The notes beneath the pieces were generated by a model. That model worked only from the letters and a program-made list of their open reading frames with translations. It ran no database searches and was not told the DNA's origin. A DNA stretch of 64,000 bases from Tetracentron sinense (lineage: Eukaryota > Streptophyta > Magnoliopsida > Trochodendrales > Trochodendraceae): NCBI GenBank assembly GCA_015143295.1, contig CM026568.1:16622607-16686606 (forward strand), given 5' to 3'. A program made the translations under genes and the position numbers. Positions 1 to 64,000 of this stretch are shown here, in pieces (within the stretch, counting starts at the first letter, position 1; the number at the start of each line of letters is the position of its first letter).

Positions 1-368
1 GCTTCCGTTGTGTATATGATTCAGAGTGCTTTGTTCGATATGTGCATCAATCATTACGAAGAGGATTCATTTACATATACTCAAGTGCCTACGTTGTGAG
101 CTATTATGATCATGTCTGATTCTATGATCCGTAAAACATGTTCATACACTTATATTACATTCTTTCTTGTATGCATACGTTGTGCGAGCTCTGCAAATTC
201 AAGTTCCAATACAAAGATTAAAAAAAAAGGAGGTGTAAAGGAAAGAAAGAGAGAATGATCATTCATTTAAAGAAACTCATTGCTGGGTAAAGTATAGAAA
301 ACCCTATAACACAGGGAAGAAGATGATGCATTACAAGTAACAAGAGAGAGAAACAAGGAGAGAAGAAA

Positions 369-2801
369 TCAAAGGTCGGCAGCAACAGCAGGGACAGCAG
401 AAGGGGAGACAGTAGGGTCAGCAGCATCAGCAGCTTCAGCAGCAACAGGAGGATCTTCGGCAACAGGAGGAGCTTCAGGAGCAGTTGGCTCAACGTATGG
501 TTCAGCTGGAAGAGGTGCGGGGCCTTCGAGGGGGTGTGGCTTCTCAACTCCTTCGACTTCAGTCTCGTTGTCGAGGTCGATGACATCCTTACTCTGGAGC
601 TCGGAGAAGGTCGTCATGTCCTCCTCATTGTCCTCCTTTAGAGGACCTTGTTGGCGGAGTATGTTGATCACCTCCTTCTCGGTCTCTGCCCTGTCCTCGT
701 CGAGAAGAGTGTCCAGCTGCGACTGATAGTGTTGTTGCAGTCTCGTGGTCACCGCTTGCTCGATGGCCTCTTCAGCTCTTTTTGCTTCCTCGAGCTCCTC
801 CATCAGCGTGGCTCTCGCTGCCTCAGTTTCCTCCAGCTGCCTGCTCAGAGTCTGGGAGACGAGCTCCAACTCGCTAATTCGGAGAACGGCGTTCTCCACG
901 TCTTGTTTGGCTTTCTTTTCTCCCTCCTTGGCTGCTCGAGCTTCGCCTTCAGCCTTCTCTTGCCCTTTGAAGGCGGCAATGAACTTCTCCTCCACCCGCA
1001 CTACTTCAGCTCGGGCTTGAGACAGGTCGAACTCAATCTTGAGTCGATCCTCGATGAGAGTTCTCTCCAGCGCCTCAGTCCTTCCTTGCCAGTAGCTAAT
1101 GGAGTCTTTGAGGTGATTGTAGTGGTAGGTACTGCGATCACATAACTCGTGGAGGAGGACGTTCAGCTATAATACACAAGATTGAGAATATCAGTATGTC
1201 ACAATGAGAATTGAATAATGTAAATAGGGAAGAAAGAACAGAAGTCATATTGAGGCCATGGACTGGCAGGCTGCATAAGAGACCTGGGGCAAGGACATCT
1301 TGCCAGCATCAGCAATGTCCTGGGGAAGCCTCATGGAGTGCGTCAAGGCCCTAGCAACCTTCTCCGAGGTCTGCACCGAGTCGTGGATGGTGGGCCTCCC
1401 GAAACGTGTGAAGTCGGGTGACCAGTTTATGTCATCTGAAGGTGGTGCTCCAAGTGGCAGACGAGGTGTGGTCATCTCTGTTGTGGCAACGGTGACCAAA
1501 GCGGAGCTCGAAGCAATTGGGGCAGCCACAGTATGAGTAGCAGCAGGCATTGTGCTGGCTACAGGCATCCCCGTTGCAGCCTTAGCTCCTTGGTGTGTGG
1601 CAGGAGCAGAAGGAGAAGGAGTGGCAGCACGTGCAGTGTCCTCTCGACGCTGTTCTTCTTTTCTTTTCTTTCTGGCCTCAAACTCGGCCTGGGTCAGGAT
1701 CTTCCGTTTCGGCTCGGAAGGTGCCGCTCCTGTTGTGGAGGGAACTGTTTTTGGAGGAGGTGGAAGAGGGGGCAGCGCAGTTGCAGGACGAGTTGTCCTT
1801 GGCTTTCGGATCAGCGCAGGAGGGTTGGTGCCGGCCATTTCTTCTTCCGAACTTGGCTCAACTGCGGGTGAGGAGGAAGAGGTGCTTTGTTGCCTTTGTG
1901 AAGACGGGTTCGAGCTGCTGAAAAGACTCCAAGTATCAGGCGGTAGTGGTGTCCACCGGATGTACTCCCCACCTCGTACGCGCTTGATGTTTGTAAGAAC
2001 ACTTTCCTCTTCGGGCGCGAGTTTTTTGAACGGGAGTTTCTTCCCTTCAACTGCAAAGAGTAGAAACAAAAAAGTGTGAGACAACGGAAGTAAGCAGGAC
2101 GAATAAAAGTAATAAGCAACGGACGCTGGGATAGAAAGACAGAAGAATTAACAGACAACGAACAACGGTATTGTGTTACCTGGTTTATCTTGGAAAACAT
2201 TGGGCACAGTGGAAGTCTCTGCCTTCCAGCTCCCAGAGACAACGAATGGGGTTGCCTTCCACCCTCTTTCTCTGTCCAAGATGCCGGAAACGAGGTTTGG
2301 GTACAACGGCTTCTTGTTCCAGGAATAGTAGTTAAAGGGGCCATCATCAGTACCTTGGCATCTGACGGCGTGGCAAAAGTGGAAAAGGTGTCTAGCTTCT
2401 ATAGGGTATCCGTCCTTGATGAATTTAATCATCATGGACATATATTTGTAGAAGCTGGGGTGCATTTGCCCCGGGGCAAGGTGTAGAGCGGAGAGGAAGT
2501 CATTCAGGACGGGATGAAGAGGAAATCGAAGACCAGCTTCGAATTGGGAGAGGTAGACAACGATACAGGCTGATCGTTTGTCAATATGGGCGTCTTCCCT
2601 TTTGAAATGAAGGTTGACATAGGAAGGAAACTCAAAACGCTCCCTGAAATGGTTAAGATATGCTAGTTGTTGTTGGCGTAGGGCGGAAGATTTCTCGATG
2701 TAGGCACCATACGGTGCGCTACCAGTGCAACTAGCCTCATCTTCGGTTTGGCCTCTAACTTCATCTAGCCTAATGGATTCTATGGGGGTCTCGGCAGCCA
2801 T
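369..2801 (-). CDS. Antisense retrotransposon-borne protein, Transposase_28 (putative gypsy-type) family, 3 exons
   Basis: Exons on the - strand are 2801-2180, 2050-1284 and 1166-369, joined by GT-AG introns in phases 1 and 0, giving 728 aa without a stop. The start at 2801 (MAAETPIESIRLDEV) follows a TATA box by about 250 bp. Residues 1-210 resemble the plant 'putative gypsy type transposon' domain (PF04195): SYVNLHFKRED, a hydrophobic FEAGLRFPLHPVLNDFL stretch, and the typical YYSWNKKPLYPN and DRERGWKATPFVVSG strings. Residues about 210-460 are low-complexity S/T/P/A with a basic patch (FEARKKRKEEQRRED). Residues about 490-640 form a long acidic/basic coiled coil, followed by a P/A-rich tail. 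The family has no proven biochemical role; despite the Pfam name no transposase catalytic residues are recognisable. The reading frame is intact although the surroundings are repeat-like, which argues for a young insertion. It lies antisense to the presumed retrotransposon, in its 3' part. Confidence 0.75.
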
Positions 2802-3052
2802 GGATTGAGGAGAACGGAACAAAGAACAGTGGGTAAGAAAAGGATGGGCAGACTGACGACAGAGAAAAGAGAAGAAGAAGCAGAGAAAGAAAGAAGAAGA
2901 ATCAATAAAGAGAGTAAGAAAGAGAAGAAGAGCATACCACAAAGAGAAATGAGAGAGCCTGAAGAGAGCTTGAACTTTCGCTTGAGACGCAAGTGAGGCA
3001 GAGTAACAGTACTTCAATGGCGAGATAAGTGAAACGAGGCAACCAAGAGGGA

Positions 3053-3060
3053 TTTTTATA
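3053..3060 (-). promoter_or_regulatory. TATA box of the antisense gene
   Basis: The - strand reads CTATAAAAATCC here, about 250 bp upstream of the start codon at 2801. It suggests that the antisense gene has its own promoter rather than relying on LTR read-through. Sequence match only. Confidence 0.5.
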
Positions 3061-3397
3061 GATACTTTAGAGAAATGAAAAGATAAGAATACCCTCTATC
3101 AGAGCCGTACACCTGTGTAGAAGCCGGAAGGAGTGGTGGCAGGATCGACGTTTCGCGTAAAGAGAGTAACCGTCAGAGATATAAAGCGTTTTGAATTCCG
3201 AAATGGTAATGATGACAGCCTATCTTGCATTAATGAGGCGTGATGGTTCGCACGCGTAAACCAGCTGGCTTGGGCGTTCTATCTTCTCAGCGTAAACCAC
3301 GCAACGATTCAGATTCCGGAAGAAGAGTGAGGTATGGACTGTCGCTCTTTTGTCCGTTTATGACACTTCGAACTACGTTCTAAGCCTCATAAAGGGG

Positions 3398-3402
3398 CAA
3401 AT
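3398..3402 (+). repeat. CAAAT direct repeat flanking the LTR (left copy)
   Basis: The same pentamer follows the LTR at 4224-4228. It may be a 5-bp target site duplication of a solo LTR, or the end of the polypurine tract (3391-3402) of a larger element. Confidence 0.5.
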
Positions 3403-3539
3403 TGTAAGGGATAAAATTCGTAAAAACTAATTAACGTTGGGGAACGAGCTAGCTTTTGTTGTTTTGTACACGAAAGTGACACGTGGACGTGTGTTTGAGT
3501 CACGTGCTTAAAATAGAAAGATACATATTATCTGATGCA

Positions 3540-3775
3540 TAGCGTTCACGTTGTACAAATTAAGACGTATCCGTGGTCTTGCGAAACAACGTTCTCGTTG
3601 TGGTTTCGACAACGTTTCCGTTGTCTTGTGCACAACGTAGACGCTGTATTCTCGACAACGTTTTCGGTGTTAATTGAACAACGAGCCCGTCGTGATTCAG
3701 ATAAAGATGTCCAGGTCATATTTTAAGACATATACAACGTACTCAAGCTCGAGTCAACAACGAGACCGACTCGCA
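3540..3775 (+). repeat. Cluster of CGTTGT/ACAACG hexamers in the LTR U3 region
   Basis: At least ten copies of CGTTGT or its complement ACAACG (or one-base variants) occur in both orientations, spaced roughly 10-30 bp apart, upstream of the TATA box. Isolated copies recur in the internal region (near 6, 92, 176, 2080, 2153, 2235 and 2300). This looks like a clustered binding-site array in an LTR promoter. The factor is unknown. Confidence 0.6.
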
Positions 3776-4005
3776 GGAGGGAGTAATCAGGAGGCAATCG
3801 ATTGTTCTGACAAGTGGGCCGAAAGCACTGCCTTGGCATTTAATGCAGGTCACTTCTGTGTGCTGTCAGACTCAACCGACTGAACTAATGGTAGGCTTTC
3901 ACGTGTGATGCAACAGGTGGTAGATTTTACTGACATATTTGGTAATGAGTGCAGGGCACGTGGTATGGGCATCTATGGTCATCTATGGCCATACCAAGGT
4001 TAACC

Positions 4006-4013
4006 TATAAATA
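4006..4013 (+). promoter_or_regulatory. LTR TATA box
   Basis: TATAAATA preceded by CC and followed by a CCCC tract, 218 bp before the LTR end. This spacing suits a U3/R boundary near 4035-4040. Confidence 0.5.
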
Positions 4014-4646
4014 CCCCGAGAATTTCAGTGTTACAGGGATCGAAAGATAGATATATTTTTCAGTGCTACTGTTTGCTTTACTGTGATCATCTTCTTCATC
4101 TACTTACTTTATCATCGGAGTACAGGTCAGGGTATCACACCCTTCAACTTCTACCTTCTACCAGTAAACCAGAGGTGAACAGTTGCAGCTGACGCGTGTC
4201 TTTTCCGGTATTTTTCCCCCTCACAAATGTTAGGCCATCCACCTATTGCCGGTAGGATACAAACCAACCAACTTGTGTAAAATAGGACAGCTAGGATCGT
4301 CAAGGCGATAGATCCCAATCGATGATCACGACCTCATTTTTGTGATTTGGATGTAACAAAACTATATTCATGTTGGTAAGTTAGAAATATGCTAGTGTTG
4401 GGTACATCAACCTTGATAGAAAATAGGGTGTAAACGGAAAACGGATTGAATTCAGACTAGATCTTTCTATATCCCATTCCAATCCAATTAAAATCGACAT
4501 AGTCAAATTCAATACGAGATTCTTTGAATTCTAAATTGCCCAATTCAAGTTCGAATCCATATTTACTCAAGATTTGAATTCAATCTGAATTGATCTTTAA
4601 AAGTGAATATTTTAACTAGAACAATATTAAAAACTTTATGGTAATA

Positions 4647-4650
4647 TATC

Positions 4651-4678
<28 letters not shown>
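4647..4678. repeat. (TA)n microsatellite
   Basis: About 15 TA units inside the hAT-like element, likely polymorphic. Confidence 0.9.
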
Positions 4679-4681
<3 letters not shown>

Positions 4682-4939
4682 AAAATCTAGAGTTCAAGTA
4701 ATCCGTGAATTCATGAACTCTAGCAGCCCCCCATATAACTGATTAAGTGGAGGAGATAAAAATTACAAGAAAAGGCAATTGTACTTCTTGTCTCTGGATT
4801 TAATGATTGGTCTCATATGAAAAAGACTAAACTATTCTTAACATTAATGAGTTTCATAATTTATACATGGGTAATCAAATCAAACCAGATTTTAATTGGA
4901 TCCAATTGCTATCGATTCAAATTTGATACAATTATAATC

Positions 4940-5003
4940 GAATTCAAGATCTCAAATCCATATTCAATCCGATGAATTCAAGATCTCAAATCCATATTCA
5001 ATC
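4940..5003. repeat. Direct repeat, 30-bp unit, period 34
   Basis: GAATTCAAGATCTCAAATCC and the ten bases after it occur twice without change, at 4940-4969 and 4974-5003. It is part of the right subterminal region of the hAT-like element. Confidence 0.85.
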
Positions 5004-5180
5004 TATATAGGATCAACATCCAGTCAAATCGAATCAATCAGGATCTAATCCGATCCACGGACAAACCTAATTGAAAGGTTTAGCTTGGTGAGAAATGGCA
5101 CCTTGTTTTTATGATCTGGATTAATGATCATGCATTCCACGTGAGAGGGAATCTAACAAACAGCCAAGGCCTCCACTGAC

Positions 5181-5187
5181 TATAAGT
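5181..5187 (+). promoter_or_regulatory. TATA-like box very close to the P450 start
   Basis: TATAAGT lies only 23 bp before the ATG at 5204. If it directs transcription about 30 bp downstream, the mRNA would begin near 5211 and the first usable ATG would be 5222 (Met7 of the longest frame). Confidence 0.35.
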
Positions 5188-5203
5188 AAGAAGGTAGTTC
5201 TTC

Positions 5204-6819
5204 ATGGGGATATCAAGGAAAATGACTCCTCTATTGCCATGGATAGAACAACAAGATCCATACCAAACCATTCTTCTCTTCTTCCTTCTCTTTCTTCTCA
5301 TATTCTTATATCAAGTTTGGGGCAATAAACCGAATTTACCGCCTTCTCCGCCTAAGCTCCCACTCATCGGTAACCTCCACCAGCTAGGCTCGCTACCGCA
5401 TCGCTCTCTCCATGCACTGTCTAATAAACATGGGTCACTACTTCTCTTACAAATGGGTCAGGTTCCATACCTCTTAGTTTCATCGGCTGAAATGGCGAGA
5501 GAGGTCACAATGACCCATGATCTTGTTTTCGCAAGTAGGCCTTCTTTGTTGGGTATGAGGAAGTTCTTCTATGGATGTAGGGACGTTGGCTTCTCACCTT
5601 ACGGTGAGTTTTGGAAGCGAGTTCGCAAGATCAGCGTCCTCGAGCTGTTGGGTGCCAACATGGTGCGATCATTTCAGCTAATTAGAGAGGAAGAAGTTTC
5701 TAGTATGATCGACAAGATAGGCCAATCTTGTTCGATGGCAACGCCCGTAAATCTAGGGATGTTACTGCTGACTCTCACAAATAATGTTATTTGTAGAGCA
5801 GCTTTAGGGAAGAGGTATGAAGGAGGATTCACCAAACTGACAAGGGAAATTGTGACCCTCTTGGGAGCCTTTTGTGTGGGAGACTACTATCCATGGCTGA
5901 GATGGGTGGATATTCTCACCGGCGTCGATGCGAAGATGGAAAGTACTGCTAAGGAAATGAATAGCTTCCTCGACCAAGTGATCGAAGATCATCTCGTTCG
6001 TAAAAGAGATGACAATGGTTCCTCGCATAAGGATTTCGTCGATATCCTACTCCAAGTTCAGAAGGATTGCGTCGTCGACGTGCCTCTTACTAGAGATGAC
6101 ATTAAAGCAATTGCTTTGGTACTCTCATAAATAATAATTTTTTTCCCAATGCTGGGGCATGAGATATGTACTCAAATCATGTGCTTTGCTTGTTTCTCTT
6201 ATCACAGGACATGTTTAATGCTGGAACAGATACAACAAGGACTAGCTTGGAATGGGCAATGGCAGAGCTTATCAAGAACCCAACTGTGATGAAGAAAGCA
6301 CAATCGGAAGTTCGAAGAGTGGTCGGAAAGAAACCGAAGGTGGTCGAGGACGACGTTCATCAAATGGACTACTTGCTTTGTGTAGTAAAGGAGGCTCTAA
6401 GGCTACATCCTCCCCTTCCACTGTTAATTCCTCACGAATCGACGGAAACCATAGAAATGCAGGGTTACCATATTCCTCAAGGAACAAGAGTACTGATCAA
6501 TGCATGGGCAATTGGAAGGGACCCCAGATCGTGGGAAAGTCCGAACGAGTTCTACCCGGATAGATATATCGCAAATCCCGTTAGTTACAAAGGCCAGGAC
6601 TTTCACTTCATTCCATTTGGTGCAGGAAGGAGGAGCTGCCCTGGATTTGCATTTGGTATAGTTATAGTTGAGCTTGCTCTTGCCAATCTTTTATATTGGT
6701 TTGATTGGGAGCTGCCTGATGGTGCACAGAAAGAAGAACTGGACATGACTGAAGGTTGTGGCCTTGCAGTCCCTAAGAAATTTCCTCTTCATGTTTCTCC
6801 CATAAATCACTTCCCTTGA
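5204..6819 (+). CDS. Cytochrome P450, CYP71 clan (A-type)
   Basis: Haem-thiolate monooxygenase, expected to be anchored in the ER and to hydroxylate a small specialised metabolite using NADPH-P450 reductase; substrate unknown. Exon 1 is 5204-6118 and exon 2 is 6208-6819. The single 89-bp phase-0 GT-AG intron sits just before the I-helix, where A-type P450s keep theirs. The product is 508 aa, normal for the family. Seen in order: N-terminal hydrophobic anchor (about residues 22-37, LLFFLLFLLIFLY), proline hinge PPSPPKLPLIGNLHQLG, C-helix WKRVRK, I-helix AGTDTT (310-315), ExxR in KEALR (E367, R370), FYPDRY, and the haem loop PFGAGRRSCPG with Cys449. All key residues are intact, so it is probably functional. 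Translation may start at Met7 (5222, MTPLLPWI), which fits the TATA position better. It converges on the decapping gene downstream. Confidence 0.93.
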
Positions 6820-7308
6820 TTATGTAAAAAAAAACCGTGATATATATATATATATAGCTATCTAATCTATCTGATTCTAAATTTGAGGATCCAACAAGCC
6901 CTTTTAAAATAAAATTAAAAATTAAAAAAAGCATGCCCTTTGTGGTAAAAAAAAAATGAAACCCTAACTTTTTGCAATTTAAGTAAACTTGATTTGGCTG
7001 TTTTCACCAAGTAGTTCCAATGTAGTTCTCAAGTTCCTATCACTTTTCTACTCTGTTCTCTTATTGTGGACACGGTATGTCGAATCTCTCAGATCATATA
7101 TCAATCACTCATCTTTCGAATCAAACCACAACCAAGTAAAACACATTTCTTTTTCGGTGAGCTTGGATTTGGATGAACATGAGACCTTATGGTCGCAGCC
7201 ACGTGAAACTTTACCTTCTAAAAAGCCACTTGAAACTTTAAAACTCTATTATTAACCACATCCCCCAAAGGGACATAAATGTCGCCGAAGAAGACCCTCA
7301 TAACCCTT
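6820..7308. other. P450 3' flank, no gene seen
   Basis: AT-rich DNA holding the P450 3' UTR, a short (TA)n run near 6840-6857 and oligo-A tracts. No coding signal or recognisable repeat beyond these. Confidence 0.5.
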
Positions 7309-8080
7309 TTTTTTTTTTTTTTAATATCGACGGAGGCAACCATATATAATCAAAGAAAATATGTTTACAAGATTATAAACTCAAGAAAAACAAAGCAGAA
7401 CAAAGAAGACAGAAAAAGCAAAAACAAAAATTGCATCACAAGCGTCTTGATATGAGAGGAGCATTTAATCAAACCCAAAATACTCACAGATTTGCCCCTT
7501 CTTGTCGCATGTTTGCCCATTCCAAGACTAATAGGCAGGCACGAAAGCAAATACGCTACAGAGAAGATTGAGAGTCCTCAAAAACTCTTTTGTTTATCTA
7601 TTTCCATATCATCCAAAAAATGACCCCAGGAAAGGCCGCCCAAATTGTCTACCACGCACTATCCTCACTAACCAAGATCCAACAGAATAAAAAGCTCTGA
7701 AAGAAAAAGAAAAACTCAATCCACCTACTCGGGATAGAAAATACCTCCAAATCACACCCACTATAAAACAGCGCAACAATAAATGATCCACCATCTCTTC
7801 CACATAAAAGCATAAGAAACAACGATTAGCCAGCCTCCATCCTCTAAATTTTAAGTGATCACAAAGTAAAAATCTTATTCAAAGTCACATTCCACTATCT
7901 TAAAAGGGAATTCCTGAATTCCCAACAAAAAACATGTCATCCATGGTAGAATAATGAAACTGCCCTTTCTAAGCAAATACAAATCATTGTTATGCTCACT
8001 ACCAAAAATTAAGACTAGTAAGAGACAATATACCAACCCATTATCGTAAAAGCAAAATCCCAATGAGCTCATGTAATTGA
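7309..8080 (-). mobile_element. 5'-truncated L1-type LINE, 3' end only
   Basis: Oligo-T at 7309-7322 is the complement of the poly-A tail. The - strand then encodes a broken version of the C-terminal zinc-binding RT tail, including IFWMIWK and NKRVFEDSQSSL, matching the better copy at 13657-14163. Stops and frameshifts make it inactive. It lies between two convergent host genes. Confidence 0.75.
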
Positions 8081-8290
8081 TCTATAAATATGCTTATTTC
8101 AAAATTCAAGAAAATCCCCTTCTTGGTCTTGGCTTTTGCTTATTTTCAGCACAACCATAAGCAAGCATAACAAACATTACAAGCATAGCCCACCATCAGT
8201 TTTCTATTTTTGGTGGGCACTGGCACTGGCACTGCCCCCCTAGTATTTTGGTTCCACGTACCCATTAGAACACTGAAAGTCAAATGATAA
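8081..8290 (-). other. Presumed 3' UTR of the DCP5-type gene
   Basis: Follows the stop codon at 8291-8293. It holds an imperfect GGCACT triplication near 8214-8235 and no ORF. The UTR end was not determined. Confidence 0.4.
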
Positions 8291-11200
8291 CTAGGTGGGG
8301 CGACTCAAAACTGTCTGTCCGCGGCCCCTCCCGACATAGCCATACCCCCTACCATAATAAGGACCTCGTGAACGACCCCCACGGCCTGGCCCACGTCCAC
8401 CTCGACCACCTCGATGCCTTGGAAAATCGCCAAAAGTCTGCACCCATCAAGAGGAAATTTAGTGGGCCCCAAATCTTGGAGGGTGATGGACAAACTGAAA
8501 GGGCACATTACCTCAGTATCTATTTTCATTTGCTCAGAGAACCTGGTTCTTCCGTTCTGCGATCCACGATCGAGAGCATTGCAAGAAATGGAATCAAAAA
8601 AATCGTCCTTAACATAAACAGGCTGTACAACAGGAAGGCAGTGAAGCTATGAGCTGTAAGAAAAGCACACAAATGGGTTCTGACTTTTAACAGAAATTAA
8701 AATTTTGGCTTTCGTTTTTAATGGTAACAATATCACCTTGGCCTCATAATTCGACAATGCAGCATCGTCTTCATCTTGCGAATCATCTTCATCACCCTCT
8801 CTTTCATCCTCTTTACTTCTACCAAGATGACCCCATACTTCTTCCTTCTTGAATTTCTCATTCATCGCCATGAAATCAAAGTCCTCAGTGAATGTGGTCA
8901 GAGGATGAGAAATCTGCAACATGAAATGTCAGTGATCCTTCTTGTCAATCTCGCAGTTGAAGTAAAATTAACATAGAATTTAAAGGGAGGGAGATTTATC
9001 AAGGAAATAGATGTGCATAGATACGTGATGGAATGCCAAAGTGGGTTGTGTATATGCAAGTGCTCACCAAGTTTAGTAACAAAGAGCAGCTTGACTGGAG
9101 AATGTGTCGATGAACCGAACTTGTAAAAATTGAACAATAATGCTCATGATATTATCCTCGCATGAAACAAGCTACAAACTACTAGTGGTTCGGTTGTTTC
9201 TAGTATGTTACAACAGCTCACCCCAGCACAAGGGGAAACAATGACCCTAGCTGAGCCTAGTACAGCAGCTAGTACAGCAGGTTAAGGCAATCTACTGCAC
9301 TCCAGTTGAAAAGTGCATTTATCCTCAACTAGTCAAATGAGTCATCCACTCCACTGTCATACTTGAGGGCACAGACGACCTCCATTAATTCTATTATCGT
9401 CATAATAGTGGATAGGCCAATACCCTTGTTGACACTTTCCCAATTCCCTACTTATTGTAGAAAACCAATAAAACTCTAAAAAGCACAAATGATGATTCAT
9501 GATTAGGAATAAAGCACTAATGATGATTGTGTTGCCATCCCCATGCATTTGGGATAGAGCACTAATGAGGATGAAAGGATATACAAGAGCCAAAAAATAC
9601 AATAGAAATATCTTCAAAAATTGGATAAAATACTGAATTTATTTTGGCCAAAATTTTGAAAAATAGGGTTATGTAGTGTCAAGATTCCAGCTGAACAAAA
9701 TTTTTGTAAGGGAAATATTTAAAACAAAAAAAAATACGACTGAAATGTTAGAAATTTTTTGTTATGCAGACCAAGGGTAGGAACAAATCACCAAAATTTC
9801 AGCCTCTTTGAACCTTGGTCAATGGAAAGCCTGATTTAAAGGCAAGAATCAGACAAATGAGAATATATATCAACACCCAACAGAAGATGTTACAAAATAA
9901 TAAATGATCAGGATGGTCCATCCTGAGAATCCCAAACCATGAATTCTAGAAAAAAGAGGTAAAACAATAATCAGATGATGCATATAATTACATAGATCTT
10001 CAAATATTCTTAGTAGCAAAAAATAAAAATAAATCTAACAAATACCTTATGATTAGTCTGTGTTGACAATTAGAAATACTGGTATAGAAAAAAAAAAATG
10101 CTATTAAATAATAAAGACAAGTCAAGAAAATTTGGAACATGCAGACATTATTGCAAAACATTTAATATCATCACAGACTTTGTAATCTTTTTCCACTTAA
10201 CAATATTCAGTTCATTATGCGATTGAACGAAATTAAGAGACAACAAATTCTCTAATTACTTAGCTCAAGCAAGTTTCAAGAGTCTCAGGTTGGTGACACC
10301 CAGAACTTCCTAGTTGATCTGTCAATGCAAAGTAAAGCAACACATTACCCCATTTCCTCTTCCTCTTCCTCTTCCTCTTTCACGCCCCCTATTAGTGTAA
10401 CGAGTGTGCAACGGAGCTCCATTCATCTAGGAGAGAAAAAAAGAGTAGAAAAAGGGCACATATTAGAATCCTCATCTCATTAGCCAAGCTATTGTATCGA
10501 TCAGCCTCTAATAATAATATGAAATAAATTATACACTCAAGATGTAGTCAAGTAACATGACGCATAGACGATCTTTAGAAGGATCCAGAGGGGAAGATAG
10601 GATTTATTTGACTACTTAGTACTTATGGTTTAATAAATTACCACACATCTTACCGAGCACTTAAGTCTCGTGGTATTATAATATCTTCACATAAATTTAA
10701 CGGAAAACAATCACAAATATCACTCAACTATTGGTGATCCTACGGAAGTAGCTCTCTCTTTCCCTTCCTTTATATAGAATATTGCTTTACCAATCAAAAA
10801 AAAGATGTTTTTGCACGCACTACAGATCAAAGGTCAAAATCCAGTTGAGGATCGCTAGAAATTTGAAAATGACTGACAGCCATAGCTTATATGGCAGTTC
10901 CAATCCATCTGAGAGGGCTTGGAAAAGACAAAAACATATCTTCTACCGAGACTATATCCCAGTTGAAATTTGAAACTTCTAGCTAATTATTAACAGACCA
11001 GGTATGGAAAATACACAGAGACAACTCTCTATACATAGAGCAGCCCAATCTTTCATGAATGTATATCCAAATTTTAACTTGTATGGACACTCCAACCGAA
11101 TACAGGTACACGGGAATACAAATGGGTAGTACAGATTGTGTATATCATATCAAATGTCCATGTGGAACCCATTAGGGGGAATGCATCCCAACCAGCCTGC

Positions 11201-14200
11201 ACACCTGTTACTTGGAACAGGTTGTCAGTGGTAGACCATGTCCACTACGAGGACCGGGCTGTCATTGATATACCGCTATAAAGGTTTACTAAACAGGTTC
11301 CTTTGATTTCCTCTTAATAAACACATCCTTCCATTTAAAACATATAGAAAAAGATATAGATGCATTTCATGTCTGCAATCTTTGTGAAAGAGCTGTACAG
11401 GAATCCCATTCTGGATAAGGTCCTCTCCTCAAACACGATGCCATTGTTTATGAAACAGTTTTTTTTCATATGATCCTTGATAGATATGAAAACTATTAGG
11501 TAGTTTCAAAGCTAAACAGCAGTTATGAACCGCTATAGCATCAGTACAATAACTTTGTAACAAAACATTTTTATATTTATTTTAATTCTAATTGTTATGT
11601 TGTAACTTCCTTTTACTCTTTTCTAGCCTTTCCTTAACAGTTTTCTTCTGTTATAAAGCTGTCAGATCTGGTACATCGTCAAATAACATCCATTATATAA
11701 ATGCTTAACAACTAAAAGCAAAAAAAAAAAGACTGAAAATTGTGTTAATACACCTACTGTCCTAGGATCAAGCTTATGCAACGTATAGGTCTAAAATGGA
11801 CCCAACCACCTTGACCTGGTCCGTTTGCCTCCATTTCCCCAGCCCAAAGTGAGGAACTGGAAAGACTGTTCCAGGAAGATGAGGTTTTGAGTGTCATTCA
11901 ATCTATGGCTAGGAACAAGGCCCCCGGTCCTGATGGTTTTTCCATCGAATTTTACAGAGTGTTGGGACATTGTGGGGAGTACTTTCTTGTTGTCCAACAG
12001 GAACTTCATGAGTCTGGGTCTTTTGATCGTGTGATCAACAATACCTTTGTGACCCTGATCCCAAAGAGGGTTGGGACCCAGGATATGAAAGATTTCTGTC
12101 CGATCAACCTAGTCAACAGTGCTTACAAAATCTTGGCAAAAGTGTTGGCCGTCCATCTTAGTTAGTGTCCTGGGATCCATAATATCCCCTCATCAAGACA
12201 CCTTCGTTAGGGGGAGACAAATTTTAGATGGCATTACAATTGCAAATGAATGTGTAGACAAGCGTCTAAAATCTAAAACTCCTGCCCTTGTTTGTAAGAT
12301 CGATAAGGAAAATGCCTATGATAATATCAATTGGGAGTTCCTCCTCTATATGTTGGGGAGGATGGGATTCTCGTTGGTGTTCGTGGATTCTAGCATGTGT
12401 CTCATCTGCATCTTTCTCGATCCTCCTCAATGGGAGCTCTAAAAGCTTCTTTCATAGCTCCAAGGGGTTAAGGCAAGGGGACCCGTTGTCCCCGGCATTA
12501 TTCTTCATCGTGTAAGAAGCCCTGAATCGGATGTTGGCTTGTGTGAATGGGCGTTTTCTTGTAGGCTTTTCCATCGGTTGAGAGCGGCTAAGCATCTCGC
12601 ACCTTCATTTCGCAGATGATACGTTAGTGTTCTGTGGAGCTTCTTGTTCCCAATTCATCAATCTCTGTTTTAATTTGAGATGCTTTGAGGCCGTTTCAGG
12701 TCTTTGAGTCAATTTGGGTAAGAGCGTAATTGTGTCTGTCAGTGATATTCCCCATCTTGGTCTCCTGGTTAGCTGCCTAGGTTGCCATATAGGATCCCTC
12801 CCCTCCTCTTACCTTGGTCTCCCGCTAGGGGCTCCTTTCAAATCCAAAGTCGTTTGGGCCCCGGTACTAGAACAATTTTCCTCAAGACTTGCAGGTTGGA
12901 AGTCCTGCCTTCTCTCCAAAGGTGGCAAACTAACCCTTATCAAGAGTACTCTTAGAAGCCTCCCAAGTCCCAACCTACTACCTCTCCTCTCTAGCCCTCC
13001 CTCGGTCCATCGCCTTGTCCCAGGAGCATCTCCAGCGTAATTTTCTCTGGCACAGGCGGGAAGACAATCGGAAATATCATCTTGTAGAATGAAACCAAAT
13101 TTGCAAACCTCTAGGGGCTAGGGGCCTCAACATCGCTCCTCTAAGCGCAGTAAATAAGGCTTTGTTAAGAAAATGGATTTGGCGGTTTAGCGAGGAGCGG
13201 GAGAGCCTTTGGCGGAAGGTGATCATGGCCAAATATGGTCTGGCATCATCCTGGTCTTCCAGGGGGTCAGAGGTCCCCACGGGGTGGGTCTGTGAAAAGG
13301 TATCATGAGTGTGGCTAAGTCTCTAGATCTTAGGTTCCAACTAGATAATGGGGTAGAAATTCAGTTTTGGCACGATATTTGGTTTGGTCAGTCGAGGCTT
13401 AGGGAAGATTTTGGTTATATCTTCCCCCTGGCTATCCATCTGGGGACGTCTATTGCCGAGTGTGTGGAGCGATTGGGTAATGGGATAGTCTGGTGTCCTA
13501 GGTTAAGAAGGGACTTAAATGATTAGGAAGTCGGTGACATGAAGAGGCTTCTGGCTAGACTGAGTTCCTACTCCCCTAGACCTCAGCTTAGTGATTGTCG
13601 GATTTGGTCTCGAAGCAACAGCGATCAATTTTCAGTGAGATCTCTCTTGCAGTCCTTTGATTCGGGCACCTTTATCCTCATTTCCTTATACGGCTGTATG
13701 GATTAACCAGGTTCCCACGAAGGTATCCTTCTTCCTCTGGTACGCAGCACTGAATAAGGTTCTCACTACAGATCGGTTAAAGAGGCGAGGGTGGAGCTTT
13801 ACTAACCGTTGCTATATGTGCCTGAATGCAGAAGAAAGTGTGAATCATTTGTTCCTCCACTGTCCGATTGTCTCTGGACTTTGGGCTTTTTTCTTATCTT
13901 GGCTAGGTGTGAAGTGGGTCTTCCCATTCACCTTTCTGAGCTTCTTATTTGGTTGGGATTTGACAACTTTGGTGGGTGCTAAGGAAACAATCTGCACTTT
14001 TTTGCCTAGTAAGATTTCTTGGGCTATCTGGAAAAAGAGAAATGGTCGTATATTTGACAACTCCTCATCTAATCGTATCCTTTTCCAGGCACATCAGTCG
14101 GTTGTGGAATGGAGCTCCATCTCACAAATGGATCAAGAAGTGAGGGATATTGTGTATCTTTGAGGAGGCAGTCGGGTGCTCTATTGTTTAGTGTTTTTTG

Positions 14201-17200
14201 CTTTGTGTTCGTTCTTTGTCTTGTTATTATTAGCATCCGTTATTCTTAGTTTACATCTTTGTAAATTGTTTCCTTTTATTTATAATATCTAATTTACCGA
14301 TCAAAAAAAATAAAGCTCTAGGGAGCGTAAAAACCCATCAAACATGTAGGCAACACTCTTTAATCTCCGTCTCCAAGCCTTTTTGCAATTCTCTCAAGCT
14401 GAGAAAGGTCACCTCTCCTTGTATTAGACCCAAACTAAGGAATTGAAAGTCCTGCCCTGACACAACATCCCATAATATAACCTCTAAATAGAACAAATGC
14501 GAGACTAAACTAGGTATAAAATCATAATAACTAAAGCTAAGAAGAAAATTGTAGTTTCCTCATAATTGTAGCATAAATTGCAGCAGGCAAAGTCCACTAC
14601 TTCCATCTCATAGATTAATAGAACTTTCTAGGCATAATGAATCCTATAAATGACAAGAAAAGTGACTTTGGGATGGAAGATAGGTGGGTGTCCAAGGCCC
14701 ATTGAGATGAGATTGCAATGACCACCACATTAAACACATCTTCAAACAGATTGACCTCTACTGGATGCAATGGAGATGTGCATTCCTTCTATGGTAGGAC
14801 AGGATTTAAGGGCTTTAAGCATCTCAAACCAAGGATTAATATATAAGTTTTGGGGATACGAAACAGTTAAAACCAAAACCGTTACATGTCGCCGATAACG
14901 ATACGTATCGGACAATATTTATAAATCAGTGTTTTTTTTTGGGTGACACCGGTACATATATATCGGATGATATTTTTTTTCCTTTTTTTTGAAGAGAGGC
15001 ATTGAACAAGTCCTACAAAACGAGTCCCCTACTGATACGTATCGATTTCGGACGAGTTGCATTAAACCTTATTTTCAATGTCTCCGTCTTAAATATTAAT
15101 TTCATACAGGTAACTGTCAAAATCGATACGTATCTATCGAAATCGATTCAGCGATTTTTATTTCCATGTCTCAAACAATTCACAATTATGAGGATATAAT
15201 CAGATGCATTACGTACAATGATACTTCGGAAATTTTATATCGCAATAAGGACTCGGTAATCAATAATGATGTGCTTAATCTTCTTTGGGAAATTTACTGG
15301 ATAACTACTATTAGTAAGAGGAATAACAGTGCACCGTCCGTCATCGGTCAAAATGTGAAAAGACAGTGCTAGAACGATATCCGGTACAAGTACCCTACAG
15401 AATTCCCCTTTCTTTTAAATGCCTTCTGAAATAGAAAATGATCGAGGGCATCCTTTGTTTTCTTGTTTCAGAATGACCCAAAAGGTGGAGATACTTTGGC
15501 AAAAGATCATCCTTCAGTGTCTGTGCTTCTTGCCATGTTATTAGTATCACCATCTGTAACGTCATGCTACATGAAATTGAGATATATCTTTTAGCAGATG
15601 ATGAATTAATCATCACGTTTTATACCTACCAAATTGTAATAATTTATAGAAGAAAGAGATGGATGTTCATGCATTGGAAAAAGGTGGAAGAAACTTACAC
15701 TGTTCAAAATACTAATTATTAACAAAAATGTAGCATGCGATTAATAAACAGAATAAGATAGAAAGAAAAAGTTTTGTAAGCCTAATACATTTCCTTATGA
15801 TGGTAAATAGATTTGTACTAAAGAAATCTGTGCGAAATTACATATAAATCATACCATACATCACTTTATCCAATTGATTAATTTATTTCCAATGTATTTC
15901 CTGTTTTTCCTATTTTCAGTTTCTCAGTAATGCTCCATATTTTTCTTGGTCCTTTTGATCTTTTATTAGAATCCTATTATGGTAAGAATGCCAACCATGA
16001 AGCAGAATATATTGGGAAAAGACTTCCCCACATCAATTGTTTCATCTCATCACTTTTTTCTCTGTATCTTATCGCATTTTGTGCACTATTAAGTCATGGC
16101 ATCTCGAAATATCAATCCTATTTCCAAATATTACTTGTCAGCTCAATAGCCCATAAATGATCTAATAAATAGAGAGCTTGCATCTTAAAATAAAAATAAG
16201 TCCGAAAATCTTTTAACATGCAGAGTAACTCATCCTGTACCTTTTGATTAGATGGTGAAGGTAATGGTAATATTGGTGCCTGAGCTTCCGTTGGAGCTTG
16301 CGGTGGTGGTACTGATGATGATGCAACCACCTTTACATCTTTATGAACCGTTTGTGAAGGCTGAGATGAAGAAGAAAGTGTAGTCGCTCCAGGTCGCAAC
16401 AGCTGACCTGGGGTAACCAAAGAAGGGGTTGATGTTTCAGTGTGACTTGAACTGGATGCCCCCACAGTGGAGGACACAGATTGAGACATAGTTTGATACG
16501 GAAAGCTTGGGGTAAGAACTGTCTTAGGCTTGTTAGATATTGGTGGTACAATGGCATTTGTAGCCGGACTGGTTGTAGTCAAAGGAGACACCAATGGCAA
16601 ACTACCACTCAGCGTTGCTGTTGGAAGAACAGGGGTAGGAGCCTTCTTTGGCATCAGACTTGGTGATATTTCAGAAGCTTGTGCAGAAGACTGGACAGGA
16701 GGCAGAGTTGTCGGCAAAGTTGATGGTGGGAGAGTAGTGGAGGTTAAATTCAGGGAACCGGTACTAACAGGTTGCAGCAAAGGAGGAGGGAATTCCGGCA
16801 AGTTTAGCGAATTTGCAGCTCCAGTCGGTAAAGATGCATTCATGCCAGGATATTGCATTGGAAGCTGCATGGAAGGAAGCATTGACAAGCCAGGTGGCGG
16901 TCGAAGCAACGATTGCTGTTGCACATGAGAAAGCCCACTCGAGGGCCCATAGAATCCCTGCCAATACATTGGCATACCATTTGCACTTGGAGGAGGAGGT
17001 GAAGACCCCCACGATCCTAAACTTCCTCCAGGTTGATATAATGGCAGACCACCTTGGAATGTTGATCTGGGGAGCCCCAACTGTGCTGTATGGGAACTAA
17101 GATCTGTTACAGAACCAACAACAGCAGAAGGCAAACTTGTAGATGCAGATGCTGTGGGAGGATAGTGAGACTGCATAATGAATTACAACAAATAATAATC

Positions 17201-20200
17201 AAATTGACATTACATGGGTAAGAACGACATTTTTTTAATGTGGTAAGAATGCCTTCATTTTATTTACCTGTATAATAGCAGGATCATTATGAATTGGTGG
17301 TGTAGCCTGAACAGGCGGAGAGGATTTAACCTGTAAATCCTGCAACCAGATGCACAAAAGAAATGTTTTGGGGTCTATCTAATTAGCTTAATAAACTAAA
17401 ACAAAATGAACTCCTACCAACAACCAAGTCATAGATGTTTTCGCATATAACAGTTCATTGCATTTCATCTGACATGCCTTTCTTAAATTGGGAAAGAAAA
17501 AGGGAACAAAGGAAATAACTAATTAAAGAACCAACAAAATAAAGCAGCAATCAGAACCAGCAAATATATATTTTCAAAAAAAAAAACAATCTTGGCAGAT
17601 TCTAATACTAATTCCGCCGTGGGGAGACCAGATTGGGATAATTTGATTGGTACAGGTAAACTGCTGATGTAGGCAGGGGTTAATACCCTCATAAGCAACT
17701 TGTAGCGATGAACTACACTGCTTCAAGTAAAGTGCAAAGAACAAGAATCCATCTTGTCTTCCACCACATAACAGCAATGTTGATCTACATAGTTGCTAGT
17801 TCCATGTAAAGATGAAAAACACAAACAGAAACAACAAATGCCCTTGGCTCTAGAACACATGAGCTAGCACGGAAGTTTTGGGGGAAACCACCTTTTTACT
17901 CCTCATGTGGCATGTAGGGCCCATTTGGCATCACTCTCAAGGAACAATTCTTTATTCCTTGGGAATAGAAATTCTTGCATTTCTATTCCCAGGAAATAGA
18001 GAATTGTTCCATGGGAGTGATGCCAAACGGGCCCTAGTGTGCCTTATTTTCAAAATAACAAGAACTACCTGCACAAGAGTATCTAGTGGATGCTCTACAA
18101 CCTACAGTCATCTTTTCTGTTCTTTTTCTTTCTTTTTTTTTTTGGTAACGGAGGGTGTCCCAAAGCCTTTGAGCCAAGGACTAGTCTCTTGGGGTATCCG
18201 CACCGACCCACTCAAAAGACAGTCATCTTTTCTACTCATGATGCAACACAATCTCCTAGATGGTAGATATAGTTGGTCAGAACATTCAAGGGTGTTTAAA
18301 AATTCTATAGATAATTTAAAGGTTCACGGGGGAGAAAAACAAAAACCGGCTTGTAAGGGGAAAAGCATACTGATCTGTGACGCTGGAAATTAAACCATGC
18401 TAATAAGTAATACCTGAAGTGAACGCAGAAAAAAATGAATTGGCAAATTTCTTACATGGAAGACAAGAAATAACCTCAAACATGAATCATACAGAGTGCA
18501 CAATGGTCTGTGATCAAAGCAAGTGTCCAATAGTTCACAGGTGACAAATTGCAAAATAATACCACAATCAAGCTATAATTACGTACAACCTCAAGCAATA
18601 TGTAATTATGTATATATATATAGAGAGAGAGAGAGAAGAGGTGACTAGTCAGCCTAGCTGATTATATGTTATAGTCAACTCACCTCCTCTATACCGTTGG
18701 ATCTCAAGCAAGGGCTAAGATTAAAAGAGACTTTTTTATTATCATTTTCTTATTACCAAAACTACCCTTTTTTTTTTAAGTGTAAGCAAGTTCAAAAACC
18801 GGGGACTCTTCCTCTTCTTCTCCAACATGAGGCCCTGGTTTCCTTGAGGCCCTGTAAGAGAAACTGTAGTATTTCCTCTTCTTTAGAGATCTACTCTCTT
18901 ATCTTTTCTATTTTGATTTTTTTGAAGAAAAAGAGAAGGGGACAACTCAGAATGTAATTATCTCAGATCTGAACTATAACATTAAACAAAATCCACAGGT
19001 AAATTCTAATCATGGGTTCATAAACTGTTCTATTCCTGGATTTTATTGAATTCCCCCTGGTTGCTAACTCCTACTTAAAATGTTAAATCCACATTTCTTT
19101 TGCTATCTTTGTTTGATCTGAAATCACCATGAGATATTTCTGAAATCATCATTGGACGAGATACTTGATTTCCAATCACACCCAGACCATCTCATACGAA
19201 GACTACTGGGATTACGGTCCCAGCCATTGCAAATGTGAGCTTTGCCTGTAAGAAATACAAGAGGAATTGACAAAGAGAAGAAGGTTGAGGATGGTGGTGG
19301 TGGCGACCATAGGTCATTCTGGGGGTAATCAAATGGTTTTCGGCAACTAACTCCACCGTCATGAGTTAAACTGTAGTAAACAATATAGAGATGTAGCCAT
19401 GATTTTGGGTTTGATGAGCCCTAGTTTTGGTAATAAGAAAATGATAATAAAAAAGTCTCTTTTAATCTTAGCCCGTGCTTGAGATCCAATGGTATAGAGG
19501 AGGTGAGCTAATTATAAGATATAATCAGCTAGGCTGACTAGTCACCTCCTCTATATATATATATATATATATATATATTTTAAACGACCCAAGTAGTTGA
19601 TTAACTTCGACCAACTTGGAAAGTGGATTGGGTATTTCGTTTAAATGTTTTTTTTTAATCGGTAAGAAGTATGCAAGGTGTTAAAATTCGACTCAATTCG
19701 GTAAACTTCTACCAAATTGAGTCGACTTCGGTGGTGACCGAAGCAAAATCAACAAGTAAATTAATTCTGAAATTCGTGATGCACTTCAGTTAACTTCGGT
19801 GGACTTCGATCGAAACGGAAAATTTTAGTAAGAAAAAATTGAACTTCGGTGGAAGTCACCGAAGTCCACAGAAGCTTAATCAAAAAAATTTGTGATTCCC
19901 AAGGACTGAATTCAATCCCTACTAACCAAAAAAAATCAATCAATTTAGATTAATATCTGATTGAGAGGAAAATAAGAAATCAATTCACTTTTCCTTAAAA
20001 ATCAAGAATCCCAATGGGGCGGAAATCATCCTCCATGACAATCAATCTCTAATAGAGAAGAAAAAAAAAGAATTTTGAGAGAAAGGAGTAGGGTACATAC
20101 CTGTGACCACCCTTGCTGTTGCCGATCGCAGAAACCCTAGAAGAGTGGGTCTGTTGGTCCAACGAAAAATAGGGTGGAAGTCCAACGAAGTCCCCTTTTC

Positions 20201-23200
20201 TCTCGTCGAGCTCTGGAGATTGGTCTCTCGTAGTCGTCGAGCACTGGAGCTTGGAGTTTGGTCTCGTGAAATGAGAGTGAAATGAGGGAAGAAACCCTTT
20301 TTAACAAAGTTAACAAAGTTAAACGAGTAATGCTAAAGTCAATCACTCTTAAACTCACTTTCTACGAAATAAAGGCATGTGAGTCTTAAAAGAGAGTGTT
20401 CCTAGCATTATAAATCATAATTTTATGAATTCAATATTAAAATGACTATTATGACCTTAGGATATTTCGTAACCTCACAAGGCCCCTTTAATTGGCCTTA
20501 AACTATGGTTAACAAGTTTTAACTCCTATGGTTAACTTTTTTTTAATTTTTTTAAAATTAAGGTTAGATGCTTTAACCCTAAGGGTTAGTGAATCTTAAC
20601 CACAGTTAAAAGAGATGCCCTTAAGATATTTCATGACCTCCAAAAGCCCCTTTAACTGCCCTAGAATTATGGTTAGCAAGTTTTAACCTTTATGGTCAAC
20701 TTTTTTTTAATTTTTTTCCTAAAAATTAAGGTTAGATGCTTTAACCCTAAAGGTTAATGAATCTTAACCATAGTTAAAGGATGCCCTTAAGATATTTCAT
20801 AACCTCACAAAGCACCTTTAATTGCCCTTCAACTATGGTTAACAAGTTTTAACCCATGTGGTTAATTCTTTTTAAATTTTTTTCCTAAAAACCAAGGTTA
20901 AATTCTTTAACCCTAAGGGTTAGTGAATCTTAACCACCTGTTAAAGAAAATTAACAATATAGAGAAATATCAAGAAAATTCCTAAACTTCTTTAATTTTT
21001 ACATAACATCCTTCAACTTCCTTAAACTTCCACGAATTGAGTCAACTCTCTTAGCGACCGAAGTTTATACCAAATCCGAAGTTTAATACCTTAGAAGTAT
21101 GAATATATTAAGAAAAACGAGGATTACAGCAGTTTACAAAGATGTAAACTAAGAAAAAACACAAAGCATAAAGAACAACAAGAATCGACTAAACCTGGTC
21201 CTGGCCCCAGCCACTAATAGAGGCGGGCACATCATAATAGGAGCATATCCCTTACTTTCGGACCCCACGGATTGATGGAACTCCAATCCACAATCTGGTG
21301 AAGAACACGCCCTAAAATCTGGGAGGAAGTAGAGGGAGAATCATCGAAAACATGATTATTCCTCTCTCTCCATAAAGACCATGAGATAACACCAAACAAA
21401 ATAGTCCAAATTTCTTCTGTGGCCCCCATCAAATGTGCCAATTGTCAACCCAATAAGAAGCTCAAAAAGGAGGATGGGAAGACCCGCTCCACTCCTAATC
21501 GAGAGAGGAACGAAACCCATAGCCCACATGCAACCGGCAGTGCAAGAGCAGGTGGTTCACAGACTCTTCCTCATTTAAGCACATGTAGCATCGCTTTTCC
21601 ATGCTCCACCCTCTATTCTTAAGATGATCTGAAGTGAAAACTTTATTACGAGCAGTGGACCAAAGGAAAAAGGATACCTTTGTGGGAACTTAGTTAGCCT
21701 AAACAGTCTAATAAGGAAATGGGTACCTTGGAGGAGGGGTAAAAGGTTGTAATAATGATCTCAGTGAAAATCACCCGGAGTTGCCTCTAGACCAAATCCT
21801 AAAATCACGAATTTGGGGATGGGGTTGGGAGGAATACAGGCGACTCAGAAGGCCGAAGGCGTCGCATAACCTCAACCTCCCAATCATTTAGGTTTCTCTG
21901 AAACCTAGGACACCAAACTAACTCGCTACCCACCCTCTCAAAACACTCAGAAATTGATGCCACTTTGTTAAGGGTCACTAGGAATAGACTTCCAAAATCC
22001 TCCTTTACACTCAACTAACCACACCATACATCTGACCACAACTAAATATAGGACCCGTCACCTCGCTTGAACCTAAAGAATGAGATAAGTAAGGAGCAAC
22101 AGCCATAATTGATTTCCAAAGGCCTACACCGTGCGCCTTGCGCACCCGCTTTGGGAACTTGGAGGAGATTTTCTCATGTCTTGTTACGATCACTTTCCTC
22201 CACAAACTCTCTCGTTCTTCGCCAAACCTCCATACCCAATTTCCTAGGAGGGCTTTATTCATTGCAACCAGAGGGGCAATGTTAAGGTATCCATCTCGTA
22301 ACAATCTACAGATTTGGTTCCACTTCACTAGGTGATATTTCCTCTTACCCCTTCTCTCATTCTAAAGGAAGTTTTGTTGAATACGCTCTAGGGACAGGGC
22401 TATGGATTCTGGAATCGCTGAGGAGAAATAGTAGGTCGGGAGACTCCTCAAGGTGCATCTATCCAGATTCCTTTATTTGTTGACAGTAAAACTATATTAT
22501 TAAAAAATGAGGAAAGAGACAAAGGAATCCAACTTACAATGACAATTATCCACTAAAAAAGTGTCTATTTGAACTCCTTCCTTTGCTAAAGAATCTACCT
22601 TAGTCGATCGCACAAGAGAATATGATTAACAGTGAATAAACCAAACCCAGAAAAAATTTGATGACTTGGGATATTTTTGAAGGACCTTTATCCATTCCCG
22701 GAGCCCAATTGCTAGAATTTCCTTAAATTGTGATTTTCCCTATGTTGAGTCTCTTGCCTATCTTCAGGCTCTGAGCTTTGGACTTGTTAGAACCACAAAC
22801 TCCAATGAACTCCCAACAATAAGGATGGTTCTGCCTTCGCAATCCAAAAATAATCCTCTTGTGCCTGAAGGGCCTGGTTTTAACTTTTACCCAAATAATC
22901 CTCTTTCAAAAGATACAAATCTGCTTTGGCGACAAGAGAGGAGATGGAGGACCAAGCTACTGCTCTTCAATCTCCCAATTTTATACAATGAAAATTTTGG
23001 AGTCTGGACTAGGTGAACAAAAGCCAAACTCTCAACTAGATTGTGTTACCAAATCCATGAACTGACATAAGTCATCATTAATTTGAGTCTGTTTTCACCC
23101 CTCTATGATAAGCTAATATATATATGGAGCTTCTTCTTCTTTACTCTTTAGAAACCGAGGCATGCCAATCCAAAAATACCCCTTAAGCAAATGAGGCATG

Positions 23201-26200
23201 TATGTTGATCCCAAATAGAAGTTTACTGTTTCATGAGCAGTAAGGCCGAAGAAGACGTCAACCATCTCTTTCTCACTGTCAGATGACCAACTATATATAG
23301 AGCTTCTTCTTCTCTTTATTTGAGATACCTTGGGCCATCTCCAGGAGGCTAGAGATGTTCTAGTGAGTTTGGCCTAAGGGTCCATTCGGTCCTAGGGGTA
23401 AAGTTCTTTGGAGGATGTTACCCTTTGCAGTTTGCTAGGGCATTTAGAAAGAAAGGAATCGCAAGATCTTTGAGGACTCGGGATCCTCTTTGTTAAGTAC
23501 TTGCTCCTCTATTGGGCAGAGTGTCCAAAGTTAGGAGACTCTCCTTCAAGGTCATCACTTATCAGGCATGAGAAGCTCAAGTTTTGTGTATCGATTTCCA
23601 AAAAAACACTTGGGAGACTCTCCTCCAAGTTTATCAGACATTAGAAGCTCAAATTTTGTGTATCGATGAAGCAATATTCTGATTCTTAATGTGGTTCATT
23701 TTTTGGAAAGATTTTAGACCCCTTCATATATAGAGAAATAAAAATCTTGTCATCTATCAGAAACAAAAATAATATTTTCATCATTTTGCGAGGAATGTTG
23801 ACCATAGAAAAATTCCTTCAAATGTGTAATGTTTAACGGCGAGAGTTCAATGGCATCTTACAAATCAATGGTTGGCTGCAGAAAGTTCCCTAGGTTTGGG
23901 GAAGCACAGGTCGTTTGGTCAAGAAGCAGCCGAATAGTTTTCATCAAGGATCATGGAGTGGGGCAAAGGAAAGAATTTCTAAGATGCTGCTTGGTAGGCC
24001 AACTTCTAGAGCAGGAACCAGATCTAACCCTAATTTCTAAGCAAGTATACAAGGGCTGGCATACTTCGTATCCCGTGATCATTAAGAGGCTAGAGGAAGG
24101 TTATAACCATAGTTCAAAAACTCGAAAACTCGAATCGACTCGAAAGTTAGCCAAGTCGAGTAACTCGGAAAACTCGACTCGAAAGTGTATATATATATTA
24201 TCAAACATAGATAAAAATTTCTACTGCAAATTAATTTATACTTTATACAATTCAATTCTACTGCACACTTACAAATTAAAAGCAGTCATAAAGTAATCAT
24301 AATGCTAAAAGTCTCAATCATAATTTCAGAAATTATAATGCTATTGTTAATTTTAGAAATTAAAATCTTCATATTCTTCCTCTCGAATGAGACCTCGATA
24401 TGGGTAGAAAGAGATTTTTAAAAAAAGACCTCTATGTCCTCAAGTGACTCGGTTGAGTCTTTCGAGTCAAGTAACTCGGCCCGACTCGACCAAGTCACTC
24501 GAGTCACTCTGGTAAAAGGGAGCTATCGAGTTTTTTGAGCGAGTCGACCCGAAACCCAATCGAGTTGAGTTGAGTCAAGTCGAGTCGACTCGGTTAAGTT
24601 TCAAGTCGACTCGCCGAGTTTTTGAACACTGGTTATAACTATTGGTTTTGCCATCGTTTTATGGGAGGCGATAAGAATCCTTCATGAAGGGAGAATGATC
24701 TTCAACGAATTCTCATTGATGCTAGACGTACATTTGGCACCCTGTGGCTGGTCATATGCATAGTAACAAAATTCTCCGAATTTTTGAAAAATTCGCGAAT
24801 TATTCCCGAATTTTAGGTGTGCCGAATTATTCATAAATTTTAGGTTTGCCGAATTATTCTCTAAGTATTTGCGGATTTTGCAAATTATTCCTAAATTTCA
24901 CGAATTATTCTCAATTTATTCGCGTAATTTTGCAATAATTCATTTAGTTTGACAAAGTAAATTGCTTATTTTGTATATTATCAAATCAAATTGTTTGATA
25001 TCTTTTCATGATTATTATTTTATTCCCAAATTATTCCCCAATATTTCTAAGATTTTTCCGAATTTTTTCCAACTTGACCCTTGTCGAATTATTCCCGAAC
25101 CCCAACTTTGTCACTATGGTCATATGAGACGTCGAGATGTCTGGTGGGTCTGTGTTTACAGAGTCCACCTCCATATATGGTGTGAAAAAACATTCTCAGC
25201 AATCAAAGAGGGGTGAGGGCTTCATCAAGGCAATCCTAAGACAACTGCTTGAGACAAATTTGTGGTTGCTAGAATCCTTGTGAGGAATACTTACCACATA
25301 AAAATTCCTTCGGAGGTGTTATATATTTTTTTAAATCCTTCGGAGGTTGAAGTGGGCATCTGTGGTTGGAAGTCCTTTCTACGGATAGTAGCAGAGGGAA
25401 ATGAACTAGAAGTGAGCAGGAACTTTCCCAGCACATTCAGGGGAATGACTGGAGGGAGGAGGATAGGTGGAAGACGATGTAAGTTGGGAGGCCATGAGGA
25501 GTTGAAGGACCAGAGCTCTCATCTAAAACCTCTAACCCCATCTGTCTGGTGGTGTGAAAGAGAGGATGACTCTTCAGCTGCTAATGTGGAACCCAACCTT
25601 TTTGAGAGGGCTTCAAGACGGTTGGGAGGGATAACATATACGTAAGACATTTAGGTAGAAGGATAAAGGCTCTTTAGTAAAAAAGGGAGAGGGGAAATTT
25701 CCATTTAGGCCTTTTTAAGACTAAGACATTTAGGTAGAAGGATAAAGGCTCTTTAGTAAAAAAAGGGAGGGGAAATTTCCATTTAGGCCTTTTTAAGACT
25801 CACTAAAAGAAATGACATTTGCAAAATCAGTGATGGTGATCATAGAAGGAAGCAGACAGAGGTGGTGGGGCCTGACCTTTGACAAGAAAACTATGTACTG
25901 TCAATGGACAGGGCTCTGGCCGAGACAATGGCTGTCCAGGCCCAGCCCGGTCAAGAAGATATTAAGTCCTAGACCAGCCGGGCTCATGTTTGATATATTA
26001 TATAACATTTACACTTTTCTTATCAGTTTTAAACAAATTTATAAAGTAAAATTTACAGAGTTTTGAATAATAAAGTAGATTGAGTATTTGAAAAGAGTTG
26101 ACTTGGGGAGTTTCTTTGATCAATAGACAGGATAAACTTTGCATGTGATTATGGAATGCAGGGACCCAAATCACCCACCAGAGCTACAACTCGCCAATCG

Positions 26201-29200
26201 GTAAAGTAGCAGGAAAGCTTGTGTAGGCATTTATTGATCACAAGGTTACAAAACATATGTCGCTCTATGTGTCAGGCCTGCTCCAATATGGGAAACAATC
26301 AGCACAAAATTGGGTCATGGAAGATCGAGTTTAAGTGTTTGTCGTGTGTCTCACGTATGCTGTCTCAGACGTGGGCCGAGCTCTCCTGAGTGGGTTAGTA
26401 GTCAGAGCCATCACAACTTCATTTGAAGTGCTATCAGTAAATGGGCAAAGGAGCTTTAAAAAGCCAACTAAATCAAGGAACAGTAAAGAAAATTTTCTCG
26501 TTGTTGAGGATCAAGCTGTAACAGATGGTGATGAGAAGGATGAGATTTTGGTAAGATTGTGTTCTCAAAGAAGAACGGACTAGATCAGTCTGCATTACCA
26601 GTATCTCAGAATGAAGAGAAGAGGGGATGTTAAGCCCTTATGTGTGGAAACGGGGAACATATGACAATCATGTCCTACACATGACAATCATGTCCTACAC
26701 ACAGCGTGCTTGCCATTCATTCTATCACCCCATTGCTGGTAATGCAGGAGCATTGTCACACCAGGCTCAAGTGGGGCAGCCTACGTGAACTGGGGGCACA
26801 CACAAGGTGGGGTGGCCTGTGTAACATGGCCCACGAAGGGGGTTCTGCCGAGAGCCTGGATCTGAGCTATGAGATAAAAGGAATTAAATATTTCGCTCCT
26901 ACTAGTCGCGGCTTTTGGGAGTATTAGTTAGATATTCTGCATCAAAGTGGTATTAGAGCGGGAGGTCTCCTGTTCGAGACTCCTCACCAAAGGTGATTAA
27001 TGCAGGAGCATTGTCACATCGGGCTCGAGCGGGGCAGCCTGCGTGAAGTGGGGGCACACTCAGGGTGGGGTGGCCTATATAACATGGCCCAAGAGGGGGG
27101 GTTCGGCCGAGAGCCTGGATCAGGACTATGAGATAAAAGGAATTTAATCTTCCACTCCTATTAGTCGCGACTTTTGGGAGTAATGGTTAAATGTCTTGCA
27201 TCATATGGTCTTCCTATTGAATTTGGGCGCCTCTGCATCTGTGGGTGAGATGTTTGGAGGTTGCTACTGCTATAGAAGAGAGAGCAGAGAGAGATGCGCA
27301 AACTTGCAACTGTTGTAGGAGATAAAATGGCAAGAGAAAGACGAGAGAGATTAGATCACTCAGGGAGTTAGAGTTAGGTCGTTCCCTTTCATTTCGGATT
27401 TATAGGGGTAGATTTAGTGTTTCATTGAAATTACCCAAATGCCCTATAATCCAACCGTTGAACATTTAGTAACTAAGGTAATTAGGGTAATCTAATTACT
27501 AATATCTATCATTATAGAACAAACGTATATGAATAAAACTTTTAATTTTATAACAAAAGTTCAATTATATTCATATATATTTATTAGACTAATATATAAG
27601 TACATAAGACCTAACCCAGTCCTAATTAAAATGGGCTTCAATACTAGTGCACGGGCCTAGTCCCATGGGCTCATATATCAGGCTAAAACCGGGCCACAAC
27701 TGGCCTGGCTCATTGACACCCCTAGAACTAGGCATGCATCAGTGCAAGGGTCGAGACGTGTCAATCTAGGGCCCAGAGACATGAAAAAAAGGCACCCACC
27801 TTGCTCATTGGCTCGAAAACCGCATACAATAGTTGGACCATGGTTCACCTTCTCGGTTTCACTTCATAAAACCTTCCTATGACGCATGTTCATAAAGGCC
27901 TTCACTTCGTTTACCGCATGCAATAGTTGGACCATGGTTCACCTTTCTAGGTCTCACTTCGGAAAACCTTCCTATGACACATGCTCATAAGGGCTTCACT
28001 TCATTTCAAATATATGTGAGTGTGTGTGTTAATCATAGTTGTGTATCCTTCAGTTGACAGTTGACACATGTAGCAACTAGCAAGTACATAAGCAGACACT
28101 CGGTTAAAACTAACAGATACGATGCGGCAATCAATACAAAAAAATTATTTGTGCAGCATCACACCGTATCTAAGAGAAGGGAAAGACCTAAAAGGAGTAG
28201 GGAGGAATTCCAGACCATTGAAAGGTATGTTAGTCTTAGAGTTCTTAGTGGACTTTTGGGTCCAAAGGTGCATGGTTACTAAATCGAACTCATTCCAAAA
28301 ATAGGTGGAGACATATGGCCACGTCTCTCAATAAGAACTCTTTAGGGTTTTTGTTGCACGAAAAACCAAGGTCAACGCATGGGCCCTCAAAGAAACCACA
28401 CACACTCTCTCCTGGGTAAAGCATTCCAGCAGCAGATTTCAGGGAATTTCTAAGTTAAGAAATCAGAGTCTTTACCGTTTTACAAGTAGAAACTTTAAAA
28501 TCAAAGAGGCGTCAAGACTCAAGAGAGAAGGAGCAGGGAACTCGAAATAATCATAGTAAGATACTCAAATTTGGCATCAGAAGGAAAGGGGTTGCATCAT
28601 GTATGGAGAAGACAGAAATATCAAGGAGAAGCCAAGTTCAAACCTCAACTGCTCTCTGCGACCTCATACAATATTCCAGAAAACTGGAAAAAAAAAACTC
28701 AAAATTTTGAGAATCTCATTGAAATTCAAATCCTTGGCTCCAAATAAGGTCAATGGAACATTACATTACCAAACAAGATATCTCTATACCCTGTACTAAG
28801 CTCCTATTTGATGTTCATTTCTGAGTCAATAGTCTGTTAATTACTTAATAATCACAACAAACTAGATATCACAGTACATGAAGGACGATAAATAATCACA
28901 CTTCATTTCTAAATATTTTTTAATATTGTTTTGGAAACCCAGTAGAAACGAAAGTCGAAAGCAACATTTTGATTTTTGTGGTTGTTCCATCTCACCATTA
29001 ATATAGGCCCAGATGAACTACCTACAGCCTACTTAGCCACTTTTAGCACAAATTTCAGATTTTCTTTCAAGGAGCATAATTAACAATCCTGAACCTCATT
29101 TGTTGATATTCTCAGGTGGGATATCCATCAAGGTATATGTAGCACATAGTTTATATGTATATCTGAATGCATATATACGAAATAATATATATATATATAT

Positions 29201-32200
29201 ATATATAATACCTTGATGTCACTTCCACGGAACAGTATGTACTCATAAACTTTGTCAATTGGCGGGACTTGTGGACCATCCTTTTTTCGTCCTTCTGTTC
29301 CAAATGATCTTACTGACAAGACAAAAGAGATGAATCAGAACCCACAATCAACATGGTGTTCATAGCTTTTTAACAGCATGTGAAGAAAAGATAAATATAT
29401 GAAGAAAACATTATGTAAGAAACGAGAATTTATTTCCTTTCAATAATAGCTATACATAGTAAACAACATAAGTCCAGAATTTTATTATCACATGGCACAG
29501 CTTTTCTAAGCTAACATGCTTAATTTCCTTTCAACATATTGGTTAAAGTTAAATTTCACAATTTGACAATACAATTAACACAGATTAGTCATAACAATTC
29601 CATTATAAAGTCCCGAAGCAACTTGTAATTACATTATGCACAAAAACAACAGTAATATATACTATATCGTTCAAGAAACTGCTAGAACAAACAACTTCCG
29701 TATTATACTACAAGATGTTTGGCCTGGATCAGCGTAGCCAAAATGTCGCATAGGCGCCTAGCTAGGACCCCTATCGCCTAATCATGATTAAGGCAGACAC
29801 TTGTTAAATTTCTATAATATAATAGAAAATAGTAAATTTTGGTTGCCTAGGCAATGCCTCGCCTAGGGAACCCCCTATCACCTAGGTGCTGCTGGATGCT
29901 TTGAACACAGTGGCCTGAGTAAATGAAAAAAAAACCATGAAATTTCAAACCAGAACTTTATCAATTACCAAAAGAAAATAAAAACTAAATCCCAACCTGA
30001 TATTACAACGCAAACGGCGACTGATTTTCAGGAAGGTACAGCTCAATATTTTTCAAGCCAGCTCATAGCATGCACGATATATATACAGTTTCTAACTCCT
30101 AAAGCACAACGCTTCTCAACCACACATATGTCTTGTCATGTGGGTCTGACCACAAAAAGATGGTGTTTGAACCTCATCCTCTCTATCATAACTTAGCATA
30201 TCCCTATCCAGAAAACTATGGTGTAACAAGGGTTACACCACCAATTTAGTTAGCTAATAGTGGAAAATTATTTTTCCTCTCAAGCTTCTCATTTTTTTTA
30301 GGCGAAAGAACATCTTAATTGGAATTTCTATTAAAATCCAGTCCGAATCTTTGATATTATATCCTTGTTTCCCCCACAAAATCAGCGAATAACACAGTAA
30401 AATGCTAGGCAAGACACTTAGTAGAGAACACAAATAAAAATGGCAGCGAATAGTTTTAAAATTAAATTTGTTTCATTTAAACTCATAAACAACTGGTTAG
30501 CTGGGCATGCAATACCACTTTCTTAATTCTAACTCAAGGTAAGCATACCAATGGCTCTTCTCAAATTAATGTCTAGTTCCTGAGTAGGAGAGAGTTGATT
30601 TTATGGAATATGGAGAACAATGCTTCGTCTTAATCAAGTTAAGAGTCAGAGGTCAGGTGCTTCCTTAGAGTAAACTTCATACAGATTACAGACGACAACC
30701 CAGAATCCCTTAATCCACATTATTTCAAAAATATTAGTCAACATTTGTATAGCTAAGACGCAAACATGTGTCAAAGACAAATACAAGGCATCATGCACAT
30801 TTAACTCAACAAAAATTAAACTCGGCACATCAATCTGTTTTTTTTATGTATCAGGAGATATACTTTTAGCATAATTCAGTTCATGTAGCTGTACAATATA
30901 GAAAGGAACAAGGAAGTGATTAGGTAAGCTGATATTCATGGAAATGATATATAAAATAAGTGGAAAACACAAACACATGAAGTTTGTCTAAGTTTCAGCA
31001 TGTATCTGGTACTTCTTTTCATGCTACTGCTAGGAATCTTCTTAAGAACCATGTGCATGGATATTTTGGGAAGGTTTTTCATGAAGTTTTTCTTAATAAC
31101 CAGTAAAGGGGGCGTCAAGATAAAGTTGCAAAACGGGATTGTATGTTAGTTAATGAAGTTAGGCAATCTCACTACTTTAAAGGGAAACATAATTTCAGCG
31201 GAGCAGCTCGCCAATTGTGGGTGTATAATAACCTTCTTAGATGATTCATGGCAGGTTGCAGAAAAGGCCATGATTATAGCTCAATGGAAGAAAGTAAGGA
31301 CACTTGTCTTCTAGTATTGATGTCTCCATTCCAGTTGCAAGAAAGAAAGAAAATAAATGAGTGATTCCATGATATTGCATCAGAGACTTGGGAACATGGA
31401 TGAGAAAGGGAAAAGCCATAGACTTAGAACTATGTGAGGACTACATCTACAGAAGCATAAAAAAAAATAAGTTTCATAAAGTAAAGAAAAATAAAGTTGA
31501 AAAGATTAGAACTTTTTTCACACGGATTTTTCTCCTTTTTACATATTAAATATATTAAAGAAGAAGCATAAATACATAAAGGTTCCTTGATAGGTTAACT
31601 AAAATAAAAATAACAAAGAAATGAAATGTAATAAATAAAGGAGCAACACTATCTATGTACAAAGAAGGAATAAGACCCCTAGCTCGTCGTAATTACTTCT
31701 GGCCGAACACCACGAGGATTACAACTTTGGATGACAAGAGGTGTTGTCAAACACCCTACTTTTCCTCTCCTCCCAAACATCTCAGCATATAGCTCTCTAC
31801 ACGTCATCTGCCTCTCTCACAACCCAACTGAAGATTAAGACATTAGAGTTTGAAGGAAAACCCACAAAACCCTTAAGCGGGATAAGAAATACACCTAAAT
31901 CCTACTAACCAGGGAACAATGGACAAAAAGGTGATCAACAAATCCCCAATCAACTATAAGCATAAAACATTTGTTAGCCTTTCTCCAACTCCCTACTCTT
32001 CAAGTTGTCCAATGTAAAAATTTTGTAGAGGAACATTCTCCATAAGAAGAATGTAATCTTGAATGGAGCACCAGATTCCACACTACTCTGTAAGGAAAAA
32101 GAAATCTAGCTCTAACATAAACATCCATAGTCAAATAAAATGATCTCACAGTTGACTAACTCTTGTTACCCTTGGACCAAATCCGCTTATGAATAAATAG

Positions 32201-33556
32201 GAGGTTTAGCCTTATCGGAGAAATGAGCCTAAAGGCCATATGAAATCCTCCACCTCCCATTCATTCAAACCCCTTCTTAACTTAGGGTTCCACACTACCT
32301 CATCATTCCTACTCTCATAGCATAAAGAAACCGTGCAATGTTTATCAAAGGTGAAGGAGTAAATGTTTAAAAACTCATTCTTAAGAACTTTATTGTCACA
32401 CCAAGGATCCTCCTAGAATTTTGTCTCTACACCAAAACCAACTCTATAGCTGATGCTAAACTCCACTTTCCCTTTCATGGTTGCTTTCCAAAATCCAACC
32501 CAATGAGACCTCTTAACTTTATTTGGATCCCACTCCGACTCTTTATGTAATTTGCCACAATGACTTTGCAGCAAAGGCTCTCTCTCTTCCTAACCCGCAA
32601 AAGCTACTTACCAAGGAGGGCAAGATTCATTTTTTGCATAGTTCTAATACCAAGACCCACAAAGCTAATCAGACGACACAAGTCCTTCCACTCCATTTTG
32701 TGATATTTCCTAGTTTCCTCTTGATCGTGCCAAAGGAAGTCCCTCTAAAACTTTTCCAGGACGTTTGTCCGAGACGCTGCATGATCATAAGAGACATAAA
32801 GTAGATATACCTTTTTTATCGGTACATAAAGTAGATATACTTGCTATAGTCCTAACAATAGTGAGTCCCCTACCCCCTGGAGAGATTGAAATTTCCAAGC
32901 TTCCAGCCATTTACTCATTCTCTCCACAACTGTGGATCCCAAATCGATTTGGCTTTAAAACCAGCTCCAAAAGGCATTCCAAAGTACGAAGAACAAAACT
33001 GATTATGCTCCACCAGGTGTGATCTATTGATGATTCGTCTAATTAATGCCTACTAAGAAACATGAGATTATTTCCTGTAAATCTAAAGATTTGTTTGAAT
33101 ATGAAATAGGGTTCAACGTTACATGTCCGTACTCATATAATGATGAAAAACAAAGCAGTGAAGATTTCAATGAATATATGTTGTAAATGCAATCATAACT
33201 CATAAGAAGTAAAAAAAAAAATCCACATAAACCTCAGGAGGATGGTAAATTTCCCAATGCTTTTGGGCATATAAACCAATTCCGATTACCCACAATTCGT
33301 TTAATTACAACCCCACAAAAACCCAGAACCCCAAAACCAATAAAAGTAAAAACCCAGACAGCAAACATGAAAAAAATAAAAAAAGCGAAACCCCCATGAA
33401 ACAAAGAGTACCATTTCTGAGTCCGATGCTGGATTCTTCAGTGTTTATATTGTAGAGAACGCCTTCATATCGAATTTCGCACTTCGATGTCAAGCTAATC
33501 AAGCTGCCGATGTAGGAATCGGCCGACCCACTGGATCTTGAAGCCTCTGTTGCCAT
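8291..33556 (-). CDS. DCP5: DECAPPING 5 / LSM14-type P-body protein, 8 exons over 25 kb
   Basis: Translational repressor and decapping cofactor of P-bodies; in Arabidopsis DCP5 binds DCP1 and promotes DCP2 decapping (family knowledge). Exons: 33556-33412, 29312-29212, 17339-17268, 17170-16241, 10426-10349, 8913-8737, 8622-8512, 8437-8291. All introns are GT-AG and phases join without a stop, giving 586 aa. Domains: LSM14 N-terminal Sm-like fold (about 12-85, [42 protein letters not shown]); P/S/T/Q-rich disordered linker (107-416); RGG segment (417-442); FDF box [16 protein letters not shown] (450-465); acidic stretch; FFD box KDDFFDS (506-512); TFG box (539-541) running into C-terminal RGG repeats. 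Every canonical part is present, so it is probably functional. The introns are 4.1, 11.9, 0.10, 5.8, 1.4, 0.11 and 0.07 kb; the long ones are TE-filled. The coding exons are about 7% of the span. Confidence 0.96.
8914..10348 (-). other. DCP5 intron 5, nothing recognised
   Basis: 1.4 kb of AT-rich sequence. No element, ORF or clear terminal repeat was recognised. Confidence 0.5.
10349..10426 (-). other. DCP5: DCP5 exon 5, 78-bp RGG exon with hexanucleotide repeat
   Basis: Encodes [14 protein letters not shown] then an RGRGRG run from tandem AGAGGA units. It was located because the neighbouring exons leave a gap where DCP5 proteins carry an RG-rich segment. Both ends show AG/GT and keep phase 0. 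It lies between two long introns, so it is easy to miss in automatic annotation. Confidence 0.9.
11787..14312 (+). mobile_element. L1-type LINE, 5'-truncated RT ORF with many breaks, in DCP5 intron 4
   Basis: Antisense to the host gene. The reverse transcriptase blocks appear in order but in shifting frames: [12 protein letters not shown] (near 11910), [46 protein letters not shown] (near 12480), the FADDT catalytic box near 12617, then STLRSLP and a zinc-binding RT tail with [12 protein letters not shown] (13657-14163). A tail ACCGATC plus oligo-A follows at 14295-14309. At least four frame breaks and several stops make it a fossil. The endonuclease and ORF1 are absent. Flanking target duplication not resolved. 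Confidence 0.9.
14830..15168. mobile_element. hAT-like MITE with GATACGTATC subterminal palindromes (family a)
   Basis: Exact 8-bp target duplication TCTCAAAC at 14822-14829 and 15169-15176. The ends CAAGGATTAATA and, complemented, CATGGAAATAAA are imperfect inverted repeats. The self-complementary word CGATACGTATCG recurs near both ends. No ORF. Lies in DCP5 intron 4. Confidence 0.75.
15177..16240 (-). other. Rest of DCP5 intron 4, nothing recognised
   Basis: AT-rich; short open stretches are not supported as coding. Intron sequence between a hAT-like element and exon 4. Confidence 0.5.
17917..18034. mobile_element. 118-bp hairpin MITE
   Basis: Reads GGGCCCATTTGGCATCACTC at the left and the complement GAGTGATGCCAAACGGGCCC at the right, with nearly complete self-pairing through GGAACAATTC / GAATTGTTCC to a short loop. 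Flanked by TA on both sides. Inside DCP5 intron 2, so it would be transcribed as a long hairpin. Confidence 0.8.
18635..19552. mobile_element. Long-TIR non-autonomous DNA element (about 130-bp inverted repeats)
   Basis: The left arm 18635-18764 and right arm 19422-19552 are near-perfect inverted copies (GAGGTGACTAGTCAGCCTAG at the left end, its complement at the right). Both outer ends abut TATATA runs, so the target duplication cannot be read. The roughly 660-bp core has no convincing ORF. Superfamily unresolved: Mutator-like or TA-targeting. Confidence 0.75.
19674..21093. mobile_element. 1.4-kb hAT-like non-autonomous element inserted in a LINE tail (family h)
   Basis: Exact 8-bp duplication GAAGTATG at 19666-19673 and 21094-21101. 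Ends CAAGGTGTTAAAA and, complemented, TAAGGTATTAAAC. Subterminal zones are rich in CTTCGGT/ACCGAAG words in both orientations. The interior holds three tandem copies of a 165-bp unit and, at about 20100-20290, a GC-richer stretch resembling a captured plant 5' UTR. No transposase ORF. Confidence 0.85.
20458..20950. repeat. Three tandem copies of a 163-166 bp unit
   Basis: Units start at 20458, 20621 and 20787, each opening with TTAAGATATTTC-type sequence and containing CTATGGTTAACAAGTTTTAAC and GCTTTAACCCTAAGG. They differ at many positions, so the triplication is not recent. Internal to the hAT-like element. Confidence 0.85.
22497..22800 (-). mobile_element. LINE 3' relic with RNase H C-terminus
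   Basis: The - strand encodes a broken stretch ending in [17 protein letters not shown], the usual last helix of plant RNase H-like (RVT_3) domains, followed by an oligo-A-like tail. Two or more stops upstream. Directly abuts the truncated 5' side of the preceding LINE. Confidence 0.5.
23215..23778 (+). mobile_element. LINE 3' fragment (zinc-binding RT tail)
   Basis: The + strand carries [15 protein letters not shown] and, after frame breaks, [16 protein letters not shown], as in the other LINE copies. A near-duplicate of 'AGACTCTCCTCCAAG...TTTTGTGTATCGAT' occurs at about 23540-23605 and again at 23610-23670. Inactive. Confidence 0.6.
24108..24631. mobile_element. hAT-like MITE with CGAGT/ACTCG subterminal words (family b)
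   Basis: Exact 8-bp duplication GTTATAAC at 24100-24107 and 24632-24639. Ends CATAGTTCAAAAACTCG and, complemented, CAGTGTTCAAAAACTCG match in 15 of 17 positions. Dense GAGTCGA/TCGACTC words occur in both orientations at both ends, with an AT-rich core of about 240 bp. Inserted into the LINE ORF1 relic. Confidence 0.9.
24759..25118. mobile_element. hAT-like MITE with CGAATTATTC words, copy 1 (family c)
   Basis: Exact 8-bp duplication GTCATATG at 24751-24758 and 25119-25126. Ends CATAGTAACAAAATTC and, complemented, CATAGTGACAAAGTTG. Subterminal CCGAATTATTCCCGAA-type words. Same family as 61790-62727. Inserted into the LINE ORF1 relic 128 bp after family b. Confidence 0.9.
25643..25799. repeat. 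Recent tandem duplication, 79-bp unit
   Basis: TAAGACATTTAGGTAGAAGG starts both copies (25643 and 25722). The copies differ only by small indels and substitutions in an A/G run, so the duplication is young. Confidence 0.9.
25800..26742. other. DCP5 intron 2 segment, mostly unrecognised
   Basis: A possible hAT-type left end (TGTCAATGGACAGGGCTCTGG near 25899) and a 21-bp tandem duplication of ACAATCATGTCCTACACATG at 26660-26700. No gene recognised. Confidence 0.35.
26743..27203 (+). mobile_element. TRIM retrotransposon (461 bp, two about 202-bp LTRs)
   Basis: LTRs 26743-26944 and 27001-27203 both start TGCAGGAGCATTGTCACA and end TGCATCA, and match along their length. The 56-bp interior begins AAGTGGTATTAGAGC, one base from the initiator-tRNA-Met primer binding site TGGTATCAGAGC, and ends in a purine-rich AAAGGTGATTAA. 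No coding capacity. Flanking pentamers (GGTAA and TATGG) do not match, so the target duplication is lost or the boundaries are off. Located in DCP5 intron 2. Confidence 0.85.
27640..27726. repeat. hAT-type terminus (right end only)
   Basis: The complement reads TAGGGGTGTCAATGAGCC followed by GGCC-rich words, a common hAT-type MITE end in plants. A plausible left partner near 25893-25940 lacks a readable 8-bp duplication. Confidence 0.35.
27819..28000. repeat. Tandem duplication, 94-bp unit
   Basis: ACCGCATACAATAGTTGGACC starts copy 1 at 27819; copy 2 begins at 27913 and carries about ten differences. No ORF. Confidence 0.85.
28001..29211 (-). other. End of DCP5 intron 2, nothing recognised
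   Basis: AT-rich intron with a (TA)n run at 29186-29207 immediately next to the donor site of exon 2 at 29211. Confidence 0.45.
29730..29912. mobile_element. Small hAT-like MITE with GCCTAGGC words (family g)
   Basis: Flanks GCCTGGAT (29722-29729) and GCCTGAGT (29913-29920) match at 6 of 8. Ends CAGCGTAGCCAAAATG and, complemented, CACTGTGTTCAAAGC. GCGCCTAG / CTAGGCG words occur on both sides of a 60-bp AT-rich centre. In DCP5 intron 1. Confidence 0.6.
31660..32790 (-). mobile_element. L1-type LINE fragment in DCP5 intron 1
   Basis: The - strand carries a much degraded zinc-binding RT tail and RT C-terminus. It is recognisable mainly by similarity to the 48170-49200 copy (shared TTTTCCTCTCCTCCCA block and order of segments). 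No frame is intact. Confidence 0.6.
32794..32840 (-). mobile_element. 13-bp LINE tail footprint inside a 17-bp target duplication
   Basis: ACATAAAGTAGATATAC occurs exactly at 32794-32810 and 32824-32840. Between them lie 13 bp, CTTTTTTATCGGT, equal to the complement of the local LINE 3' terminus (ACCGAT plus oligo-A, as at 14295 and 60075). This is what an extreme 5' truncation would leave. Confidence 0.7.
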
Positions 33557-33618
33557 GATTTCTGCAGCAGAAGCACAAAATTAGAGACCCCCAACAACTC
33601 TCTACCTCTTGTAGTGCT

Positions 33619-33640
33619 GGAGAAGAGAGAGAGAGAGATT
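33619..33640 (-). promoter_or_regulatory. DCP5: CT-rich stretch in the DCP5 leader
   Basis: A (CT)n run on the - strand about 65-85 bp upstream of the start codon, a common pyrimidine patch of plant 5' UTRs. Confidence 0.5.
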
Positions 33641-33680
33641 TTTCCCCTTGTTTTGGTTTGGTCCCTTGGGTTGTTTGTGA

Positions 33681-33687
33681 TTATATA
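33681..33687 (-). promoter_or_regulatory. DCP5: DCP5 TATA box
   Basis: TATATAA on the - strand, about 125 bp upstream of the ATG at 33556. The CT-rich leader lies between the two. Confidence 0.55.
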
Positions 33688-33709
33688 CAGAGTTTTGGTT
33701 TCGTGCTCT

Positions 33710-33715
33710 CACGTG
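33710..33715. promoter_or_regulatory. DCP5: G-box CACGTG in the DCP5 promoter
   Basis: Perfect palindromic CACGTG (context GCCACGTGAG), 23 bp upstream of the TATA box: a canonical bHLH/bZIP site. Confidence 0.5.
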
Positions 33716-33898
33716 GCATCAGGTTCCTAAGATTCTACTGTTATTGTAACTTTTTGCGGAATACAAGTCGTACCGTAAGCATGGATTTAATTACCAATGG
33801 GTGGATGCCTTAAGTTAGCTAATGGGATCCATGGGTCCGCCTATCACTACTCTAAAATTTTATGAGGGTGCACCCCAAACTTTGATGGTTACACCTCA

Positions 33899-34919
33899 TT
33901 TTTAAATAGCCCGTTTATAGGTACTCCCGCATATACTCACATTTATATTCCCGGAATCTCACCATCCATTACTCAGGGTCATGATTTATGTTGAGTTGGC
34001 ACACCTTAAAGAAGTCAAGTCATGTCTTTTGTTTTTATAATGCCTAATATGCCCTCAATATCAAAAGCGGCTTATACCTTTCTCCTGCCCTGTGCTTATC
34101 TTCCTTCCCTCCATGTCATTCCTCATGTTGAAGCAAAAAACGGCTTATGGAGAGGGGCACCCATGGGCAAACAATTGGTATGTTGGAGGCTTTTCTACGT
34201 TTTAAAACCCTAAAAATGCCTTCTCTAACCATGAATTTAATGATGCAGAAAAACCCTAAGATTTTTTTTCCCAGAATTTAGAGACAACCCCAGCTCGGCA
34301 AGGGGTTTGTTGAATCTTGCTTTTGTAATTCCTTTGGAATTACATTGATAGTTGCTGACTTTTCATTTGTGACATGGAATGTGATGCGTCACCCCTCATT
34401 TTATGTGGGGCCACCATTGTTATGGCACCTGTAACAAAACCTACAGCTTCCAAGGGACGTGGTTAGATGACCATTTCTTTTATGATCATTACGTGGAGTC
34501 ATCTCGATCGAGCAAATTAGGGCCACAAACAGTAAAAAAAAAAAAATCTAAGGTTTCTTTTCTTCAAACCATTCAATTCATGGTTAGTGGAGAATTTTTA
34601 GGGTTTAAAAAACATAATCTGATAATAGGAGGGTGATGAGAACTTTGTCTGGTTTAGGAGAGCTATTCATGAGAGGAGGAAGAGAGAGACCAGCAAAGTT
34701 TGGCTCTGTTGTATTGAATTTTTTTTATTAAGGGTAGAATAGGTATTAACCAATAAAAAGTATGACTCAGCTCACTATGGTTTAGCTTCATTGTTTCAAA
34801 AGCATGCCAACTCTGCATAAATCATGACCCTTAAATGGATATCTATAGACGGTTAGATTCTGGGAGTACAAATGGGAGTATATGCAAGAGTACCCATAAA
34901 CGCACTCATTTTTAAAAAC
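33899..34919. mobile_element. 1-kb long-TIR element (about 115-bp inverted repeats)
   Basis: The left arm 33899-34010 (GTTTATAGGTACTCCCGCAT ... GGGTCATGATTTATG) pairs with the right arm 34800-34919. The core has no supported ORF. Both ends abut TTTTTAAA, and no clean duplication is readable. Most like a Mutator-type non-autonomous element. Confidence 0.65.
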
Positions 34920-34952
34920 AAATATCCAAAAACAAGCACATACCACACACCA

Positions 34953-35134
34953 AGGCTTTGTCCTAGTGGTAGTGTCCTAGTGGTAGTGTATCCCCTGCTT
35001 CGGGGGGAGGTACTGGGTTCCATTCCCAAGAGGGTGAGAGTTTGTATATACTCTCCACCCGCCCATTAACTAAATAGATATTAACACTTAACCAGCGTTG
35101 CGACCTATACGTATATCTCGAACCAAAAAAAAAC
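34953..35134 (+). mobile_element. tRNA-derived SINE-like unit
   Basis: Contains an A-box-like CTAGTGGTAGTG (tandemly doubled), a B-box-like GGGTTCCATTCCC about 45 bp later, and an oligo-A end at 35127-35134. This layout fits a pol III SINE. Family not identified. Confidence 0.55.
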
Positions 35135-35292
35135 ATATATTTATGCCCTTATCTTCTTCATCCATCCTCCTACTCTTTTTCTGTTTTCTTCCTTTCTGGA
35201 ATGAGCCTGTTAATGTGATCGCATATTGCCCATCATAGATGGAAATTTAGGGAAGCATGACTTTTTCGTCATCCATTGAGAGCAATGGTATC

Positions 35293-35610
35293 CAGTGTTG
35301 TCAGAATCGGACCGGGCATCGAACCGGTGGAGTGGCCGATTCCCAGTTCCACCGGTTCGACCGTGTACTTATTGTAAGAAAAACCCTTTTTTTTTTTTCA
35401 TTTTTTACTATTTTTTCCCCGAGTCTGACCGGTTCCGGCCGGTTCCCAACCGATTCTACTACCGGTTTTGACCGATTCTACTACCGGTTTTGACCGATTC
35501 TAACCAGTTCTTAAAGAATAGTGGTTTTGAGGGTTTTGAGAACCAGCAAGGGGCCGGTTCCCGATTCCACCAGTTCCACCAGTCGGTCTAGTCCAGTTCT
35601 GACAACAGTG
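35293..35610. mobile_element. hAT-like MITE with ACCGGTT words (family e)
   Basis: Exact 8-bp duplication ATGGTATC at 35285-35292 and 35611-35618. Ends CAGTGTTGTCAGAA and, complemented, CACTGTTGTCAGAA (13 of 14). ACCGGTTC / GAACCGGT words in both orientations around a T-rich centre. A block GATTCTACTACCGGTTTTGACC is tandemly doubled near 35452-35500. Confidence 0.95.
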
Positions 35611-35618
35611 ATGGTATC

Positions 35619-36531
35619 CTCTCATAGTAAGGCAGTTGTAAAAGCATGACGCTTAGATCCTCTCACAACAGGGAGATGAAGTAATTAACTAAATAATTGA
35701 ACTTGAGACTTATCTGGTTAGTTATTCTATCCGCCTACCATCTCTTATTATCCTCACGATCCTCTTCCCCAAATTCCCTATGGAATCATCTATGGCACCA
35801 CTTATTTACTCTAAAAGTCGACTCTTTTGAGAAACTCAAACCTGTGATAATACCACCATCACATTGGTCTCCAAATAGGCACAAAAATCTTCATGTGGTG
35901 ATGTTTTTGATGAATCCAGCATTCATTTATTTGTTTTCTGCACATTTGCTTGCAGACTCGATAGGATTTCCTCAGGGACTACGAACACCACATCCACCTC
36001 TATACTTATATGGTTCATCTTCCTATTCCACCAGCCACTACTCTTGGTATCGATCACAAGCAGCATTAATCCAAAAAACGAAGAAGAAAAGGGGGTTTCG
36101 GGTGCTTTGGTTGGAAAGAGATTACAGGGATTAGTCATGACAATAAAAAGAGATGGAAAAAGATGGAGAATGGAAGAGCATATATGGTATTTATTTGCTT
36201 TCGGGTGTTTTTTAAAGATTGGTGTGTATTGGGGTGTGGGTATCACCACCGTTTTATGAGGTTTTGTTTTAAAATAAAATAATAATAGTGTTATTAAATT
36301 ATAGATTTAGCTAAATATTTATATATTACTATAATCTTTACTATTATAATGGGAGAGGCAGGCATAGATGATTTTTCCGAAATTCCCATACTACCCTTAT
36401 ATAAAAACAAAATTTTGATTTAATGTTTTGCTTTAAAACCCAAACTACCCCTTGCCTTCGATTTAATTTCCAAACTACCCCTTGCTCATCTATCTATTTA
36501 GAATCACAGCCAATCGTGATTGAACTCGGGG
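35619..36531. other. Intergenic, no gene recognised
   Basis: Short open stretches exist on both strands but show no recognisable domain, conserved start context or splice structure. Confidence 0.4.
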
Positions 36532-36720
36532 AGAGTTCAATCGCACCCGTAGGTTAACACGTGTCCCTTTTAACTCTTATTAACTGTGGTTAACTCCTTC
36601 CTCTCACTCTCATGTGCATCGCACGTGCCACTAGTGAGTTCAATCGCACCGCGGGTTAACACGTGTCCCTTTTAACTCCTTCCACTCGCTCTCACTTGCA
36701 TCACACTTGCCACCCGCTAG
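36532..36720. repeat. Tandem duplication, about 107-bp unit
   Basis: GAGTTCAATCGCACC starts both copies, each followed by GGTTAACACGTGTCCCTTTT. The second copy is shorter, having lost an internal TTAACTGTGG block. Confidence 0.8.
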
Positions 36721-36838
36721 TGGATAATAAGTTAAAATACTTAAAGACCCTTAAACACTTCTACTAACCATAAATTCAACCAAGCATAAGAAAAGTTGGA
36801 GAGAGATGAAGTGGGAATCACCTATCTACCCTTGTCTC

Positions 36839-37262
36839 AAGCTCAATTTTGAAGGCTCTTGTAGGAGAGGATCTGGGGCCACCGGATGCATTATTAGAGA
36901 TTGTAGGGATACCCAATTGTCAGTCTTAGTATCTCCATTGGTAAGGTGGACAGCTTAGAGCCGAAGTTCGGGCCCTTTGGAGGGGATGTAGAAATAGAAG
37001 CAGACACCGAGGTAATTATTGAGTGTGTGAATAAAGGTATCATGAAAAATCTGGATTATCATCAAGGATATCAAAGCTACCCTTATGGAAGATTTTCATA
37101 GTGTGAACCATCTTTAGAGAGGCAAACCAAGTTGCGGATCAATTGAGGTCACCATAAGGTGTGGATTGAGTCTATTCCTAATGTTGGTGGTAGGCTTTGT
37201 GTGGGAGGATGCTTCTGGGAGAGTTGCCCTTTGGCGCTGCACCTGCTTCTAGGCTTTTTCGA
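36839..37262 (+). pseudogene. RNase H-like (RVT_3) relic
   Basis: The + strand reads KLNFEGSCRRGSGATGCIIRD, matching the opening of plant RNase H-like domains (KLNxDGS...GxxGxGGxIRD), followed by frame-broken remains. The first catalytic Asp of the DGS motif is Glu here, and stops follow. Probably the tail of a LINE or a domesticated-type RNase H gene. Confidence 0.6.
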
Positions 37263-37356
37263 GCACCCAAAAAAATATTTGAACTATAAAACTTGATAAT
37301 AATTATTATTATTTAATTCTTATAAAGGTAATCTTAATTTTTTTAAAAATTTAAAA

Positions 37357-38141
37357 TAGGGTGATACTACGAGCACACTAATATTTACTAGTTATACACC
37401 AAACTTAAAATTACTAACTACATTCCATTAGTTAAACCATTATCTTCTTCATCTCTTTCTCCCCAAAGACTCAGCACAGCACGTTCTCCTCACCTTACTC
37501 AAAGTTCTCTCACTAATGGAGAGAATGAAGAACCATAACATCAATCTCTCCTACATCTCAGTCCCATCTTAAATTACCCACTCTCTCATCTTCATCTCTT
37601 CCATCCCTGCTTTTCTCACTTGAGAAATCTTTCAAGAATGCTAACAAGATCTTTACCTCTTCGAAAAGAATTAGTCTACAAGTACTCCCAAATGTACTCC
37701 CTAATCCTAACTGTTTAACTCAACTATTAAACAGTTAGGATTAGAGCTGATGTGACATTAGAAAAGACAAAATAACCCAAGATTCTGATAACTTTTTTAA
37801 TGTTTCTTTAGGTTTGGTTGAATGTTGAAGATGGGTTTCAATCTTGACCTTTCTCTTTAGTTAATTAACCATTGTCGTCAATCTCTGGGATTCGATTTTA
37901 CATTTGGGTATGGAGCTTAAAACGGTGAGGAATATTAGTTTTAGAAGCAGCCGAATGGGTTGGGTTATCATTTGTGCTTGGATTTCAGTGGGGAATATCC
38001 ACAGTCAAGCGGGATTACGCCTTGCTGAATCTTTGGGGAGAGGAGGAAGAAGAAAAAAGTGTTTTAAAATATGGTGTAGTCAGTAGAGTTGTAAGTTTAA
38101 TGTATAATCGGTAAACATTGGTGTGCTCATAGCAATACCTT
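37357..38141. mobile_element. 0.8-kb element with about 75-bp inverted ends
   Basis: Left GGTGATACTACGAGCACAC ... TTATACACCAAACTTA; the right end, complemented, AGGTATTGCTATGAGCACAC ... TTATACATTAAACTTA. Core without supported ORF. Target duplication not resolved in the A-rich flanks. Confidence 0.6.
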
Positions 38142-38307
38142 AAAAAACCTAAAATAATTACTTTTATAATAATCAATTGGATAAAGTTAGGAAGCTTATA
38201 ACTTACACTTATCCTAACATATTTAACATAAAATATATATATAAATATTAGGAATTAGTACACTTGATAATTATAATTACTTAATTTTTATAAAGATTAT
38301 CTTAAGA

Positions 38308-38523
38308 GGGTGTTTGGCAGCACTACTATAAGCTTAATAAGTACTTTTTAAAAATAATTATAAGTACTTTTTGTAATTAAGTACTTATAATAAATAGGTA
38401 TGGAGCTACTTATTTATAAGTACTTTTTTGGACTCCTAACTACTTTTGTTTAATTGCTTATTTATTTTTACCAAACAAACTTATTTATAAATAAGTATTT
38501 AATAGTAGTGTTGCCAAACGCCC
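38308..38523. mobile_element. 216-bp MITE with GGGYGTTTGGCA ends
   Basis: Left GGGTGTTTGGCAGCACTACT; the right end, complemented, GGGCGTTTGGCAACACTACT. TTAAGA lies on both sides as a probable part of the duplication. The interior is almost fully self-pairing (AAGTACTT words). Confidence 0.75.
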
Positions 38524-39484
38524 TTTAAGAGTTGAATCTATAATATTACATCTAGAATTAGTAATTGAATAAATTGTATTAATTTAACAATAAAAATTTC
38601 AAAGTAATTTTATTTACTAATTATATAAGTATTTTTCTTCAATCTGGTTGACCCGGGATCAAGTACTCTCAACGGGCTGGGTTAAGTCATCCATAAGTTG
38701 ATTGTCAAACTTAAACTGAACTAGGAATTAAAATCGCTTGACCCCGAATTACCTTAGTCAACTTGGACAATTTTCTTTGAATTATCTGGGTTATATAAAA
38801 TATCTCATTTTTCATTTATCCATTCTAAAATTTATGGGATCCATTGTTTGAACTAAAAAAATTACTAAGTACAATTTATGAAAAAATATTAGAAATTTTA
38901 AAACAGAAAAAATTTTGAAGCTAAGAGAATACCCACTTCACCACTAGTTGAGATAAGAATAACTCTAAATTCAACTAAACAGAAGGCGAAGCAATAACAT
39001 ATGATCTACAAATTCTACCTCGACTAAACATATGAAGCATATTTTACCCTATCTAGCTCTAACCCCCGGTGGTCTAAGGAGAAAATTGTCCAAAAAAAAG
39101 AGTTCCTATAAGAAAGCAATCTGGATGAAATACCATAATTCCACAACTCTACAAGAAAAAGGAGAACTATATAAAAGTAATTGTACAAAACAGGCCCTAC
39201 TATGTCAATGCCGTGTTAGATTTCATTAGCAATAAGTGAGCCATAAAATGCAGTGCCGCCCATCTCAAGATGATTCCACCCAGTCTCCAGATGATCCTAT
39301 TGTATAGAGGTTTAGCATCCATGTTTAGCATGTGATGTTTGTGGTTGATGATCTTTTTTTACTACTACTTGATTGTTTATATGATATATTGTTGGTCATT
39401 TCTTTCAATGCCCCCCCCCCCCCGTTCTCTTTTTTTGCTACATGAACATGTTTATATGATTGTAGTTAGAAATTGAATGTGCAT

Positions 39485-39720
39485 GCATGTGATAGTGTCA
39501 CGGGTTGGATGTGAATGAATTTACAGAGTACATGTTGAATGTGAATGGGCAGATTATAGATTGAATGGGAATAAATTTATAAGATACAGGTTGAATGTAA
39601 ATGAAATGTAAATTTACATGTTGAATGTAAATAAATTTATAGGGTACAGGTTGAATGTAAATGAAATGTGAATAAACAGATTACAAATTCAATGTGAATG
39701 CACAGGTTACAGATTGCTGC
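39485..39720. repeat. Tandem array of GGTTGAATGTRAATG units
   Basis: Five or six diverged units, each with TTGAATG(T/G)(A/G)AAT and ACAGGTT or a variant. A run of 13-14 C lies just upstream at 39411-39424. Confidence 0.75.
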
Positions 39721-39747
39721 AAGTCATAGGTTTCATAAAAAAAAACA

Positions 39748-40174
39748 CTTTTAGAGATGGAAATTTGTCCGATCCTAATGATATTTAAGCTATGAAAACG
39801 GAAATTTTTCCATCACTAAGTATTAGATGAGGAAATGATATTTAAGCTATTAAAACGGAAACTTTTCCATCACTAATAGTATTAGATGAGGAAATTGTTC
39901 TGTCACAAATAAGATATTAGAGACGGATATATTTTCGTCAAATATAGAATTAGAGACAAAAACGTTACCGTCACAAATGTGAAATTCCGTCACAAATAAC
40001 TGACATCATGTGTGACCAAAATTAGGCATTCCGTCTCTATGGGTATTAGTGATACTAGCATCCGCAACAGTATAAAGACGGTTATAAGTTCCGTTTCTAA
40101 TCGTATCATAGACGAAAATATTGTATTAGAGACAGAAAACTTTTGTCTCTATGTGGTAGATTTGTTATAGTAGC
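39748..40174. mobile_element. CACTA-like (En/Spm) terminal fragment or MITE
   Basis: Starts CACTTTTAGAGATGGAA; the right end, complemented, reads CTACTATAACAAA. Between them TAGAGACGGA and its complement recur about eight times in both orientations, as in CACTA subterminal regions. The CACTA pentamer itself is degraded. Confidence 0.5.
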
Positions 40175-40852
40175 TAGCATGTGTTATCAAATATTTTCTC
40201 ACCAACGAATGTTGTTTGGGTAATGTATTATCAAATATTTTCTCACCAGCTCCATAGCTTGGTGAGCAGGGTGGCCAAGTTAATTGGAGATGAGAGTTGT
40301 CCATGCAGAAGGTTTTAACCGGCACGGCTTATTCGAATGTTGTTCTCAACCACTGTGGCTTGTGATCCCTAGTCACAGCATTTTCTGTGTTATTTTTGCT
40401 TTCTTCCATTATTTTTATAGAGTAAAATTTTATACCATAGAACACATTCCAATGATCTTCCCAAAAACAAAAATCAATACATTTTTCAGACCTTTGTACT
40501 TAGTTTTACAAATAGGTCCTGAAAAGCTCCTTTAGCAGCCCAGAACGTCGCACTGACCAGCCATTACCCCAATACCTAGATCTCCAGCCTTTAATTCTTA
40601 AACATCAATTTGACAGTAATGTTTGGACTACCATCTACATGCCCAATAACAGTAAATGCACAAATGATGTTCTTGGTTTTGGATGGCAATGCACTCCAAG
40701 AGGGATATGTTGTTCCGAGTACATTCCAGCAGAGATTGTTGTTCATTTCACATTGTTTTCGCATCGAGGTAGGGATTCTGACTGCCGATGTGTTTGAAGA
40801 CCTATTTTGATCATCTCACCCTGCCCACTCAATCAGATGGTGCACAATACTT
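40175..40852 (-). other. 3' flank of the C3HC gene, no further gene
   Basis: Includes the presumed 3' UTR and a 26-bp doubled stretch (TATCAAATATTTTCTCACCA at about 40187 and 40230). Nothing else recognised. Confidence 0.4.
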
Positions 40853-43800
40853 TCAGCTTGATCCATGGGTGGGCTTCATTCTTTTTGCTGATGGAGACAT
40901 GAAAAGCTTTCGAATTGAAGCAATGGGATCATCCACCTGTCCAAAAGTTGAAGTGCCAACTGAGAACCTACTTCAGATGATGATGCTAGATAGCGCAGGG
41001 AATCTACTAATAAATATCCATTGCACGGAATCTATTAAAATATATCCATCCACACAGAAGTAGTAAGTATGGTAATTATTTCAGATGACGGTTCTAGATT
41101 GTGTGGGGGATCTACTAAAAACATATCCATCCACACAATAGTAGACCAACATACCTCAAACATGGGCGAAGATGGAGAGTCTTCAAGTAAAGGATGACAA
41201 AACTCTTTCAAATTATGTAGAGCAGATAGTGTAAGTTGCCATCCAGGCGCTGCACTGCCTGTCGAAATAATCCAGGGGCAGAAATGCCTGTGCTGCCTGA
41301 TTGGATCTAACTCCATTGCTTGGTCCCGTTTTAGATCCTTTCCTGCAATAAAAAGGAAATAAGGCTGTCAACCTTTATCGATTAACAGGAAAAACTAATG
41401 TTTTCATTGGAATGGAAAAAATTAAGAAGCATTTGAACATAAGTAATTGCAAGCACCAGAAGATGTACATGGTAAAATGACGACCAAAAGCAAGGAGATT
41501 GCTTTCACATTTATCAGGTAGCAACCAAAATTCAACAAATAATCAGGAGGAATAGGTAGGTACAAATGCATGAAAAAAGAGAGAGAGAAGGTTTCATCTA
41601 ATAATGTGGGACATCAAGATTGTAAATATATGTGACTTATCATTGGTCACAACTCCAATTCCGATGTCGCTTCTTTGGAAGAACCCAATGTTTTAACTGC
41701 CTTGTTCTTCTGCTTCTTAGAAACAGCTTTGGGTGACACAAGCACCTCATAAAGAATGTTAATGTTAGTTGTGTTCTCTAGAATCTTGGTGAAAAACACA
41801 ATGACAAACATCTCAAAGCAACTTTTTTTTCAATGTAGGGGTAGTACCGTACTCACAATTCAGAAGCCAAGGATGAATTCTGCACCCAAGTGCAACAGCG
41901 TGTAACTGCTTATCTACTTTATGCAGTGCAAAATGGAAGGTTTTGGCTTCCCTTGGGATTATTGACCGAATGCCTCGACGAGCTCAATGTTCATCCCTAA
42001 GAGGTCCGAATCTAAGGTCCTACTAATTAAAGGTTTTCTCCACCAAAAATAGCAATCTCTTAATCCTTGAAGATCTCCCCCCACCCCCCAAGTCCAACTA
42101 TGTCATCCAGTCCATAGATGCTTGGAGAACTCCACATACACAAGCAAGCATATTCCTGTATGGGACCTCATCATGGAGGGGTCTTGCAGCTTCCTCCAAC
42201 CCGCTGAGCTTTGTGGATAACTTTGAACCTTTGGAACCATAAAAATCTCCAGGTTCACTTAGTTGCTCATCTTTTCATCTTAATCAATTAGATCGAACAA
42301 GCACTTAACTGCAAATGTCGGTCTTTATTCTGAGTTCCTTTTGGATGCACAGAAATTCCATGTAACAAATTCTTCCAAGATTGAATCTAGAAGCAGCATG
42401 TCCTCTTCCAAGACTGAATCTAGAAGCAGCATGTCCTCTTATCATTTTCTGAAGAGAAGAATGTTCTAGACTTGCACTTGTTGTACTAAAGATTCTCTTT
42501 GAGAAGGGCAAAAAGTGATTTGAATCAATAGCCACGAGTAAATTTTATTGTGTGATATTTGTACTACTTTCTCAACAACTCTTTCCCTGAGAAAAATATT
42601 TGAACCCCAGATCCATCTCCAACAGCTATTTCCTCGCAATGCAATGCAATCCAAGCTCCTATCTTCAGACCAGTAAGTTGAAAGAAAATTGCACCTCAAA
42701 TCTCCTGTTTCACTGTTTCTATAAATATGAAATGAGGAATGCAACCCCTACTCTCCATAAAAAAGTGTCACATGTTGCTTTTACCAGTTGCAAAAGCAAC
42801 CAAAAAATTCTTCTTTTATCGGTAAATTCAACAACTTATTCTCCTTTTTTTATAAAAAAAAATCTCACCTAGTCCCATAGGCCATAACCAGTTGCATAAG
42901 AAACTGGTAAAAGCAACTAACAAGTGTCATATTTTTACAGAGTACGGAAACTTTTTGAATTTGGAGAGTAGGGCCAGCATTCCTCATAGGAAGTACAATC
43001 CATTAAGTATGGGATAGTGATTTAGTGTACAAAAGAAAGGAAAATCATTCCAAAAATGTAAAAGCAAAATGTACATTTTAACAGGAAAGTGAGCCAGAAT
43101 CGACATCTTTTGTTGGACTTATCAAAACATCATAACTTTTTTGTCATTTCTCCATGAATTATAAACATTTGAATTTTTCTCCATAGGCCCTTAGCTATTT
43201 GAGTATTTTCATCATTTTCAATTTCCCTTTTTATCTATTAGATTTATGTAGCTTGTGGTGCCATGTTTCAAGCAATAAGAGAATGAAGTGCATCTCGCAT
43301 ACTCTTCAATCAGCAACCACGGTGCTTTTGGCAGGAAAAGAACAAAGGATAATTAGTGGCTCTTCAGGTAATCATTTCAAAACTAAATCGAGGATAGCTA
43401 GATTCATTGTCTTAAAATGGGAAATTTCTATGAGAATATTCATAATCATTCAATGAGTACTTGAAAGCTCCTGGTGAACTAGGCTGCCCTTCTTAATTGC
43501 AAACAAGAGTATTTGATGTTACGATCTTAACATTTTCTTTTGGTGAAATGTGTTACGTGACTAGAGTTAGGATTGGTTAGAGTTAGTGGTTGGTTAGAGT
43601 TAGGGGTTAATTAGAGGTAGTGGGTAGTTATGAGGATGAGTGTTCATGTAGTTTTGTAAAGGGGATCAGTGAATTGAAATCAAAAAGAGATTTATCTCAA
43701 GGAGGCTTGTTACCCTCGAAGTAACTCAAGGAGATCGGTTTCCCTCGAAGAAACTAGAGAGTACGTAGCAATTGGTATCAAGAGCCAGGTCGATCCATTC

Positions 43801-46800
43801 TCAAAACATGGACACTTATACTTGGAAGGAACTTCAAGAAGATTTGAGGGCTATTATTGATGATTTGAGGGGTATGAAAGAAAAAAATTCAGCCCTCAAA
43901 ATTGCATTTAAAACAATTTTTACACCTATAGAAGATGATATTAAAGATGCAGTCAAGAATGGTGTGAAAGATGGAGTTGAAGATGCAATAAAAGGAATCA
44001 AAGATAATGTGCAAGATAGAGTTGAAAATGCAGTAAAGGAGTTTCAAGTGTCCAGATCCAGCCACAACCATCAATCAGAAATCAAGACAACCCGGGGTGG
44101 GACGAGTTCATCCAAGGATGTTGTTTGAAGGTGAAAATTAAACTATGAGGAAGCCCAACAATGGCTGATTTTTACTCAAGAGATTTTTGTTTATGTAAAA
44201 AAAAAGGGGTCTAAATCTTGAGGACAAGATTTGTGTAAGGGGAAGGGTATGTTATGTGACTAGAGTTAGAGTTGGTTAGAGTTAGTGATCGGTTAGAGTT
44301 AGGATTGGTTAGAGTTAGTGGTTGGTTAGAGTTAGGGGTTAATTAGAGGTCATGGGTAGTTATGAGGATGAGGTAATCGGTAGTGATGAGGATGAGTCTT
44401 CCCTATTTAAACTTCATGTAGTTCTGTAAAGGGGATCAATGAATTGAAATCAAAAATATATTTATCTCAAGGAGGCTTGTTACCCTCAAAGTAACTCAAG
44501 GAGGTCGGTTTCCCTCAAAGAAACTAGAAAGTACGTAACATGTTCTGATATACAAAATCATGCTGCTCCACAAAACGGGCTGATTAAAAAAATATACAGG
44601 CATGAACCGTACATAAACAAAAGTGCATTTAGCAGAAACAATATTTGAAGATCTATCATGAACAGCAACAAATTTTGCACTGTTTCATCCCCTCTAAGAA
44701 ATTATGGCGATGAATCAACAAACAGAAAATTAAGAGAATTAAAGGTGAAGATCTATCATGAACAGCAACACATTTTGCACTGTTTCGTCCCCACTAAGAA
44801 ATTATGGCGATGAATCAACAAACAGAAAATTAAGAGAATTAATGTTATTTAGTTTAGAAGGAAAAAAAGAAAAGACCATATTGGATCATTCTAAGATCCG
44901 CCTAGCAAGAAGCAGAAACAGAGATTTTAGATTCTTCAACTACAGTTAATGGCGAAGTATGACATATAAAAAGGCAATATAAAATTTTGAGGGGTTGATG
45001 ACCAACAAAATTCCATATCTTACCATTGGCAACAAAAACCATTTCACTTCAATAAGCGTGGGAAAAAGCAACAAGAATGACAATAATTTGGCTTACCCGA
45101 CCCACGGACTGCAACAGCTTCACTATTAACAGAAGTCTGCACTCTGTCTTTCATCCCCTCAATTTTTTGGTTGTTTACACATGGGCCCAAGCAGTTTCGG
45201 AAATTTGAACCATTATCACCTTTTTGAGAGTCTATTATAAGGGCATTATCCGCAGGTGCATTATCTTGGAGACAGGATGTAACAAACGAAGATTCATGAC
45301 TGCTAGCCTGCACAATTACATTGTTGTGTATCACATCAGTTCCCCATAAACCTTCCTCCTGCTGAAGATGGCAAGTATCAGCTGCAACCATCATTAATGA
45401 GTTATTCTTGCTAATATCTTCATTCCTAATTATGTCATTAGCATCTGGAGTTGTCATTAGGGATTCCCTTGCTTGAGAACTAATATCAACCCCTGTTGCT
45501 GCATTGACTATCCCAGCATTTTCTGCATCCCCCGTCAAGGTGCCATTTTGACCTGGATCTTTTGACATAGTTTGCATGTTCTCCATGGGATTTTCTATCC
45601 ATGTGCCAATTGCATGCACAGATGGAAGCCCCTGCCCACTAGAATACCTTCCTTTTAAAGGTGCATCATCATTGCCAATTCTAGGTGTGTCCCCTATTTC
45701 AACGAAGTCCTGATTCAAACATGATGAAGGATCATCACTGCTAGAAACACAAAGTCCCTCAACATTTCTTTTGAACTTCGATGTTGCCATGTCGTCTGGC
45801 TGAACAATTTGTCCGATAAGAGCATCGCTATTGTGATCTTTTTCCTGCTGAAATGATTGCTTATTCTGTGAACCAAATTGAATATTTTCTGAGTTCACGC
45901 ATGACATGTTGTTAAACATACGATTTCTATTATCAGAATCAGATGAAAACCCAACCCTTAAATGCCGGCTGATAATGGGCAAAGAAACTGTTGCTCTGAA
46001 GTTCTGTTTTGTTGGTGGAGGACCCCCTGCAATTGTCAAATTTAAACTCAAAGGTGGCTCCTTAGATGATGTAGCTCCGTTGCAACCACTATCATCGATG
46101 CCTCCCCTACTATCAAGACGATTTTCCTTGCCTGAGTCAAGGACTCTTCGAGCCCCAGTGAGACAGCTAATAACATTTTCTTCACAATGAGCAGATTCAT
46201 TTTCACCATTGACTTCTGAAGATCCAACTAATCTGAACAATTCCAAAGGCCGAGGAACTGTAGAGAAAGCCCATAGTCCAACACTGGCTCCACAGAGCCT
46301 GCAGTCTAGAACAACAGAATCTGGGTCAGACTGGTGTTCACCAGAAGTTAAGGGGGCTGCATCCACCTCTATGGCCTCATCAGCACCAGACAGTGAGTAG
46401 ACAATGATACCAGGATTCGGTCCATTGGCAGTTCTCCGAGATGAATCTGAAAGATGAGCATCTTTGGCAGACTGAGTTAATTGGTCCTTGCAGTCAACCA
46501 TGTAAGGTAAAGAACGAAGTTCCCACCCACATAAACTTATGAGCTTTTGTGCCTGAAAATGTTTTTGCTCTCAGCTAATGTAATTAACAGAATATGCAAT
46601 TAGAGAACAAGCAAAAAAGAATATCACTGGTATGTAATTTTATTTTTTTTGAATCGGCAAAATATCACTGGTATAACTAAGACATATCACTGGTATGTCT
46701 TAGTCACATTATTAACTGAAACAAGAATCCAGAACTACTTAAATTAAGAAACAATTACAAGTGTTCATAAAAACATATGGCATGGAAAATTACCATCTTG

Positions 46801-47644
46801 CGACATTTTTTTTTGAAAACAAGAACAGAAAATGGAAGAGGATTTACTACGCACTATATCATAGAGACGCAGAAAACTGAGTGGATATGAAGAAAGTGAT
46901 GGCATGGAAAGGGTAAGAAAGAAAAAAGGATTATCTGACTCAATACCTGACATCACAAGAATAGATTTTACCAATATTGAACAAAAACAAAAACAAAAAT
47001 TATCACTGGAACAACAGTTGGCATTATAATATTATATTGATAGCATAGGAGTGTCAAACCTGATGATACAAATTAGCTGAAACAGCTTCACATTCATTGC
47101 CCAGGCATTCAGTTTTAGAAGTGTAAGCAGACCCGAGGCCACATTCTAGCATTGAAAAATGTTCCAGAAAGTGTTCTAGATGAGGGCTCCTCATGTAATC
47201 AATGGCTGAAGATGAAATCACAGGAAGAGCGGAAAGTCTCAAGAGTGCAGAAGAACGTTCTCTGTAACCATCAACTAAAACTGGGGCAGGTGTAGGAGGA
47301 AAATGTGCTAGTGTTTCATCACAGGCATTGTCGATCCATGGGCAAAGTAGTTTGTGTCCATTATCCAGCCTTAAGCTGAATACTGCTGCTGCCTTTTCAA
47401 CTGAGATAATGCATGATAGTGTCAAATTTAATTTCAACCAACAAGGATATTGTGGTATTGCCACATAATTAACATCTTAAATCCTAACAAATAATATAGT
47501 GAAAGTACATCATGGCATACCTTGTTGCTGTGTCCATGATGATGGAGTAGAAAAGAGGAGACGTGCTCCACATGCCTCACAAGCTATGATGTCCATCTCT
47601 ACATTGATCCAACCTCTCCTGGCACAATTTACAGCACTTACTAC
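40853..47644 (-). CDS. C3HC zinc-finger protein, NIPA/MEM1-like (N-terminal exon missing)
   Basis: Exons seen: 47644-47521, 47400-47060, 46552-45097, 41342-41155, 40936-40853. All GT-AG, phases consistent, 730 codons to TGA at 40853. The zf-C3HC domain runs over the first two exons: CARRGWINVEMDIIACEACGARLLF, then NGHKLLCPWID (Cx2C...HxxxC ligands). A second, Rsm1-like module follows, with LISLCGWELR, DCRLCGASVGLW and, in the next exon, HRHFCPWI...APGWQLTL. Between them lies a long acidic/polar disordered stretch. The tail VDDPIASIRKLFMSPS is the conserved C-terminus of this family. Relatives are human NIPA (ZC3HC1) and Arabidopsis MEM1, linked to DNA demethylation; role here inferred. The N-terminal exon, which should carry the RPWDRGD-type start of the finger, was not found between 47645 and 64000. 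It may lie beyond the window or be lost. Confidence 0.9.
42371..42436. repeat. Tandem duplication, 33-bp unit
   Basis: TCTTCCAAGATTGAATCTAG opens copy 1 (42371) and, with one change, copy 2 (42404). In the large intron of the C3HC gene. Confidence 0.9.
42732..42987. mobile_element. 256-bp TIR MITE in the C3HC gene intron
   Basis: Left ATGAGGAATGCAACCCCTAC; the right end is the complement of ATGAGGAATGCTGGCCCTAC. The inverted repeats extend about 70 bp with gaps, through GTTGCTTTTACCAGTT. Target duplication unclear. Confidence 0.7.
43551..44540 (+). mobile_element. 990-bp non-autonomous LTR retrotransposon
   Basis: LTRs 43551-43770 and 44250-44540 both start TGTTAYGTGACTAGAG and end AGTACGTARCA. 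The primer binding site TTGGTATCAAGAGCC (initiator tRNA-Met type) follows the first LTR, and a purine run GTAAGGGGAAGGG precedes the second. The left LTR has lost about 70 bp, including the TATTTAAA promoter-like box kept on the right. A 106-codon ORF lies inside. No pol. Flanking pentamers AAATG and TGTTC do not match. Confidence 0.85.
43808..44128 (+). CDS. Small K/D/V-rich ORF inside the LTR mini-element
   Basis: 106 aa starting MDTYTWKELQEDLRAIIDDL, 38 bp after the LTR end, where a gag would start. Residues 40-75 are a run of amphipathic DAVKNGVKDG / DAIKGIKDNV-type units about 8-12 residues long, predicting a charged helix or coiled coil. No zinc knuckle, protease or RT. Probably a truncated gag start fused to a degenerate repeat. 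Function unknown. Confidence 0.5.
   Translation: MDTYTWKELQEDLRAIIDDLRGMKEKNSALKIAFKTIFTPIEDDIKDAVKNGVKDGVEDAIKGIKDNVQDRVENAVKEFQVSRSSHNHQSEIKTTRGGTSSSKDVV
44647..44843. repeat. Tandem duplication, 100-bp unit
   Basis: GAAGATCTATCATGAACAGC starts both copies at 44647 and 44747. Only a handful of differences, so it is recent. In the C3HC gene intron. Confidence 0.9.
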
Positions 47645-48169
47645 CTAAGTGAGACAAAAGAAATCACCAATTATCATTCAATATTTCATCAAACAAAAGC
47701 AGCTAGCTTGAAGAAATTAACAGTGAAGAATATTGAACCATAAAAATATCAAGTGCCTACTGTTCCTTGAGAAAGGGACAGCGATTACAGTAGAACTTCT
47801 TTCTAAAATTATTTTCACAAAGGTGCATGAATGAAATATGGAAGTTAGGTAAATAGAAATCTAGATGCCAAGTTCCCGAAAAATATTTAAAACAAAAAAA
47901 AATCTAGTTATGTTTAACATGCCCAACTCAATTAAAAAGTTTAAACCCAGAGTGTAAAACCAAACAGAAACTTTTCCCGGTAAATCAGCAATGGAATTAA
48001 TGAAATAGAGAAAGTAGAGCTTATGTTCACTGATTGGTGAACTAAACTACTAAGTCAAGAGAAAAACACAGAAAGGAAAGGAAAATTTTACACATGTTCA
48101 AGACATGAAAGAGCCGAAGATTATCCACATCCCCCCTTGTTGAAATTCAGGCAACAATCACATAAAAGA

Positions 48170-49200
48170 TGTTCAAACAATTCTTCTCTAACGGGACAAT
48201 GGTGTTCTCAAACACTCTCCTATTCCTCTCCTCCCACATATTACAACTAATGGCTCCCAGGAAAACCTCCACCCCACACGCATAGCGGCATTCACATCTT
48301 GAAGAAACCAGCTGGATATTGAATCCTTGAAGTTAAAGGGAAGACCAAAGGCACCCCATGCGCGATAGAAAAAGAAAACTCCCAAATCCTACTAACCATA
48401 TGGCAATGGAGTAGAAAATGGTCCACTGATTCCTCTTTGGTCAAGTAGAAAGAAGAAAATGCAAGTTAACAAGACTCCAACCCCTACTCTTTAGATGGTT
48501 CGACATGAGACCGGGATTCCACACAGATTTGTGAAGGAACGGGGAAGGGGACTTGTCAGTAAAGGACATATAAAATGATCTCATAGTTAAACGTCGTTAA
48601 ATGTCCCTGGACCATACCCGTTTATCGTTGACAAGAGTGTTTGGTTTCATTAATGAGAGACACCTCACAAACCTACGGAATTTTAACTACCAGGCCTTCA
48701 AGCATCTTCTCAATTTGGGCGCCCAAAGACACTCACTATTGCCTCTCAAGCACTAAGGGGAAAATACTACTAAATCATCTTCTAGCCAAACTAAGCATCC
48801 TCCCAAAATTTGACCTCCTTGCCTTTGCCAACTTCAAAAGAAATAAATTTTGAAAATTCCTCTTCCCCTCTCATTGTGGCTTTCCACGAACTTAACCCAT
48901 GGGAGCTCTTGACATCCTTCGGCTCCCATTTGAAACTATCCCATATTTCGCCTCAATCACCTTCCTCCATAAGCTCACTTTCCTCCCCAAACTTCCACAA
49001 CCAGTTTCCTAACAGAGCTACATTCATCTCTTGCAGTGATCACACCCAAACTTCACTCCGATAGTCCGACCCTCCCTAAGGGAGCGACACACTTCTTTCA
49101 CTCAACTATATAATACTTCCTAACTTCTTCCTGATCGTTCCAAAAACAAGTCCTCTGTAATCTCTCCAAGGAATCCGCCACAGATGCTGGGATAGTAAAC
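48170..49200 (-). mobile_element. L1-type LINE fragment
   Basis: The - strand encodes MWEERNRRVFENT (near 48200-48240) and degraded RT C-terminal sequence. Same family as 31660-32790. No intact frame. Confidence 0.65.
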
Positions 49201-49980
49201 AAAGACAAAAAATAAGCGGGTTTGCAGGGCTAGTTCAACTATGCTAATACACTGTAGGTTTAGAGGTAGATTAGGGTTTCAGATTAAGGCTCAGAAAGGT
49301 GATAGTGGCTGTTTGGAAGATTGTAGAGGTAAAAAATTGCTGGTTCAACGGGATTTAGAATTGAACTGAGCTAGGTTGACGACTGTCATTAGGCTTAAAT
49401 AAGTTCAGATTTTAGGGCTCAGAGTTGGGGCAGTATGGGCTGTATAAATAGGGAAAATAAATTAATGGCAGATGATCAAGAACGTAAGTAGAGAAATAAG
49501 GAACAGTAAACTCATACAGAAAAGAACTAGAAAGAAAAAGAAAGGTAGATATAGTGTCTCACTACTTCTATGGATCGGAGACTAGTCAGGATCACAAAAT
49601 ATCACTATTGATGGAATCACACTAGCATGAGAAACTCATATTTCTATAAAATATATAGTGTGGCAAAGCAAGCTTCAAGACCTCATGAATTGTATTCAAA
49701 AGATAGATTAGATTACTGTGTGGGAAAACATATCTCAGTTCTCCTCTTTGGACTCAAATTATGACTTACTAAAATCAACTACTTCCCAATATCAAATACC
49801 TCCCGAAACTTCTCTTATTCAAACTTGGGATAAAATAAATTCCTAAACCTAATATGACCCAGGTCATAAGTTCAGAACATACTAAGATAAAAGTTACTTG
49901 ATGGAATATTAAGAAAGATCTCAAATAGTGACAAAGTACTCTTACAAGTACAAAACTACAACTTAAAACAACCCTAAAAC
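49201..49980. other. Unassigned intergenic or intronic DNA
   Basis: Possibly the first intron of the C3HC gene if its N-terminal exon lies further right. No domain, repeat pair or terminal structure recognised. Confidence 0.35.
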
Positions 49981-51180
49981 TGATGCAGCAGATTTTGGTA
50001 TAATAAACCCGAGTTAGTTGGAAAATTCCATAAAGGTGAACAAGCACCAAATCTGAAATTTGAAAAGCAAGAACAAGGGAAGAGTGGAGAAAAATGCAGA
50101 AACTTACAACAACGAAATCCTACTTCTAGGCCAGACTTTTAGTCACTAGAAGATAAGAAGAAGAAATGATCTTCTATTACGAGAGGCAAAGCTTCCAATT
50201 ACAAAACTTCATCAAAACTTAGGAGGCTTTGGCTGACCAGCCCCTTCTCCTTTTACAATAGACTGGTAACAACTTACGTGACACATAAAACTCATACCAC
50301 ATAGAGGCTCTAGGAAGTTAATTAACTTCAGAATTCAACTAGTCGAAATACCAAGGATGGGTATTTTAAAAGGCATGTGAAGCTTACACCTCAAGGCTCG
50401 CCTCAAGGTGAGGCTCAAGGAAAACAACTTGAGGCTCGATGTTAAGGCTTAAATCTCATGAAGCTAACGCCTCAAACTGTGAGACTGGCTCACACCTCAT
50501 GCCTTGAGGCTCGCTTTATGTCTGAGACATGTGCCTCATACATTAAAAAAAAAATAGGATTTTAGCCACATATGACATAACTAAGACTTAAACATTAAAT
50601 TATAAGATATGCCTCCTAATTTCTTTTATCAATAAAAAAATATTAACTAATAACTCTTAATTTATTATGTCTAAACATTTTAAGGCTTTTTAAAACCTTG
50701 TTGAGTATATTTCACTATAATTTTTATAGTAGATATTAGAAAGATTTGGAGTCATTACCTAACATATGTAGTTGGCAACTACTTTGTAATTATTTGTTGG
50801 AATCCAAAATCAACCACAATATGAACAAAAAAGTTAGCTTTTATTGCCACTCTTAAATTTATTTATCTATGGCTGAATAATTTTATATGGTATTACTGTG
50901 CGTACACACAAACACATATATGTACTACCTTTATTTAACTTGTTTGAATCTTTTTGTAATATTCTTATATTTATTCATTTGTTAAAATGAGGTAGCATAA
51001 GGCTTTCTTGTGAGGCTTAAGCCTCACACATTTTTAGGTCCCAACGTCATTCCTTTGTGTTTTAAAACACTGCCAAGACTCCTTTAACTATATTATTTGA
51101 GTACCCTAGTTAGACATTGATTCCTTAATCCCTATTAATTACTTGACAGACCAACTTAACCATAAAATTGAATTATTCTT
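49981..51180 (-). mobile_element. Dispersed TGATGCAG family, copy 1, split by a hAT-like element
   Basis: Begins with TGATGCAGCAGATTTTGGT, then continues as the complement of the body seen in the other copies (GGTGCTTGTTCACCTT, TGGCTGACCAGCC). It breaks at 50358 and resumes at 51073 (CCAAGACTCCTTTAACTATA) after the insert. The far end is truncated near 51180. Confidence 0.6.
50359..51072. mobile_element. hAT-like MITE with GCCTCAAGG words (family f)
   Basis: Flanks CCAAGGAT (50351-50358) and CCAAGACT (51073-51080) match at 6 of 8. Ends GGGTATTTTAAAA and, complemented, CAGTGTTTTAAAA. GAGGCTCAAGG / CCTTGAGGC words at the left and GTGAGGCTTAAGCCTCAC at the right flank an AT-rich core. Inserted into a TGATGCAG-family copy. 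Confidence 0.7.
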
Positions 51181-51289
51181 GTGGGCTCGATACTTCAGTC
51201 TCATCATCGGAAACGGCAGTGCCTTATGTCAAATATTTGAGGTCGACAACACGTGTTTCATCATTCTGTTTTATAAAAAGTTATAACTT

Positions 51290-52285
51290 CAGTTAAGTCA
51301 TGTGTTATCAAATCTTTTCTCACTAATGTTTTGTCTTCTCTCCCTCTTTGTTAGCCTTCAACTTGCATCAATCCACTTCTTCTTACTGGAGCCGTTATTA
51401 GTCTTCTCTCAACGTGTCCAAACTATCTCAATTGACTCTCCTTTATTTTATCACCTATTGGAACTACTCCTAGATTCTCTCAAACGTGCTCATTTTTTAT
51501 ATGATCTTTCATTGCCTTCCCACTAATCCATCTCAACATCCTCATCTTCGCTACACTAATTCTTTTAATATGTTACTTCTTAATATCCCAACATTTTGAT
51601 CCAAAAGGCATAGCAAATCTTTTCGTTGTCTTATAAAATCTTGTTTTCAGTTTGATCGATATGTGTCAGTCACATAGCACTCTGTAAGCACTTTCCACTT
51701 TAGTCATCTAACTATAATTCTATGGGCAACATCATCTTCAATCTCTCCATTATTATGAATAATTGAGCCAAGATACCAGATGGTCGCTTTGGGGGATCTT
51801 TTGGTCATCTATCTTAACAATTGTTTCCACCCTATATATGCTTTTACTAAAGTTGCATTCCCTATATCTTGTGTTGATCCAACTTATTTTGAAACTCTAA
51901 GATTCCAAGGTATTCCTCCACAATTCTATTTTTGCATTTAACCCCCCTCTTTAGTTTCATCTATTAATACCACATCATATGCAAATAACATACACCAAGA
52001 GGCCTCCTATATGAGTTGTCAATTCATCCATAACCAATGAAAAAAGATATATACTCATTGTCAATCCCTAATGTAACTCTGTTGTCAAAAGAAACTCGTT
52101 TGTCTTGTCACTAATTGATTACACAGTAGTTACTACTCCCTCATACATGTCTTTAATGATATCAATATATTTTCTTGAAACTTCTTCCCAAACGCCCACC
52201 AAATTAATTCTCTAGGGACTCTATCATATGCTTTTTGTAAATCTATTAACTCATTTACTAAACCAAATTTCCATTGCATCAATAT
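51290..52285 (-). mobile_element. RTE-clade LINE reverse transcriptase relic
   Basis: The - strand, with many stops, reads QKAYDRVPRELIWWA, then SWCMLFAYDVVLIDET (catalytic ADD degraded to AYD) and, nearer the 3' end, VAKMRMLRWISG. These are signature strings of RTE-type elements and absent from the L1-type copies in this window. ORF edges not determined. Confidence 0.75.
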
Positions 52286-52715
52286 CCCCCAGTTGAAGGT
52301 CACTCGTCCTCAAGCTAGTGTTGTGTTCTGTTAATGCTTGATTTTGCTTTTCTTCGCCCTACTGAATTCCATAAATTGCTATCAGAAGATTCAGAACGTG
52401 GATTTCCTACTACAGTTTCATGAATTCTGCTATTCTATAGCTAGAAGAAGAGGCAATGAATGTGCGGAAACTCCACACAATACCCAAGACAAAGAACTTG
52501 AAGCGTTACGGAGGAAAATACAACAATTATTGCAATGGCATAATCACTATAATTTCCAGGAGCATGATTAGAACAATAAGGCATCCAAAAATATTGAACC
52601 CAACCTTTTGCTCGTACTCTGCGAGGCGAGTCAAACAAAGAATATATAAATCCTAGCTTATGTGTTGAGACTCGGACATGAAAGTAGAAATAACTAGTTG
52701 AGACTTGGGAGTAGG

Positions 52716-53112
52716 AGTCACCATCAATTTTATGCAAATTTCAGCAAGGTGCTCTTTGAATAGAAATGGCAAAGCCTTCAAGTACAATTTTTTTTATCAC
52801 CACTTATAATACTTTAGGTGACCAGCCCCTTCTCGTTTTATCATATTCAGGGCATAACTCACTTAACACAAAACTCGACCACGTGGAAACTCTAAGAATA
52901 TGACTTGACTATGAAACTCAACAAGTCAAATTACCAAAGACCAAAACCCTTTGACTGGACTTTTTGATTACTCTAACTTGATATTGACTCTTTGACGCCT
53001 ATCAAGTACATAACATACATGTCACTCGCCTAACCATGAAATAAATGCATTTTTATGGACTTTAATTTCAGCCTATTAACTGAGATTTGCAAAATCAAAA
53101 TCTGTTGCATCA
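52716..53112 (-). mobile_element. Dispersed TGATGCAG family, copy 2
   Basis: The - strand starts TGATGCAACAGATTTTG and continues through AAATTAAAGTCCATAAAAAT and GGTGACC-type blocks shared with the copy at 56457. The distal part, including the CTTCTATTAGAAGATC block, is deleted. Confidence 0.65.
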
Positions 53113-53349
53113 GTCTACCTTGGTTGAAGGGAACTTGCCTAGAGTTAGTTGTGTATTCAATTGATACTTATTTTAGACCTCCGGCCAGCTCAATACTCTC
53201 ATTTTAGTCTTCTAATTCGTACTTTCAAAGAAATATCATTTTTGACTGCATCATTCCACAGGTCCATAACGCTTCAGCTGATGGTCTCCCCTGCTTTGAC
53301 TTTCAAAGTCGTCTTTTGATTCTTCCTTTATCCAATAAAGAACTTTTCA

Positions 53350-53610
53350 TCACTATTTTCTCTTTTTTTGGTGAATAACGAGATATTGTAATAAGAAATA
53401 TATGAAAGGGGCATAAGGCTATTCCTTCTATAAGAACCTACGAAAGAAAATAAAGTCATTAAAACTAAATGACTCCAGTTAGACACAAAATCATAATTAT
53501 TAACATCTCTGAAATCCCTCAAAATCATTGCCCAGTTTCGAAGGTCCCACCCAATTAAGGTGCATAGCTTAGGGATGGAAAATTCAATTTCAGCGAAGAT
53601 CATTATGTTT
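53350..53610 (-). mobile_element. Possible LINE 3' tail
   Basis: The complement ends in ATTACAATATCTCGTTATTC followed by ACC and oligo-A, resembling the LINE tails here. The upstream 90-codon open stretch is unrecognised. Confidence 0.3.
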
Positions 53611-54325
53611 CTCTCTCTTCATCAATAATTTCTTGAATCATTGCTATGTTGCTATCGCAAAGACGCAAACTATAATAACTCCAAATCCAGGTTTCCCATC
53701 ACGATTATATATTTATCATCCCAATATTCATAAATATTGGTGGTGATTCCCAATCACGTAATTCTACTTCCATCCAAGAGTCTAAACGCCTAACAGACCC
53801 GCTTATGCCTACAATTTATGTACTCATCTTCATCCAACTCGCCTCATGGAGCACAGTCGTGAAAAGGGTTGTTTGAATCAATACCTTAGGAAGCCTAACT
53901 GTTTGCATCATGCTCCTGAAAGCAGTGAATGTAGAGCCCCGAAAATTCAGTGCGGTGAATAGTGAGGTGAATAGTGCTATGCTTAGGTTTGGGTGGAAAC
54001 CGAGAATTTGTTCTACATTGGGTGTGTACGGGGTTTAGGCTTATTAGGATGATAAAATTGAATGTTTGTGTATGTGTGCATGTCTCGGGGTTTTTCAATA
54101 AGCCGAGTTAGAAGCGTGAGCAAAACATTCCTAGTTTTGAGGGAAAATTGACCTAAGAGGCAAACAAGGCAATGTGGTCAATTTGCATCTGATGACCAAT
54201 GTCTATGAAACACCTCGATGAGTTTCCAACCTTGAAACTTGTCTTGGGATGGTTGAAAGTCATATAAGCCCGGGTTTATGGAGTCAAGTTGGTAGAATAA
54301 AAGAAGAAAAGCAGAAATGGGGATC

Positions 54326-54474
54326 TTCGTTCAAACGAATGTCCCATTCGTTCGAACGAAGCCAGGGAATTTGGTTGGTTGCCAAAAACAGCAACCATTT
54401 CCGTTTGAAAGGAGGCCTTTCTGCTTAAAACAAAATTCTTCGTTCGAATGGATATAAATCCGTTCGAACGAAAA
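54326..54474. repeat. Four TTCGTTCGAACGAA-type palindromes
   Basis: Perfect or near-perfect copies near 54328, 54348, 54439 and 54460, upstream of the LTR TATA box. A self-complementary core TTCGAA with CG at each side; possibly clustered binding sites. Confidence 0.7.
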
Positions 54475-54539
54475 TTAGCAAATCTAGTTTTTTTTTTTTT
54501 TTGTTAAGTGCGGGATTTTGGGGTTTTTAACCCTAGGAC

Positions 54540-54547
54540 TATAAATA
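54540..54547 (+). promoter_or_regulatory. Solo-LTR TATA box
   Basis: TATAAATA in the context GGACTATAAATAGACC, followed by a leader-like stretch with repeated AAACCCTAGG-type sequence. Confidence 0.5.
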
Positions 54548-55374
54548 GACCACCTAATTCGAGGGTTTAGACTATCCTAAGGTCATTTTACCCAATTTGG
54601 CAAAGGGAAAGAGAAAACCCTAGGTTTTCCAAAGAGAGCTCTTGAAGAAGGAAGGAGAAGCTTGGATCCTCCTTCTCAAGCTTAGAAATCCTACTTCAAG
54701 CCTTCTCAACCCTTTCTCAAGCTAAAAACTTTAAGGATTCAGTCTTGAAAGGTCGATATACTATCCAACTCAACTAGATTATGAATTTATATGTGTTTAT
54801 GTTTGTTTAAGCTAGAAATGATGGATTATTAGCATGTTTGTGATGGATTGGTAAACTATAGAGTGGGGATTTTGGTTTATTGTGCATATGAATGGATTTG
54901 TGAGTAATAATTGGGGATTTCATGAGATGTTGTGTGATATTCAATCTTATAAAGGGGGGAAATGGAGGATGGGAGTATATGTGGTTGGATTCATGGGTGC
55001 ATGTGATTTGTGGATTACAAATGGGGTTTTAGTCTATGTGATAGATAAAGAGTATTTTTGAGTTTAATGCTTGTGGAATTACTATGAAAATGATATGAAT
55101 TATAATAAAGTAAGATACATGATTGTTATGTTAAATTATGTCATAATTATGTTGCATGATAATCGATGTTTGTGAAGGTCAAATCTTAGAGGAAAGACTT
55201 CCATGTTGAGAATTCTCTAACCAGGGAGATGTAACCTAGCGGAGTTTCTTGGCGGAAGACCGGAATCTAAGGGATGACCGATTCGAATGTTAATTACGAC
55301 ACTATTGCACAAGTTCACATGTGTAGTAAGTAAGGAGTCTCACAAGGGCATGCACTGGTAAAATTTTGTTAAGC

Positions 55375-55680
55375 TGGGAAAGTATTGTTATGCTGGTAAA
55401 GATCATCATACATGGGGTTGGGTAGGACTGTATATGTATTGTTAAGCTGCTCAAAAATGCATATTGGTGGGTAGGATTGCATATATATTGTTAAGTTGTT
55501 CAAAAAGCATATGTATGCTCATAAGTATATGATCTCATGATTCCAATTGCATAAATTGGTAAAGCTGCTCAAAAGCATATGTATGTGCATAAGTGTGCGA
55601 TCTCATGATCCCAATTGCATAAACTGGTAAAGCTGCTCAAAAATCATATGTATGCTCATACATGTATGATCTCATAAGCA
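55375..55680. repeat. Tandem array with GGTAAAGCTGCTCAAAA units
   Basis: About five diverged units of 50-68 bp. The last three (about 55488, 55556 and 55624) share GCTCAAAA...CATATGTATG and TGATCTCATGAT. Internal to the solo LTR. Confidence 0.8.
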
Positions 55681-56456
55681 CTGATATCTCATAAAAGCCT
55701 AAGAATCTCACAAGTACACAAGTCAAGATGATGATATGAAGTACTGTTCCCACATGTTTTTGCACACTCTGATTTTGTAATTATGTGATTATATTATTGA
55801 TTATAGTACTGAATAAGTGCAAGAATACTATGATGTTAGTTGGATTTTATATACATCGAGTGCTTTTGTACTCAACAAGACTAACAGTCTTAGCAGGTTT
55901 AGAGCCAGATGGTGTTGCCGAGCCTTGGATAGAGGAGGCTTACGGAGTTGAGGAAGAAGGTGGTCCTTTCTCCAAGGAGGCGAGAGAGCTAGATCATTTC
56001 CCATATTACTAGATAGTCATTTGGGTTTGGGAAAAGTTGTATTAGACCCTTTGGCATATTTGTTTCAGTTGGTTGTTGGATTTTGCTTAGAGTTGTACCT
56101 TGTCGGATTTTTATGTCTATGGTGAATGTTGTTCCATTGATCATACTTGTGCAGGATGGTTGAGTTTCTTATCGAAATTTTATAATTGTTATTTTTTGGA
56201 GATTTGTATTAGTTTCGCCTTGCATGCTATGGACTTGAGCAGGTTTTAGAAGTGTTACGATCCAAAGTCCCATATTGATTAAGGTGGGGTTTTCAGGTCG
56301 TTACAATGAAGGCATAGTGTTAATTGTTGTACTTGTACTTGTCACTGTAATACATCAATTTTTTGTATCAGGTAGTCAGGTATTATGTAGAGGTTCCATG
56401 CGAGGTTCATTTTCACTGCGTCTCTTTCTATTCATAGAATTATAGAATTAACGAAA

Positions 56457-56950
56457 TTACTGCAAGAAATCTGGGATATTTTTACCAATTTATGCCAATT
56501 CCAGTAAGGTGAAAAAGCACCAGATCCGAAATTGGAAAAGGGAGAACAAAACAAAGAGATGTGAAGTGAATGGCATTAAGTTGCCACGAAATACCTTACT
56601 TCTAGACTTCACCCACTAGAAAGATGAGGAGAATAACTGATCTTCTATTAGAGGAAGCAAAGCCTTCAATTACGTAATTTCTATTACAACTTAACAAACA
56701 TAAGGTGACCAGCCTCCTTTTATATTATTCAGTAAAACATAGAACCAATACCACATAAAAACTCTAAGAAGGTAACTGACTTTGAAAGTCAACAAATCAA
56801 AGTACCAACCCATTAGCTGAAATGTTTGATTTGGCTCTTTGACCCCTATTAAATACATAAGGCCCACCAAACCATAAATTAAATGCATTTTTATGGACTT
56901 TAATTTCAATCTATTAATTTAGATTGGTTACAACAAAATCTACTGCATCA
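56457..56950 (-). mobile_element. Dispersed TGATGCAG family, copy 3 (most complete)
   Basis: The - strand runs from TGATGCAGTAGATTTTG through a TATAAAAGG box, GGCTGGTCACCTT, CTTCTATTAGAAGATC and GGTGCTTTTTCACCTT to CCAGATTTCTTGCAGTAA. That end partly mirrors the start. 494 bp, no ORF. Confidence 0.65.
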
Positions 56951-57511
56951 CTAGCTTTGATGAATATCCAGATGATGGGGGTATAAACGTATAATCATGG
57001 TACAGAGGTCGGTTCTTGAGTTATCTTGTATATTTGCAACAAAACAATAAATGAATCTCTTGAAGATGAAAATGAAGTACTTGATTTGATAAAAGGATCA
57101 AACGGAATTCAATTTGACTGCTTGTCAGGTCACCCTGTAGAGTTCAAAAATAAAAATGAAGACGAAAAGACATATCAATTTCTTTGTCAACTTATAATAA
57201 TCCATATTTATGGAATTTTTAAATGCTTTCTTCAAAGATCATACCTAGGGTGTTTGTTGCACTTCAAAACAACTACTCTAAGATTAGAAGACGTCCAAAA
57301 AAATCAAGCCAAGGAAATCATGTAGAGGAAGCTTCATGGCTCGTCATTGGACACATCCAATGAGGCAATGATGTGATTGAAAATATCTTGCAAAGTAAAA
57401 TTTAAAAGCCTGAAGTAGGAGTATTGGGCAAACCTGAGGTCAAAAATCAAACGCAATTGAGGTCACCACAATAAACTTGAGGATCCCTTCAACGGTTCAG
57501 TTAGGGGAGAT

Positions 57512-57990
57512 TGATGCAGAAGATTTTGGTCTAATAAACCTGAGTTAGTAGAAAGAAGCTGAAAGTCTATAAGAATACATTTGTTTTATGGTTAAATAGA
57601 TCTGTTATGATTTAATAAGATTCATATCCAACTATGTACACTCAAATGGTTCAGTCTCTGGTAATTTGACTTGGTGAATCCTAAAACTAGTCAACTTCTC
57701 AGAGTTTTTATGTGATAAAAGTTTCATGTGCCAAATAACTTGTGCTCAATCTATTATTAGAGGAGAAAGGTCTGGTCACCTATGAATATTCTGAGTTATA
57801 CTGAAAATCTTGTAATAGAAGGCTTTGGTTCTAATAGAAGATCAATTCTTCTCTTGAACCTCTGGTAGCCAAAAGTATAGCAAGAAGTAGGATATTTTTT
57901 TTTATAACTTTCCACAATTCCTTTACATTTCTCTTTTAGTTCTCCCTTTGCAAATTTTAAATTTGGTGCTTGTTCACCTTGCTTTTGCAT
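57512..57990 (+). mobile_element. Dispersed TGATGCAG family, copy 4
   Basis: TGATGCAGAAGATTTTGG start, then the same blocks as copy 3 in + orientation, ending near TTCACCTTGCTTTTGCATTA. Opposite in orientation to copy 3, so the two are not LTRs of one element. Confidence 0.65.
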
Positions 57991-60064
57991 TAAAAAACTA
58001 ACCTAAGTCATATAATTGTTGTGCATTAGAATACTTTAATACATGCTATACAGTATACATTATGATATTTTATTAGCCCCACATCAGCAACACGTGACTA
58101 CTGACAATGCCTCTTTTGGCACATGGATCCTACCCCAACAGTTTGGAGACTTCATCAACACAGATTTATCTCCGCCAACTAGGTGCATCTAGCGCCACAA
58201 TGCTCAGGACTCATTCCTGTCGTCTCATAGCCCTTAACTAGTGAAACCAATTTTGGTGACTCCAGCAGCATAAGGTGGCATCCTTAACAAGGGGGGAAAG
58301 AGAGATCATAGGTTTGTTGGCAAGAGAAACGAGAAATGCTGACACGACATACACCCTACAACGAATGCATCAATAAGCCGACTTCAGCCAAATACTTAGT
58401 GGATGGATTCCTAATTCCTACCAGCCCAAATGTACTTCAGCTATCGTCCCCCTTTCCATAATGATGTCCATTAGCACACCGTAGGAGTCTATAAGAAGAG
58501 AGAATGCCCATACCACTAGAGCGGTGATATCAGGAAGTGGCGAACATCAAGCCATCCATCACCCACTTTGAGACAGAAGCACGTCTCCCTCGTCATTTGT
58601 CAAAGACAAGTGTATAAACACCTTCTACTACTCATTTATAAGAAACTTCTGATGGGGATCTCTCCCCCTATGAGAGGACTCTAGCACTAAACATAGAGTC
58701 ATCTTCCTCCAGGATCAAAGGGAACCTAAGGACCATGAAGGGATGAAAGCTTGGATCCTTGGACACAATCTCTCTCTCTCTCATGCATATTTGTGGCTGC
58801 TCTCACATTCTCTCCGGGCCTCCACCACTCCCTCTATCTTATAGCATGCCATGGAAGAATATGGAGCGGTGGGGCCAGCAGATTTAGGTAGTCTCCCATC
58901 AGGATCACCTCCTCGAACCCATCACTACTTGATTTGACTATGTAATCTATGTGGCAAGCCACGTCATCACCTTGGTCAATGTCATCACAAAGCTTTGTCT
59001 ACCCCAAACATCTATTTCTCAACCCTTAGCAAAAAAACTAATCCCACCATAGTTTTACACTTGTTCGTACATTGCCCATGGCACACTACAGAATCTTGGG
59101 GTCAATGGGTAAATAATGGAATATGCTATCTAACAAAAAAATTAAGGCTTTACACGATCTTTAGCACAAAAAGGATAAATGGCAATAAGTGAAGTGTCAA
59201 GATTGGATGGCAACCGGTGTTTCTTTGACTTCCTTCTCTAGACCCATAGCAGCTCAAATTTCAACAAGACCAACATAAACCACCCTTCATTTAATCCTCA
59301 TAGTAAAGAGAAGTCTTAATTAACTATTAAAGTCAGATTATACAGACATCCTATAGAAAGTTTACTAAATGTTGCTAATCACAAAGAACATATCATCTCT
59401 CACGTGTAAATTCATGTTTTTTCCATTTTACCTCAATTTCTTCATTCTTGAAAGAACGTAGATAAAAGCAGCAACTAAAGTCAAGTCTTGTGATCCAAGT
59501 GAAAATATTTTATGAGGTATATATGAATCGCAAAAGGCCTCAAATGCTTTAGTCAATTTAGTAATAATGGGTCTACAATACAATACAATACAATACAATA
59601 CATGATATAGCAAATGGAGAATTTATATGAATGCTCAAAGCTTTCAAAAAGAAGAAAAGAGTTTAGAAGTCCAAAAGTGACAAAGGATGTCTTATAGAAG
59701 AGAACTATAAAGATGCATGCCAATCCATGGTGCATGGATATGAAAATGAAGAGACTCAATCTGGTGTGTTCTCATCGTAGTTCATAGTAACTCTATTGTA
59801 TATTTTTTGGGTTTTATTGTCTTATTTTTCCACCTTCACCCCTCGGTGTTTTAGCCCTAGGTGGTTGAGGGTTCTTCCTTATATCTTTTTCCCATCCTTT
59901 TGAATATAATTTCTCATTAACGGTCAAAAAGAAAACACTTTCAAAACAATTTCCATAAAAACAGCATGAGTCCGATGGTCTTTCTGTTATAACTGAACTT
60001 GCAACAACAGGAAAAAGAGTGGATTAAATAAAAAGGAAGAAGAATACTAGAAGGATATGAATGT
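57991..60064. other. Repeat-poor-looking 2 kb without recognised gene
   Basis: The GC-richer part 58060-58990 has a (CT)n run at 58769-58782 and looks unlike its AT-rich flanks, but no ORF longer than noise or known motif was found. A (CAATA)n microsatellite lies at 59574-59602. Confidence 0.35.
59574..59602. repeat. (CAATA)n microsatellite
   Basis: Five to six perfect pentamer units. Confidence 0.9.
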
Positions 60065-61698
60065 CTTTTTTTTTTATCGGTAATCAAAAGTATATATATT
60101 AACGAAAAGAGAGCTACAATAAATAAGGAGTTTGCAAGATCGTAAACTCAAAACAGGCGGAAACAAAAAACATGAAAGACCCCTTAATGGAAGACAAAGG
60201 GCTAACTAAGCAAGACGAATCAACCCAAAATGGCTCTCAAGTCCAACCCATCAAGCCAAATGGAAACCCAATCTAAGATCATAGACAGATTCGAGCGCAA
60301 ATGCGGGAGATTGAAGATGGAGAGTCCTCAAAGACTCTTGTTTCTCTCTTTACGTATCGACCGCGAAATGGCCCCCGGAAGAATCGACCAAATAGCCCGT
60401 TGTGCACTATTCACACTTACCAGAGACTAGTAGGATAAGAAGTTCTGAAAGGAAGAAGGGAATACATAATCAACTCCTATACAACAGAGGAAAAATCCTC
60501 ATATGACGCTAACAATAGAGCAAAGCAAAAGCAGATGATTCATCGTCTCTTCCGCTTGGAGGCACAAGAAACGAAGGTTGGCCATCCTCCACCTTCTATT
60601 CTTTAAGTGATCACAAGTAAGAATCTTATTCAAATATGCATTCCATAGGGAGAAAGATACCTTAAAAGGGGAGAGCTAGATTCCACACAAGTCTATGAGG
60701 AAAGGAAACGTGAGGTACGGGCCCAAGAGAGTGAAACAGTGATCTCGCTGAGAACCAACCATTGTGGCCTCACGAACAAATTCTACAATCTCTGACTTAA
60801 GGCCACATAGGAGATGACCCCAGCCGCAATAGAAGGCGACCCAAATCTTCAATTTCCTAATCGTTCAAATCTTGCCTCAACTTCGAACACCAAACCACCC
60901 CCTCATCCCCCAACTCAAAAAGATTCCCCACTAGAGCGTCCTTATCTACCCCTAAGAGAAAAATGTTGTCAAAATAATCCTTCAATTTTGCGGAACCACA
61001 CCAAACGTGTTTTCAAAACCGAACTTTTGAACCTCTACCCACCTTGAACCTAAAGTTGGACACGATTAAATGAGCAACAGGCATACCCATATTTGGCCAC
61101 TATGACGGATCTCCATAAACTCTCTCTCCTCCCCAAATTTCCAAAATTATTTACCTAATAGAACCTTATTCACTTGAACTAATGGATTCAAGTTTGGGTC
61201 CCCCTCCTCCCCCCACTTAGGACGACCAATACCCTCCCAAGCTACTAAATGGTACCTAAATTTATCTCCTTAACCATGCTAGAGAAACTCCTTCTTCATC
61301 TTCTCAAGAGCTGTAGCAACCGACCAAGGAATAGTGAGGGTTGACAAAAAGTATGTGGGGGGACTACAAAGGGTGCTTTTAATCAACGTTAATTTATCTC
61401 CTTTAATAGGAATGACGATTTTCATCCTAATAACTGATTGGCAAACCTCTCCAAAACTCACCCACGAGGGGCATTCCAAGGTATACAGATGGAAAGGAAC
61501 CCACTCTGCACCCTAAATAGGCTGCTAACAACTTTACTTCCAACACTTCTCCTACACTCACGATCTCCAACCTTGCCAAATTAACCCTCAACCTTGAAAC
61601 AACTTCAAAAACGTCAAAATAAACACCTAAGAGAGAGCAAAGTCTGACACGATGCTTCGCAAAATATGAGTGTAATCCGCAAATTAAAGATGAGAGAT

Positions 61699-62893
61699 CA
61701 TGGTTTTAAAAAACGCCGAAACCGTTACGTAACGCCCGTTACGTAACGGTTTCGGTGAACACCGTTACCCGTTACCGTTATGTTACACCCATAGTAACAA
61801 AGTTCTCGAATAATTCCCGAATTGTACCCGAACTATTCATTTTTTAAGGGGTGCCGTTTAAAAAGGCTTCTTTTTCCCGAACTAACGAATAATTCCCGAA
61901 CTGACGAATTATTCGCGAATAATTCCCGAACGAACGAATTATTCCGAACTTATGCCGAACTTATTCCGAATGAAGATTTCTCACAAATTATTCGTTCATG
62001 CTTATTCAGAATTCTAAAATAAAAATGAGGGTAAAATGAATTTTCTATTAGCAATAGAATTATTACTAATAACTCGAGACTTATTTCACACTGAGAAATC
62101 TTCATTTGATTGAAATCGCCAACTAATAGAAGAATGAGAAAACTCTATTCGAGTAAGCTATTTTAGGATTTTGATTACATTCGATTGAATTGAGAGAAAA
62201 AAGATAATTTTGCAAGCTGGTTAGTCGGTTGAATTTCCACTGAACTAAGAAAAAATAAAATTTGTGTTATTTATTCTGAGCTATTTCAATATTTTGCTAA
62301 ATAACTATGTTATGCCAAATAAATACACTCATATATTGTTTTTCTGATTTTATCTATTTAGATTATTTTTCTCGTTTTTATATATTTTTTAATTGCTTAT
62401 ATAATTTGATTTGCATATACAAACATGTAATCTAAATTATTCTTTTTTCTTAAATTACATAAAGCTTACTTAAGCCTTATGTAATTTTTTTCTTGAGTTT
62501 GCGAATTTACATAATGCTTGTTTTTTAGAAATTGGAATAAATGTTAACATAATAAGAGATGTCAATACATATAGATTGGTAGATGGATTAGTTGGCATCA
62601 CGTTCTTATTTTTTATAATTATTCATTTTTATTTTTTCGAACTTATCCCGAATTTGCCGATTTTTTCCCTTTTTTTTCGAACTTAACCCCTGCCGAATAA
62701 TTCCCGAATCCGAACTTTGTTACTATGGTTACACCTACATATTTTTTTTTAAAAAAATGTATTTATTGTGATTTTTTTGATTTTTTAAGCCAAAAAAAAA
62801 ACTCCGTAAAGGCCGAAACCGTTACGTAACGGCGTTACGTAACGGTTTCGGCCGTGTCCGTTACGGTGTCCGAAACCGTTTTTTTGAACCTTG
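61699..62893. mobile_element. hAT-like MITE with CCGTTACGTAACGG words (family d), itself interrupted
   Basis: Exact 8-bp duplication TGAGAGAT at 61691-61698 and 62894-62901. Ends CATGGTTTTAAAAAACG and, complemented, CAAGGTTCAAAAAAACG. GTTACGTAAC palindromes at both ends. Without the inner insert it is only about 249 bp. Confidence 0.92.
61790..62727. mobile_element. hAT-like MITE, family c, copy 2, nested inside family d
   Basis: Exact 8-bp duplication GTTACACC at 61782-61789 and 62728-62735. Ends CATAGTAACAAAGTTC and its complement are perfect over 16 bp. CCGAACTTATTC / CGAATTATTCCCGAA words near both ends. The AT-rich core is about 650 bp, longer than in copy 1 (24759-25118). Confidence 0.95.
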
Positions 62894-63115
62894 TGAGAGA
62901 TACACAAGTGGTCATTACTTATCGATAAGCCATTAAACACAAGACCATCTACTCTGGACAACATCCTACTTAAAGCCTTTGAAACTATGACGAACAGAAA
63001 CAGAGAAAGGGGATCCCCTTACCTCAAATCCCGAGAGCTTTGAAAATAACCCGGACAGCCATTAATCAGAAGGGAGAATGACACAAATGAAATACACATC
63101 CTCATTCATTGTCGT

Positions 63116-63559
63116 CACTTAAAACCGAAGTCCATTCTGCCAAACACATAATCCAAGCCCATTCTGGCCGAAATTGTGACAGTCCTTGTTGCTCAATGAT
63201 CCATCAAGTTGGTACTCTTTACAACAGCATGAAGTGAGTTTTGACAATTTGACGTGATTCTTGTCATTATCTCCTATGGACTCTGTAGACTGTGAGCTTC
63301 CCACCGACAAATCACAAATTAAGTAATTGCTTCTTGTAAATGATGTAGATCGATAAGAAGTTTTGAACTTTAAATTACTTGGGAGAAGTATGATTTGCAT
63401 CATGATATCAAATAGTGTTTGCATATAATTGGATTGAAGAAAAAATTTCATATATTTGTTCAAAAGGAACAAACTATTTAAATTGCTTGATGCATTACAA
63501 AGGTGCTATATGCAAATTACACTTGCAAGAGAAATCCAACCGAAACTAGATGCTAGGAA
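63116..63559 (-). other. Unrecognised 117-codon open stretch and flanks
   Basis: The - strand is open from 63472 to 63119 (start MFLLNKYMKFFLQ, end CVWQNGLRF). A Cys/Ser/Asn-rich middle has no matching motif, and no splice partners or promoter were seen. It lies between two LINE relics and is most likely chance. Confidence 0.25.
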
Positions 63560-63890
63560 AATGCTTATCAAATCTGTCTACTAGTGTCTGGACTCTAAGC
63601 TCCCTTACCGCAAATATGGAAAGAGAGAAATAGTAGAGTATTTGAAGATAAAACGTCTTCAGTGCCCAGGATTTGTGACCGCATCCGCTCGACAGTTTTG
63701 GAGTGGGTTGGCTTACAATTTACTAGGGAGGAAATTCAGGAGATTTTGTAACAATGTGGGGAAAATGTTAGTTTTGGAAGGCTAGTCGGGGCTGAGTTTA
63801 CCTGCTTGTAAACTCCGAGGTCTTTTGTTTTTATGTCGTTTTTCTTTCATTTCTTAATAATATGAGTTTATTGATCCAAAAAAATATATC
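63560..63890 (+). mobile_element. LINE 3' fragment
   Basis: The + strand in shifting frames resembles VFEDKTSSVPRICDRIRSTV and REEIQEIL, the C-terminal end seen after the WKERN block in other copies. TTGATCC plus oligo-A follows at 63870-63887. Confidence 0.55.
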
Positions 63891-64000
63891 GATACGTATC
63901 GACCGATACGGACTGATACGTATCCTATTTGGAGCTACCCGATACACTGGTACGCTGGAAAAAAAAAACCCGATACACACAAGGATCCACAATACAAACC
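63891..64000. repeat. Left part of a second family-a hAT-like element, cut by the window edge
   Basis: CGATACGTATCG and GATACGTATC words repeat as at 14830-15168. The right end and target duplication lie outside the window. Confidence 0.5.

Follow-up and report, generated by a model that had tools for sequence, protein, structure and literature searches.

A single 64-kb stretch of DNA, here called the window as a whole, raises the question of whether a number of short elements, alike at their tips and different in the short words clustered behind them, are parallel families of non-autonomous hAT transposons, each carrying an address for its own transposase. Ten such elements are present (Table 1). 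The ends proposed for them in the initial annotation were recovered unchanged, and the 8-bp flanking duplications, seven exact and three (at 4424, 29730 and 50359) matching at 6/8 positions, are right to the base in all ten. They show no transposase coding, as no open frame of at least 150 aa lies inside any of them; one frame of this size, 23808-24296, enters the F2 element from outside. Terminal inverted repeats, judged by comparing the two ends in each of ten sets, are clear in F2-F8 and weak in F1 and F9. The elements at 24759 (F3) and 61790 (F3b) align in tips and words and not in their cores, and were therefore counted as one family, giving nine families in total. All ten elements are very likely non-autonomous hAT transposons, mostly MITEs, whose words would be family-specific transposase addresses.

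Table 1. The ten elements of the window and the yield of genome searches with each family. Candidate totals come from a first look at the DNA of the assembly and are not confirmed copies; at most the best 40 were scored in each search.
Family	Position	Strand	Type and ends	8-bp duplication	Word	Genome candidates
F9	4424..5069	+	hAT-type; TAGGGTGT...ACCTA	6/8	few CGGAT-type words	685; most listed matches fall in an unrelated middle repeat
F1	14830..15168	+	hAT MITE; CAAGG...CCATG	8/8, TCTCAAAC	CGATAC/GATACGTATC	44
F8	19674..21093	+	hAT-type, non-autonomous; CAAGG...CCTTA	8/8, GAAGTATG	ACTTCGG/ACCGAA	8708
F2	24108..24631	+	hAT MITE; CATAG...CACTG	8/8, GTTATAAC	CGAGTC/ACTCGA	2458
F3	24759..25118	+	hAT MITE; CATAG...CTATG	8/8, GTCATATG	GAATTATTC and CCCGAA	2794
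F5	29730..29912	+	hAT MITE; CAGCG...CAGTG (consensus CAGTG...CACTG)	6/8	CGCCTAG	903
F6	35293..35610	+	hAT MITE; CAGTG...CAGTG	8/8, ATGGTATC	AACCGG	1366
F7	50359..51072	+	hAT MITE; 5' tip changed (family consensus CAGTGTTTTAAAAGGC)	6/8	GCCTC/GAGGC	2834
F4	61699..62893	+	hAT MITE; CATGG...CCTTG	8/8, TGAGAGAT	CGTTAC/GTTACGTAAC	1606 (query: right arm)
F3b	61790..62727	+	second F3 copy type, nested inside the F4 element	8/8, GTTACACC		

Several other features lie within or beside these elements. The 4424-5069 element, probably an old copy, holds in its middle (approximately 4734-4874) a dispersed repeat unrelated to hAT ends, and few of the matches listed for it in the genome search reach the element ends, at 70-83%. 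Shortly after it comes a cytochrome P450 in two frames (5198-6819), between which the Pfam profile is split near position 268. A zf-RVT (reverse transcriptase zinc-binding) domain at 13639-14163 ends 667 bp before the F1 element; the third Pfam match, Transposase_28, is below the cut-off. The P450 and zf-RVT matches are compatible with a plant genome, the probable source of the window. Within F8, three tandem copies of a unit of about 160 bp occupy 20450-20936, and since this part gives extra overlapping matches at several listed genome places, the copy number of the unit may vary between places. A 157-bp inverted repeat (18608-18764 and 19422-19578), 91% complementary, with arms 657 bp apart and AT runs at its edges, is perhaps a long-TIR element; no flanking duplication is visible around it by eye. 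Imperfect direct repeats of the GGTTAGAGTTAG type form two blocks at 43562-44540, separated by about 715-770 bp. A search of the window against Rfam at gathering thresholds was negative.

The assembly searched for further copies comprises 1,161,278,568 bases in 1479 contigs. Copies were read at 128 loci (8, 30, 30, 20, 9, 20 and 11 for F1 to F7 in order), picked among the best 40 scored places of each search, with preference for places matched at both ends in F4-F7; because the loci are best-scoring places, and those of F4-F7 were chosen with both ends, copy identities are biased upward. The F4 element, 249 bp long without its insert, shows a mean pairwise identity of 95.7% among 20 of its best-matching copies, and F8 has another genome place 93% identical over element positions 1-1419. 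Nine loci with a missing end or a length out of range (L002, L003, L005, L007, L020, L030, L037, L067 and L097) were left out before counting, and the 119 scored copies include three window copies (L001, L009 and L039). Two loci, L055 and L059, probably represent one duplicated locus, as their flanks are identical. The duplication is 8/8 in 56 of the 119 copies, 7/8 in 32, 6/8 in 12 and below 6/8 in 19, the F1 share of these figures, like the F1 consensus, resting on four scored copies. A match of at least 7/8 is found in 88 of 119 copies versus 6 of 2448 mismatched pairings of left and right flanks from different copies. The persistence of 8-bp duplications across copies, predicted in advance, is borne out for F1-F7, with at least 6/8 in 100 of 119.

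The nested pair gives a direct view of an insertion site. F3b sits inside the F4 element at 61790, and all 20 other F4 copies read run through this site continuously and without an insert. The empty site reads GTTACACC in 16 of the 20 and differs by one base in the remaining four (L110, L115, L118 and L125), so the breakpoint is where it had been expected to be in 20 of 20 sister copies.

The eight CANNG families (F1-F8) have similar tips of the pattern CAnnGTnnnAAAA, in which positions 2, 5 and 11 never vary among the 16 ends; in F9 the tip is instead the Ac-like TAGGG. The mean majority-base fraction across the 16 ends is 0.72 at positions 1-14 versus 0.44 at positions 15-40, and this higher conservation of the first 14 positions indicates that the families share a tip and that each has a word of its own. 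For the analysis of words and ends, F1-F7 were represented by consensus elements and F8, F9 and F3b by single window copies, on which alone their words are judged; ends are the outer 150 bp on each side, or half of the element if it is shorter. The most frequent 6-mer of the ends, counted on either strand, occurs 6 to 17 times per set, a number reached in none of 200 dinucleotide shuffles in any of the ten sets and in 0 to 6 of 500 random pairs of stretches from the window. The signal is weaker at k = 8: the top count is attained in 2 of 200 shuffles for F1 and F9, and in 38 of 500 window pairs for F1 and F7. The initial annotation had proposed a comparison of word frequency in the terminal 150 bp with shuffled sequence; at k = 6 every one of the ten sets shows such an enrichment, and the F1-F7 consensus elements retain the word clusters. 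The listed positions of the words show no common spacing step by eye. A table of one chosen word per family against all ends is near-diagonal, with a few single off-diagonal counts; as its words were picked from the same ends, it describes rather than tests the difference between families, and in this descriptive sense the words do differ by family as claimed.

With word clusters, duplications and the empty-site breakpoint all examined, none of the three observations named beforehand as speaking against the transposon reading (consensus elements lacking the clusters, copies lacking 8-bp duplications, empty sites with other breakpoints) was encountered. The same results bear on whether the ten sequences might be unrelated repeats that resemble transposons through chance or composition, as the three window duplications of only 6/8 might suggest. 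Copies with duplications of their own, word clusters beyond shuffles and an empty site were all found, and such an artefact has practically no probability.

Parts of the initial description of the elements require correction. The words had been called self-complementary, and inspection shows perfect palindromes in four of the seven named (GATACGTATC, CGAGTCGACTCG, GTTACGTAAC and ACCGGT) and not in the other three. In the ends, an excess of perfect 8-bp palindromes over shuffles at about the 5% level is limited to F2 (13 of 300 shuffles reach the count) and F5 (5 of 300); F8 stands at 21 of 300, and the other seven sets show no excess. Palindromes, mostly not above shuffles, were thus rejected as a defining property of the words, and "self-complementary" is an over-stated description. 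Nor do the words always occur in both orientations, as the F3 word GAATTATTC has the same orientation at 7 of 7 consensus places. The AT-rich core holds for nine of ten sets, with a GC fraction of 0.20-0.36 in the middle third, and fails for F6 (0.55); only in F2, F4, F5 and F7 is the core much more AT-rich than the outer thirds.

Among hAT elements, Ac makes an 8-bp duplication and has the tip TAGGG, GTGGC is a Hermes word, and Tag1 has a tip resembling the one in F7. That transposases bind subterminal words is established for Ac, Tag1, Tol2, Herves and Hermes (PMC3260210, PMC3143072 and PMC10368747). The present families resemble Ac/Ds, for which PMC3260210 describes a short tip, a 6-bp word (AAACGG) that is clustered within the outer 200 bp and bound cooperatively by the Ac transposase, and non-autonomous elements in which the tip and part of the words are retained. 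The present elements differ in that an Ac-like TAGGG tip is found only in F9 and in the C7 and C11 transposase gene ends. AAACGG occurs 0 to 2 times per set of ends, F9 having two, with three or more taken as the mark of Ac/Ds proper. In Tag1 the subterminal words bound by the transposase are AAACCC and TGACCC (cited in PMC3143072); these occur 0 to 1 times per set of ends, which does not place any set in Tag1 proper. The same source gives CG/AATTCAT words for Herves and short repeats for Tol2 (PMC3143072), and PMC10368747 describes Hermes BED domains that bind subterminal repeats, one pair being a quasi-palindrome. Herves and Hermes resemble the present families in that each element has a word of its own (PMC3143072 and PMC10368747). 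The Herves words CGATTCAT and CAATTCAT have no occurrence in the ends analysed here, and GTGGC has 0 to 1. Since none of six known words (AAACGG, AAACCC, TGACCC, CGATTCAT, CAATTCAT and GTGGC) occurs more than twice in any set of ends, the elements are taken to be new hAT families, set apart from known elements by these counts of sequence words. BniHAT-1 and BniHAT-2, hAT MITEs of Brassica nigra, are likewise short, with 8-bp duplications and hundreds of copies; they differ in what is reported of them, as the accessible text of PMC7385995 contains neither the term "subterminal" nor a word-per-family comparison.

The transposases that might move these families were sought through 1709 genome candidates for PF05699 and 1783 for PF04937, the best 150 of each being scored, and flanks were read over about 1 kb behind 39 PF05699 domains and over 901 bases near two genes with DUF659, which we take to be a marker of hAT transposases. 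One DUF659 gene, on C13 and with a frame of 582 aa, has ...CACGCCTTAGCGTTTTAAAACATTG behind it, a sequence similar to ...CACGCCTTTGCGTTTTAAAACACTG, the end of the F7 consensus; the flank scores 51 against the F7 end, versus 32 for the next family end and at most 29 in 300 shuffles. With the last 230 bases of the C13 end as query, 1100 candidates were obtained, and eight of the best 40 listed lie 1.55-1.65 kb behind one of the 150 listed DUF659 domains on the same strand (C13, C21, C19, C4, C7, C23 and two on C2), in a comparison of positions made by eye between the best 40 of 1100 and the best 150 of 1783. Two of the eight paired domains, on C7 and one of those on C2, contain stop codons. Judged by sequence, the end behind this transposase gene is the same as that of F7, one end of the partner having been read.

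A second partner is indicated for F9. An hAT gene on C11 (670-aa frame) has the end ...ATCCGATCCGTTGACAGCCCTA with CGGAT words, and about 106 bp of this 3' end can be aligned to the left end of the 4424 element with a score of 61, the next best among 39 flanks by 28 ends being 34 and the highest in 300 shuffles 32. The C11 word occurs only twice in the 4424 copy, and the C11 element is not among the best 40 of the 685 places found with the 4424 query. The same end probably stands behind a transposase gene for F9 as well, again with one end of the partner read. The initial proposal that element ends can be matched to transposase genes thus holds, at one end of the partner, for F7 and probably for the 4424 element, and no match was obtained for the other seven families: F1-F6 and F8 have no partner among the 39 PF05699 and two DUF659 flanks read, the genome lists for F2-F6 and F8 consisting of the best MITE-like copies only. 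Two places with F1 ends, picked out by eye within 4 kb of a listed DUF659 domain, were rejected as F1 partners, the domain lying outside the F1 end on C7 and no second F1 end being listed beyond the domain on C16. Matches of L143, L144, L148, L153, L155 and L166 to F4 or F3b (scores 29-34) are A/T-rich runs and were also set aside.

Other transposase genes carry words of their own. One hAT group, whose frames reach 718 aa and have an RTTKQ-type C-terminus, has AGGGCC words and the element end ...CCCTTTGACA(C/G)CCCTA. GCCCAA words are present in L167, the flank behind another hAT domain, where the element end is not fixed. A word-cluster test on 41 transposase 3' flanks flagged 15, namely 12 of the RTTKQ group together with L129, L167 and L170, and did not flag 26. 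The L170 cluster is due to a coding repeat; this second DUF659 gene, on C24, showed no element end within the 901 bases read there. The unflagged flanks include L169, the F7 partner, which holds the F7 end and whose commonest 6-mer is coding; L130, a close relative of the C11 gene by its C-terminus, whose sequence stops short of the element end; and L152, equally close by its C-terminus, which shows no cluster in its 1000 bases.

These pairings bear on whether the words matter at all for mobility. One or a few promiscuous hAT transposases could move all families through the common tip, leaving the words as by-products of repeat growth. The likeness of tips across eight families is compatible with this, as is the observation that words lie close together in places, for example in F2 and F4; moreover, some Ds1 elements without AAACGG still move, according to PMC3260210. 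Yet the tip of F7 and its word are found jointly behind a single transposase lineage, the F9 end stands behind another, and further transposase genes have other words, while F3 and F3b retained tips and words and not cores. Such promiscuity is therefore considered unlikely. Under the preferred reading, that of family-specific addresses, each family would have retained the parts required by a cut-and-paste hAT transposase, namely a short tip with a word cluster behind it. The common tip would serve the shared cleavage chemistry, and the word would most likely be a putative docking site for the N-terminal (BED-type) DNA-binding domain of the family's transposase. Several hAT transposases would each have moved their own non-autonomous crowd in trans and in parallel. 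The initial suggestion that the words are sites for different hAT transposases is supported at the level of sequence.

The ends are also unusual in their CpG content. Observed/expected CpG is 0.79-2.76 in the ends of the ten sets versus 0.48 in the window outside the elements, where the median over 186 pieces of 300 bp is 0.45, the 95th percentile lies at 0.84 and the highest value is 1.63. All but one of 27 F2 copies and all but one of 10 F7 copies have a higher ratio in the ends than in the core, and CG is present in seven of the ten top words, with 3.4 expected from the same ends. The transposase gene ends give 2.11 for C11, 1.26 for C13 and 0.42 for C7. CpG-rich ends of this kind might instead make the words sites of host factors or chromatin signals, such as places of CG methylation, in no connection with a transposase. 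A host site should, however, be common to the families, yet their words differ, and the C7 gene end is poor in CpG; a host function is more improbable still than a promiscuous transposase.

If the words are transposase addresses, their CpG may nevertheless have a role. For Ac, full CpG methylation inhibits transposition, and the transposase selectively binds hemimethylated sites (Ros and Kunze, as reported in PMC3878927). By analogy with this report, a methylation gate is a reasonable candidate idea here: CG methylation of the words could control the docking or moving of the families, making them parallel methylation-switched addresses. This extension is held with considerable doubt. Several observations count against a general CpG rule: the top words of F7, F8 and F9 have no CG, the value of the C7 end is low, and F3 has a short core that equals its ends in CpG richness (2.98, with 5 CpG in 59 bases).

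The term "code", used for these words in the initial annotation, is a fair description and not a new principle, because a subterminal word proper to each hAT transposase is already known for single elements. What is new is the number of parallel families and their CpG bias. Where binding words had been known for single hATs, nine families with different words occur here together with transposase genes of four kinds that have candidate words, so that comparing them could reveal which DNA-binding domain goes with which word and yield a recognition table for hAT transposases. From such a table it would follow which orphan MITEs can be mobilised by a given transposase, and the table would also test whether CpG in the words makes their mobility dependent on methylation.
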